Positions 1 to 64,000 of a stretch of 64,000 bases of DNA are shown here, in pieces. The stretch's first letter is position 1, and every line of letters begins with the position of its first letter. The position numbers and the translations under genes are program-made. The notes under the pieces were generated by a model, which searched no databases, was not told where the DNA came from, and saw nothing but the letters and a program-made list of their open reading frames with translations. The stretch lies in contig OX467092.1 of the NCBI GenBank assembly GCA_950106755.1, positions 28,488,582 to 28,552,581 of the forward strand, written 5' to 3'. This DNA is from Climacium dendroides (Eukaryota > Streptophyta > Bryopsida > Hypnales > Climaciaceae).

Positions 1-240
1 TTGTGTGTTACATTTTTGGACATGCTTGCATGTCAAACCGATATAATTTATTGGTTCGGGTTTTATTAAATACAGCATGATTTTTAGAGTATTTGTTTTG
101 AAATCCATTTCAATTGAAGAAGTGTAGGAAAGCAATACGGTTCTTTTAAAATAATTTTTCCAATGAATCCTACCCGATGAATTCATCCTCAAAATTTCAG
201 TAGAATTTTTATGTATTAGATAAAATGCAGAGCAAGAAAT

Positions 241-630
241 GGGTTGGCGCTTGCTATGCTATCCATTCATCATTAGAATTTTATAAGAATTGTTGTGTAA
301 AACTTTCAAATAAATCTTCAAATAAAAATCTCAAAAACTTTCTGAAGAACTTAATTCTTTTGGAATCCAAAATCACTTCAATTGAATGAATTTCTCAAAA
401 TTATTTAGTAGTAGCAATAGAAGATTGAAATCATGAAAACTCACAGCTCACAAAAGAACAAAATCATAGAAGTGCAGAGGAGTGTAAAGCCAAGAGAAGC
501 AATGGATTTGCTACCTCTATAATATCATTCTATGGATCCTCTTTAATATCACCTTCATTTCAACAACTATATTATGTCTATAATATCACCCGGTGGAAAA
601 AGTGATATTATAAAAGTGATTGTTGGAGAT
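241..630 (+). repeat. Dispersed AT-rich repeat, copy A
   Basis: This stretch begins GGTTGGCGCTTGCTATGCTA and recurs, with about 200 extra bases, at 1653-2256. Shared landmarks in the same order include the start, a block around 340-420, the phrase AAGCCAAGAGAAGCAATGG near 488, and paired TATAATATCAC motifs near 520-600. No coding potential is visible. It behaves like a small non-autonomous transposon or a fragment of one. No family is recognised. Confidence 0.6.
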
Positions 631-835
631 CAACTCATGGTGTACAAGTAAAAGGTCAATATGAACGTTTACCTTGTGGTTATGATATTTGATTCCTACT
701 TGTGTTCATCTGATTTTAATTCTTGTATGATTTGAATATTGTTTGAGGAATTCTCTTCTCCGTTTTCAAATGAAATTAGACTTTTGTAACTCTCATTTCG
801 GTGGAATACTCTCATTTTAATGAATATTACGTTAT
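628..835 (+). repeat. Solo terminal segment of the element 1/2 family
   Basis: About 205 bases here are nearly identical to 31849-32054. Both copies end in CTCTCATTTTAATGAATATT, which resembles the right terminus of element 1 (TCTCATTTTAACGAATA at 22929-22945). Copies 1 and 2 lose similarity at the same base, after ATTACGTTAT, as expected for a transposon end. No gene of the family adjoins this copy, so it is probably a remnant or a deleted relative. Confidence 0.6.
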
Positions 836-1652
836 GACTAATAGTGAGCAAAATTTGTGGTGATTGTTTTTGTGTTATTTCAAAGTAATCAATAAGAATT
901 TGTATATAGAAGTGTTTTGATGGCTAATCACTCCAAGGTTCATCGTGAAGAGTGCTAGGATGGTGAATAATTATAAATAAGCTAAGAATTCTACCGCCAC
1001 AAAGAAATTCATATGTATAATTCAAATTATAAATGAAGTTTCCCTAAAAATTTATATTGAAATCTTTAGGAACAAGACAGTGGTCTGAAGGTCTTTGACC
1101 AAGGGTGTCAGTTAAGTTTTTATATGGAATTCATAAGTGCTCTTTCAGTTTTTTTAGAATTACATCAATTATGTTACACAATAAAAAGGGGTAATTACTA
1201 CAGTCAATACCAATTCATCTAAGGAAACTATTAGTCAATCGTTCTTATAGTATGCACTTAATGCCTAGAACAAAATTGCAACTAATAATGATCGAATCTT
1301 TTTTGTTAAAATGGGAGGTCTCTGGCAGTAGTCAGTATACAAATGAAAGTTCGTACACCTTACTAAAGCCAATGATTTAGATAGTGAAAAAAAGAATGAT
1401 TTCCAAATGAAGAAATCAATATTTAAAGATTAAAAGGTAAAGGATTCACTTCCAATTCCCGTTAAAAAATTCAGGAATGAAAATATGTATTCTACATAGG
1501 TTTTCATGTGAGGAAGCTTTTAGGTATCATTGGGATTGAATTTGAAGGATTGACTATCATGGTTAAGTACAAAAAATGTTACGTTATTCAAATGAAGTTT
1601 TGTGATATTCATGTTTGTAAACAAACTTTTTAGTATTTTTGTTTCAACTAGA
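836..1652. other. AT-rich, no gene seen
   Basis: I see no convincing reading frame, RNA gene or repeat structure here beyond low-complexity AT-rich sequence. Confidence 0.6.
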
Positions 1653-2458
1653 GGTTGGCGCTTGCTATGCTACGCATTCATCATTAGAATTTTATAATTT
1701 TTTTATATATTAGATAGAATGCAGAACAAAAATTTCAATAAATCTTCAAATAAAAATGACTAAAATCTTTGTATAATTTTTTTAAAAAGTAAGCATATAT
1801 TGAAATGTACAATAGAAATTTATTGAATGATGAATGAAACATATGCAATGGTAAATACTATAAAAGATACACATACATTAGAATGCATTAAAAATTTGAC
1901 TCCATTGTTACAAAAAATGGCAATCCAAATTGAAGAATTGAAAAGAAAAATTTATAAATCTTAAAAGCTTTTTAAACAACTCAATTGTTGTGGAATCCAA
2001 AATCATTTCAATTGAATAAATTTTTCAAAATCATTTGGTAGTAGCAATAGAAAATTGAAATCATGAAAGTTCAAAGCTCACAAAAGCACAAAATCATAGA
2101 AATGCAAAGAAGTGTAAAGCCAAGAGAAGCAATGGATTTGCCTTCTCTATAATATCATCATATGGATCCTCTCTAATATCACCTTAATTACAACAACTAT
2201 ATTATTTCTATAATATCACCCTTTGTAAAAAGTGATATTATAGAAGTGATTGCAAACTGCTACTCTATTTCTATGATATCACATTGTGTAAAAATACAAT
2301 TTCTATGTATGTATGATTGACAATATTTTTACATAATATTTAAAATAATTATTTTACAGACTTATTGAAATCATTATCATGCAATCTATTCAAATATATC
2401 AAATTTTTACTAATATGTAATACAATGAATGCGTAGCATAGCAAGCACGAGCCCCTAG
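1653..2458. mobile_element. Small inverted-end element, copy B of the dispersed repeat
   Basis: The left end reads GCGCTTGCTATGCTACGCAT and the right end, near 2427-2450, contains its reverse complement ATGCGTAGCATAGCAAGC, so the segment has imperfect terminal inverted repeats of about 20-25 bases. The right end finishes CCCCTAGTA, which would also suit a Helitron-like 3' end. The interior repeats copy A at 241-630. The first 250 bases recur in inverted orientation at about 15770-16010. No ORF; a non-autonomous element is the simplest reading. Confidence 0.55.
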
Positions 2459-2460
2459 TA

Positions 2461-3809
2461 TTAATGATAGCATTTGTGATATTACAGAGAGACTTATGAT
2501 TTTAGTAGTATGATAAACAAACCAAATTTTGGGAAAAGGGTATCTATTATTATGTTTAGGCTACAAAAAGGGATATATCACGGTCCAAGTACTTGAGACG
2601 GGTATTGAAGATGGTTGGGTACCAAAGGCGGGTATTGAAGAAGGCCGGGTACCTAAAATCACCAGGAAGAGTCGGGTACCTAGACCACCGGGTATATGCC
2701 TGTAGAGTTCTGGAAACCTAGGGTTTGGTATCCGCACATTTTCGTGCATGTCCGTTGTTTTGTCGTGCACCTCTACTGTTCCCTCATAAATCTCCGTTGT
2801 TCTCTTGTGCATTCTACTCTATTTTCGTGCATTCCGCTGTTCTTTGGGTGCATTTTCGTTGCATCTTCGTTGTTTGTGCATTTTGCACTTGCCGGCAGTT
2901 GACACGCATTTTTTTAGCACGGGCGTCATGAAGAAGAGGACCTTGTTTTCCGCATTGATTTGTGTGTGACTTTGGAGTTCGATTCAATTGGGGGGACTTG
3001 AAGCTGTGAAGAAGCGGACCTCAAGGCGGGCGTCGTGAAGAAGCGGACCTTGAGCATTGTTTTCTGTGTGATTTTGGAGTTCCATTTGATCGGGGGGACT
3101 TGAAGCTGCTGGGTGGTGCTGTGTGTTTGCATCTAAAGGAGGTGCAGCTTGATCTCAAGGACATGTAACTTGAAGCAGGGTTTGGGGTTTGAGGTAAAAA
3201 CCTGACTCCATTCATCACTGTTATAGGAGTGCAATGGTTCTCTTGAGGCGTGTGATCTTGCTGTTTCTTTTCTCAGCTCCTCCAAGATCTGTCAGTTTTG
3301 TACTCAACGACGCTAGGATTTCGCGCAATAGGAGTCTTGTTTTTGCGTTCTGAATTTTTGTTACTGTGAATTTTCACAATTGTCCAAAGGAGGCTTGATC
3401 CACTTGGGAGAGTCTTTCTTCGAGAGTTTGTGTCCAGTAAAGCGGACCATCTTCGAGAATTTGTGTTTGTGAGCCATGGCTATGGCGTCTACTGATGCGA
3501 GGAGGTTTCCAGTGAAGTCCAGGTCGGTCTTGGGAGTGTTCCTGTTCTTAAGATTGGAGTCTCTGTTCCTCTTAGTGTATTGATGTGAAAGTGACACTTC
3601 TGCTTCTTTGGACACTTAGGGCTTGGGATTGGTTTTTTTGCTTTGTGTTGGGAATACTGTTGCATTTCCTCTGAAGTGTTGAATTCAAAATAATGGAGGA
3701 GGTACTTTCACGACATTTCATGATTTGTATGCATGAGATGTTATTGTCTGCGTTTCTACATTGTTGGATTTCGGATCTTGGATTGTGCCGGATTGTACAC
3801 ATCTTCCTT
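2461..3809. other. Left flank of element 1, no gene assigned
   Basis: GT-rich non-coding sequence with locally repeated phrases (GTGAAGAAGCGGACCT occurs near 3008 and 3037; GGGGGGACTTGAAGCTG near 2990 and 3092). Short frames exist on both strands but none resembles a known protein or continues across plausible splice sites. It may belong to an older element or to a transcript interrupted by element 1. The region after 22951 would then be its continuation. Confidence 0.4.
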
Positions 3810-3840
3810 AAGGCCTTATTTGTTAAAATGAGACAAAATG
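3810..3840 (+). repeat. Left terminal inverted repeat of element 1
   Basis: AGGCCTTATTTGTTAAAATG plus AGACAAAATG pairs with the reverse complement of 22921-22950 with about two mismatches. A further partial TTTTGAGAC motif follows within 20 bases. Confidence 0.75.
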
Positions 3841-4354
3841 GTCATTTTGAGACTTCAAAAATTGAAAACCAAAGCCCCATTTCACAAAGAGTTGTTGAAC
3901 TCAATGATAAATAGAACTGTTTTGTCAACATCAACAAGAAGTTGCATCTAAAGAGATAGAAGAGGTGATTTTATATGATGACAATCAATTTAATAATGCG
4001 ATGGTTCAAAAGGTGCTTTCAAGGAAATTAATCAAGCGAATGAGTTCACGATCAATTAAGAAGCTTGGAGGAACCGTGTCATTTGCAATAGAATAGATCA
4101 TTTACAGTGAAAACAAACGAATCATTGAGTTTATTTTTTATTTTCCCAAATCCATGTGAAAACAATAAAGTGCTTCATAGTTACATGTCATAGCACCTCC
4201 TCTGTGTTCTAGTTTTTGTATATTTGCTATGCTATTTATAGTAACTACAATATGCCCGTACATACTCAATTTCTCTGAGTACTTACAATTTGACAATCAT
4301 TCTACTCATGGTAAAAGAGACTACAAAATTGATGGATTTTAAAACTTGTCTTTG

Positions 4355-5293
4355 TTATTTGCACATTTTCTCCCACTTTTTTTCTTTGGTCTCCGAACTT
4401 TCAATCTTTGCTGCTTCCATTGCTTGCACTTTTGCAAGCCCTCGTAGGATATCGTCACGCCTCGAAGGATAATGCGGCCGACCTCGACTATCAGAAGTAT
4501 CCCAATCATTCAAATTCTGCGTAGCCCTAGCTTTCCGCTTTGGCCTCCTCATGTTTTCGGGAACCTCCAAAGCAGAATGAGATTTTGGACCTTTGAGGGG
4601 CGGCCTTGGTAGAATCGGTTTAGGGTTTAGGTCTACAACTACAGCCTTGGTAGATTTTGAGCCCATACTTAGCCTTTGCTCTTTAACAATTCTTTGTCGA
4701 AAAAGACTATCCGATGACGGCGTTCGACTCGCTCCGCGAGACTTCAAACGAGGTGATGAATTACCATCAAACGATGTTTTACAGAATGAAACAGCCTTCC
4801 CGTGAAGTAAAATCTCGTCTTCTCCCTTTAGAAGTAGTTTTGATTCCACTCCAACAATGGGGATAGAAGCCAACCGAGTCGAAGTTTGAACGTCATCCTC
4901 GAGCCGAGGATATCTCACAACGTTGTCGATCGGGAGCTTTAGTTTCCGACTTGTGGGAGTGCCCATGCACGAAGTTGGTGATGCGGATCGTCCGTGGCTC
5001 GAGGACGTGCGCTTCAACGGTGACGGAGAACAGATAGGAGTCCTTCCGGGTCCACGACTCGGGGGGCTGTCCACAACGCCGTCCTCAATATTCCCCTTTG
5101 AATAGTTGATGGCAGCCGACGCGGCGTCCGCGGCAGAGCGCAACATGTAGGGCTTAGAGAAGGGAGCAGTTTCACAGCTTCCACCATCGGATTTGGAGTC
5201 ACTCGATCGTGCCTTTTCCGACCCAGAGAGGAGGCTCCTTGTGATTTTTTGCTTCACAAGTGATCCCAAAAAGCGAACACCTTCGACCTGCAC
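4355..5293 (-). pseudogene. Copy 1, C-terminal Ser/Pro-rich exon
   Basis: Acceptor TTTAGTGCAG precedes VEGVRFLGSLVKQK. The best conserved part is DGVVDSPPSRGPGRTPICSP, matching DRVVDSPPGSAPHRPKSCSP in copy 2. The remainder is basic and low complexity with an RRDDILRGLAKVQAMEAAK helix near the end. The frame is open to TAA at 4355. Whether it is spliced to the HAD exon or is a separate small gene is unclear because the HAD exon ends in a stop in both copies. Confidence 0.5.
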
Positions 5294-5499
5294 TAAATAA
5301 TTATTAATAAGCTCAATTCCTGCCATTTGCATCGATCAAGTAGTACTTCGAGGGCAAACAAATTCTTAAACATTGAACCAAAAGATGATTGATAAAAAAA
5401 GAGCTTCATATATTAATTACAACGAATGGTCATTCACTTCAAATACATAGTACAAAATGCCTGGACCCCTGCATGCTCAATCACACGGAAGTGTAAACT

Positions 5500-6342
5500 C
5501 TAAGTCGAAGTGTAAACTCTACGGCGACGCGTCTCTACACGTAGACCTACTCCGGAAAGCTCGTATGAGCAATTCATGACCTTTGCGGACTCTTTCATGG
5601 CCTCAATGATATCTTGGAGGGCATGGTCATCGGGACCGGGGGGGTCTAACCCGATCCGATTCTCATTGACGTATTGTTGCATCCCGTCGTCCGGACAGTT
5701 GGAATGCAACCTTCGAAGCCAAGGGAGCAGCTCGCCCATGAGCACGTCGTCCCTCCGCTTGGAATGACTCCAAGTCTCGAGGAACAAGACATTCCCATTA
5801 TCATTGCAAATACTCTTTTCAGGAGAATCATCAATGAGAAGGGTGTTCCGATCGTTAAAGAACGGGTCCTGACTATGAACGGAAAACAGGCCATCCTCAA
5901 TAATCTTCAAGGAGAACACTTTGTTTCTGCGATGGAAGAACTTTCCAGGAGCGACTTCTACCTTCGAACACTGCTCCTGGCCTAGTATATCGAAGGGGAC
6001 CCTGCAATTGCTGAACAGGTGCCCAGCAATCGGTTCTGCATTATGCTTCATCATGGTGGACCATACAATGACCCTGTGCGCAATTTCCGACACCTACTGC
6101 AAGAATTCCCTGACATTCTGTCTAGCGAATACTGCTTTCGATCCGATGACAGTCGGGTACCGATGGCTAAGAACGTTGTCTTCAAGCCTATAAGACTTCA
6201 ATTTATCAGCAAACGCCGTCGGCATGCTCTGGCAAAGCACGCCGTTCAGGTCTAAGACAATATTCAACCATTTTCTCCGTGGCGGAGGCATCAAAGGACG
6301 CAAGCTCGTTCGCAAGACCTCTCTTCGCCCCTCCGATGCTAC
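5500..6342 (-). pseudogene. Copy 1, exon with FCP1/NIF-type HAD phosphatase domain
   Basis: After acceptor TTTGATCAG the frame reads RKWLNIVLDLNGVLC, the first HAD motif with Asn in place of the second Asp of the usual DxDx(T/V). Then come VIVWSTMM (motif II region), a FDILGQEQCSKVE segment, and NTLLIDDSPEK (the DDSP motif typical of the FCP1/Ctdsp family), then WLRRLH. A TAG at 6094-6096 sits between REFLQ and VSEIAH, where copy 2 reads FLRELELIAH. In FCP1-like enzymes the first Asp is the nucleophile and the second the general acid, so DLNG predicts reduced activity. DLNG boxes are known in plant HAD proteins. Confidence 0.65.
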
Positions 6343-6862
6343 CTGATCAAAGCAAAACAAATGAGAATTGGAGTTACCTGAATAAATGCAGAAGTGGGAG
6401 AGCCAACAAGCGGACAGATGCATTTCATTCCACTAATTGACTGGGGACTTCCGCGAGGGAGTGCTTTCATTGGTACCGGACGTTGCACATTTCTATGTGT
6501 ATTGAGCTGAGCATGAACACATGCACAAATCGGATCAATTAGACATCATTGTACAGAATCTATTGCAACGCTTATACTTTATTTAAGGTAGATTATAAAA
6601 TACATGTCAAAATTTCTTTTAAGTATGGATCGTCAAGACTGCGCATTGAGGCCTACGCTATACTATTCTACACGCATGTCGACCACAGACACAGGATCCG
6701 TCCGCGCAATTCATTCAAGGATAGGCACGCCATCCTGTCAAGCATCATGAATTCGAATAAGAGTCGGCAGTTCATGCGTACCGCATTCCAAACATCCACA
6801 CAATATCAAACGACTATCACACTCTCCACCTAAAATTAATACTCTGGATTTGAGGAGTTTAC

Positions 6863-8388
6863 CTGCGAAGATCCACCCGCTTGGGTGGAATCGTCTTCCC
6901 CCTCAGCGGGCTTAGATGAAGGACCTTTCTCTTTGTCCGGAGGAGTATCGTGAAGATCTTCTTCGCCCTCGCCGTAGTCCACCTTCTCCTCCTCTTCATC
7001 AAAGAAGGGAGAATGGCATTCCACAACAGCCTTCGCCGACTCAGGGACGGAGGTCATTTCAATCGGAGACGCCGGGACCTCTGCAACACGATCAGCATCG
7101 TCGACACGAGGATGATGTTCTACATCTTGTAGGGCAATCTGTGGCTCCGGAACAACAACTTCAAATGCTGAAGGTATTGGCGAAGATATCCTTGGCACTT
7201 GCGAAGTTGGTGTGCAAACAACGACATCTTCCGGTGTCACTGCACGACCACCCTCATTATCATCGATACGAGGATGAGGGAGCCCAGCAACCAGTTCCTG
7301 CACGATTGGTGATGTAGAGATAGGTAGTGGAGGATGTGAAGGCCCAGCCTGGGATACAACCAAGGGATTTCCAAGTTGTTGACTAGACTGGGATGACAGG
7401 AGCTGCTTGAGTTGCTCAAACTGGGACGATAGATCCGAGATTTGGGCTTGAGACTTTATCTGCAACTCCATTATTTTTGCATTCGCATCGGCCAACTCTT
7501 TGTCTTTTGCTGCCTTTGCTGCTATTCGTTCAATTCTTCTGGTCCTCTTCTCCTCTTCTAGCCTCCAATAGTCCTTCTCCACCTTGATGATGGAACCCGT
7601 GGGCAAGAGCAGTGGCTTCATTTCCTTCTATTTGGGAGCGCCATCATCATTTTCTTCATCGTCATCAGATTCTCGAGGATGATCTGCAACATCATGATCA
7701 CTGCCCAGGTCAATGAAGTTGGACAAGTTGGAAACATGGGCATCAACTATGAGTTCATCATCCACCCCAACATTCTCTTCCGCCCTTGCTTGGCCGACAT
7801 CCCCAACATTTTCAGTCTTCTTTGCCTCGTCCTCCATCATCTTGTCAAATTCCGTGTCTGATTCAATATCCTCCACGATAGGACGGGCAACAGGATCCAC
7901 ACCCGCGAGTACCTGTGATTCATTACAAGGAGGTTGGGCAGATTTATTCTTTCAGACACACCAAACACGTCTACCAATCCAAGAGAGGAAGGTTGGATGT
8001 TCAAATTCTCAGAGGTGACGAGATCAGTAGTCGGATCCAGAGTTGGCATTGACACCGAGGACAACCACGCACGCATTTGGAACGTATTTGTTCTGAACTC
8101 GTTTATTCCATCCAATCCCAGATCGAAGCTAATGAGCTCTTCAATCTGCACTCGATTTTCCGTTACGGAGGTCCCAATAGGTGATTCCAGTGTCATGGGA
8201 GGCGACGGAGGCGAGTCAAACAACACCATGACGGGTCCACGACGAGGGGGTTGGACATACGTGAGCGAGTACGGCGAGTTTGAATGCATGAAGTCATTCT
8301 TGTCGAGTTTATCTGCAAAGTATGATATACTTCTATATCCCTTTGCATCGTGCTTGTCGACGTAACCATAGAAGAATGCCCCAAACAT
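6863..8388 (-). pseudogene. Copy 1, exon 3: acidic, charged coiled-coil region
   Basis: Begins after CTTGATTCAG with ATGTTTGGGG; the conserved start is FADKLDKNDF, equivalent to TAKKLDKNDF in copy 2. The rest is acidic and low complexity, then a Lys/Glu/Arg-rich helix (RTRRIERIAAKAAKDKELAD) with glutamine-rich heptads, probably a coiled coil, then a Pro/Ser-rich tail. A frameshift near 7945 and a TAG at 7628-7630 break it. It ends TTCGCAG|GTAAAC. Confidence 0.55.
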
Positions 8389-8439
8389 CTGAATCAAGAG
8401 AAGAGGACATCAGTGAGTCGTAGGGGAACAAGGAGAGGT

Positions 8440-8642
8440 TATTGTCGTGTCGGGGATAACAAGAGCATCCTACAGGCTTTGTTTTGTATGAAGAGCAAAG
8501 ACAAGAGCATGACAGGAAAACGGATTATACAAACTAGGTGATTATCGTTGAGTCGAGGATAAACGAGACAATTCCTCGATAGATTCACGAACTACAGCAG
8601 CCTAACAAATCCACTCCACAAAGTGACCATTATCCTCGAGTG
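8440..8642. repeat. Palindromes in copy 1 intron 2
   Basis: Three degenerate palindromes of the element 1 type lie inside the intron between donor 8676 and acceptor 8389: near 8440 (TTGTCGTGTCGGGGATAAC), 8543 (TTATCGTTGAGTCGAGGATA) and 8627 (TTATCCTCGAG, half site). Confidence 0.7.
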
Positions 8643-8676
8643 AATGGTAGTAAATGACATTGATAACGTGACCTAC

Positions 8677-10004
8677 CTTTGCAGCAAGCATGAGCTTGAC
8701 TTCGGTATAAATTCCAAGCACGTTCTCGCTAGGGACTGCAAATGCTTGGAGGATCTCTAAATAGAACTCCATTCGGAGTTCAGTGGGGTGAATTCTCCAC
8801 TTGCATTCTGTATTCCTGTGCGCATCCTTGTAATACGAACATGTTTCCGAAGGCGCTCGATACTCTGGCTTCATGAAATCCCGTACAGATGAAGTGAATT
8901 CGTTCTCTTTCTTGAAGAGGAAGAGAAGAAGAACATCTGGGGCGGCGCCTCGGTTCATCACGTTGTTGAGCATTTCCGCTTTGCATGGGATGTACTTGGA
9001 CTTTAGTATGTCGTACTCCGCCATGTTCAAGTCAGCGAAGCTAACAGCCGCGCTCACATCCTCACTATCACGTAATATGAAAAGCCACACGTTGGCTACA
9101 CTCATACTTGGCTCCAACTTGTCGTCCAAGAAGTCCAGAAATGGGTCTATGGCTGCCTCGACTGCTGTGGGTTTTGATCGAGGGACTTCTCTCGTGTCAA
9201 CCACTGCAAGATTCACCTCCCGACGGCAGTAAGTGAATCAGTTAGTGGTGACAAGCGCCTTCGCCGTGACATCCATGCCGCGTATCTCCACTCCACCGCT
9301 CAATTCAGGAAGACTGTATTTCAGCTTCATGAAGCGATTGTACATGTGTAGAACGTCTGGGAATTCTTTTTCGAGGTCCGCTACGCGCTTCAACCATGCA
9401 TCATTCCGTAGGCGCTTTTTAAAATAGTCGGCCTTGATGTACGAAAGGAGGAAATCCCATGTAGCAGAAGAGAATCGGTGGCGAGACTTCCAAGACCTCC
9501 ACCGCTCATCGATTATGTCCTTCCGGCTATCTAGAAGCTTTAAGTCAGGCTTGATGCTCATCAAGTCTTGAATCACGATTTTCTTCCTCTTCCTTCGCTT
9601 AGTCCAGTCCGTACTTGTCATGTTGTCCACTACTAACACCTTCATTCTTGAAACTGAAAGCTTGGGATATGGTGCAACCCGACCAGGAGTAATCCCAAGC
9701 AGATGTTGTGCCTGTTTTCCGAAATCCTTGTCAGTGAAATGGCCAGCATGTTTAAAGAACTCCCTTCGTAATCCGGCAGGCTTCAATTTGTACCCTTTAT
9801 TTTCCTTATACATTTTAAGGGTAGCTGGGTCAATGAGCTCGCCTTCACCGTGCTTTGTCAAGAAGAGTTTCCAGTGATCCCACAACTCGTCCGAGAGGGT
9901 TATTATCTGGATTTCGTTCTTCAGGTCCGACGGACCCCTATTGTTGCACCGTCTCCTTTTGGATTAATATTCTGGAAACGATCTACAACTGCATCGGTAA
10001 AGCT
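8677..10004 (-). pseudogene. Copy 1, exon 2: two unassigned conserved domains
   Basis: Acceptor TTTGCAG|AGC and donor GCAAAG|GTAGGT bound this exon. The first part (WDHWKLFLTKHGEGELIDP) matches copy 2 (YNLWSEVISSAAHGDLIDP). The second part carries HPTELRMEFYLEILQAF, matching NNTELRMEFFLNLVRKF in copy 2. A frameshift near 9925 separates the exon start from the LKNEIQIIT segment, and a TGA at 9238-9240 lies between the two parts. I do not recognise either domain. Confidence 0.6.
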
Positions 10005-10138
10005 CTGCAAAGAAGAGGTTATGGAGAAATGAGGACAGAGAGAGAGGATGATAAGAAAAACATAGAGTTCTATTTAAAATTCAAACTATTGATCAATGAA
10101 TACAAGACGAAAGGAATTCAATGCTGTAGTGCAGCAGG

Positions 10139-10163
10139 TATCGTCGAGTCGACGATGGTGGTA
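10139..10163. repeat. Palindrome in copy 1 intron 1
   Basis: TATCGTCGAGTCGACGAT lies about 15 bases inside the donor GTGAGT of intron 1. It is a near-perfect dyad of the element 1 type. Confidence 0.75.
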
Positions 10164-10176
10164 TGCTCTCACTCAC

Positions 10177-11589
10177 CTTGTAGTTGACCGGACTGTATAC
10201 AGCCTTGTTTTGTCGCACCACATGATCAGTCACTTCAAGAGTGGGACGCTTGCAGGCGATCCAGATGTTCCTACAGCTGATTATTTGATTCCCCCACGTC
10301 AGCTGCGCATGATCTAGGTGGTTCGTTGCATTGTAGAAGCGCAAAATGTGTCGAAGTTTGTTTGGGTCCAACGTCCAAACAATGTATGCGTCCCACCTCT
10401 GCAGTTCCACACACCTACTTTCACCGCACCCTTGCTTCTGAAGCTCCTTGGATGCTATTATATTGTGTTGGCCATTGATAATCATGAACTGGCCATTTTC
10501 AATGTCTTCCCACTTCTGGGGTTTTATTTTCAAGAGTTGATTATTTCTGTCCACTGGAGTCAAGCATATTTTCTGCCGCTGCTTGATGTCGATGAGTTGG
10601 ATGAGCTGCTCTTTCACGGACTTGACCATGTCCTCTTGCAGTGCACGGATTATATACTGTTCTTTCGCAATCACGCATTGCTTGATGTCCACACTAACAG
10701 TGTTCTGATCGAAGAGAAAACACTGCTTGTGTTCTGCCCAGAATTCCCTCTGAATGAGTGCGTGCCTCTGAAACTCTTCCATCGGCTCTTCTGATTGAGT
10801 TCCAACTGATGTCAATGCAGACCCCGAGCTACCTGAACCCGTGGCACCTCCCACTAAACTTTTCCTTCTTCTCTTACTTGGTGGTGTTGGGCTCGGATCA
10901 ATGGAACCCTGAGTTTGAGTCTCCAGCATGGGTTGACTAGGTTGAGTCCCCCTACTTCTGCCTCCTCTACTTCCAGATGGCAGGTTCCGCTTTCCAGTCG
11001 ATTCTCATTGTTGAATATTACGTATTTGCCCTCCCACACTTGGAGGAGCTTGAACGTTTGACAAAGCGTACCTATCTAATGTCTGGAAGATAAGGCTGAG
11101 CTTGGTCGCAGTAGCTTTGCCGGTCCCGGTTTTCCATGGAAGATATCCGCTATCTATGAATTGCTGATTGAAGGACTCCATTTCAGAGCCCTCCAATAAT
11201 GTCATGAGGTTCTCAAGGTCAAACTTTGCTTGATTTGAGTTGACATTGAGCACTATTGAGTGACAATGTTTTCCGGCTTTCCCAACGTCATCTACCTCAC
11301 GTAGGACGACCGCAACGTAGTTGTTGTGGTGAGCATCTATGAACATCACCTTCTCATTCAAATTCCACACTAGGTAACCCGGCTGCCCAGTGACTTTGTA
11401 CCAGAGAAAGACGTAGTCTTTCCATCGGTTCACACCAAAACTCCAACTCGCAACATGCGATTTGAACTGGAATAGTTTCCCGTAGCTATCCTCCATTTCT
11501 GAAATGAAGGGTCCATCTTCGACAGGATTGACGAAGGGTTCAAGGTGGTGCTTTATCACTGAATAGTCGTACGCATCCTCCGAATCCAT
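10177..11589 (-). pseudogene. Copy 1, exon 1: N-terminal domain and INGQH (ParB/DGQHR-like) segment
   Basis: Translation starts at 11589 (MDSEDAYDYS) just after an acceptor-like CTTTTGACAG, so the 5' UTR may be spliced. Residues 1-194 form a domain of unknown family (contains KTGTGKATATKLS). A TGA at 11005-11007 interrupts the frame, which continues through a basic linker (PSKRRRK) to the motif FMIINGQHNIIASKELQ at roughly residue 365. The G-Q-H-x3-A spacing resembles the signature of DGQHR and ParB/sulfiredoxin folds. Copy 2 has FYIINGQHSVTASKMM at the equivalent place. Matching on one motif alone is weak evidence for the fold. The exon ends AACTACAAG|GTGAGT. Confidence 0.6.
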
Positions 11590-11699
11590 TCTCAGGTCCT
11601 GTCAAAAGGTGTGCATGATTGGAATTTAGTTTAAGCCTCTACGCTCCGTTTCCAAAAGATGTCCTATGAATTTGCTTTAGTAAAATTCACATAATTGGA

Positions 11700-12475
11700 C
11701 ACAGCATCGTCGACTCAACGATAACTAGTGTTTGGGAATGATTCCACTAGCTGCAAATTTGAGTGGTTATTTCATGTGAATGATATGTGGAGAACGTTTG
11801 GGACTACTCGAGATTACTATTGTTTTTTTTGATGTTGTATCAATGATTTAAGGATACAATGTTTTTAATACAAAATTATGGGGTTTTCTGGAAAATATTG
11901 TTCTTTACCTCCATTTCAGTTCAGTTTTGTTTATCTGGCTCTTATCGGATGATTGACTTCTATGAATGATGGTATGCATTCTAGTGGTTAACATCATTTA
12001 CTTCCATGTTATCCTCGACTCGAGGATAACCAGGGATACTCCACAGGTTCCTAGGATGTCTGCATAGGATTGAATTTTCTCAGTTTATCTCTATTTTAGT
12101 TCAATGTTGTTATTTCCGCTCTTTTCTGATGATTGTCTTCTATGATTGATTGTATGCTTTCTAGTGGTTAACTTCAATTAACTTCAAGTTATCCTCGACT
12201 CGATGATATCCAGGGATACTTTACAGATATCTAAATTGTCTGGCTTTCGTTGATTTATCTCAGGTTACCTTCCATTTTAGTTGAATTTTGTTTTTTGTGG
12301 CTACGATTTGATTATTGTCTCCTAGAAATTATTGATAGCTTCCTAGTGGATAACATCAGTTACCTCCAAGGTATCCTCGAGTCGAGGATAACCAAGGATT
12401 CTTAACAACTATCTAGAAAGTCTGGATACCGCTAAAGTGTCCCAGGTTATCCTCGACTCGAGGATAACCTTGACT
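11700..12475. repeat. Upstream palindromes of copy 1
   Basis: Five dyads of about 22 bases lie upstream of the leftward gene: near 11708, 12014, 12188, 12371 and 12448. The consensus is TATCCTCGACTCGAGGATA, with the 11708 copy closer to the array at 17.8-19.3 kb. The intervening 150-190 base blocks are themselves similar (TTCTATGATTGAT, TCTAGTGGTTAAC, ATTTTAGTTCAAT recur), so this is a degenerate tandem array. Confidence 0.8.
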
Positions 12476-13780
12476 TCTGCTGGGGACCTGTCTGGGGCAT
12501 TTCGTGGAAACCCTAATTTTCGCATCTAAACCCTAAATGCTAGCATGATGGAACGAATTAGTTTTTCTTTCTCGACTTCAGTGGACAAACCTGGGACTTG
12601 GAAGACGCTTCCTCTGTGAACTTTGAACTTCAGATGCTCAACATATCCTTCGAATTCTGAAAATGCCATGTACAATGCAATTTCATTAAAGAAATGTAAG
12701 GTGCACGATCTGGAAAGATGTGATTATGCAAAATTCAAGTGGGAAACAGTGCAAGACACTACAAACTACAACCTGGAATCCAAACCGGGTACTTCAGCTC
12801 TTTCACTACTTACAAGCGTTCACAAACACCCTAAACAAGACATGCGACCCCAAAAAAGAGCCATCAAAGCGCTGAAAAACAAGTGCTCCCAACAAATTCG
12901 TAAACCACTCCGCCAGGACCACTGTGGCACACAAAATCGGAAGAAATGAACAGCATGAGCACTCACAATCCCAAACAAAAGCGCTGAAAAAGACGCTGAC
13001 AAACACAAACAGAAGACCGCAACAATCAGCGCGCACAAAAATATAAGCGCTCACTAATACACTCAGAAGCACAAGCCTTCCAAAGCCAGCGTCCACAGAT
13101 TGAAAACATTAATCCTTCAACTTGTGGAAGCACTCGGTCACTCAGTGTACACCCAAAATGAACTTGTACGATGGAGCTCAGAAGTCAGAACATGAACCTC
13201 GTACCTTGCAAAGCGCCGAAAAACCCGATTGAACTCACAAAATTGATTGTTGCCGCTCCCAATTGAACTCACGGATCGTAGCAACTCCTGATTGAACTTG
13301 CGGAATAAAGCTCACCTTAAACCCTGAAATTCGCAGATCCAACAGCTCACGATTGAACTCGTGGAAAAAATCTCAGCCTAAAGCCTGAAACTCGCGGAAT
13401 GGAGCTCAGCTTACTCACCCTAAATCTTGAATACACTTACGAAATGGAACTCACCCTAAGCCACAACCCTTGCAAAACGCAATTGCTCGCACTTCACACA
13501 ACCCTAAAACACAATTGTGCAAACAACTCACGCACTGAAGTTGATAGACAGACCGTAGAAGTCGCAACACCCGGAAACCTGCATCGCTTGAGGAGGTCGA
13601 CGACGACTATCCAAACCTCACGCTCGGCATACCCGAACCTCTTGCGGTAGTACCCAAACCTCCCCTTACAACACCCGAACCTGCCTATGACTTACCTAAG
13701 GTAGAAGGTCCTAAAAGCACTCACCTAAAGTGGGTACACCCAAAACCGTCAGTTTTTAGAGTTTAGCCTAGTTACTATTA
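12476..13780. other. Non-coding stretch inside element 1
   Basis: Contains recurring phrases such as GATTGAACTC(A/G)C and CCCTAAA near 13230-13470 and a CCCGAACCT-rich block near 13570-13690. No supported gene. It may be leader or promoter sequence of the leftward gene or the edge of a nested insertion. Confidence 0.4.
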
Positions 13781-15435
13781 TAAAAATGGTAAAATTTTTG
13801 TATGTTCTTTGTTGGCAAGGGAATGGAGGTTCGAACGCACCAGAGAACACTAGATTTGGATACAATATGCAAAAGTTTTGGAAAGTCAAATCTATGACTA
13901 AAAGCGCTCCAATCAAATAGGTATATAACTGATTTTCAAAATGTTCACATCATATACATGGCGCTTTTAGGTCAAGCGCCATTTTGGAGGTGAGTACCTT
14001 CAAGGAAATTAGGCCTTCTAGAGATCGTGGAGGACTTAAATTTATTTTGCCTTTTTTTTAGTGGAAGAGAATTTGAAGATTTATTTATTTCACGTATATG
14101 CTTGCCCAAAAAATAGTGGATGCAACCAATGAATGAATGAAACGACAAGCCACTCAATTCCAACTATTATGACAATTATTTTTCCTAAAACTGAAATCCC
14201 TGCTCACAAATCCTTGCTCCCTACTCTTTGCTCCCTACTTCATGCTCACATATTAGCATTCCCCTAGGGCTCTTTTTTTGTTCCTTTATACAGCAATAAT
14301 GCAAGAGACAACGTGCCGGAAAAGATGAAGTGGTTGTAAAAATCCATTAATAGGATGGGTAAAACCGTTCATGCAAATCTTTTAAAGCATCCAACAGAAG
14401 TTTGTGGGTTTAGAAATTCTCTAGTGATTTGATAATCATGCAAACCACATCCTTCAATTTGAAGTGCTGTAACTTGTGCATCCAATGTTCAAATTCAATA
14501 AAATTTATTGGAGAATTTACGCTCTTTTTTGTAGTTTGTGTGGTAAAATTTTCAGATGAATCCAAGATTTACCAATTCTCAGGAAGCCAAACTACGTTTG
14601 CAAGTTCCATTTGAGTCCTTCCACATGGTTGGGGAGTTTCCCATCACAGAAAGTTAAATCCATTTCAACACCCATGTCCAATATTTTAGAGCCTTTTGTA
14701 GGGGTGGTTCTTAATGCCTAAACCATTTTAGAGCCTCCCCCTATAAGCTTGGCCCAGAAGTTAAGTAGCCACTACAATGGATTATTTCATCCAAGATGGC
14801 CATCATTAAACCTTAAACAGACATGTTAGTAGATGTGGAGATCATGAATTCTACAACTGTCAAAAGAATTGTTTTTAAATAATTCAAAAGCTTATGTTGT
14901 AGAAGATTTTTCATTTCCACCCCTAATGCCAAGGCCAAATAGTTGTACTTCTGTCGTACAAAAGAACATGCTCTCTCATTCATCAACCAAAAAGCACTTT
15001 GAGCGTCTTTCAAAAGTTAATGTTTGATGAAGTACAATATTTCTCTATGCATCCATCTTTTTTAACAAAAAAACACTTTTTAGATGTATTCATAATTTGA
15101 ACTTTGAGTTATGAATTCCAAAGTTCCATCTATATTTTGTAATGAGATTAAAAAGATTTAGCCAAAAACAATTACTTCTATATGGCAAGAAGTAGACATT
15201 TAATTTGGATTGGGGTATTTGTAATAGGTGAGCCTAGGAAGACCTAGAAGTCAAGGTTTGGCAAAAAAATTCAAGAACTAAACCACTTATAAAATTACTA
15301 TTAAACAACTTAGGAAATTTTAAATGAATTAAACCACTTAGAAGAGACCATTCTATTTTGCGTAGTACATTATTTTGACTACCATTCTATCTTTGTGAAT
15401 GGCTACACCACTTTTGAATTGAAATGATTCATTCT
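13781..15435. other. AT-rich nested sequence, no gene seen
   Basis: AT-rich, with a small hairpin GGCGCTTTTAGG/AAGCGCC near 13961-13983 and a CTCCCTGCTC-like minisatellite near 14195-14255 that recurs near 42830-42895. No reading frame is supported. Confidence 0.45.
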
Positions 15436-16690
15436 AATTATCTTATTTACACCATTTTTTTTGTAGTTTAAATGCCCACAATATAGAACATATCCCTAAT
15501 TATATTTTATTATGCAAAGCATGAACCCTTCTCCTTAACCCAAGACTCCTGCTCTTCCATAAATGAATGGCAAATGAATTGAGCAACACTATCTCCCCAT
15601 TTCTTTTCATTGCTACAGTATTCCAACACACTTGCGTGAAGAAAATAATGGGAGAGTAATTGAGCAACACTATCTCTCCATTTTTCTTCATTCCTCTCGT
15701 ATTCCATCACACGTGTATCACAAAATGGCAGATACATTGAAGAATACTATTTCCCCATTTTTTTCATTGCTACATTAATGTATTTTAATGTATGTCTATC
15801 TTTTACAACATTCACCATTGCATATATTTCATTCATCATTCAATAAAATTCTATTTTACATTTCAATATATGCTTACTTAGAAAAAAAATTATACAAAGG
15901 TTTCAATAATTTTTATTTGAAAATGTATTGAAATTTTAGTTTTGCATTCTATCAAATACATAAAATCTCTAATAAAATTCTAATGATGAGTGCGTACCAT
16001 AGCATGTGTCAAAAATATTCTCAATGAGTGGGAGCTCATTTTTATGCTATGCTTACATGATTCATAATGACCCATTTTGTTTTGGTGTTTCCGGTTATTA
16101 TATATTTAAGAAAAGAAAAAATTTAGAAGTGAAATATCTTATTTACACCACATTTTTTTAGTTTAAATGCCCACAAATCCACAACCTACAACATACCCCT
16201 AATTATATGATATTATCTAAAGCATAAACCCTTATCCTTAAGCCAAGACTCTGGCTCTTCTATAAATAAATGAAGAATTAATTGAGCAACACTATCTCTC
16301 CATTTCTTTTCATTTCTATGGTATTCCAAAACACTTGCATGAAAAAAACAATGGGAGAGTAATTGAGCACATTATCTCCCCATTTTTTTTCATTCCTCTG
16401 GTATTCCATCAAACGTATATCAGTAAATGGCAAATACATTAAGCTGCATTGTTTCCCAATATTTTTCATTGCTACATTATTCCATCACACTTGCATGAAA
16501 AAATGGGAGAATAATTGAACAACAAAATATCCCAATTTTTTTTCATTTCTCAAGTATTCCACCAAACGTGCATGTATAAATGGAATATAAATTCAACAAT
16601 ACTATTTTCCATCTTATTCATTGGTACATTATTCCATTGCACCTTCATGAAGAAATAGAAGAGTATCTCCATTTTTTATCATCAATGCGA
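15436..16690. repeat. Degenerate ~75-bp tandem repeats in a split direct duplication
   Basis: A unit of about 75 bases (core ATTCCATCACACTTGCATGA, then ATGGGAGAGTAATTGAGCAA and CTATCTCCCCATTTTT) is repeated about three times at 15540-15775 and about six times at 16240-16690. The 15436-15740 and 16138-16480 segments are also direct copies of each other, including the leading ATGCCCACAA block. An inverted copy of the 1653 repeat lies between them at about 15776-16010. Confidence 0.65.
15770..16012 (-). repeat. Inverted copy of the 1653-1900 repeat
   Basis: The reverse complement of this segment follows 1655-1900 closely, sharing TCATCATTAGAATTTTAT, GATAGAATGCA, the TTTGTATAATTTTTTT block, AAGCATATATTGAAATGTA and TTGAATGATGAATGAAA in order. 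Confidence 0.7.
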
Positions 16691-16739
16691 CCCTAAACCC
16701 TATTTGCATGATGAAATGACAGAACATAAACCTTAAAAC

Positions 16740-17010
16740 CTACAGCCCTAAATATATTCAAAACCCATTTGTCATGCTCCAAACCCTAACCCAAAAGCAT
16801 TAACCCTAAACCCCAAATCCTAAACTTCTAAAAATTCACAGCCTACAAATCCTAAACCATAAAGCGTTAATCCAAAACCGTAAACCTCTAAAAATTCATA
16901 GCCTAAAAACCCTAAACCCTAAATCCTAAACCCCTACAAATTCATAGCCTGAAAACCCTAAACCCTAAACCCTAGAAGCCGTAAACCTCTAAAAATTCAT
17001 AGCTTGAATA
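16740..17010 (-). repeat. Degenerate telomere-like repeats with a ~60-bp unit
   Basis: CCCTAAA-type repeats are interspersed with AAAAATTCATAGCCT at about 16830, 16895, 16935 and 16993. This is an old interstitial telomere-like tract in the C-rich orientation. Confidence 0.6.
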
Positions 17011-17783
17011 GCCGAAATCCTAAAACCCAAAAATGGATTTGATAGAAAATAAGCCACCAAGAAAAGGCCTAAAAATATTGAGCAATCGATGGGCACATGA
17101 CCTGAGAAGTCAACCTACTAGAACTATAGCAGACAATTCTGTATATGGACAATTTTTTTTTTGAAAAAGCATTAGTGGAGCCACATCTTTTTTGTAGAAA
17201 GCTGGCAAAAGCGCCTTCAAGCAAATGACTGAACAGCCAGGAATCAAGGAGTTTGCAGGAATTTTGAAATTTGGAATTGCCCGCTAAAATGTTCCCGCTT
17301 TCTCCAACTTTTTGCCCATCTCTTGCCACGGACAACTTCACTTGCCAGACACGCCTTCTTCCACAAACACGCCGAGGAGACTCTTTTGCTCTTGCTATTC
17401 TCTTGCGCTTCAAGTGTGTCTGCATAGCACATTGACAAGTTCAGGTCCTCAAATTTTTTTCTTCTTGTTTGTGAGTTCTTAGATAGAAGGTGTAGTTTGT
17501 ATTTAAATTAGTTGCCATTGACCTCGTCTGGTGGTGAGTTAGTTTTGTACATATGGATGTCAGGAAGTACGTGAAACTAGTCATTGAAGGTCCATGTTTG
17601 TGACATCTCAATGCATGAAGACGTTATATTTGTTGAGCGAGCCTGTAGACTATAAGGAATTGGTTACTCTTGCTTTTGGTGAAGACAGTTGTAACAAAGT
17701 TGTTTGCAATGCCCATTTTTTGCAGCGTGAATGTCGGAGCATTTCATGGATAATTCCATTACCTCAATACTGTCATTGAGGTA
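17011..17783. other. Non-coding stretch before the 207-bp array
   Basis: No supported gene. A short minus-strand frame (17425-17069) has no recognisable similarity. The boundary between nested DNA and native element 1 sequence lies somewhere here. Confidence 0.4.
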
Positions 17784-19285
17784 CTTATCGTTGAGTTGAC
17801 GATAACTGTGACCTTTTTGACTTCTGGTTATCGTCGAATCGATGATAACGTAGTCAGATTTTTTCAATCGGCATTCTTAGCAAATGTGTAGCTACTTCAG
17901 TTTCTTCTGATTCCAAAGCAGAATGTGCATCGGGTTGAATTATTTCTTTGCCAAATTGAACAAATCATGAAAGGAATTTCGTTGAGGATAGTTATTGTTG
18001 AGTCAATGATACCTCTGATTTCTTTTGTTCCTAGTTATCGTCGAGTCGATGATAACGTAGTTAGATTTTATCAATCGGTATTCTTAGCAAATTTGAAGGT
18101 ACTTCAATTTCCTATGATTTGAAAGAGGAATGTGCATTGGGTTGAATTTTTCCTTCGTTACAACTAACGAAACATAAAAGGAGTTTCATTGAAGATCATT
18201 TTCGTTGTGTCAACGATAACTCTGAGTTCTTTGACTTCTAGTTATCGTCGAGTCGATGATAACGTAGTCAGTAATTTTCAGTTAGCATTCTTAGCAAATG
18301 TGTAGCTACTTCAGTTTCTTCTGATTTCAAAGCAGAATGTGCATCGGGTTGAATTATTTCTTCGTCAAATCGAACAAATCATGAAAGGAGTTTTGTTGAG
18401 GATAGTTATCGTTGAGTCAATGATACCTCTGAATTCTTTTGCTCCTAGTTATCGTCGAGTCGATGATAACGTAGTCAGATTTTATCAATCGGTATTCTTA
18501 GCAAATTTGAAGGTACTTCAATTTCCTATGATTTGAAAGAAGAATGTGCATTGGGTTGAATTTTTCCTTAGTCACAACTAACGAATCATGAAAGGAGTTT
18601 CATTGAAGATCATTATCGTTGTGTCAATGATAACTCTGAGTTCTTTGACTTCTAGTTATCGTCGAGTCGATGATAACGTAGTCAGTAATTTTCAGTTAGC
18701 ATTCTTAGCAAATGTGTAGGTACGTCAATTGCTTATGATTTCAAAGGAGATTGTGCATCGGGTTGAATTATTTCTTCGTCAAATCGAACAAATCATGAAA
18801 GGAGTTTCGTTGAGGATAGTTATCGTTGAGTCAATGATACCTCTGAATTCTTTTGCTACTAGTTATCGTCGAGTCGATGATAACGTAGTCAGATTTTTTC
18901 AATCGGCATTCTTAGCAAATGTGTATCTATTTCAATTTCTTAAGATTTGAAAGAAGAATGTGCATTGGGTTGAATTTTTCCTTCGTCACAACCAACGAAT
19001 CATGAGAGGAGTTTCATTGAAGATCGTTATCGTTGTGGCAACGATAACTTTGAGTTCTTCGAGTTCCAGTTATCGTCGGGTCGATGATAATCTTGTCAGA
19101 AATTTTCAAAGGTGTAGATACTTCAATTTCTTATGATTTCAAACGAGATTGTGCATTGGGTTGAATTATTTCTTCATCACATCCAACGAATGAAGAAATG
19201 AGTTTTGTTGAGGAGAGTTATCATTGAGTCAACGATCACTCTGAGTAACAACAACTTCCGGTTATCGTCGGGGCGATGATAATGT
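17784..19285. repeat. 207-bp palindrome array upstream of the DUF7869 gene
   Basis: Eight units each hold two dyads. The second dyad of each pair (TTATCGTCGAGTCGATGATA) starts near 17827, 18034, 18241, 18448, 18655, 18862, 19069 and 19261: six steps of 207 bases and one of 192. The first dyad of each pair (TTATCGTTGWGTCAAYGATA) lies 43 bases upstream, measured at the first two pairs and similar elsewhere. Two unit types alternate, giving a 414-base higher-order period. The frames at 17925, 18339 and 18729 are by-products of this repeat, not genes. The array ends immediately before a TATA box. Confidence 0.9.
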
Positions 19286-19289
19286 CAAC

Positions 19290-19297
19290 TATAAATA
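19290..19297 (+). promoter_or_regulatory. TATA box of the DUF7869 gene
   Basis: TATAAATA lies 7 bases after the last palindrome and about 210 bases before the first ATG of the long frame. The same octamer precedes the NTPase gene at 44389. Confidence 0.55.
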
Positions 19298-19507
19298 AAG
19301 TGTTTGCAACTTTGCATTGAAAAGTATTTACTTAGATGAAGATGAATGACTGAATCATAGCACAAATCATTGGATCATCCATTCATCGATGTTGTATTCG
19401 TAAGAAATTATAGAGACATGATGTTAATATTAGTGAATATAGAGTATGTTTAGTTTCTAGTATACTAGAAGTTGCTGCAATAGAACATCTTTATCTTTGA
19501 CTCAACA

Positions 19508-22391
19508 ATGAATCTAAGGATTGGTCTTCGTGCTTGCAGAATGGATTTCCATGGGTTTGATGAGTTCGCGAATCCAGTTCCCCCATTTCCACTTGATGTT
19601 CAGGTATGCGAGGGGATTGCTCGTGCAAAATGGGTCTTACGATTTGTCACTCTTCGAAACGAAGATGGGGTGGACCTTGCAAGGGAGGTTTGCCAAAACG
19701 TTGACCCAGAGTTAATCATTGACCAAGATGGAAAGCCTCTTGGCGATGACCGGGTTGCCATTCAAATTGCTGAGTCTCTGAATGAGGAACTCTTCTCATC
19801 TGGCAATGTATGGTCACTTCGTTCCTGGGACATCAAGAGAATTTTTTTAGATGACGATGTCAGCTTATATGACCATGACCAAACCCATGTATATAACGCA
19901 GCCATGAACCCATCAAGCAGAAGAATTTGTAAGGGGGTTCGATCGTACGAAACAACTCGTGAAAGGATTGATCCAGAGATTCCACCCAAGAAAGAACTTC
20001 TCCTCTCTATGGAATCGATCACATCAATATCCACAAAATCATGTTGTCAGAAAAATTGTGTTCAACCTTTTCCGCGTGGGCAAATCCAAGCGATAAGGAC
20101 TGAACTATATTCAGGTGAGGACTTCAAGGCGCGTAGCAAGACACTTTTGGAGGTGCATAGGCAAATCCATAAAGACAGTGCTGGCAAAGAGTGGATTACC
20201 TTGAAAGGTAGAGAAGTGTGCCCCATTGCATGGTGGATCATTCATGGGATTGCAAGAGCTACGTTCTATAGGTACAAAGAGAAGGCTAGAATTGGGAAGC
20301 AAGCTCAGGTGCATGGAAATGTGGGATCTAAAAAACCCCGCATGCATACTCTTCAAGCTACTGCCACGCTTCGAACTCTTATTGAGTCTGATGCCGATCA
20401 AATGCTATACAAAACAAGGACAATAGAGTCTGGGGAGAAAGTTGCAGCGATGGTTCTACCTTCTGCTTTTCGTTGGAGTGACAAATTACCTAAAATCAAT
20501 GAGTCCAATGCAGAGTTCAATTTGGAGCCGATTTCTTCCAGTGGCTTGAGCAACATTCGCCGTCAGAATTTCCCTGAATTTGCTGCCAAGGCTCGTGGGG
20601 ATAGTTTTGCTAGGTGTGGCTTGTGCGATGAGTATAAGCAATTGAGGAGCGCTTGTTGGAAATCAGAGTCGTTTGATAAGTATACCAATATTTTGAATAC
20701 CCATGTTGCAGGTCAGAGGGCTCATAGAGAGTACTACTATGGAAATCGAGAATTTTCCGTGAGATGCCCGGACAAAATGTTGTGCATCATTCATGATAAA
20801 ATGGATCACTCAAAAATGGCTTCTCCACACTTTTCTCACAAGAACAAGTCGACGGAATCCTTCATGAAAATGCCTGTTGCTGTCACAGGTATGATTGCTC
20901 ATGGTCATGGCGATGTACGATATGCACACTATGGTGTGGGCATTTTCCCAACAGATTCGAATCATACCATTGGATCCATTGCAAGGTTGTTGCGGGATTT
21001 GGAAGGCCCGCCTAAAAATTCATCGAGGGCGTTATTTTCTATTGAGGAGGGGCAATCCACATTGACAAAGGCGCTTTTAAAAGGAGCAGAAAATTGCTTG
21101 GACTCCCTCCTTCCACCTCTAGAACAGCCACTTCCAGCTCAACCTCTCCCACCAATATTAATATTGCAATTGGACAATGCGTCAGGGGACAACAAGAATC
21201 GATATCTTTTTGCTTTTTGCTCTTTGCTTGTATACAAAGGCATTTTTCGTGAGGTATACATCAACTTTCTTATTGTAGGACACTCACGAAGACATTGATG
21301 CTCTTTTTGGTCGATGGAGTTCAAGATTGAAGACGAATGACTATCCAACACTTCCAAAGCTCATGAAGTCCTTTATGGATTGTGAAACGCACCCTGTGAT
21401 TCCTCATCTCATTGAGGAGCTCCCTGATTTCAAGAAATTTGTGGAGGGTTATTTGGGCACTAGTGGAGATGAATTAGGAGGGCATTCGAAAAGTCAACAA
21501 TTCAAGTTTTTTATGGATTCTTCAGGATGGCCTTTGATGGAGTATAAAAATTTGTGTACTGACCCAAAGTGGTTGCCAGAGCACGGCAATGGGATAAGAA
21601 TGTGGTCAGAGACTGAGGATGGACTTCCTAAAGTACCAAGTGGTAGCCCTAAACCTTTGGCTCCAGTTCCAATGAAAGCTCTTGAAGAGATAAAGAAAGG
21701 TTTGAATGGCTATGTTAAACATTAGAACAAAATGGCAAACAATGATCATAGTGGAGAGTACAGGCGGAAGAATGGTCCACTAGAAGAGTATTGGAAAGGC
21801 ATCAGAGCTGTTCTAGATGCACCTCTTCAGGTGCGAGCGGCATTACTTGATGGATTTTGGCCAGCTTCAAGGATTGCCAATGATGAAACAGATCAAATGC
21901 AAAGAAATGGCACATTGCGTGAAGAAAATGCAGAGGATGCCAACTTTGTTGGACGTAAGCGTGATCGTCCACGTTCTTCGTTTCATGTTGCTCATGATAC
22001 ACACGCAGGTTCTTTTGTTGCAGTGCGTCCTGTTGATGGTGATCCAAAACCATTTTGGCTTGCTAGGGCTATTACGGCTCCGAGTCCCGATCCAGGGCAT
22101 ATGCATATGATCAAAATCCAATATTGGAGGCCTACTTCGGATCGGCACATTAATATGGAGACATATGAGGGTTGGGACACCAAACAAGGAAATGTGTGGC
22201 GTGAAGATAGCGTTATACCTTCAACATGGTCAAGCACAGATTGTATCATGACAACTTGGAAGCCACGGTTTCGTGATGGAACTAAAAATCCAAAGGTGAC
22301 GGTTTCAAGTCTACAAATTCAAATTATTAAGGCATCAGTGGCAGCCTTCACGACTACTGCAAATAACGATGGTTCTATGATTGAAGAATGA
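19508..22391 (+). pseudogene. DUF7869 transposase-like protein
   Basis: A frame of about 960 codons, broken by a two-base deletion near 21281 and a TAG at 21723-21725. The central part has FARCGLCDEYKQLRSAC (zinc-binding CxxC), then CIIHDKMDHSKMASPH, ILQLDNASGDNKNRY, and, across the frameshift, IVGH and HEDIDALFGRW. These acidic motifs are the hallmark of DUF7869 proteins and are plausibly a DDE-type RNase-H-fold triad. The last 220 residues (FVAVRPVDGDPKPFWLARAI, then WDTKQGNVW) resemble the beta-rich module that usually follows DUF7869. The shortening of ACACAC to ACAC explains the frameshift. It is the best candidate transposase of element 1. I do not assign a superfamily. Confidence 0.75.
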
Positions 22392-22920
22392 CTTGTAGTT
22401 CATAATTTTATTAGACAAATGTTGTTTTGGTAGTTCAATTAGAGCACTCATTGTAATTATTAACAAGTTTGGACATGTTTACATTCATATATGTATTGGT
22501 TACTTTTATTATGGTAGTGTGCCTATGTATGAGAAATTTATTTCTATTAATAGTAAATTTTTTTATTACTATTGCGTCTCCAAGTATTGTATTCTAAATG
22601 TTTTTGGTGAATTTTTGGTAATTCATATGTTTAATTTCATGTTAAAGTTTTCTATCCTCCATGTATACATTAGTTTTTTGACATATGAAAGTTTTGATTT
22701 TTAAAAATGTCTCACTTCATAATGTCTTTGACTATTTTGTTTTCTTTTTTACAAAGGAATTAGTAAATCGAGATGTACTTTTGAGTTTGTGCTACTTTAG
22801 TTAATAGTATAAAATTAATGAAATACATATTTGACATTTTCAAGTCTCAATTTAATGAACAGTCTCAATTTAATGAACCCTTCTTCCACCTTGCATGTAT
22901 GAAAAATTAAAATGAGACTG
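22392..22920. other. Right subterminal region of element 1
   Basis: AT-rich and non-coding. The last 100 bases repeat the terminal motif: TCTCAATTTAATGAAC twice (22844-22880) and AATTAAAATGAGAC (22905-22918), facing the terminus as an internal inverted repeat. Repeated subterminal motifs are common transposase binding sites. Confidence 0.55.
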
Positions 22921-22951
22921 CAATTTGTCTCATTTTAACGAATAAGGCCTT
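22921..22951 (-). repeat. Right terminal inverted repeat of element 1
   Basis: Ends TTTTAACGAATAAGGCCT, the reverse complement of the left terminus. Confidence 0.75.
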
Positions 22952-24200
22952 CCTTGGTCTCGATGGCATTTTAGATGCGTATGACTCTAGCTGAATCAAG
23001 TATTGTGTGAATCCTCATTGTACTTGTGTGGGGATTGTATTGTGCCAGAGCACTTTGCCGAGGTTCTGAAGAGCAAGGTTGTGTAACCTTATTCTACTTC
23101 AAAGAATAGGTACTGGTGGATAAGCTACAACAACAACAACGAGGTTAGTATCTAGAACTTCATTGTTTGTTTTTCCTTGCTCAGATGTGGTTGTACAATT
23201 TTTTCTAGAAAATGAGCTTCTGGAGATAAGAGTTGTGTATTCTGTTGGGTGGTATTTGCTCCCAACAGATTGGATCTTTCTTTGTAATTGTTGGAAGGAA
23301 TGTGGTTGCTTGGAATATGTTTGCAGTTTGTTTCTTGGCATTTGGTTTGCAATGTAAGTTTTTTAAAATTGGTTTGTTTTTTGCATTTCAGATTGACAAT
23401 TGTAGCACTGGAGTTACAAGATTGTGGAGTCTATAATAAGCAGCTACACTGAAAGTAGGAGCTAAGTTGAGGCTGAAGTTGCATAGCGCTTGCTTGTAGA
23501 AACTCAGGTATGTATTAATTTCAATTCTCTTGCACCATCTCAGCTTTGAATAGTGATTTCTGTGATTGTTGTAAAGCTAGTTGCAATGTCCAATGGGGTT
23601 TAACTTGCGGGATGTATCGTGTGCGTACGTTCCTTTTTTAGTTCTCGTGAGGTTTGTTGTTTTCTGTTAGAATTCATGGTTTGGAAGTTTCTAGATGAAA
23701 ACATGCTTGTTTGGGATGTTGTAGGTTTGTACAATGACTTTTTGGTTTTAGGTTTAGGTGGTCTGCTGGTTTGAGATGTTTTTGATTTCTTTGGCTTTTT
23801 TCAACTCTTGAATTTGTTGAAAATGTGGATAATATTGCAGGTTTAGGAGATTAATCCATCTGCTTTGCATTTCAAGATCCTCATTTTTTAATTCCCGAGG
23901 TGAGTTATAATGCACAGGACTTCGTTTAGGGTTTAGGGTTCAAAAAATGGCATTCATTGTTTAGGGTCCAGTACTTCAGTTCCAGGGTTTGTTCAGGGTT
24001 CAGTGCTTAGGGTCCAGGGTTTCTTTAGGGTCCATTGCTTATGGTTTAGGGTTTCCTTAAGGTCTACGAATTAGAATTAAGAATGTCAAGGAAAGAAATG
24101 ACCAGCCACAACCACACAAATTCCCCAAAATCAGCCCAATACTACCCGGGTATCATCTTGTCACACTAAATTCCTAAACGTACTACGAATGTAAGGCGCC
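22952..24200. other. Right flank of element 1, non-coding
   Basis: GT-rich sequence resembling the left flank in style, with TTTAGGG/TTCAGGG-like degenerate repeats at 23925-24060. No supported gene. The left edge of element 2 is somewhere after about 24060, but no terminal repeat could be found. Confidence 0.4.
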
Positions 24201-24214
24201 TGAACGAAACTGCA

Positions 24215-25300
24215 ATTCAGGTCGCATCGACCTGAATTGCATATCCCTTCAAACACATATCCTAGGTCCGGGCAAGTTCCTTGAAAATTTTCAGATGAGA
24301 TTAACCTGCATTTCAGGTCGGTCCGACCTGAAATGTACACCTACTAACATTTTTTGTACAAAGAAGGCAACTAAATGGAAGGGAATTGCACTAACATGTC
24401 AGAAGACAAATAACAAAGTCATCCAAATTCAATGCAGATCAGGTCGGTCCGACCTGAACTGCAAAGAACACCCTATGCAATCTGACGTGTCAAATAAGTT
24501 GTAAGACCAACAAATAAATAACTATCACAATATTAGACACCTATTTATAAACAAATGGACTAATAAATGAGTTCATTAACGTGTCGGTAATGTACGTCAC
24601 ATGACCCACACTACAATTCAAGTCGCATCGACCTGAATTGCAGAGCCCCATAAATCATATTCTCTCCCAAATCTCTCCATTTGTCCGTGCTATTTCATGG
24701 ACAATGTTGACATGAGATGAACATGCATTTTAGGTCGGTCCGACCTGAAATGTACACCTACTAGCATCGTCAGTACAAGGCAAGCAACTGAGTAGCAGAC
24801 ACTATCACTAACATCTCAGAAGAGAAATAACATGATCGTCAAAATTAAATGCAGATCAGGTCGGTCCGACCTGAACTGCAAGGAAGACCCTCTGCAATCT
24901 GGCACAGCAAATACATATTCCCTTCACCAACATACATATTTATATGACTATATTAGACACCTAGTATAATTAAAAAATTGACCAAAAGACACATTTCTAA
25001 TAAACATCCATTTACCAACAACAAACATGACAACACTACCGCATGCAATTCAGGTCGAACCGACCTGAACTACCAGTTCCAAAGTGAGAACAATACGTAC
25101 TAGGACGATCCGATAACATTAATCAATAACATTGAGGCCATCACAATAGCAGAAATATTTGCATATTCCGACTAGAACTTCAGGTCGAGTCAACCTGAAG
25201 TGTATGAAGCAAAACGAACTGAGTCCAAGTAGATCAAACACATAGAAGATGAAATGTAGAAGCTCCATGTACTGGTTTTTAGGTCGGGTCGATCTGAATC
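24215..25300. repeat. Upstream palindromes of copy 2
   Basis: Nine dyads with consensus TCAGGTCGGTCCGACCTGA start near 24219, 24315, 24441, 24620, 24732, 24858, 25052, 25182 and 25281. The central bases vary (GCAT, GGTC, GAAC, GAGT) while the AGGTCG/CGACCT arms are kept. Blocks 24217-24490 and 24616-24910 are a direct duplication carrying three dyads each. The array ends about 55 bases before the coding start. Confidence 0.9.
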
Positions 25301-25354
25301 AACATAGCAACAACTCTTGTTCTAACAACATCCCGTTTGGAAAATGAATGCAGA

Positions 25355-26791
25355 ATGGATGACCAAATTGAGAAGCTGGAGGCCTTCTACGTACGCTGTG
25401 CGCACAAATCCTCTGGGGAGGAAGGGGACGACTTTGACAATGACGGAGACTACTGGGAATTCAAAAATCCCGAAAAGGTTGAGAATTGGAGTCTCCACAT
25501 GATTCCTTTCAAGAACCTCATTTGCTTCGCTGCAAAGTTCAAAGACACCGACCATTTCTTCAACATATCCTTTGATGAGAAGATAAAGGACGTTGCCCAC
25601 GACAGTGGTCCATTCTTGAAAATTCGGTGTGTTACAGCTGTGACTGGTACACCCGAAAGCGAGCAGTACCACTTCACTATTTGCTTGGACTCCTCAAGAT
25701 GTGCCTTCAACATATCACACTTCCTGTCAACGCTGGAACCGACTGAGTACAGAACGGAGATTCCCGACCTTGAGAAGAAAGTTGACCACAACTACTTCAA
25801 GACAAAGGACAGGAAGTTGGCAACAGGGAAGGCCCTATACTCTCGCCTGAAGACACTCCTAAACGACTTCACAATTCTGAAGACGAAACTTGAGCTGAAG
25901 AAGAAAGACATGACTGTCAGAACTGTCTCCCAGGAGTTTCCAAGTAACGTGGAGGGACAGAGCTCAATGGGTACACTTAGAACCCAACAGAGTCGGGGGA
26001 CAAGAAAGTCCATGCAGGCCGCTACTCCAGCACGAGCTCCCAGGAAAAGTAAGTTCGCATCAACCTCAACAACGGCAACAGTAGCGCAAGACCCTAGTGC
26101 AGTTTTACTAGGGGAGCTGAGTTTTGTATCTGCGGTAACTGAGGTCCCGGTCCCTTATGACGCCAAGAAATCGCACGATTACATTGCGTCCGCGGAGGCA
26201 TACAAGGCCTACTGGAAGCACTGCACGGACGCCTACATCTTTGGCTTGGAGGATAAGAAGACAATTTCCATTGAGCAGCTCATCAAGGCCCTAGAGGACT
26301 TAAACATCCGTAGCCATGAAATGAAGCTCGTGGAGGACATGATGACATACCTCTGGAAAATGCCAGATAAGTCCACAAAACAAACATTGTGTGTCATGCC
26401 AGTGGATTGCTTCGAGAAGCCAAAGCCGGAGGACTGGCTAGCACTTGAAAGGAAGAACTTCTACATCATCAATGGGCAGCATAGTGTGACTGCCAGCAAA
26501 ATGATGGTAGACCAAAACCTTGACGAAGAGATTGTCAAGAACTTTCGTCAATGGGATTGCTATGTGGTCTGGTCCACAAATGCCCAGAAACTACGGGACA
26601 TATCGGCGTACTACAATAGGGTCAATCACTTCGTAGTGCAGAAGCCCTCGTGGTCAACAAACATTCTGGGAGCTAGAAAAGTGTAGGAACTCATGGGGAG
26701 GCCACGCAATCCGAAGGAAGCGGCCCCAATAGCGACAATGTCCAACGTCAGGCGAAACGCTGAGAGTACAACAAATAAGAAGAAATTCATG
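25355..26791 (+). pseudogene. Copy 2, exon 1: N-terminal domain and INGQH segment
   Basis: The ATG at 25355 (MDDQIEKLEAFYV) matches the start of copy 1. Residues 1-190 are the unassigned domain (KTKDRKLATGKALYSRLKTL is the best conserved block), then a Ser/Thr/Arg-rich linker, then FYIINGQHSVTASKMM, WDCYVVWS and YYNRVNHF. Only one in-frame stop occurs (TAG 26684-26686); the frame then continues to KKKFM|GTAAGA. The single frame spanning what copy 1 splits by TGA shows that the two parts are one protein. Confidence 0.65.
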
Positions 26792-26802
26792 GTAAGAGAT
26801 TC

Positions 26803-26977
26803 AGGTCGAGTCGACCTGATCTGAGAATGTCGTCTTCCACCTAGTATTCCAGCCAGCATAGGTGATGTATTGATTTACTTCACGTGATAATGAATGAAGA
26901 GTTCGAAGTAAGTAAAACGACAAAGGTGTATTTGACGTTCAAAATGAAATGTGTAGTTTAGGTCGGTCCGAGCTGAA
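26803..26977. repeat. Palindromes in copy 2 intron 1
   Basis: Two dyads at about 26803 (TCAGGTCGAGTCGACCTGA) and 26960 (AGGTCGGTCCGAGCTGAA). The first begins about 10 bases after the donor and the second ends a few bases before the acceptor. Confidence 0.8.
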
Positions 26978-26982
26978 TAGAG

Positions 26983-28042
26983 AGCTCCAAATTGACCGAG
27001 ACATACAAAATTGCGTTGCAGAAATTCTCATCAGCAATGTACAAGCGGTTCGCTCTGCTAGATGTACTAAAGGCCCAGAAGGCTGCAAAAGGCAAGGACG
27101 CCAAGAAGAAGCTCGAGATCCGAAACGAGCTGAAGATAATCACAGCTCCGGACGATGTGTACAACCTGTGGAGCGAGGTCATTTCTAGTGCTGCGCATGG
27201 GGATTTGATAGACCCCAATACTAGACTGAAGTACAACGAGAAGGCCACTTGGAAGCCCGAGCAAGGGAATCTGACGCATGAGTTCTTCAAAGTGCTCGGA
27301 AACCTTTCCTTCAATGACTTGTCGAAGCTGGCCAAACATATTCTGCATCAGAATCCAGGGAGCAAGAACAAGGACTAGAACAAGAAACAATTTTGTGCCC
27401 CCAAAATCCACTGCATACTATCGTCCATATGACGTTATGTATAAGACGCACCAAGATTGGCCTAGAGGTGTGCTCACTGCAGAGAACGTGAAGGACATCA
27501 AGCTTGGAGTGTGGGACCTACGTTACACCCCGAATGTGGTGTCAAAGTCTAAGTGTACGCCAGCCGATCCATACTTCGCTGCAGTTGTCGAGTCCTTCCA
27601 AGAAAAGGGCCAGCCCCTTCTCGAGGACATTCCGGTGTGGGTGCTCATTTGTTCCGACCTCACCGAACAAACGCAAGCACTTCACTTCATAGACAACAAT
27701 CCCGTATTGAAGGAGTACTCCATGAGTTTCTCTAACTACATGCCCTCACCCAATGAGCGTATCGGTGACTTGTCTGCACGAAGCAAGAAGGCGGTGGAAC
27801 CAATTTACCTGACCATCCTGCAAAGCCCAAGCAATGCTAGGACGGTGAGAATGAGGTCTTCCTATGATGCTCCTAGTACTGAAACATTTATGAGGCCCGG
27901 GGCTTACAACAAGCTAGAGTTCAGGATTAATAATACTGAGCTACGGATGGAGTTCTTCCTCAATCTTGTGAGGAAATTCTGCGCTCCTGGAGCAAGCGTA
28001 ATGTCATTCTTCGCTGGGTCGAAGTTCACGTGTGCTGCGATG
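26983..28042 (+). pseudogene. Copy 2, exon 2: two unassigned conserved domains
   Basis: Starts after GAATAGAG with SSKLTETYKIALQKF. First domain contains HGDLIDPNTRLKYN and HEFFKVLGNLSFND. A frameshift within the repeated AAGAAC/AAGGAC stretch near 27375 moves into the frame reading NNFVPPKSTAYYRPYDV. Second domain ends FRINNTELRMEFFLNLV and TCAAM|GTAAGC. The order and junctions match copy 1. Confidence 0.6.
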
Positions 28043-28092
28043 GTAAGCCTGAACACAATGAATTCCACAATGTAATGTTTTGGCTATGGTTA

Positions 28093-28275
28093 AGGTCGAT
28101 TCGACCTGAATAAAATGGACATGTATTTCTTCTTGAAATTCTAAGGTGATAGAAACCAGGTCAGGTCGACCTGACTCGTAGCATTGACTGGATTGTGTTC
28201 CTCCATAGTTTGGCTCGACCTGACCGGTTCTATTGAGTGTCCAAGAGTGAACTTCAGGTCGGGTCGACCTGACCC
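28093..28275. repeat. Palindromes in copy 2 intron 2
   Basis: Dyads near 28093 (AAGGTCGATTCGACCTGAA), 28158 (AGGTCAGGTCGACCTGAC) and 28256 (CAGGTCGGGTCGACCTGAC), and a half site near 28213. Confidence 0.8.
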
Positions 28276-28376
28276 AATCTACTGCTGACGTTACGTGAAA
28301 TACCATTGTATCCTCGTTAGGGAATTTTCATACTATCGTAATCTGATAGTATGTGACATTGTGTGTGACTTTGCAG

Positions 28377-29352
28377 ATGAGTGGGGTTAATGTGTTTGCT
28401 GTGGGGGACTCGGAGGAGTCTGACCAGTGGACTGAAATTGCAACCACTGCGAAGAAACTGGATAAGAACGATTTTCTTCCAGAGGGATACTTTGTCGATG
28501 AGGGCAAATTCCCGCGCCGACCATTGGGGTCAAGCACGCCTTCGTCATCAAAGCGCAAGGGGAAGGCAACTAGAGAGGCAAGCATGCCGTCCGGTCGGAG
28601 GTCATCTACAATCATATTGTGTAAGTCCTCCGACAGCGATGGGGCAGCCGGTGATGACGACGACGACGACGACGACGTTCCCATGGATCGGAGCACCCCT
28701 CCAGTGATCCGCTCTCAAAGCATCCGGGGATCATCAACGTCGTCGGGTCAACCACTTGACTCATCTACCATGCCGTCTCCAGCCTCCAGGGAGAAGCGAA
28801 AGAGGGCAAGATCGCAAGCCGACGACGACTATGATGTAGAAATTGCAGAGCTGAAGAGGAGGCGGGAACTGGATCAAATGATGTTTGACAGGCAAGCCAG
28901 GGAGATGGCGGAGTTGCGACAGTTTATGGTGGCAATGTCACAAAAGAACGACTCCAAACTGGAGGCCATTATCAACAATCTTGGTGGGGCCATGCCTCTA
29001 GCATCCATACAGCCGTCTCAGGTTGACCAAGTGCTTTTGCTGTAGGGAGCGCCAACAAGACCAACGATGAGTGGATCCTCAAGCTTACCCTCCACTCCAC
29101 GATTGACTGGGGTGCCTTCTGTCTCTCTCACTCCTCTTGCAGGTTCCGCAGATCCTCCAACTCCTCCTCCTACTGAGGAGTGCCCCTCCACCCCTCCACC
29201 TCCACCTGATGACGAGGACATGGCTCGAGTTCCACTTGATGGTGGCAGGTCCTTAGAGACCTTGGAGTCTAGCCCGAAGATGCCCGCGGATCCTGCCATC
29301 GCCATTGATGATGATCGGAGTCATGCATTGGATGGCCAGGATGCACCATCAG
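28377..29352 (+). pseudogene. Copy 2, exon 3: acidic coiled-coil region
   Basis: Begins ATGAGTGGGG after CTTTGCAG. It has the conserved TAKKLDKNDF, a run of eight Asp residues, an ELKRRRELDQMMFDRQAREM helix, then a TAG at 29043-29045, and a Ser/Pro-rich tail ending CAG|GTTGAC. Phase matches the following exon. Confidence 0.55.
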
Positions 29353-29602
29353 GTTGACCACACAATCACTCAATGTCATTTGTATAGAATTAGTTCCACT
29401 CGAGCTGATTTGTGTCATAGGTTGTACTTAGATAGAGCCCCTTAGTATGGGAGACAATACTTTTTGATAGAAAACAATTTTTTGGCTAATCCATATCTTC
29501 ATGTAAGATGATGACTTTTTATACTGAATTTTATTAATCAATTATACGGATTTTTCTGTAAAAATTTTAAGTCTTGTTTGTCTGGCCCTTCCTGAATTGC
29601 AG

Positions 29603-29835
29603 AACCTCCTCTGATGGCTATCTCAACTGGACCAAATGATCTTCTGAAATCTATTGCTCCTGTACAGCATGTACAATGTCCAACATTTGGTTGTGGTATT
29701 ATAGAAGCTACAAGTGGAGGTGCATTGGAATCTGAGTCCATGCACTTAGATGATGACGTCTCTATTCCCGACACTCAGCTTCTGGAGATTGAAATGCCAG
29801 ACCCTGTTGGACCGACGTTGTCTTTGCCGGAAAAG
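29603..29835 (+). CDS. Copy 2, exon 4: short linker exon
   Basis: Acceptor GAATTGCAG and donor GAAAAG|GTAACC, with both phases fitting exons 3 and 5. Contains HVQCPTFGCGIIEA. No similarity recognised. Confidence 0.5.
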
Positions 29836-29991
29836 GTAACCTCGTGCCCATGCGTCCTTGATCTCTGTGCTAATAGGTACCTTTGTATTCATATATAATC
29901 TGCGACAATTGGATTTTGCCTTTTTCCTTGAGTTTCGAAATGTGTTAGTGCAGCTTAGTAACTAGCTGCACATTTGTCCGTTTGATAGCAG

Positions 29992-30792
29992 GGATCGGTT
30001 CCTCCATCTGAACGTGGAGATACGTCGAAGGATGTTGAGATTCCATTGACGTCCAGGGTGACCGTCGCCGAGAAGTGGCTGAATGTTGTCTTGGACTTGA
30101 ATGGAGTCTTGTGTGTTTGTGAAGACACCAAGTACAAGGGGTGGGCTGTGCATGTCGGGAATGCAGACCAACCGCACTCCACCATGATTCCTGCGATTGT
30201 GGGACCGAAGGCGGTCTTTATCCGCCCAAATTGCGCTCATTTCCTTCGTGAGCTAGAATTGATAGCACACGTTTCTATTTGGAGCTCCATGAAGAAGTTT
30301 ACCGTTCAAAAAATCATCGATTATCTTTTTGTTGGTCTGGATAAGCCTCGCATTATACTTGGGCAGGAGTCTTGCACGACGCTCAAGTGTGAGGAACAGG
30401 GCCGGATAGTCACATTCAGGGAGCCAGGCACCACCAAGGACCTGTTCGTGAAGGACGCGAACACCTTGTTTAATAATTTCAATGGGCAATTTCTTCGAGA
30501 GAATACTGTCATAGTTGACGATAGTCCTATGAAGCACTTCATGAACAAGTCGGAGAACGTCGTTCTCCCCATCAGTTGGTCTCCCAAGGGTAACGGCCCC
30601 AGGGACTCATATTTGGACATGGTCCTTTTGCCCTGGCTCAGGCGACTTCACATAGCTCGAGATGAAGGGTTGAAATCATTTCGCAAGAGTAGTGCAGGGA
30701 AAATTGGGCGGAAGATGTTGTATGATGAGAGAAATCGTGGCATGTACAATAGTCTTATGGATGCAGTCAGAGTGTCTTCAGCGTACCGATAG
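29992..30792 (+). CDS. Copy 2, exon 5: FCP1/NIF-type HAD domain
   Basis: An uninterrupted frame after acceptor GATAGCAG. WLNVVLDLNGVLCVC is the HAD box with DLNG, VSIWSSMKKFTVQKI follows, then RIILGQESCTTLK, and NTVIVDDSPMKHFMN with the DDSP motif, ending LLPWLRRLH. This order is diagnostic of the FCP1/NIF/Ctdsp phosphatase fold. Family members dephosphorylate Ser/Thr of proteins such as the RNA polymerase II tail. The Asn at the general-acid position questions catalysis here. The exon ends in TAG without a clear donor. Confidence 0.7.
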   Translation, partial: GSVPPSERGDTSKDVEIPLTSRVTVAEKWLNVVLDLNGVLCVCEDTKYKGWAVHVGNADQPHSTMIPAIVGPKAVFIRPNCAHFLRELELIAHVSIWSSMKKFTVQKIIDYLFVGLDKPRIILGQESCTTLKCEEQGRIVTFREPGTTKDLFVKDANTLFNNFNGQFLRENTVIVDDSPMKHFMNKSENVVLPISWSPKGNGPRDSYLDMVLLPWLRRLHIARDEGLKSFRKSSAGKIGRKMLYDERNRGMYNSLMDAVRVSSAYR

Positions 30793-30893
30793 CGCACTGC
30801 ATTTCATTACTGTTCATGAGCCACGTGGATGCAGTGACTATGTCATCGTCTAATCGGCGTTACGAGAGGGTAGTTTATTTATTGCTTTAGTTC

Positions 30894-31080
30894 AGGTCGA
30901 GTCGTGCTGAATGGCATGTGGATTGTTCTCTGAGTTTCTAGTGAACTTCAGTTCACCTCGACCTTAATGGCTCGTGCATTCGCATGTATGGTTAGAGATA
31001 TACGTAATTTCTGTAATATAATTTTTTTATGAATACCTTTCTGTATTTTCTTCTTCCTCCAGTTTAGGTCGGGTCGACCT
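30894..31080. repeat. Palindromes between the HAD and last exon of copy 2
   Basis: Degenerate dyads near 30894 (CAGGTCGAGTCGTGCTGAA), 30950 (half site) and 31066 (AGGTCGGGTCGACCT). Confidence 0.7.
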
Positions 31081-31192
31081 CATTCGATGGCCAGGACTTC
31101 CTAGACTGCAAATTTGCTATTGGAGTTTATTTGTAAATGTAATGACAGTTACAGCTTTTGATTAAATTGTTCTAATCTCTTTGTTTTCTTAG

Positions 31193-31597
31193 AATTTGGG
31201 AACGTCGTCCTCTCTAGTTCGGCACACCAGTCTTCCGTGCACTGCATCAGCTGACTCTTTCTCCGACTACGGGCAGAATCTAATTCTGAGTACAGGAAAC
31301 TTCATGTGTTCAGCTGCCACTGCAAATTCGACAATGGACTTCTCCCTAAAGCCCGTTGATGATAGGGTGGTGGATAGTCCCCCGGGTTCAGCTCCACATC
31401 GTCCAAAATCATGTTCTCCATCGCCCATGAAGTCTAGCGATGTTTTTGCTACACCGATGTCGTCCTCACCTTGCGATAGAGCAACACAGCGGAAACTATA
31501 TGGTGAGGATGTGGGTCCTTTTTCGGATGTTCAAGGAAGTATGTGGGCTTTCCAAGCTCATGAATTACAAGCAAGTACAACCACAGGCCGAAGATGA
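31193..31597 (+). CDS. Copy 2, C-terminal Ser/Pro-rich exon
   Basis: Follows acceptor GTTTTCTTAG. The DRVVDSPPGSAPHRPKSCSP block matches copy 1. The frame ends about 75 residues after it, roughly 125 residues earlier than in copy 1, so this end may be truncated. Confidence 0.45.
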   Translation, partial: NLGTSSSLVRHTSLPCTASADSFSDYGQNLILSTGNFMCSAATANSTMDFSLKPVDDRVVDSPPGSAPHRPKSCSPSPMKSSDVFATPMSSSPCDRATQRKLYGEDVGPFSDVQGSMWAFQAHELQASTTTGRR

Positions 31598-31848
31598 CGA
31601 AGGCAATCGTGGAGCTCAAGAGTAAATGACACGTATAGTACTTGTTCATAGTGTAGAGTCATACATTCATGCTTCATGAAAGCTCAATGTGCATATTACA
31701 AAGGAGCTCAAAACTCGAGTGAATCACACTCGTAGCTTTTACAGTGTACGCAAAACAATGTAATGAACTACATTACTGGCCTTTATAGTTCGTTGTCTGT
31801 AATATAGTGTCACTAGACCTAGCCAAGCATAGTTGAAGATGTATGGAA

Positions 31849-32054
31849 CAACTCATGGTGTACAAGTGAAAGGTCAATATGAACGTTTACCTTGTGGTTA
31901 TGATATTTGATTTCTACTTGTGTTCATCTGATTTTAATTCTTGTATAATTTGAATATTGTTTGAGGAATTCTCTTCTCCATTTTCAAATGAAATTAGACT
32001 TCTGTAACTCTCATTTCGGTGGAATACTCTCATTTTAATGAATATTACGTTATA
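31849..32054 (+). repeat. Right terminal segment of element 2
   Basis: Near-identical to 628-835 over about 205 bases. Ends CTCTCATTTTAATGAATATT, the terminal motif of the family, with a second CTCTCATTTCGG motif just inside. Confidence 0.65.
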
Positions 32055-32900
32055 TTAGCACCTTGAATACTGAAAGAGATTTACAAATTTTTTGTTTTCA
32101 TTAGTCTCTATAGAGCTTTAGTGAAGACACTTGCCAAAAGAGAATTTCTGCATGTTGAAACACTTACCTTGAATGCTATACAAAATTCAAATCACCTTCC
32201 ATGTGATATAAGAAACAGGGACAAAGAGGGACACAAGGAGAACGACATTCAAATTCAAAATGACTCTATTGCCAAAGCTTTTTCGAATTTCACAAGCCAT
32301 AGTACCCTAACCTTTGGTCTTCTGAATTCTAGTACGAAAATTAGTTTCATTCTTTGGAGTTTTTCCATATAGGAAATAACAATAAGAACATTCTCGTATT
32401 GACAGAAAGAGTGCAATACTAATGTGGTTGAAATTTATAAGTGCGTTAGAACTTACAAGCTGCAGATTCTACTTGGATTCTATAGGGTGCATTTACAAGG
32501 CTATTTTGAAATTGTCATTTGGTCTCTCATAGAAACCCAGTACTGTGTATGTGCATGTCTCCAAGGTCCCTAATTTTAGCATTTAAAATCTACTCTAGAA
32601 AAACCTGACAGTGTTTTTCTTCACGATCGTTGTTCTAGATATTTGAGTTACAGTTGTTTCGAATGAAGTCTCTCTATTCTTCAACTTCTGTAGCACATCC
32701 ATGAACCCTGTAGTTACCTCTTCTAAACTATTACTGTGAATTTCATTATACTTGCATGTGATTGCAATCCTTCCAACTTTGTTCCATGAACAAACAAGGA
32801 GGCCACATGACTCTACAAGCTTTCCTTAGAGGAGTAGAGTGACGACAGTTCTTTCACTGGAAAAAAACCAAGGGAGCTAAGTAGTTTTTAAAGAAAACAC
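32055..32900. other. AT-rich, no gene seen
   Basis: Short frames only (for example 32121-32372), with no recognisable product or supporting signals. Confidence 0.45.
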
Positions 32901-32917
32901 AAAGATGATGTGCTTAC

Positions 32918-33274
32918 ATTTGAGACGTCGACTGTATTCTTCCCGCGTCCAGAGCTCAAACTGTCTGCTGAAGCCTCTCCAACAAGTTGGACATTTTCAC
33001 CAGGGGCATCCTCTTGCCCGACGATACTCCCGCTCTCGAACTGCAGAACTCTACGAAGATCTGGAGACGATGTCTTCCCAGACTTTGGCGCTCCTCATAT
33101 ACCTCTTTTCATCCTCGACCGCTTTAGCTCTCTAGTTGAAGAAAAGTAAAAGGACCCTCGTCTCTTTCTTCTTTGTGTGGGCCTCACACAAACAACCTCA
33201 CTAACCTCGCACCCTAGAAGCATGAAGGGAAAAGAGAGGGCATCGCCATCGTTGCTCTCAACTATACCACAGAA
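32918..33274 (-). pseudogene. Orphan exon of an unidentified gene
   Basis: A minus-strand frame bounded by a good acceptor (GTTGTTTTCAG|TTCTGTGG) and donor (TCAAAT|GTAAGC). It encodes FCGIVESNDGDALSFPFM, a basic stretch (PTQRRKRRGSFYFSS) and a Ser/Gly/Glu-rich tail. A TGA at 33095-33097 interrupts it in frame. No neighbouring exons were found. It may be a captured exon or a remnant of another element. Confidence 0.4.
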
Positions 33275-33299
33275 CTGAAAACAACCGGAAGACAATGAA

Positions 33300-34590
33300 A
33301 ACTAAAGGAAGGACATGAAGCCTTATACATTTGGTTAGGCATTCCTATCAATAGCCGCTAAATTTGAATCTACAATGACAATACACATGCGAATTTGCTT
33401 CGTTTGTGGGCGCCTTCGGCTGTAAAGGACGTCGGCCGTCAAATCCTTTTTTGATAGGTTGGCCCTGACCATAATAGGACTGTCAGTACACATGAGGGCA
33501 CCGCCGATTCCATTAAAATTAAACCTTGACAGGGTGAAACTATTTTCTCAATGCACAACGTTCACTCTGACAAAGTACTTGTTCTTCCCTCTAATGGTGT
33601 GCCAAAAATCCTTATTAGTGTTGCTCTATTCATAAATTGCTCCCCATTTAATTAGCTCTGCCAATTATGGTTGCCTAGAATTTGAAGGGCTCTTAAACCA
33701 TGAATTTTAAATTTGGATTTCATTTCATGCAATTTCCCCTACAATCTATGAAATAAAGTACCAAGTGCCTTCAATGTTGTTGGATGAATATAAACAAACT
33801 TCTTAGTGTACCATGTATGCATTTAGTTGCATAGACAATAATCAATATTATGGTATGGGTATTTTAATTGACTAAATCAGAACCTTAAAATGAAGAAGGC
33901 ATCCAAGGTGAAAATGTAGTTTATAAATTAGCTATGTCATCAAATTATGGTAATAAAAAATTTCTCTATACTGGCAAATTTTTTTGTTTAGGAGGTTAGT
34001 ACCCCGTGTTATTAGAGACTAAATTTTCTATATTGCATATCATCACTAATATTTCCCTGTGCCTTACTTCATGACATCTTCCCAAAAGTAAATTTAATAG
34101 CATCCTAGCATAATTATTAATTTCAACATATGCCATTCATTAATTTAAGGAATAGAATTTGATGGGTGTAATTATGCATATTCATGTCATCCTCATTGTG
34201 CAAGTTCTTTTTTAAGGAGCGGTTTTAATTACAAAACTAATTTCTATTGAGTGGATTCTAGGATATATTGTCACCAAAATTTCTTTGTGATTCAATTTCG
34301 CCTCTTCATATCAAGCTATATGTGCTATTGCTTTTGTAAGGAGCATTTCAATTATTAAAGTAATTAATTTTGATTGGATTCCTAAATGTACTGTTCCCAA
34401 TATTTCTTTGGGAGGCATACTTCTCTGCATCACTATGTTGTTAGAGTGTTCCTTGTGCTTAGCAGTCACGTAAGAATTTGAAATGACCTTTGAACTAATT
34501 AATTTTCTTTAATCTCAATTGTCATATCGTTTCAAATTAAATCAAAGATGTTGCAGATAGGTGTTAAGATTTTGCTAATCGGTTTTAACA
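33300..34590. other. AT-rich upstream region of the MULE gene
   Basis: No gene. A GC-richer patch at 33405-33500 (GCCTTCGGCTG, GTCGGCCGTC) interrupts AT-rich DNA. I could not identify MULE terminal inverted repeats here. Confidence 0.4.
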
Positions 34591-37203
34591 TATGATTGCT
34601 ATAGGACAAACCAAAGATGCACCACTATCATTGAGAACCCATACCTTTTTGTTGTGGAGCTCATCTTCTTGGTTGCTTGGGCTTCTCCTTGTTCCTAGAC
34701 ATTCTCCTTTTGCTGCAAAGATGGCTTCCATTAGAGTAGACGGTTATGATATACTTGTAGTATTCCCAATTGTTCATGGTGGTCACGCTAGAGTTCCTAG
34801 TCACCTTCTGCACGTCCGTTTTAGGTTCGTAGAAACGTCCATCTACGTTGAGGAGGAGAAAATGTCCAAAACTGGCGAAGTGATTCAATCTGTTCCGGTT
34901 GTGAGGTTTGACGATGATGGGACGCATTGTTGGTATCTTGGTCTAGGAAATTACAGAGCATACGGACTTCCACTCTCCATACTAGGTGCGTCAACAGAAA
35001 TCCAAAGTCGACAGTCAGATAATTCTACCGTGAATATGCCAGTCACTGCTCACACTATGTCACCTAGTCCGTCGACAGATGTTCCAAGTGTGCTACATAT
35101 GCCTTCCAAGCTTCTTGTTGTGAAAGAGGAGAAGTTAGATCCAATCATAGAGTTGTCAAGTGAATCTGAAGGTGAATCCCCCAATATTAGTGCTCAAAGA
35201 GAGGAGGGTTCATTCCGCATGGCATCTGTCCAGCCCACTATGCTAAAATCCTCATGTAGAATCTTGTCAAGAAGTCTCTCCAATTCCTCATTCTCACTCC
35301 CCCCACCGCCCCATCCTGTTGAAACCAGGAAAAGCATTATGGAGTGTCTGAAGGGACTTGGTAGTATGCAGTGCTCTCGGAATGAATTGTCCGCTATGGA
35401 TTTGAGCACAGTGAAGCACCAAAGAGTTCCATTCCTTCCAACAGTTTTCAACGGAGATGTCATCTTCGAATTGCCTCCTTGTGGGGCATCTTCATCTTCG
35501 TCGGGAGCCAAGAACTTGGAGGGAATGGACAAGCGTTACGATGGACATCCATGGTGCAAGCTTGTAACTACCAATATCCAGAACTTCGACAACCTAACAT
35601 TTCGTAAGTCCTACTGTGTTGGCCATCTTGCTTGTGAGAATGCTAATTGTGAGTACATGAAGAGAGCTTCGAAGAAAAACGAAACTAAGTGGAGTGGCTA
35701 CATTGTGTTCCCTTTCGCCCCCGGTGAAGCCCCCCCAAAGGACTCCACTCTAGTGTGCAAGGTTTGCAAGTTGGCTCCCCAGTGTCTAGGTGCATGCAAG
35801 GCTAGGATATATTTTGTGTATTCTAAAAACCCTGAAATGACGAGGGCGGCTATTCACTTCGGAGAGCATGGCCACCCGGTTGCTACAGGCATGTATAGGG
35901 ACTCTACCACCCTAATACACAGACTCATTGCAGAACAAGTGGCAAAAACACCCACGGCCACAAACTGTGCAATCACTCTCTCAGCTAGTAAGGACTTCCT
36001 CGGAAGCTATCTATTCCACAATGGAGATGGAGAGAAGCAGATGCTAAAAGTTGACGAAATGGAAGAGGTCATGGACCGCTTCCAATACTTGAGTAGTCCA
36101 AGTATTCAAAATGTCATCTCTTCTTTCCGCTCAAACAACCAAGGAGGGATAATTGACAACATCATAACCATGAAGAAGGAGTCCAAGTTTGAGTTCATAC
36201 ATGACAGTGTCTTCCCAGGTCAAGGCAAAGAGAAGGTTTACATTTTCAAGATGCTCACCGAGGGACCAGGAAGTGGAGTCGACCTCGTGAAGCGAATGCA
36301 ACCGGATGGGGATCTACAGAATGTGTGGTTAATGTTTGACTGTGTGAAGCGAGTAAAGGAGTGGACCACAATGGCTTGCCACGTGTATGATACCAACTAC
36401 AAAAAGGTGATGATGATTGCACTGTGCGATATGCAATCCGAAGATACTGAAGTGCAGGTACAGTTTTGGCGGAGCTTGAACGCAGTTATGCAACGCCACG
36501 GAGTACCAAACCCCAACTTCAAGGGATTCATGGCAGATAGTGCCATGGCCAACTGGAATGCAGTGCGGATAGTGTATGGCACTAGTTTTGCCAATGTTGA
36601 AATGGAGAATCGTGAGCGGACATGCTTATTGCATTGGGGTACCTCTCTTCACAAGCACACACAAAAGTACATCAAGGAAGTATTTCAACAACAACATTTA
36701 ACTTTGTGCAAGCAATACAAAGATTCAAAGAATATGGACCAAGTAGAGGTCCGTTATCTCGCAATACGGTCTTGGTGGTTGTCATCTGGTGCAGCCAACA
36801 AAGAAGGCTTACATCACCTGGACCATTGGCTTGCTTTCTAGCATTTCAGATACCATCAATGGGGAGGCTTCATGGACTTGGTGAGTCAATTTTGTCCGCA
36901 AATGTGTTTAGGTGCTTAGGAATCTCTGGTTCACTTTGTAGGATGATGTTCTTTGTACTTCATAAAGAATTTTTTCTGAACTTCTTTTTGTTAATTAAGT
37001 TGAACATTTTATTTCTATTTATCAAGAAGTTGGGCGCTTCACATAGTAGGAAAACATGCCTTCGATTTGAGTCCATTAGATGAGGCCTTACCTGTTTTCT
37101 AAATGGAAGAGTCTGAATTAAATTTTAATAGGGGCAACAATTATAGTTCTCTCAAATTTTTTTGATAAAATATGAGAAATTTTCTCTCTTAGGAAAAAAA
37201 ACT

Positions 37204-37281
37204 TAGGGGTCCCCTCCCCACCTCCAGTACGTGCCTCGGATCCGAGGCATGTGTCGAAGGTGGGGGGAGGGGTCCCCCTTG
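37204..37281. repeat. Long GC-rich hairpin in MULE intron 1
   Basis: GGGGTCCCCTCCCCACCTCC pairs with GGTGGGGGGAGGGGTCCCCC around a central dyad GCCTCGGATCCGAGGC. Arms are about 35 bases with a few mismatches, set in AT-rich intron DNA. It could be a foldback element or a stem in the transcript. Confidence 0.8.
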
Positions 37282-38471
37282 ATTCTTGTAACTTGTGTCC
37301 CTAAACCTGATTTGATAGTTGCATTTCATAATTGTTTTCAGTTATTTTAGGTTTGGGTTTTTAAGTAGGCTAGATGTGTTGTGTTCAGCGGTAGCAGTAG
37401 ATTTCTACTATCAGAAGTCAGTACTTATCTTTCGTCATACAGAACTATAAAAGTAATGAAAATTATTTATGAAGATGCTACAAGTTACAACGGTGATGAA
37501 TATTTGTTATTAATTCTGTTATACCTTTGATTACAAAATTCAGAAATTGAATTTGGAGGAGATGTTGGATTTGCCATCATGCAATCTATCCAAAACGGTG
37601 CATAACAAGTGGCTACAAATGTCCGGGAAGCGAGGCAACAGCTTGTTCGATGCCACATGTGACGACAGTATCCGTGCTTGGATGCAAATGACAAACTACC
37701 GTGCATACTTGAAAGGTTCTGCAACGGGATCAGGACCATCAAAAGGGGAGTTGAAGTTGAGAACTGCAAGAAGAAGTGGAGACCCCCAAAAAATTGCAGA
37801 GGCACTGAACACATTGCTTGGGGCAGAACACATGGGAACTAGAGTGCCACACTTGGAAGGAGAAGAAATCTTTGGGAGCACTAAGAGGAAGTTGGATGTA
37901 CCCATCGGTGATGCAGGAGACTCACACAGACCAGACAAGATCAATTTTTCCCAACCCCGTGTCAAAACACGATCCACCACGAATGCTTCTCAATCTTCTC
38001 CAGCCAAAGGTAAGCAAATTCAAGCAAAAACTTCTGGGCATGTGAATGTAGCATCTGAAAGTGACTGCGATGCATCCAATTGGCACATTGCTAGAATCAG
38101 CCACAAATCCAACGCAAGATGTCAAGCTCAGCAGTCCAGGTCTAACATCAAGTGCATTAGCAAGATTGCAAAAGGAAAGAAGGTGTGACAAATTCATATT
38201 TTTGATTTTCTTTGTTTACCTTTTTAAGTAGAACGGAAACTAAAAATAGATATCTGGATCCATCTAAAACTTAAGAGAGAAATAAATCAAAAACAGTCAC
38301 AGAAGGACCTTACGGAACTAATCCAGTTTTAGGCAGAAATGGATCGGATTATAATTTCAACCGGAATGGATTTTTGACCGGATCCTCCTTGACCGGATTG
38401 GAGAGAACCGGATGTTAAGAACCGGACCGGATACCCGACCGGTCATAATGACCAGTCCAGGGCGTCAGGAC

Positions 38472-38480
38472 TATATAAAG
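38472..38480 (+). promoter_or_regulatory. TATA box of the CCGGA element
   Basis: TATATAAAG in the context GGACTATATAAAGC, about 315 bases before the first ATG of the long frame. Confidence 0.5.
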
Positions 38481-38786
38481 CTTGGCCCTGCCTATTTTCA
38501 GGTCTCTGGCTTTTACGTGTTGTCGTTTTCTGTCTTAGCGCTTGACGTTTTTCCGTTTACAACGGCTAGGGGGGAAAGTACAAGAGGGCCAGGTAGTGAG
38601 TGAGAGGTGTGAGACGAAGAGATCGCCTCCGGGCGCAAGAGGGTGAGACTTGAGTGCGGGCGGATACGGAACAGTGAGAGACTGAGATTGTGAGCACGCG
38701 AGGAGGGTGGTTTGCAAGTGGAGCGGAAAAGTATGAGTGCTCCCTTGTTAGGTCAGTAGAGAGTGAAACCAGGTAGAGCCGCCCTC

Positions 38787-40399
38787 ATGCCGCGATTGAA
38801 CCGGAAGAGACCAAGCTCTAGCACCCCGCCCCCGAGTGAAGTAAAACTGAGGAAGGTAGTTCCGCTCATGCCGACCAAAGAACTGGAACAGGGAGAACTC
38901 AGAGAGGACTTAGCGTCCATGGGTTGTCAAGGATTAGCCTTGAAACCTTGGGGGTTCAAAGATGAGGGGATGATTAGGGAAATCCTGAGTGGCATATCGA
39001 ATCAATTCGATAACACCTTGAGAGGGAATCCGGTCCAGTGGACCGAGGAGTTGTGGAGGGACGTATACGGATTCCGGACGGGAGGACTTGGGCTTGTTGG
39101 CCGGAAGGATGATTTCATCCAGGACAAGTTCGGAAGTGTCGTAAATCCGAAGGATGGCTACGCGGTGGAGGATTGTCTCGATGACCGGGAGCATCGCCTA
39201 TTGCAGTTCCTTGTTCCGGTTCTGCATCCGGAAAAGCCCACCAGGTTGACTATCACCTTGGGTAACACAATCTTCGGAGCGCTGAGCGGAAACCGGAGAG
39301 TAGACTAGGGCCGGATCTTTTTCGATCTAGTGTCCCAACTTACTACAAGAGTGGGGAGAAGTAGGGCTACCCCACTGTGCCCTTATGTGTACCACCTCTA
39401 CCAGCAACAAGAACTACTGACGGAAGTGGAGCTGAAGGTATGGAAGGCTCAGGAGTGGACCATGAAGTACGGTGAATCCGAGTCCGATCAAGAAGCGGAT
39501 TCCGGAAACGAAACCGAGGAGGAGGAAGAAGAAGAGGAAGACGAAGAAGAGGAACCACCGTTCACCTCCAAGAGGCAGAAGACCACGCCGACTCGGAATC
39601 GAGGAACGCCTCCGGGTCACCCGCGGCCGCGGAAGGAGGACGCTCCAGCCGGACCGGATGTGCCGTCCGGATCGGGAACCGGAGATCCGTTCGACGAGTT
39701 GGTCGGGATACTCTGCGGAATCCGGGCGAATTGGAAAGTTAAGAAGCGGACGCTCGGGATATCGCGCAATTAATTGGAGCGGAATCGGACAGTCAGTTAC
39801 CGCAGCGGGTAGCTGAGAGTGTCATCAATCCGGATGAGCTTCGGAAGATAAAGGCAGAAAGCAAGCGGCAGCACGATGAGTTGGATACCCTCAAGGCCAA
39901 ACTTTTCGCCTTGCTTGAGAACGCCACCGCGACAAGGGAGATGGCGGAAGAAATGAAGAGGCTGGCCGCAGAGGTGAAGGACGTGCTCGGAGGACCCGGA
40001 GCCGCGGTCACCAAGGCGCGCCTGTTCGAAGAGGAGGTGCACAAGGACAAGAAGATATCCGAAACAAGGGTGGTGCACATCCTCACCGATTTTGAGGAGC
40101 AGATGGAGAAGCTCTTATCCAAGGCACGGGAGTCAACGGACCGGATTGTGGAGAGCAGCCAGAAGTTGACAGAGATTCCGGTTCGGCTCTCTGAACTTTC
40201 TCTTCCGGACTTGTTTCCGGAAGAGGCAGCTCAGGAACCGGGAAAGGACAAGACGCCCCAGTTAAGTAGGGCACAGAAGAAGACGCCCTCGACCGGACCG
40301 CAGCCGATCGATTTAGACTCCCCGAAAATTGAGGAAGATCACCCGGCTCCACCTCCGGATGGGGAACGGAACCAGAATCTATCTGAGGTGTTCGAGTAG
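38787..40399 (+). pseudogene. Gag-like/plant transposon protein of the CCGGA element
   Basis: The frame starts at ATG 38787 (MPRLNRKRPSS). The first 170 residues include WTEELWRDVYGFRTGG, reminiscent of the putative plant transposon protein domain seen in gag-like ORFs. TAG at 39306-39308 follows NRRVD, and the same frame continues IFFDLVSQLTTRVG. An acidic run and a basic Pro/Gly-rich stretch follow, then a frameshift near 39745. The last 220 residues form a strong coiled coil (AEEMKRLAAEVKDVLGG, HILTDFEEQMEKLL). No protease, reverse transcriptase or integrase is present, so the element would be non-autonomous. Family assignment is tentative. Confidence 0.5.
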
Positions 40400-42368
40400 T
40401 TGGAGAGACCTGACGAGAGCCCTACCATTGGATCCCGAGTGTATGAGATGGAATAGGAAGTGTTGTAAAAATAGGAATTATAAAGTAGGAACCGGAATGG
40501 AATCCGGTTAGGATAAGGTAGGACCGGATTGTCAACGCCTTCAGAGGCGGAAATCATGTATTCTCTTTTTGCTTTTTGTTTTCTGTATATAAAACAATCT
40601 CTGAGCTGGAGACTAGGAGAGTTCTTTTTGGCATTTCCTTGCGTACTTTCCATTGACCTGACTTTGTGTATTCTTCCCGAGTGTTGGCAGGAGTGCACGG
40701 ATTTGGAGTAAAAGGTTATGTACGGAGGGGTTGGTAGAGTTCTCCCTTTGATGTATGTTTCCGGTTCTAAGTACATGTGAGTAGGTTATGAAGCGTTAGG
40801 AGTGGATTCCAGTTCCTCAGCATCTGCAGAAGCTTTACATTCCGGATAAGAAAGCCGTTGATTAGGCTAGGCGGATAGGGAGGGATTCCTTAGCTGCACT
40901 AGAACTCCTGGGTGGGAAATCCGGTTGAGTGTTCTGACTCCTGTGAGGTCTTGCCACCATTGTTGGTAAACAGAAGAGTTCGGTAGAGGTTGGAACGGAC
41001 GGATGCACTTGTAGCCACCTAACTTCGTATAGAACGGATTCAAACATCAAGGTCGTTGTAGTATGAGAGGATCGTATGAGGGGTCTTTGTGTGACCTGTG
41101 ATCCGGATTGCCATCTAGATTGCTGTGAAGGACCAAACCGGATCCTGGTTAGATAGGGGATTAGCGGATAGGAAAGTGGGTCTTCAGTCACTATAAGTTA
41201 CGGAAGGAGTGGTGGGTCTACCACTTTCAAAATCAAGTGGCGAACCCTTTGATGGTAAAACAGAGGTAAAACTAAACCGGATACGGAAGGGTGGACCGGA
41301 ACGGATCTGCCTAAAGGGACATTTAGGACCGGAAATTGTAGAAGCCTGAGTTGGGAAGTTTATCAATGAACCGGAAAATTAGAGAAACCGGATTGAGAAT
41401 AAAATCTGATCGTAGTCTTCTGGTTGGTTTTGGAGGTTCCGGATTTCAGAGGTAGAACCGGAAACTAGAATTTAAAGGTTAATTGGGTTTAGCTCCTTGT
41501 TAGAGTTAACTACTTCACAAGATCTCGTGGGTTCGATCTTTAGGGTCATTTTGTTATACTCTAGAGTGATTTTTGTGAGTATAATAGGGAAATTGCTTAC
41601 TATGTGCTGCGACAGAAGGGAACTCCAGCTCCTACTTATCGCGGCAGGAAAGAAGAATATGGTAGTAAGCGAGAGGTGGTGGCTGATTTTTGGTTCTGTT
41701 GGGATGATATTGAGCGATGCGTGAAGGGAACAAAGCGCAAATGGGTTTTGGATTGGCCAGAGGTACCAGAGGTTTGGCCTGTTCTCTCTGGAACAAACTT
41801 AACCCACGAAGAGACCTTGTTGCTGCAACATGCCGGATTTCACCTCCAAGAACAACCAATTCTATCACCACGTCGGCTATTCTACATGTCTAAGCTATTC
41901 AAGCCGGTTTTGTATGACAACCCTCCGCCACTAAACTTAGATGTGTATCCAACAGTGAGAAACAACAGAGCAGTTCGAAGGATTGCAAATGCGCCTACTC
42001 CCAAGCAACGAAACAAGTGGGAAAGCGCAGGCAATGTTAAAGGACAAATTTTGGGAGTAACACTGCTCCCTTTTCCAAGCCTTGGTGCAATTGTGGAGTT
42101 AGAGACAGGGTCAGACTCTAATAGAAATACATATAGAGTTACGATGGGCCAATTTCCCACATGCACATGCCCAAACTTTGTGAATATGGCAATTTCTGCA
42201 ATTGGAGGTCGACACCAGTACGTGAACTACAAACACTTGTACTATTTGTACAGGTACTTTTGCAAGATGGATGTCAATGAAGACAAATTTATTCATGCAC
42301 CAAGCTGTAGCTTCAATGAATTGAAGTTGTTGCTACTTCAGGCTGCCATGATCACACTTCCAAAATAG

Positions 42369-44388
42369 GCATAGACACGTTTCTGTATGCACTTCAGTTG
42401 TAATGAACTCTTCTTTATATATTATAGTATCAAAATTCTCATGCCTAATTTTCCCATCAAAAGTTCCATCTATATTTCCACTGATGTATCAATTTTGGCC
42501 AATGCCTTCCCTAAACCCTCTAAAGTTTTTGCCGTTATTTTTAATTGCAAGAAACTTTGCAATACAAAATGTTTTAAATTCCTGCTCGTACAACAACGCT
42601 GAGTATCATGAGTGCTGAAAACAGTAAAGAGTTCCCACGGCAATGTTCACAAGACAATATTGCCCAGTTTTCTACAAAAACAGATTAAAAATTTGCATAA
42701 ACATCTATACATCCACGGTCATGGGGTACACGGACATATGTCCCAAATTCACCCTAAACAACCAAAATAAATCAGTTTTTTGAATTTTTTTTGCCAAAAA
42801 AAAAAATGGAAAAAAAATGGAAAATTTTTGGCTCCATGCTCTCCGCTCACAGGCTCCCTGCTCCCCGCTCACAAGCTCCCCACTCCAAGCTCGCACGCTA
42901 GCGTCGTTGGAATCAAAGCTTGTGCACCTTTCTTGGGAAAAGGCTTTTCAATGGTACTAAGCATGCAACTAGAGGATGCACGATCCAATAGATCTTACTA
43001 TAACAAACAAGACAAACAAACAAACAAAACAAACAACCTAGCTTAACTCCTAAAGTTCTTAGGCTTTTTTCCATTGCATCAAAAACCACTCAAAGATATC
43101 ATTTCTATAGCAAAGAAAAAACAAAAAATTAAAATATTTTTTTTACATATGTAATCATAGGATCTTGTACTAGACTAGTGCAAAAGTGTGGAAGAAATTT
43201 CAAAAACTTTGACCATGTAGATTGCAAGTTATTTTGCATTTAAAGTGAAGGAAATAAGTTTTTGTGCACCTTGCTCAACTACATTTTTTGTTGTTGAGCC
43301 TTCTAAACTTGAAAATTTTGTTGTATTGATTTTGAATTTTGAATTTTATATGATGAAGAATTGAGTTGAGGATCTACAAAGTAAAAGAAAACAAAAAACT
43401 ACATGTTTTTCACTCATTAATTGTACTAAGGATGCAAAGAAAATTATGCTTACCAATATATACCAATTAAACTCTATGTCATATAAAAAAAATTTAAACG
43501 ATTCAAATAGGCTGGTTATAAGATTATAGTACCCACTATACATTGTAATAGATTATAAAACATATTCACTACATTCCTTTGGTAATTTCTATATTTTTAA
43601 AAAAATTATTTGTCAATTGTCATCCTAAAAAATAATTACGTATTATTAATTTTTTATTAGTTTCTTAGGAACAATATTTTTCATTAAACTATTTTATTTC
43701 ATTTTTTTCTTTTGAAAGAGAAGAAAAAGGTAGAACCCGTTACCTTATTTTTTTTGAATTGTTAATTGAAAAATAAAAATAAAATAAAATAGAATTTACA
43801 ACAAGAAACTCTAAACCACTTATGCATTAATTAGTTAGTTTCATGTCCCATAGCTATCTTATTGGACACAAATAGTTATTTATGCAGTCACATTATGAAT
43901 TTCATCCAATATTCTATTTTAGTAATATTAAGAGTGTACTGAATTATGATTAATGTTGTATTGCAACTATATAGTATTTTCTAATTATTGCAATATACCA
44001 AAAGTACGTATATAATATTATTAATATGCAATATTGCAAGAAGACAAATGATATACCTTGTTGGTCTACTACTATGGTAGCACAAATGTAGTATTGCAAA
44101 AGTATTGAGAAAAGGACTGTTTAGTTATATATTTCAATAATAATATTTTGTATTAGTTAACATTGCACTTTATAGAAACACATTATTAATGCACTAGAAA
44201 CACAATATGAAAATGCTTTTAAAAAATTATTATTATTTTTGTATTAACACAATACCATATGTAGTAATGCAAAAGTATTAGCTAGTATAGGCTCCAACAT
44301 AAGCATAATAGCTAGCATAGTATTAGCTAGCATAGTATTTCCTCATGGAATGATGGATGGCTTGGATCTCTTCACTTGATCTAACGGT
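42369..44388. other. AT-rich, no gene seen
   Basis: Contains a CTCCC(T/C)GCTC minisatellite near 42835-42895 similar to 14195-14255, an ACAAACAAAC run near 43010, and repeated GCTAGCATAGTATTA near 44280-44340. No coding sequence. Confidence 0.5.
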
Positions 44389-44396
44389 TATAAATA
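44389..44396 (+). promoter_or_regulatory. TATA box of the P-loop NTPase gene
   Basis: TATAAATA within CGGTTATAAATACG, at the switch from AT-rich DNA to GC-richer transcribed sequence. Confidence 0.5.
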
Positions 44397-44399
44397 CGA

Positions 44400-47300
44400 A
44401 TGGCTTGGATCAAGTCCGGGGATCCTACGGCCGTTGGCCTCACCCGCATATGCGACGTCGCACGGCTCCGTGCGCCCTCATGTGCGTCGGCCTTGTCTCC
44501 ATTCGCCCTTTGTCATGTTAGTGTGCTCTTTTCTCCCTGTCGGATTCTAATTCTTGTCATCTTTGGAGGCATTTGTTTTCTTGGGGCGAACTTGGATGGC
44601 CCGTCCCGGTTTAGGGTATTTGGCGTTCTGATTTGGGGTTTTCGGGTTGGGGTTTCGGCGATTGTTTTTCTCTCTGGTGAAGTGAATCCTCATTTTTCTG
44701 ACAAGGTTTTTCTGCTTCGTGTTCAGGCGCTGCAGAAGGGTACACACAAGGCTCCGGTCCCTGCCCCCTCGCAAAAGGAGGTGAGAGACGTAACCTGCAG
44801 TGCTCCCCTAACTTTCCGTTTTCACTCAATCTCGTTGTTGGTTTTTGTCTTTCGGTTGTGTCTTTGATTGGGTGCTGACTCTGACGTGGATGCAGGTTTT
44901 CACAATGAAGGATGTCTACTTCAAGACGGAATCAGCTCCACCTGTTAGTGTTCTTATTAGCGATGGGAGGATCGATTACTCTGCGCTTGGTGACGAGTTC
45001 GAGTTGGATCCAACGTCTATTAAATTGAATGGATCTCGGTGTTCTAAAGAAGAAGTGTGGGAGGAGGTCGAGGAGTTCTTCAAGAGCAGGCGACGACCTA
45101 CCGGAACGGAGGAATATCCTGTGATAGTCACTGGGAAGCCTCGAGTTCATGGAGCGTCTACAGGTATGTTCCCCTCGCGCACTTCCACTCTTACAGTGTT
45201 CACGCTAAGTTCACAGAAAAGCACCTGTTTAGTTGAGAAAGCACCAAATCGTTGTCACTTTGTCTTGAGAATCGGTTGTTCACTGTGATGTTCCGAGTGA
45301 TTGCTATCCTTGCATCCTCTTCTGTTTTTATTCCAAGTAATTGTTGGTTGATACTTGTGGTTTATGGCTATTGTCATGTGACAATGTTTTGTAGGTTAGG
45401 GTTTTGAACGTCCGTGTGATTTTGTTTCTGGGGATATTATAGTGTAACTGGATTAGTTTCTTAGGTTTTGCACTTCAAGAGAGCATATTTTACCCTAAAC
45501 CGCAGATACGTCTTCTTAAGAATCTTCTTCGACAGGAGAATATTCTTCTGCAAGACAGAGCGAACCTGCGAGATCAAAGTGAGTAGTTGAGACTCGGCCA
45601 TTTTTAAAGCCTATATTGATGCGTCAGATCCTGCTGTTGATTGTCTGTGGTCCACTGTTTGTTGAGGCAATAGGTGCTGAGGCGGTGCAGTAATCGTGCC
45701 GGTTTGTTGCCACCTGATCGTCGTCACTTGTGCCTTGGTAATCGTAACCGCGTTGCCGCAGCTCGGATTTTCACTTTCTTGCTTGAACACCGTTGTGTCT
45801 ATCTTCTTAGCCTACTTTCTTTGTTGCGAGCATCTCTTTTGGTCCTCATCGAACCCGCTGCTGGTGGTTTATTTTCTAACTTTCCTATTAAGGGCAAACT
45901 AGGATTTTCTCTTTCTTGCTTCTTGCTTGAACAGCGTTGTGTCTATCTTCTTAGCCTGCTTTCTGCTTTGGTCTTGGCTCTGCTCTCTGACGAGATCAAA
46001 TTACAGATATTAAGTGATAGTGATATAGTGATACTTGCTGTTTAGGGTTTCGCTTAATCGTTGTTTTTGTGAGTTGATATTTCGCTGAGCTTGTTGCACT
46101 GCTTATCTATTACGCAGATTGATGGAAAGAGTCCATTTACCTGTTTTTTTTACTTCCTGGATTTTTGGACTCCTCCCTGGAGGCTTTCTTTAGTGTTTCT
46201 GGTTTGTTCCATCCCATCTTATGTATTAGGCAGATTGATGGTAAGAGTTCATTTGTAAATGCGTTCATTCTTTCTTAGGACTTACAGTGAATTGATCAGG
46301 GTTGCGGTGATCTGAGTTGAGATTGGTAATAGAGGGTTTAGGGTTCGAGTATTTCTGGTTTGTTGTTCGTCACTTGTGCCTTGTTGGGGTTTTGACTTTC
46401 ATTTACAATTCAATCATTTTTGTTTGAAGCTGTGTCTATGTCCATTTAGGGTTACTAGTTGATTTATTCGAAAGGTTTGCCTTCCTCTCGTACTTTGTAA
46501 AATTGGCTCCCTGTTCCCCACTTCCTTTCGTGGAGGGTTTAGGTTTTAGGTTCGAGTACTTGTTCGTAGTCCAAACAAAATTGCATCGGCTTAAAGACGT
46601 TTCATTTCATTGATGTTAAGGTCTTCGTCCGGCAAATGCGGCTGAGCTTTCAAGTGCTCCAGATAAGTATCAGCGCTTTGTCCGATCGGCAGCACAAAAT
46701 TACCAGGAGTGGGAACGTGGAAAGGAAAACAAAACCAAACCGGGAGATCGCCACATAAGAAAACCAAACAAGTTCTTGGAGGTGGATGGGGATCCGTTTG
46801 GTTCCTTTGACGATAGATTTCTGATTTTTATTCGGAAATCCTATAAAGATTTGAAGAAGATCTTCATGGAGGCGGGGCAGGGTCAAAGGTACATTGTATT
46901 GGGCACAGCAGGCATAGGGAAGTCTCTCTTCACTATTTTTTGGATCTGTTATCTGGCGACACTGAAGAGGAAAGTTGTTTGGAAGCTCGCTAGCGATCGC
47001 TATTATCTTCTGGACTTCAGCCTAGAGGTTGCGGTTGCTCGAGGTCCGGTAAAGGATGATACACACCCTGCCCTGCAATCAGTGTTCTCTGATCCTTCTT
47101 CCTGGCTTATAATAGATGGCCAACAGGAGGCTCCTTTGGAAGACAGTTGCCGTATGTTGCTAGCGTGTTCTGCGAAAAAGACAAACCATCATGAATTTAG
47201 CAAGCATGCCAAGTGTACGACCTACTATCTTCCTGTTTGGGCAGAGGCCGAGATCAATGAGTTTTATAACGATTCTGAAGAGCATAAGTCCAAGTTTTCA

Positions 47301-48173
47301 GATATGCATGTGCCTGACATGCAGAAGGCTCTTGCAAGATTTAAGGATCTAGGAGGAGTGCCTCGGTATGTACTAGATGAGCGTAAGTCGGAAATGGGCC
47401 TTGCCAAGTTTACGACTGCTGTTGAAATGGTTAACGCAGAGAACTGCGTGCAGATTCTTGGTGGGTTTTTTATCGAGGACGTGAGCGACTATCTTATCCA
47501 TATTTCTGTGAAGGAGGACCATATGTCAGTGGACAAGGAGACAGATTATGCTCAGAGCGAGTTTCGGTTTGCATCTTCCATTGCTCGGGAGAGGATTATC
47601 GAGGAGTTTGAAAAAGTTGGCCGTCTGAAGGTAGTGGAATTTTTAGGGGATCATATTGACAGCCGAATGCTTGAGAACACATGGGGGCATCTCTACGAGC
47701 GGGTTGCTCATGTCATTATGAGTCGGGGTGGAAAATTCAAGAGGAAGAGGGTATTCGAGGATCCAGCTGCTGATGGAGGCACTGAGGACTTCATGCAGGA
47801 GAAGCTGACGTTGGTGACGTTTGAGAAAGTTGAGGAGTTGAAGCGGCTTAAAGGGGTTTATTGCAAGCCTTCGAGCCTCAATTTTCAGAGCGTGGATGCA
47901 GTTATTGTTCCGAATACTTTGGTGCAGTTCTTTAAGTACAGTAAGGGCAACCACGGTTACAAAATTCAGGGGTTGAAGGAGTTGGACGAGGCTTTGAAAA
48001 TGGATAGTTACAACGTGTGGTCGTGTGTGCCTGTGGGATCGTTTGAGACAACCAAGTTTCAGAATTGGTTGAATCAGGACGGTACGAAATGCAAGTTTAA
48101 GGATGAGGAGTCAAAAGCCCTGGTGCGAAAGATGCAGCAGTATGTACTGGAGGTCGACTTCAGGGCCTACTAG
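44400..48173 (+). CDS. Crinkler/RHS-like P-loop NTPase
   Basis: A gene with likely exons ending at 44780, at 44896-45163, 45506-45578 and 46621-48173. Exon 4 (about 515 codons) contains the Walker A motif IVLGTAGIGKSLFTIFW, a Walker B-like SSWLIIDGQQE, and WGHLYERVAHVIM further on. This layout resembles the NTPase of retrotransposon-hot-spot and Crinkler (CRN) proteins. Exon 2 (MKDVYFKTESAPP) may be the N-terminal header. Exons 3 and 4 join in phase (GATCAAA|GTGAGT to TTAAG|GTCTTC). The exon 2 to 3 join is not in phase as placed, so another exon or donor is missing. The start codon is uncertain. No stop or frameshift is seen in exon 4, unlike neighbouring transposon genes. Confidence 0.55.
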
Positions 48174-49600
48174 GTCGCAACAAAGAGCGACAAAGACAAA
48201 TGAAAGTCGTTTGGCAGGTGTGTTCACCACGTGTTTGAGGTCGTGAAAAAATCATTCGTTTAGTTGTAATTAGATCTGGTATTAGTTATTCTAATGGAAA
48301 ACTACCATTGATTAGAAACATGACTCTTAAAAGATGTCTTGATTTTCCAGAAGAGTGTAGAGAGCTGTGATTTTTGATGGAGGATGAAATTGTCACGAGT
48401 CTCTCTTGATGACTTATTTTCATGTATGTTTATTTCTTCACTCGTTTCAGCTCTATGTGAAGGGTGCAGGAAGCAGGTCCAGTGAAAGATGTTTGTCCTT
48501 TGTTTTTACAAGCAGTTATGGAATTACGGCAATATTGTAAGTTCCACTCCTAGCATATCCTGCACTGTTTTGATGCATCAAGTCCAATATTAGCGTGATA
48601 TAGTGATCATAGGTATTTTCTGAGGGTTGCCTTTATAGCTACAGTCCTTGATTGCAATCTAATATCCTTCTAGTCATTCATGGATAAGGGTGTTGTGTTT
48701 GCAGGTACTGTGTTGAAACATGGGCAGATTTTGCAAGCTTTCTTTGGATAAGGCATGCTTGAGATTGATTTTGCAAGTTCTCTTAGGATTTTTTAGGCTG
48801 TCATATTGTAACTATGTAACATCTTGCATCATCAATATCTCAGTTCTAATGTCACTTTTTGGTCCAAATGTTTGTGACACATTTTTGGATTTGATGATTA
48901 TGGGTGCATAAATCTCAGAGCAAAATCCTTTGTAAAATTGCATTCCAAAAGGTTGTCTAAATTAACTACAACAGAGCCCTATCAAGATTTGTGATTTGTC
49001 ACATAACCATTACTTATTCATGCAACAATTAAATATGACATGTGACAAAGGGTTGAAATTTCGGGTTTAGGGTTTTAGGGTTTAGGGGTTAGGGGTTACA
49101 GGGGCGTCCCATAGCAAAAATAAGTTCTTGTGTGCCAAAGCTTTTCGCAATGTTAGCATATGGTTAGAATCACAATCCAATAAGAAAGAAAACTGTCTAA
49201 AGCTTTTTTGAAAATTTCAAGTTGTATGAAAGCCCTAAAACCGGAAAGAGGGCTAATTTAGCCCTGTTTTAGCCCTAAACGACCAAGACATATCTTTGTA
49301 ACTTTACAAATCTGATGAATTGAATTAACTGTCCGAATCAACAGAGAGGTACATCAGCATGATGAACTGAATATCCTTAAGATCAGAATTCACAGCTAAG
49401 TTCGTGGCGCAGTGGTATTCCTCACCTAGTAATTAACGTGGTGCACCATGAAAAACTCCAACTCTGAAAATCCAACTAGTACCGCCAAGCACACCCAAGG
49501 TCATCTCCATGGATCATCATCTCTTCGCGCACAACTCCACAGGGCGCTACATCTTGGGCTGCCGAGTGCTGTACCTCCTCCTGGACAAGAAAGGATCCAG
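48174..49600. other. Non-coding, with a short interstitial telomere tract
   Basis: No gene. GGGTTTAGGGTTTTAGGG-type repeats occur at about 49062-49102. CCTAAA-containing phrases surround it. Confidence 0.5.
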
Positions 49601-49601
49601 A

Positions 49602-50464
49602 CACAGTTCTAACTGGCACAGTCTCTGTTAACACCACACAATAAAACACATGAGAGGCTAAATCATTTGAATCACATATAGAAAGAGAGTAAAACGATTG
49701 CTTTCAATATATATGTAATGAATAGGAAGGTCAAAATCACTCCAGCAATTTGCAAAGATTGAAGTAGAGGTCAAACTTGTATGAAACTGAATTGAAGAGC
49801 TTACCTGGAAATCTAGCAAAAAATCCAGTCATGTAACACTCATTTGCACGTTGAGCCCTGGGAGCAAGAACTGTACCAATCACAATGTCCCCCACTTCTG
49901 CAGAATTCACGCCTGTGCTCTCGACAACAGCCTGCACCCAAGGTCCACATTAGCTTAGAGAACCACTTCAGGGAATCCATACTTGCGTATACAAGAGCGC
50001 TAAAAAGACAAGCCCTTTGAACTTATATCCTTGATTATTTAACATCACATGGATGTGGATAATGCTTTTCGGGGATGAGATAATAGATATAGGTTAGGGA
50101 TTAAGTGGTGGGCACTTCAAGATTAACCCAAAAGGAACAACTTTTCAAGTGGCATGGGTCCAGCAACTAACCCCTAAAGGACCAAAGATGTATAACCAAT
50201 TCAATTGATCGAGTTGTAAAAAATGGAATTCAGATGGGAGTCACTTTGTATGGTAAAAAAAGACACAAATTGGACGAAAGGAAGACAGTGTATGACCTAC
50301 TCAAAAGCGCTAAAAAGAACATGAAAACAATTTTTGGTCGTCTAGGATCATTCACACAACACATCACAAGGCTTCTCACCTTAAGGACCGGTGCCAAGAG
50401 GTCATCCAGGTAGGTGTCCTTGAAACCCCCCGTTTCGCTCTGCAAATTGACGTCTGAAACCGCA
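49602..50464 (-). pseudogene. Peroxisomal 3-ketoacyl-CoA thiolase, three-exon fragment
   Basis: Exon pieces 50464-50380, 49931-49805 and 49622-49602 encode GGFKDTYLDDLLAPVLK, VNSAEVGDIVIGTVLAPR and TVPVRTV in the order found in plant thiolases (KAT). Splice sites are kept (CTTAAG|GTGAGA; TTCCAG|GTAAGC). A one-base loss in a G run near 50410 shifts the frame, and similarity stops abruptly after TVPVRTV near 49601. The catalytic part of the enzyme, which acts in peroxisomal beta-oxidation, is absent. This is a captured or duplicated gene fragment, not a working gene. Confidence 0.75.
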
Positions 50465-51742
50465 CTGCACCACAAACAGGATTCAAAGTAAACACTTCAG
50501 TTCAAACAGCAGAGTGCACTTAATATCAACATTGCTCAATGACGCGTTATCTGCTTCATCCCTAAAGGACCAAGGGAGTATGAAACGACCAACTCGATTG
50601 ACCCAACTGAGGGAAAAACAAATTTAGATGTGGCTAAATCTTGCGTCACCAGAATTAATGAAGAATATAGCGTGAGTTGGACAAAATAGAAATGAAATTG
50701 AGAGGATTCCAATCCGTAGCCAAAAGATCTCCCATGAGAAACTCTTTACGACCTTCTCTAAGTTGATGAGGTGACAAGACAGGCTCTCTCTTTGAAACAC
50801 ACATCCTCATTAAAATAAATATCATTCTAACAATAGAAACCACCGCAATCCACGGGAACGAATTCCCTTCCTTAGAGCTTATACCGAAGTGCAAAGAAAC
50901 AAAAGCAAAACTCTCTTGAACACAGAAAGAACTTATGCCACAATGACAACATCATCGAGGAAGTCGGTGGTTTGCGCATATGGTGCACTACCATTACCGG
51001 AACAGATAGACGACTACGAGAGTAACAACAATAACAAAATAATCAAACGATCAACCCTCATTAGTTGCAATCTCACGCGGGGAGAGACCCCTCCAAGAAG
51101 TCGTTCACAACGGAGACCGCACTTCCCCTTGCAGGCATCGCGACGAACAACTTTGCATGAAGATCCGAAGACTACTAGATCAGACCACGACACCTCAGGT
51201 TTGCGACTGAAACAGAGTGACCTTTCGCGGTCAGCTATCAGGAGGTAGAGTCTAACGAACAAGTTCAGAGAGCTACAAGAAAGGAACGAGGAGCCTGGAG
51301 GAGAGAAACGAAGGGAACACCAATGAGATGAATCAATTTCAAGTTGCCAAGAGGGTTGAGAGGAGAAAGGTCGACAGAAGTAAGGGTCAAGAGGCAGGGA
51401 TAGGCAAGGGAAGGATAAACAAACACACATGCGCTTTCACCCGTGCACCAGGCTGCCATCGACAATGTGGCCGTCACATGGACCTACTGATCTATGTATG
51501 TTTAAAGTCAAACTGTGTCCACCCAAACCCCATGAAGAAAGCAGAAATGTAAGAAACAATCGACAGCAAACCGGAATTCACAGATTCCTTACCGCTCCTC
51601 TTCGACCATCTCACTCTTCCTCACCTGGACGCGCACGTGTTCATGGCACTTGCAGCACAACACGCTCATAGACTCAAAGACTCGGCTCCAATCCACCACA
51701 AAGCAACAAAAAACACGCTACCAACTAGGAAGAAGCACTTAC

Positions 51743-52981
51743 CAAGTGCAGCACGTCAATGCTCACATCGTCGGCCTCTACGCCCTCAATGGTTACCAGC
51801 ACGACATTGCTTGCAACATCCCTAGAGTTTTTATTGGTCACAATTTTTCGCTTGTTAGAATACTGCAGATACACCGTCTTCCCGCGAACTTGAGCCGACT
51901 CTGACTCCGACGCATAGTAAGACACCATCGCAATAGCTTGATTCAAATCCAACTGAAAAAGAAAACTCCACAATTAGCCATCTCCCGCAAAAAAAGAACC
52001 ACTTTCCACAACGCCACTCCAAACCCCACATCCCGACAACCACACAAACACCCAAACATCGAAACTACATAGACAAGGCCCCCAACCCCACGGTCAGATA
52101 AGCATGATGCACCACTCACTCACAACAGATGGACAGCGAAACGACACGCGCTACTCCGATTGAGCAATATATCCAGATGCCAAAACAAAACCACGCTTGC
52201 ATTATCATCAAACCGACAAAAATCCGCAGGCGCAACTACCAAAAAGACCTAATCGCCAAGAATACTTGGAATTCCCATCTCTCTTTCGACCGCTCGATTG
52301 AGCCGTCCTTAATTTCCTTCACCGCGAACCCCAAAGTCGATAATGTCAATTTGGCCATGCCCAATGCAATGTACATCTCCCCAATCACAAGCGACAATCA
52401 CGAAATCATGCATCGACACCAGACCTGCTCTGAATCACCATCTTCCTAAACCCCACATGTCCACCTTCCACACCCTCCAATTCCAACTTCGAAACCAACT
52501 GGAATTGCCCATGATCCCCACTAACTCCAACAACACAAGCACGACAACCGAAATCCCACGACTGTAACCGGTACCACCCGAACCCGGACGACAATCCCTT
52601 ACCGCATGGCCACCCCAATCAAGACCACTACAAACCCTAACCCGCCCAAAACCAAGCGAATGGAGCCCCAGGGAGCCCAATTGCAATTAAAGGAGGAATT
52701 GAGTTAGAGGAGAGGAGGCAAAGAAGGCACGATTGAACTCACAAATTCGATGAAGGTGGTTGTGGTTGGCTCCGACGTTGACCTTGGTATTGACTACTTT
52801 GCCGAAGGGCTTGCAGAGCTTGACGAGCTCCTCCTCGATGCACTCCCACGGCAGGTTGCGCATGTGCAGCACCTTCGACGGAGGCTGCGTGTACCGGAAT
52901 TGTGGCTGCCCCGCCGTGGACGCCGGAATACCTCCGCTTCCGCTCCAATCGGGCGAGGGACGCAGCAATCGACAACAGCAA
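51743..52981 (-). pseudogene. Polypyrimidine tract-binding protein, two-exon fragment
   Basis: The exon ending at 52743 encodes the start of RRM1 (TQPPSKVLHMRNLPWECIEE, GKVVNTKVNVGANHNH), with a frameshift just before the final FIEF. The exon at 51952-51743 encodes LNQAIAMVSYYASES, VRGKTVYLQYSN and VLVTIEGVEADDVSIDV, with a perfect donor CACTTG|GTAAGT. This matches plant PTB proteins, nuclear/cytoplasmic splicing regulators. RRM2 onward is missing. The piece lies in the same orientation as the thiolase fragment, 1.3 kb away. Confidence 0.75.
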
Positions 52982-54290
52982 AGGGGAAGTTGCGTTGGCG
53001 GGCGAGCAAGCAACGCTGGTGCAAGATTGAAGAAGGGAGCAACGGATGCGAGCAAGGCGCAGAAGGAGGAAAGGTTAGGGTCCAGGTTGAGAGGACGCGG
53101 CAGCGCCATAGTTGAGGCGTTAGGACGTCGTGGTTGGCGCGGGATCGGAGACGAATTGCAAGCGGTACTTGAGGAAGACGATGGCGATGGCGTTTCCTAC
53201 AACTCGGACTTGTGGAATTCAGAGGAGTAAACCCCCAAACTCTCAAACCCTAGAAGAACACTAGCTCCCCTCCCACGGGAGGGGGAATGTCAAAACCCAC
53301 AGGAAACCCACTCAAAACCCACAGGAAACCATCTCTCCCAGCTAGCGACGAAGCAAGAGCTTGCAAAAAACTTGCAACAGGATTCTGGATGCCCGTGCCG
53401 CAGCAAGAATCTAGAATCGCGGAAGAGATAAGGAACGCTTGGTCAACCACAAACAACGGACGACAGTCACAGACTTCGGAGCCCGATGGAGTGAACGTGC
53501 ACTCCACGTGGACGCATCCTGGCTGTAGATCTATTATAGTGGAAATGCTCTTGGCCATTGGATTTGCCACATAGGAGATGAGATTTGTTACCATAAGCAC
53601 TCTTCAGCGTTGGATTTTCCACATAGGCAACAAATTTCATAGGTGGCACTCTTCAGCTTTGCAATAGCTACATTTAGATAATTTACTTAGTTCGAAAGTA
53701 TTTTAAACATTGAAGATCTAGATTCATCTTCAAATTTGATGATTTGAGAAAAAACATTTTAAACTAGGATTTAGAAAAATATTTTAGAATTGGTATATAG
53801 ATGAAAGATGTAGATTTCAATTTTTAAATGCTATTCATACAGTTAGATCTTCTAATACTATCATCAATCATTTTTTATAAATTTAAAAAAAAAATCAAAA
53901 TTCCTTTTAAATTCAATTATAAGTAAAATATTATTATTTTTTACTTATCTCGTTTTGAACTAAAAGTCAATGCAAATTGATCACTTAACATACTTCCACA
54001 TTTGTAATTTTAGAATTGTATAATATATACTACAATATATATTTTAGAATTGTATAATATATATTATATATACTATTAAACCCTATAATATATTGTATCT
54101 ATTTTGTTTAATTTTTTTCCATTTTGATCAAACAATGGATTTAAGAGGGGTTTTACATTTTGGGAAGGCTTTAAGTATTTTAAATTCCAATAAACATCTA
54201 ACAATCATTTGGAGGATCCTACCTTCAATGCTTGTTGCACCAAAAGGTGATCACAATATTATTTTGAAGCGAACAAATTCTAATCACATT
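52982..54290. other. Non-coding; short tandem phrase near 53570-53660
   Basis: GC-rich upstream sequence of the PTB fragment gives way to AT-rich DNA after 53650. GCACTCTTCAGC plus TTTCCACATAGG recur near 53540-53650. No gene supported. Confidence 0.4.
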
Positions 54291-54299
54291 GCTATTTTC

Positions 54300-55925
54300 A
54301 GGGGTTTATTTTAAAGTTCAATTCAAGGTTTATTTTGGGATATTTTGAGGGATTTATTCGGAGTTGAATTTCAAGGTTTATTTTTAGGGCTTATTTTAAG
54401 GTTTATTTCGGAGGGTTTTAGGGATTTATTTTGGGTTAATTTTAGGGTTCGTTTTGGGGTTTATTTTGAGGGTTTAGGGTAGGGTTTAGGGTTTATTCTG
54501 GGGTTTATTATGAGTTGAATTTCAGGGTTTATTTTTGGGGCTTATTTTGGGGTTTATTTTGAAGGTTTATTTTAGGGGTTTATATCGGGGTTTATTTAGG
54601 GTTTTACTACGAGGTTTACTTCCAGGGTTTTCTAGGGGGGTTTTCTGGGGTTTATTTTGGGGTTTATTATGGGTTGAATTTCAAGGTTTATTTTCAGGGC
54701 ATATTTCAAGGTTTATTTTGGGTTTATTTGAGGGTTTATTTTGAGGTTTATTTTGGGTTTATTTGAGGGTTTATTTTGAGGTTTATTGCAGGGTTTATTT
54801 GAAGGTTTATTTTGAGGTTTATTGCAGGGTTTATTTGAGGGTTTATTTTGGGGTTTATTATAGATTGAATTTCAGAGTTTATATTCAGGGGCTTATTTTG
54901 GGGTTTAGGGTTTCGGGTTTATTTTGGGATTTATTTTGAAGGTTTATTTTGGGGTTTTTTATCGGGGTTTATTTAGAGTTTTACTACGGGGTTTATTTCG
55001 AGGGTTTTCCAGGGCAGGTTTTAAGGGTTCATTTTGGGGTTTATTTTCGGGACATACTTGAAGGTTTATTTCGGGGTTTATTTTGAGGGTTTGTTTTGGG
55101 GGTTTATATCGAGGTTTATTTTGAGGGTTTATTTTGGAGGTTTATACCGAGGTTTATTTAGGATTTTACTACGAGGTTTATTTCGGGGTTTTTCTAGGGG
55201 GGGGTTCAGAGGGCTATTTTGGAGTTTATTATGAGTTAAATTTCAGGGTTTATTTTCCAGGCTTATTCCAAGGTTTATTTCAGGGTTTATTTCAGGGTTT
55301 ATTTTGAGGGTTTATTTTGGGGATTTATATCAAGGATTATTTTGAGGGTTTATTTCAGGGTTTATTTCAGGGTTTATTTTGAGGGTTTATTTTGGGGATT
55401 TATATCAAGGATTATTTTGAGGGTTTATATCAGGGTTTATTTCGGGGGTTTCTCTAGGGATTTTTTCAGGGGTTTATTTTGGGGTTTATTTCAGAAATTA
55501 TTATAGGGTTTATTTTGGGGTTTATTTTAAGGTTTATTTTGGGGTTTATTTTAAGGTTTATTTCGGGGGATTTTCAAGGGTTTATTTCGGAGTTTATATC
55601 AAGGTTCATTTGGGGGTATTTTGAGGGGTTTATTCCAGGTTGAATTTTGAGGCTTATTTTCGAGGTTTATTTTGAGGGGTTTTAGGGTTTTATTTTGGGG
55701 TTTATGTTGGGGTTTATTTTAGGGTTTATTTCAAGGTTCATATGAGGGGGTTTTAGGGGTATATTTTGGGGTTTATTTCAAGATTTATTGTGGGTTTTAT
55801 TTTAGGACTTATTTTCGAGGGTTATTTCAAGGTTTATTCAAGGGTTTATTTTTGGAGTTTATTTGGGGTTTATTTCAAGGTCTATTCCAGGGTTTATTCC
55901 AAGGTTTATTCAAGGAAAAGCGTTG
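54300..55925 (+). repeat. GT-rich minisatellite, GGTTTATTTTG unit
   Basis: About 1.6 kb of degenerate 10-13 base units (GGGTTTATTTTGAG, GGTTTATTTCAAG and similar). Larger blocks also recur: TTGAATTTCAAGG and TTACTACGAGGTTTA each appear several times. Reading frames at 54535, 55034 and 55766 are by-products. The G-rich strand has the same polarity as the terminal TTTAGGG array. Confidence 0.85.
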
Positions 55926-57289
55926 AGTCATACAGTAAACATCTGGTTTTCAGCAGAAAAAAGGGGGATAGAATGAGCAAGTTCCAAAAACAATAAGTCA
56001 TGAAAGGACACCAGTTCATCGTAATCGATATAAACTTCTCTATTTCCCACATTGGTAGAGAAAGAAATAATTTCCATTGATGAAGACGATGGATATTTTG
56101 ATTGTTTCTATAGAAGAGGACAGGAAATAACAAATGAGCTTGGGAATATCAGACTTGACCTCTTACTGTAAACTAGATGCAATTGCGAAATCAATTGTCT
56201 CTAGTAAGCGTCTCCTAAGTATAATCAATTTCAATTACAGATGCAGTTCCAACACTAACCACCAAGTAAATTCCAGGAAGACAAACTCAAATTTCACTAT
56301 TAATATTAGATTTAAATTAACCTGGTTACATCATTAACCCACCTAAACTTAATCTTTCCGTTTGTCATTATAGTATGACAAACGACTAATAGGAATTTTA
56401 TGTAAAGCCCTTCCAAATTCCAATTACGGTTAAGGATTTCAGGGAAAACTAATAAGCAGAAATCAACAAACAACATTCTTGGCTTTGCATGTATTCAAAG
56501 GCTAGCTTTAACAAAAGTCTTGTATCAAGTCTGTTCTCCAATAAAATAGGGTGCATATCTTCTGCAAGATCAATCACAATGACGCTAACACAGTTTACTT
56601 TCTACATAGCATTTTTATTCAGCCCCTCATGTTGCTTCAATTTCGGGTCCAGGAGAAAATCAAAGTTTAGGGTTAAGCTTTCAAACCAGAGCTGCTTTCA
56701 TTGCTGTAGAAAGAAACGAGGACATAAAAGACAACATACAATTAGATAATTTCATGAATTCTGAGAAGTTTCACTTCATGATTACTTTATATTCAAGAAG
56801 AAAGCTGAAAATACGGGGTAATAGATGTACCCCTAACTGACCTCAATTTCAAAAACTCCCTCTTAGAAGACTCACAAACGGAAGCCATTACATTCCTTAG
56901 GATTCACCATCAAGTACATCTGCATTGAAACACAAAAGCTTTAGACTAAAATTATTTCAATTTGAAATACATCCATAAGTTAGTAAGAATGAAAAGTAAG
57001 ATTCAGAGATTTTATATAATGAATAATTAAAATTAATTGAAATTTCCAATTTTGTCACCTTTTTATAATTCAGAGTTTTTTTCGATTTGTATTTTCTCAC
57101 TTTTAGTATTAAAACATAGTGTAATTGAAACTGTAGCAATGGACCAAAATCTGGTCTATTCAATTCACAATATTTAACACTAAAAAAATTAAATACAAAA
57201 GGAACTCCCAGAAATGGAATTTATCTCTTACTTAAAACACAATAAATAAAATTTATACACAAGAAATAATATCTAAGAACTACCAGAGG
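55926..57289. other. AT-rich, no gene seen
   Basis: No supported frame. A diverged third copy of the following duplication may lie at about 57000-57200 (CTGTAGCAATGGACCAAAAT). Confidence 0.45.
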
Positions 57290-57808
57290 AAATGAATGAA
57301 AAAGAATGTAATTTCGAGATTTTCGTTATTTCTCTTTCAATATTTTTATTTCTGAAATATAATGAATTTGAAACTGCAGCACGGACCCCAATTGGGTCTG
57401 TGCGCTGTACTCAAGTCATATTATTCAAAAATAAAAATATTCAAACAAAAATAAAAATAAACCCGAAACCCACGAAGAGTAAATGCATGTAAGAAATATA
57501 AGTTTCATCAGTAACTATAATAAGTTCCAGCACTTGTCTTGTTGTGAAGGAAATGAATGAAAAAGAAAGTAATTTCGAGATTTTCCTTATTTCTCTTTGA
57601 ATATTTTTATTTCTGAAATATAATGAATTTGAAACTGCAGCACGGACCCCAATTGGGTCTGTGTGCTGTACTCAAGTCATATTATTCAAAAATAAAAATA
57701 TTCAAACAAAAATAAAAATAAACCCAAAACCCATGAAGATGAAGTGCATGTAAGAAATATAAGCCTCACCGGTAACTATAATAAGTTCCAGCACTTGTCT
57801 CGTTGTGA
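57290..57808. repeat. Tandem duplication of ~258 bp
   Basis: 57290-57548 and 57549-57808 are almost identical. Each contains a dyad CAGCACGGACCCCAATTGGG reading into TCTGTGYGCTG and ends CCAGCACTTGTCTYGTTGTG. Confidence 0.9.
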
Positions 57809-58004
57809 AGGAGCAAATGCAGAGGTTGTCTGCATAGTGGAAGTCTTCCCTTGCTCTGCTGTTGTAAGTCAAATGGACAAATTATGCACTTGTCCACTGT
57901 CCTCATTCTGCCCATCACAATCTATTCCATAAAATGAGGTCCATATGTTTAAGAAAAAATGCAAAATCAATTATAAAGGACCCTGCAATTACCCGTAATC
58001 TTAC

Positions 58005-58171
58005 TTCTTTAATGCGCTCCAGCTCCTTGTCATCATTCAGAAAGAACCCCAGGTACTTGACTACAATATCAATCTGCTAGAATTGCAAAGAAGTTAATTA
58101 AATGTTATCAACAAATCAGAAAATCCGTCAGCAATTTGATCCTCACCAACAAATCCAAAGATGCCTTTGAC
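58005..58171 (-). pseudogene. Tryptophanyl-tRNA synthetase, two short exons
   Basis: 58171-58147 encodes VKGIFGFVG and 58073-58005 encodes IDIVVKYLGFFLNDDKELER, both with acceptor and donor sites (CAG|GTCAAAG, GTTG|GTGAGG; TAGCAG|ATTG, GAA|GTAAGA). The order and spacing fit a cytosolic eukaryotic WRS. Nothing else of the gene was found. Confidence 0.6.
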
Positions 58172-58177
58172 CTGCAG

Positions 58178-58460
58178 TGAAGCCTCGATTTATCATTCAC
58201 TACTTCACCATAAACTCAATTCCAAACTTATCAAAAGCTTCAAAGTGGGGTTGTCCATCAACTTTATGGAGGCTTCTACAATCCCTTAATACCCTTCTCC
58301 TGACATCTCGGAAAGGTCACTCAGAAGGGCCTCAACCATCCTCAAGTGCTCACTCGCTGCTCTCTCATTCTCCACAACGGAAGAGAACTACCTCCTGCTT
58401 CGCATCCTCTCCATCCTCTCCAGGGCTTTTTTAGCCCTGATTTTGACCTAAACGACATAA
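58178..58460 (-). pseudogene. Unassigned exon-like frames
   Basis: The minus strand reads KKALERMERMRSRR, then TAG, FSSVVENERAASEHLRMV and further on HFEAFDKFGIEFMVK. The first part looks helical and charged. No family recognised. It lies among captured exon fragments. Confidence 0.3.
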
Positions 58461-58627
58461 ACAACTCTCCGTGACTTGCATTGAAAATTACTAGTATGAC
58501 ATGCTTAAAAAGTTGCAAGCACCCAACATAGATAATGTAATTCAAAGTAAATATCTAAAGCTCAATCAATAAATCAACGCAACAACCAAATTTAAGGAGC
58601 TGAAGTTACACAGCGCAACCAAAAATT

Positions 58628-58841
58628 CTACGGAAAGGAAGACCTTCCAACAGACCATCTGATAAGATGTAGAGGAACTGTAATTCCTCCACGTGCCTTC
58701 ACGTGTTCGATGAAGGACGAAACAAAAGATTTCTTCGACTAATCCAAAATCATGTAGGTCACATCCTTGACGCATACTTCGTATTCAGGAGTCTCTAGAA
58801 ACGCCACCAAGGCCTTAATGTCAATTAGCGTAACTTTCTCT
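58628..58841 (-). pseudogene. BEACH-domain protein (SPIRRIG-like) exon fragment
   Basis: After acceptor-like TGCAG the frame reads LIDIKALVAFLETPEYEVCV, then KDVTYMILD, TAG, and SFVSSFIEHVKARGGI. This follows the DIKAL(V/I)AFFE ... VLHMVI ... FLEQVNLIGG order of plant BEACH proteins (WDFY/SPIRRIG class). Match is from memory of the family pattern, so moderate confidence. One in-frame TAG. Confidence 0.45.
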
Positions 58842-59632
58842 CTGCATTACATCCCCACACCACTGTACTACTTATCAAGAATTCAATAAGAAATCAAATG
58901 AGGCATTTGAACATCAAAAGCAACAGAATGTCTGATGAATGAAGACCAATTTATGAGATAATCGTCAAGACATGATATAAACTCTTTGATTTCAACGTAT
59001 ATGTGAAATTACCAGGCTCATAGCCGTCATGATGAAAGCAACATCTGAGTACTTCCTCAAAATCATACGTCATCACGAATTGAAACTCATCCAATCATAT
59101 CGCAAAATGAAAACACCACGAAGGACCTGGGTACTTTGATTCTTCTGCAAATACCTCAAAACTCCTTTGGCAAGAAGCAGCACGAGTTGCTAGAACTTTC
59201 ACCGATTCCCAACCGATTCGATTGCTCCGCAAGAACAGCCTTCAAGCCAATGTCTCTTTGATGTATCATCTCTCCAACCGCAGCAATATCATCCTAGTCT
59301 TGTAACCGAACAACAAGTACTCAGATTTTAATTATAAGCAGTATCGGACTTGGCGGGATAACACAAATGAACCTGCTACGGCATGAGAAATAACAAAAAA
59401 GTGGGGTGATGGGCTCTCGACCTGTCGTGATAAGCTTTGTAATGAGTGACATACTGCCAGCTACACCAATAAAAACCGTCATTAAATTCCGCAAGAGACA
59501 GCATCTTGGATTGAAATGTAGCAAAAATAAAAAGTGAGCAAACGTTGATGCATTTGAAGACAAGGACATCAATTTGCTAATAATCAAATTTGAAAAGACC
59601 AATTCTGTGTATAGGAAAGATGAAATCCTCAC

Positions 59633-60552
59633 TTGTACTGCTAGGAAACCATCCCCAAGAAGACTTATCAAGGAACTGTAAACAGGCTTCCTCAGCTTGT
59701 CTTTAATCTGGTGCGAACATATCAGAGTTTCCAAAATCAGTTGATACTGAAATTAATAGCTCTCTAAATATGAGGCCTGTTGACTTATGCGCCTACTACT
59801 ACAGGCACACATAACTACCTCATCAATCCCGACTTTTACAAACAACAATTAAACGGCTTCTAACAAAACTAGAATTAATCTAGAATTGTGTGACTCAAAT
59901 AGACATGTAAAACTTTGAAATCCTGATCTCATGAGACAGCGGACCTTGTTCACCCATTTTCCCAGGAGCCAAGCAACTCTCCGTCGAAGGATACGGCCAT
60001 TTGGATGAGTATTACTCATTTCATGAACAAGAGCTCCTTCCCATTTGAAGCAAATGTTGAATTTATAAGAACAAGTTGATGATAGAGAAACAGCTTTAGA
60101 AGAAAATAATGAATATCGTAGAGAACCATTCCACCTTTTCCAGAAATCATGGACAAGTTGATAGGCCGTAAATCCAAGAACCCAAAAACAGATCATAAAG
60201 TGCTAATACAGCCTCCTAACAGCTATGCACAACCATTTCAGTGAGGAGACCTCGGAGACCGTCAAGGAAAACAAAAAGAAATCACGACATGACAACACGT
60301 TTTCCCAGGCAAGCTTCTTAACGGCATACAATCTCGAAAACATAGAAGATCATAGATGATGACTGTAAGATTAACTCACCAAGATTTGAAATCAATATAA
60401 TCATGGAGATCGTAATAAGCCGCCCCAACTGCATTACATGATGCTTCTTTGAGTAACAGAGCTGTTGTAATTTGTATGTCGGCCCCAGGAGCAACAGGCA
60501 GACATCCATCTGACGCTTGTTTGAGTACACTGACCACCACGGGAGCTAAAAG
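59633..60552 (-). pseudogene. Importin-11-like karyopherin, three-exon fragment
   Basis: 60552-60380 encodes ALLLKEASCNAVGAAYYDLH and YIDFKSW with donor GTGAGT. About 60050-59945 encodes EMSNTHPNGRILRRRVAWLL and GKWVNK. 59707-59633 encodes IKDKLRKPVYSSLISLLGDG and FLAVQ with donor GTGAGG. These three blocks are consecutive in plant importin-11-like nuclear import receptors. Flanking exons are missing or unrecognisable. Confidence 0.65.
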
Positions 60553-60576
60553 CTGCAGTTGATACACACTCTTCAC

Positions 60577-61077
60577 TTACAAGCATATAAACAAAAGTTG
60601 CAATAACAGATAACTTGTTAACAGGAGAAAAAGAGAAATGATATAGACTATACGCAAACACATTCTTGAAACCAATCCAAGTGCAACTGCATATAGACAA
60701 TAAACTACTAAATCCCTTGGAACCAATTTGATCGCGTAAAATTCAAAATCAATTAGATTAATCGAGAAGCTGCCCCATTTACCAAATAACGGAGTCATCC
60801 TATTAGCCATAAAATGCCCCACTTCCTTTGAACTCTCTTTCGATTCTTATTCTAAATTGCAGTTGAATTTTTGTTCAACTTATAGAATATTTAACTCTAA
60901 TACCAGGGAAATATCAGAACCAAAATTAGAACTATAGTACTCACATAGAAGCTTGAAGTGCCTATCTTCATGCGTTTCCTTTGAACAAGTATGAGTGCAT
61001 TCATTAACCCATATATTGGAACACAGATGTACAAGGAAAATTTGAACAAAGAATACCTCCCGATGATCAACCTTGAA
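60577..61077. other. AT-rich, no gene seen
   Basis: No supported gene or repeat. Confidence 0.45.
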
Positions 61078-61196
61078 GGGTTTAGGGTTTAGGGTTACAA
61101 GGGTGTTCCCAAAAAAATGGCATGTTTTTTTTGGGTTTAGGGTTTAGGGTTTAGGGTTTAGGGTTTAGGGTTTAGGGTTTAGGGTTTAGGGTTACA
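61078..61196 (+). repeat. Interstitial telomere repeats
   Basis: GGGTTTAGGGTTTAGGG at 61078, then about eight perfect TTTAGGG units at 61135-61190. Confidence 0.9.
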
Positions 61197-61304
61197 AGAG
61201 TGTCCCTAGGGGTATGGCCATTTTGGAGGTGGTTTTTATTGCACCAACCCCCCCATTAGCAACCCTTGCGAATTCAAAAATGAAAAAAGGAACCCTAATT
61301 TTTG
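61190..61304 (+). repeat. ~115-bp telomere-adjacent block, copy 1
   Basis: The block running from TTACAAGAGTGTCCCTAGGG to GGAACCCTAATTTTTG is repeated at 63509-63624. In both places it directly follows a TTTAGGG tract. Confidence 0.9.
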
Positions 61305-61559
61305 CTCCATTTGTGAGATATAGCAACTTTGACTTTAGGGTCCACAAGTTTGACTTTGCTCTTGCACACACAATTTGAAGAATTTTTTGAAGAGAATCAT
61401 ATTTTCGGGTTTGGCTTCATAAGAGCTACCCAAAAATATCTTTTACTTCTAAAAATAGTAACTTTGATTTTTAGGTTCCTTAAGGAATAGGGTGCACATA
61501 AGAGCTTCACGAAATGCATTTTATTTCATTTTTGATATGATGAATGGATAGGGTTTTAT

Positions 61560-62625
61560 GTAGGGGTGACAACATGACGTGGCACGTTTTGATTGGACGC
61601 TCCATGTACAAGTTATGGACGGATGAAGTTTCGAAATCCAAACTTCATCCATCAATTGCCGCTACATTTGATGTCCGATTGGGGGGTGTAAGGTATTTTT
61701 GGAAATTACTCAAGGGCACCTACAAGGTGAAGCTTTTATCTCAATCCAAAAATAGAAAGTTACGAGGGTCAAAACGCGAGGGTGTTCAAATGCACTTTTG
61801 CATGGAGAAGGGCGATTAAAATCCAAGGGCATCGTCACGTAGGTCTTGTCGAGGGGATTCCAGAATGATGTGGCACTCTTCAATTGGATGCTCCATGTGC
61901 AAGTTATGGACGGATGAAGTTTGAAAATTCAAACTTCATCCATCATTTGGCACTACGTTCGGCGTCCGATTGGGGAGTGCAAGGTATTTTTGGAAAGGGC
62001 TCAAGGGCATCTACAAGGTGAAGCTTTTACCTCAATCCAAAAATAGAAAGTTACGAGGGTCAAAATGAGAGGGTGTTCAAATGCACTTTTGCATGGAGAA
62101 GGGCAATAAAAATCCAAGGGCATCGTCACGTAGGTCTTTTCGAGGGGATTCCAAAATGATGTGGCACTCTTCGATCGGACGCTCCATGTACAAGTTATGG
62201 ACGGATGAAGTTTGAAAATTCAAACTTCATCCATCATTTGGCACTACGTTCGGCGTCCGATTGGGGACTGCAAGGTATTTTTGGAAAGTGCCCAAGGGCA
62301 TCTACAAGGTGAAGCTTTTACTTCAATCCAAAAATAAAAAGTTACGGGGGTCAGAACGAGAGGGTGTTCATATGCACTTTTGCATGGAGAAGGGCGATTA
62401 AAATCCAAGGGCATCGTCACGTAGGTCTTGTCGAGGGGATTCCAGAATGACATGGCACTCTTTGATTGCATGCTCCATGCACAAGTTATGGATGGATGAA
62501 GTTATGAAATCCAAACTTCATCCATCATTTGCCGCTACATTTGGCGTTTGATTGGAGAGCGTTAGGTATTTTCAGAAAGTGCTCGAGGGCATTTACAAGG
62601 TGGTGCATTAATTTGATGCTAAAAA
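61560..62625 (+). repeat. Subtelomeric ~297-bp satellite, about 3.6 units
   Basis: Units start at about 61566, 61863, 62153 and 62446 (TGAYRTGGCACTCTT). Each has a hairpin (GGATGAAGTTTGAAAATTCA pairing with AACTTCATCCATC), then AAGGTGAAGCTTTTA and GGGCATCGTCACGTAGGTCT. The frame at 61544 is a by-product. Confidence 0.9.
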
Positions 62626-62689
62626 TTATAATTTTGTGAGGTCAAAACAAGTGTATTACGAATGTGTTGTAGTTTAAAGGACCAAGTTA

Positions 62690-63460
62690 GATAATATTAC
62701 AAATTTATACGTAAATGTTTGCAATCAAGTCCCAACATAAGACCCATATTCTTTAGGTTTATGGAATGCATGACACTATTATTGAACTCAAAGTTTTTTT
62801 TGAAATTATAAATGACTATATTTTAAGTGGGTTGTAGTTTGAAGAACCGAAATAAGAATATGTTACAAATTTGTACGTAAGGGTTTAAAAATAAGTGTAC
62901 TCATAAGTTCCAAATTCATTAGACTTGTGGAATTCATGAGAATAATTTTGAAATTCATGTTAGTTTTTAATTTATGAATGAATGTATGTTAAGTGGGCTG
63001 TAATTGAGTGAACGAAATAATCAAATATCACAAATTTCTACGTATGTATATAGAATTGAATGTACCCATAAGTTTTAAATATTTTAATTTTGTGGAATTC
63101 ATGAGAATAATTTTGAAATTCATGTTAGTTTTTAATTTATAAATGAATGTATGTTAGGTGGGCTGTATTTTAGTGGACCAAAATAAGAAAATATCTCAAA
63201 TTTTTACGTATGTATATGGGATGAAGTGTTCCCATAAGTTTTAAATTTTCTAATTTGCTGGATTTCATGAGAATAATTTTGAAATTCATGTTATATTTTT
63301 AATTCATAAATGAACGTATGTTAGGTGGGCTGTAATTTAATGAACCAAAGAAGACTACATCTGAAATTTCTACTTATGTGTATAGAATGAAGTGAACCCA
63401 TAAGTTCTAAATTTTCTAATTTTGTGGAATTTATGAGAATAATTTTGAAATTCATGTTAT
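62690..63460 (+). repeat. Degenerate ~165-bp subtelomeric repeats
   Basis: GTGGGCTGTA-type landmarks occur near 62829, 62993, 63157 and 63326. Shared phrases include GAGAATAATTTTGAAATTCA and AAATGAATGTATGTTA. Confidence 0.85.
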
Positions 63461-63463
63461 ATT

Positions 63464-64000
63464 TTAGGGTTTAGGGTTTAGGGTTTAGGGTTTAGGGTTT
63501 TAGGGTTTAGGGTTACAAGAGTGTCCCTAGGGGTATGGCCATTTTGGAGGTGGTTTTTATTGCACCAACCCCCCCATTAGCAACCCTTGCGAATTCAAAA
63601 ATGAAAAAAGGAACCCTAATTTTTGGGTTTAGGGTTTAGGGTTTAGGGTTTTAGGGTTTAGGGTTTAGGGTTTAGGGTAGGGTTTAGGGTTTAGGGTTTA
63701 GGGTTTAGGGTTTAGGGTTTAGGGTTTAGGGTTTAGGGTTTAGGGTTTAGGGTTTAGGGTTTAGGGTTTAGGGTTTAGGGTTAGGGTTTTAGGGTTTTGG
63801 GTTTTAGGGTTTAGGGTTTAGGGTTTAGGGTTTAGGGTTTAGGGTTTAGGGTTTAGGGTTTGGGGTTTAGGGTTTAGGGTTTAGGGTTTAGGGTTTAGGG
63901 TTTAGGGTTTAGGGTTTAGGGTTTAGGGTTTAGGGTTTAGGGTTTAGGGTTTAGGGTTTAGGGTTTAGGGTTTAGGGTTTAGGGTTTAGGGTTAGGGTTT
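63464..64000 (+). repeat. Telomere (TTTAGGG)n array
   Basis: TTTAGGG repeats fill 63464-63508 and 63624-64000 with occasional variants (TTTTAGGG, TTAGGG, TTTGGGG). The G-rich strand reads outward, as at a chromosome right end. Array continues to the window edge. Confidence 0.95.
63509..63624 (+). repeat. ~115-bp telomere-adjacent block, copy 2
   Basis: Near-identical to 61190-61304 and embedded between telomere tracts. Confidence 0.9.

Follow-up and report, generated by a model that had tools for sequence, protein, structure and literature searches.

Family-specific 21-bp dyads accompany a predicted ParB-like accessory gene in two related moss DNA transposons

Two related DNA transposons of the moss Climacium dendroides each carry their own set of 21-bp dyads, which precede both of two divergent genes and recur in the introns of the accessory gene. 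The family-specific dyads, taken together with the accessory protein, suggest a self-recognition system, and such a system may keep the element from silencing, by analogy with known anti-silencing proteins. The stretch of DNA analysed, called here the window, is 64,000 nucleotides long and forms the end of a 28.55-Mb contig in a 412.6-Mb genome, with TTTAGGG repeats at the contig end. A sequence-only reading of this DNA had proposed element-specific palindromes upstream of genes and inside introns, absent from exons, with a protein and its site co-evolving; as a whole, this observation is partly confirmed.

The elements follow a common plan of a DUF7869 gene and a divergent, multi-exon accessory gene (Table 1), and element 1 sits inside a copy of element 2. 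The dyads are called M1 in element 1 and M2 in element 2. The target-site duplication of element 1 has two candidates, CCTT and, given an asymmetric end, TTCCTT. In another element-2 copy (L090), the counterparts of window positions 3745 and 23003 are only about 100 bp apart; the nesting follows from this copy, as its spacer and right part match parts of window 1-3745 and of 23003 onward. L090 holds 11 M2 dyads before a DUF7869 gene, a spacer, and 12 M2 dyads before gene B. The start of element 2 lies to the left of the window, where L091 holds its own DUF7869 gene and a 10-dyad M2 array. The extent first proposed, 8440-31080, is thus too small, as element 1 with its array spans 3810-22951 and element 2 starts outside the window. 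The DUF7869 protein is the putative transposase of these elements; it is the sole Pfam match of the first gene C ORF, and the second ORF adds a sub-threshold CaMKII_AD match (these two scanned).

Table 1. Features of the two elements in the window
Feature	Positions	Strand	Remarks
Element-2 left spacer	1..3745		host of the element 1 insertion; interrupted by other repeats
Element 1, DNA transposon	3810..22951		19,142 bp; 28-bp terminal inverted repeats, 1 mismatch; flanks CTTCCTT / CCTTGG
Left terminal inverted repeat, element 1	3810..3837	+	
Right terminal inverted repeat, element 1	22924..22951	-	
Gene A (element 1)	4355..11601	-	8 exon-like ORFs; collinear with gene B
Gene A exon-like ORFs	11005-11601, 10093-11004, 9238-9963, 8602-9237, 7837-8409, 6836-7627, 5500-6093, 4355-5335	-	
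Two M1 dyads, gene A intron	8439..8562		sites 8439, 8542
M1 dyad, gene A intron 1	10138..10158		
Five M1 dyads upstream of gene A	11704..12467		partly in 180-bp repeats; sites 11704, 12009, 12189, 12371, 12447
M1 tandem array upstream of gene C	17785..19282		207-bp units, two dyads per unit
Gene C (element 1), DUF7869 protein, putative transposase	19484..22391	+	Pfam PF25273, E 2.5e-25 and 5.1e-14
Nine M2 dyads upstream of gene B	24216..25298		
Gene B exon 1	25355..26791	+	predicted PH-like and ParB/Srx-like domains; in-frame TAG at 26684
Two M2 dyads, gene B intron 1	26800..26977		sites 26800, 26957
Gene B exon 2	27022..28042	+	helical part and predicted CcrM-like methyltransferase fold (by homology to P0074)
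Three M2 dyads, gene B intron 2	28090..28273		sites 28090, 28155 (weak), 28253
Gene B exon 3	28377..29351	+	ends set by eye
Gene B NIF/FCP1-like phosphatase exon	29993..30792	+	PF03031, E 2.6e-14
Three M2 dyads between phosphatase exon and last exon of gene B	30891..31083		sites 30891, 30947, 31063

Genes A and B, on the minus and plus strands, are homologous and collinear, exon for exon, with dyads upstream and in the introns of both, as had been claimed. Gene A is a decayed copy with in-frame stops, and its ORF 5500-6093 is the NIF-like phosphatase. Elsewhere in the genome, gene A has 151 matches, ranging from 100% down to 48% identity among the matches listed, and gene B has at least 95 scored copies at 90% identity or more, with 1095 first-look candidates. 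Many other copies contain about 340 bp extra at 27377-27383, in exon 2 of gene B. The plant protein matches that bear a species name are from Physcomitrium patens, which fits a moss host.

M1 is TTATCSTCGASTCGASGATAA and M2 is TTCAGGTCGNNNCGACCTGAA. The window contains 25 odd 21-bp palindromes with at least nine of ten pairs, and 19 of the 25 are M1 or M2 sites, whereas 200 dinucleotide shuffles gave 2.71 on average and 9 at most; perfect odd 21-bp palindromes number three, against a shuffled mean of 0.11. The dyads are genuine and greatly exceed chance expectation, and the two sets do not overlap, which upholds the element-specific sets first described. The added remark that the elements do not share site sequence was overstated, since the two dyads have in common their 21-bp length, TT/AA at the ends and the TCG-N3-CGA core; what separates them is positions 3-6. 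The absence from exons stands for element 2, where none of 17 dyads is exonic in a stretch that is 65% exonic by exon ends set by eye (chance about 2e-8 under even placement). It is not strict for element 1, since weak M1-like sites at 4893, 7095 and 7257 (3-4 mismatches), three of the 11 M1-like sites outside the array, lie inside exon-like ORFs.

Each dyad belongs to its own family. Across thirty family A loci there are 251 M1-like and no M2-like sites, and across thirty family B loci 367 M2-like and no M1-like sites, at up to four mismatches and in sets whose members are near copies of one another. Genome-wide, exact sites number 1330 for M2 and 547 for M1, with none for the reversed control. 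Among 50 listed places per dyad type, all on one contig (C1), 28 M2 and 29 M1 sites have a listed copy of their own family within 20 kb, 2 M2 and 13 M1 sites stand alone, and none of the 100 has a listed copy of the other family nearby. To the refuting condition named earlier, dyads common outside the elements, these listed places give a partial answer.

Protein and site also agree on a tree. The five dyad types can be placed on the protein tree, a quick one that carries a long-branch warning, with 7 changes; shuffled types need 22.7 on average, and none of 200 shuffles is as low. M1 and M2 each occupy one side of a branch, and the finer types mix somewhat (M3 4, M4 3 and M5 3 changes). The typing covers the 37 of 96 database proteins that matched at two mismatches or fewer with no tie, the others being left out, and 18 A-clade stretches labelled M1 by hand; L082 and L087, which have no dyad, and the B-clade copies L092-L098 were left out. 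These stretches belong to 20 more distant A copies (L070-L089), hand-picked from the 151 matches; with a lenient threshold, each of the 18 shows a dyad of M1 type behind exon 1. This is the comparison of protein tree and dyads proposed earlier.

The dyad is conserved where its surroundings are not. In ten A-clade copies, hand-picked and aligned at the intron 1 dyad, the dyad is 78% identical and the adjoining windows 25-31%; the alignment makes core identity high by choice, a bias that the arms-only figure mostly avoids, with 93% identity at positions 3-5 and 17-19 and 32% at position 6 and its partner. The arms are thus kept in these ten copies while the flanks are random. Database-protein frames that run past exon 1 likewise spell dyads. 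In 96 of 114 database proteins with a usable tail, assigned to clade A or B according to whether the L006 or the gene B query found them, ATC ranks first of 64 arm triplets in clade A at all three thresholds. In clade B, CAG ranks first at the two lower thresholds, and TAG (7) exceeds CAG (3) at 18/18.

The tree agreement and the family-exclusive sites indicate that protein and site diversify together, and the proposed co-evolution is in this respect partly supported. Agreement alone does not prove recognition, because protein and site travel in one element; whole-element shared descent would also yield it, though the intron dyad outlasts its random flanks. The genome offers several naturally occurring protein families, each with its DNA site, so that a change in the DNA specificity of a transposon protein can be read off and directly tested.

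Relatives with recurring dyad placement are encoded on three contigs of one cyanobacterial MAG (L004, L005 and L006), which by their look are contaminants. The dyad of L004 and L005 is TTCAGCTCGASTCGAGCTGAA (M3), and that of L006 is TTATCCTCGASTCGAGGATAA, of M1 type; the L006 protein matches gene A at 43% over 281 residues and gene B at 30% over 244. M1, M2 and M3 have a common TCG-N3-CGA core and different arms. Protein and alignment scans of IMG/VR gave no confirmed relative; its dyad matches, none for M1 and three for M2 (L001-L003), were rejected, the latter taken as chance.

The accessory protein is predicted to contain a PH-like fold (weak), a ParB/sulfiredoxin fold and a CcrM-like methyltransferase fold, the last two on adjacent exons of one gene, as read from genomic DNA, and predicted separately from different copies. 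Foldseek E-values for the ParB likeness are 0.018 or worse, and the predicted likeness is one of fold, not of sequence family. No Pfam ParB family, PF02195 included, was found for the window protein or among the families listed (25 of 35) for its 91-row alignment, and a PDB sequence search gave no match up to E 10. The phosphatase is the only part of the gene A and B exons above the Pfam cut-off. DUF1985 and DUF287 were absent at E up to 0.1 from eight gene A and six gene B ORFs, as well as from the Pfam families listed for the relatives (25 of 35 for the 91-row alignment). Bacterial ParB-type clamps recognise their sites with a helix-turn-helix and carry CTP motifs; in the accessory protein family, NGQHS stands at what we take to be the place of the nucleotide motif. 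CcrM, whose recognition site is GANTC, is the first structural match of the methyltransferase-like fold. The catalytic motif of amino-methyltransferases is (D/N/S)PP(Y/F/W), and its position here reads D-F-R-x-x-P (D in 54 of 57, R in 54 of 55 and P in 48 of 55 rows); additionally, the SAM motif F-x-G-x-G has a terminal K in 38 of 40 rows. Methyltransferase function appears to have been lost. No intact methyltransferase motifs were found in the sampled rows, though the class is not known to require them.

Given these features, it seems somewhat probable that the ParB-like accessory protein binds the dyads of its own family and keeps its element unsilenced and its genes expressed, as VANC and VirB do. 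The protein, as a dimer, would bind the 21-bp dyads that precede the two genes and occupy its own introns; loading at many sites would free the non-coding DNA of the element from silencing and so keep its genes expressed. It is taken as the dyad reader because its own introns carry dyads in nearly all copies examined, because palindromes suit a dimer, and because its fold relatives use palindromic sites. The mode of action is modelled on VANC in VANDAL elements and on the ParB-like VirB against H-NS; the effect once bound would be theirs by analogy, and loading would presumably depend on a nucleotide. Several observations speak against this reading: the fold-level nature of the ParB likeness, the NGQHS sequence at the presumed nucleotide motif, the three weak M1-like sites in element 1 ORFs, the 13 lone M1 sites, the relatives with a degenerate dyad or none, the mixing of finer dyad types on the tree, and the lead of TAG over CAG at the strictest threshold in clade B. 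A bolder version, which we regard as doubtful, is that a ParB-type clamp loads at self-made parS-like palindromes, coats and unsilences the transposon, and exists in several mutually blind specificities in one plant genome, with the dead CcrM-like methyltransferase as site reader. Should the accessory protein prove to be a clamp, ParB-type DNA clamps that depend on NTP would extend to eukaryotic transposons, and sequence-specific anti-silencing would have a second origin in plants.

The main rival reading, unlikely but to be taken seriously, is that the DUF7869 transposase binds the dyads, with the ParB-like protein as a passenger or as its regulator. In element 1, L090 and L091 arrays do stand immediately before the DUF7869 gene, a transposase and its site would travel together equally well, and the sequence fits either reading. 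However, the dyads occupy promoters and introns, with none at the terminal repeats of element 1, and one lies in the accessory gene's own intron in 18 of 20 A-clade stretches and on the three MAG contigs, where tblastn queries including gene C pieces brought no transposase into view. Less likely still is a reading in which the accessory protein is catalytically active as an N6-adenine or N4-cytosine methyltransferase and uses the dyads to mark its own element. The altered catalytic and SAM motifs speak against activity, despite the CcrM-like fold and a suggestion of self-marking for algal proteins in the part of that account covered (PMC12477816). GANTC forms the dyad centre in 121 of 126 family A dyads and 11 of 12 from L004 and L005, but occurs in only 64 of 281 family B and 2 of 4 L006 dyads; as a universal dyad centre it was dropped, being true of family A and not of family B.

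Host transcription factor or repressor sites, collected by the elements, would also be placed in promoters and introns, yet this genome has several types of site that go with the family of the transposon protein, and such an origin is very improbable. RNA hairpins, for example in intron 1 splicing, would suit the dyad seen by eye close behind the presumed splice donor in the ten A-clade rows shown, but particular letters are kept within a family beyond pairing and many dyads lie upstream of genes, so that this explanation is scarcely credible.

VANDAL elements belong to the MULE class; the two gene C ORFs scanned gave DUF7869 and no MULE-type transposase. In Arabidopsis, VANC proteins target motifs in non-coding stretches of the elements that encode them and cause DNA methylation to be lost, according to the parts covered of two accounts (PMC5735166; PMC10398659). 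Within the same parts, the likeness to the moss elements lies in family-specific motifs in non-coding parts, tandem repeats, accessory introns and a position upstream of the transposase, and in related proteins with different target motifs. In the moss, the motifs are likewise family-specific and non-coding, save for the three weak ORF sites of element 1. Unlike the moss protein, VANC carries DUF1985/DUF287 and recognises shorter motifs (PMC5735166; PMC10398659), so the VANDAL precedent first cited remains a fitting analogy between differing proteins.

A closer protein is described in the covered parts of an algal study (PMC12477816). There, a brown algal transposon (Ectocarpus Sola1-1_Ec32) encodes a ParB-like and methyltransferase protein, and similar proteins are cited from green and red algae. 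Binding and modifying the element that encodes them is conjectured as the role of these proteins. As in these accessory proteins, ParB-like and N4C/N6A-type methyltransferase domains are predicted in one moss protein, whose gene lies opposite to the putative transposase in a large transposon (about 20 kb in the algal case), as with genes A and C in element 1 and gene B with L090 and L091. The moss accessory family thus belongs to a known kind. It differs from the algal one in the loss of methyltransferase motifs (sampled rows), the DUF7869 partner, the PH-like N-terminal domain, the phosphatase-like exon and the family-specific 21-bp dyads, a site set being absent from the covered parts of the algal account. 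VirB, a ParB-like anti-silencer, loads at its site and slides (PMC10770331, parts covered); the predicted fold and clustered palindromic sites resemble VirB, ParB, Noc and KorB, for which spreading, and in VirB anti-silencing, is the model, and which are bacterial and in these members have no methyltransferase part. Phage ParB-N6_N4 methyltransferase fusions join the same two kinds of fold on mobile elements; in the parts of the survey covered (PMC12704722), they are phage proteins found with PF02195, a family that gave no match for the window protein. The open PMC literature searched showed no cognate dyads described for elements of this kind; against that literature, the moss occurrence, the lost catalytic motifs and, most of all, the dyads with their matching protein families appear new.

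The dyad itself varies further within the moss genome. Intron 1 of B-clade subfamilies carries a TTTAGCGCGAGTCGCGCTAAA-like dyad in L092 and L094 and TTCAGCGCGGTTCGCGCTGAT in L095 and L096, so the core too can change. Of seven B-clade introns, four have a clear dyad, L097 and L098 only a degenerate one, and L093 none. CpG-to-TpG/CpA is among the common site changes, end changes being commoner, and would fit methylation at some time.

Judging by its sequence, the window copy of gene B, a multi-exon accessory gene homologous to gene A, is decayed. About 340 bp present in many other gene B copies are missing from it at 27377-27383, and besides this gap it carries in-frame stops; the exon-1 frames are open in other gene B copies. 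Gene B and L005, one of three contigs that encode relatives, each have a phosphatase-like exon in which D-L-N-G stands at the position of D-x-D, the motif of FCP1/SCP phosphatases. This exon may represent an inactive CTD-phosphatase fold, and it may be used as an alternative 3' isoform.

L005 and two further contigs, L004 and L006, are assigned to the cyanobacterial MAG AVDCRST_MAG81, and public databases file some of their ORFs under bacterial proteins. The three contigs bear introns and moss-type transposon genes, and look like moss DNA.

In L092 and L094, which belong to other B-clade subfamilies from the same genome as the window, the dyad arms are TTTAGC/GCTAAA, identical to the KorB operator half-sites; this identity is probably due to chance.

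Features located in the window and in L005
Feature	Location	Details
Phosphatase-like exon	window 5500-6093 (gene A); window 29993-30792 (gene B); L005 5170-6021	
Gene, perhaps transposase-like	window 34589-42368	parts 34589-36841, 37514-38188, 41565-42368
208-bp direct repeat	window 628-835 and 31846-32053	97% identity between copies
77-bp and 153-bp tandem repeats, telomere-like AAACCCT stretches	window 15476-17032	within element 1 spacer

The gene at 34589-42368, perhaps another transposase-like gene, is apparently split by an insertion. A Pfam scan with E up to 0.1 returned no match for it; its part 41565-42368 contains a CxC-type motif.
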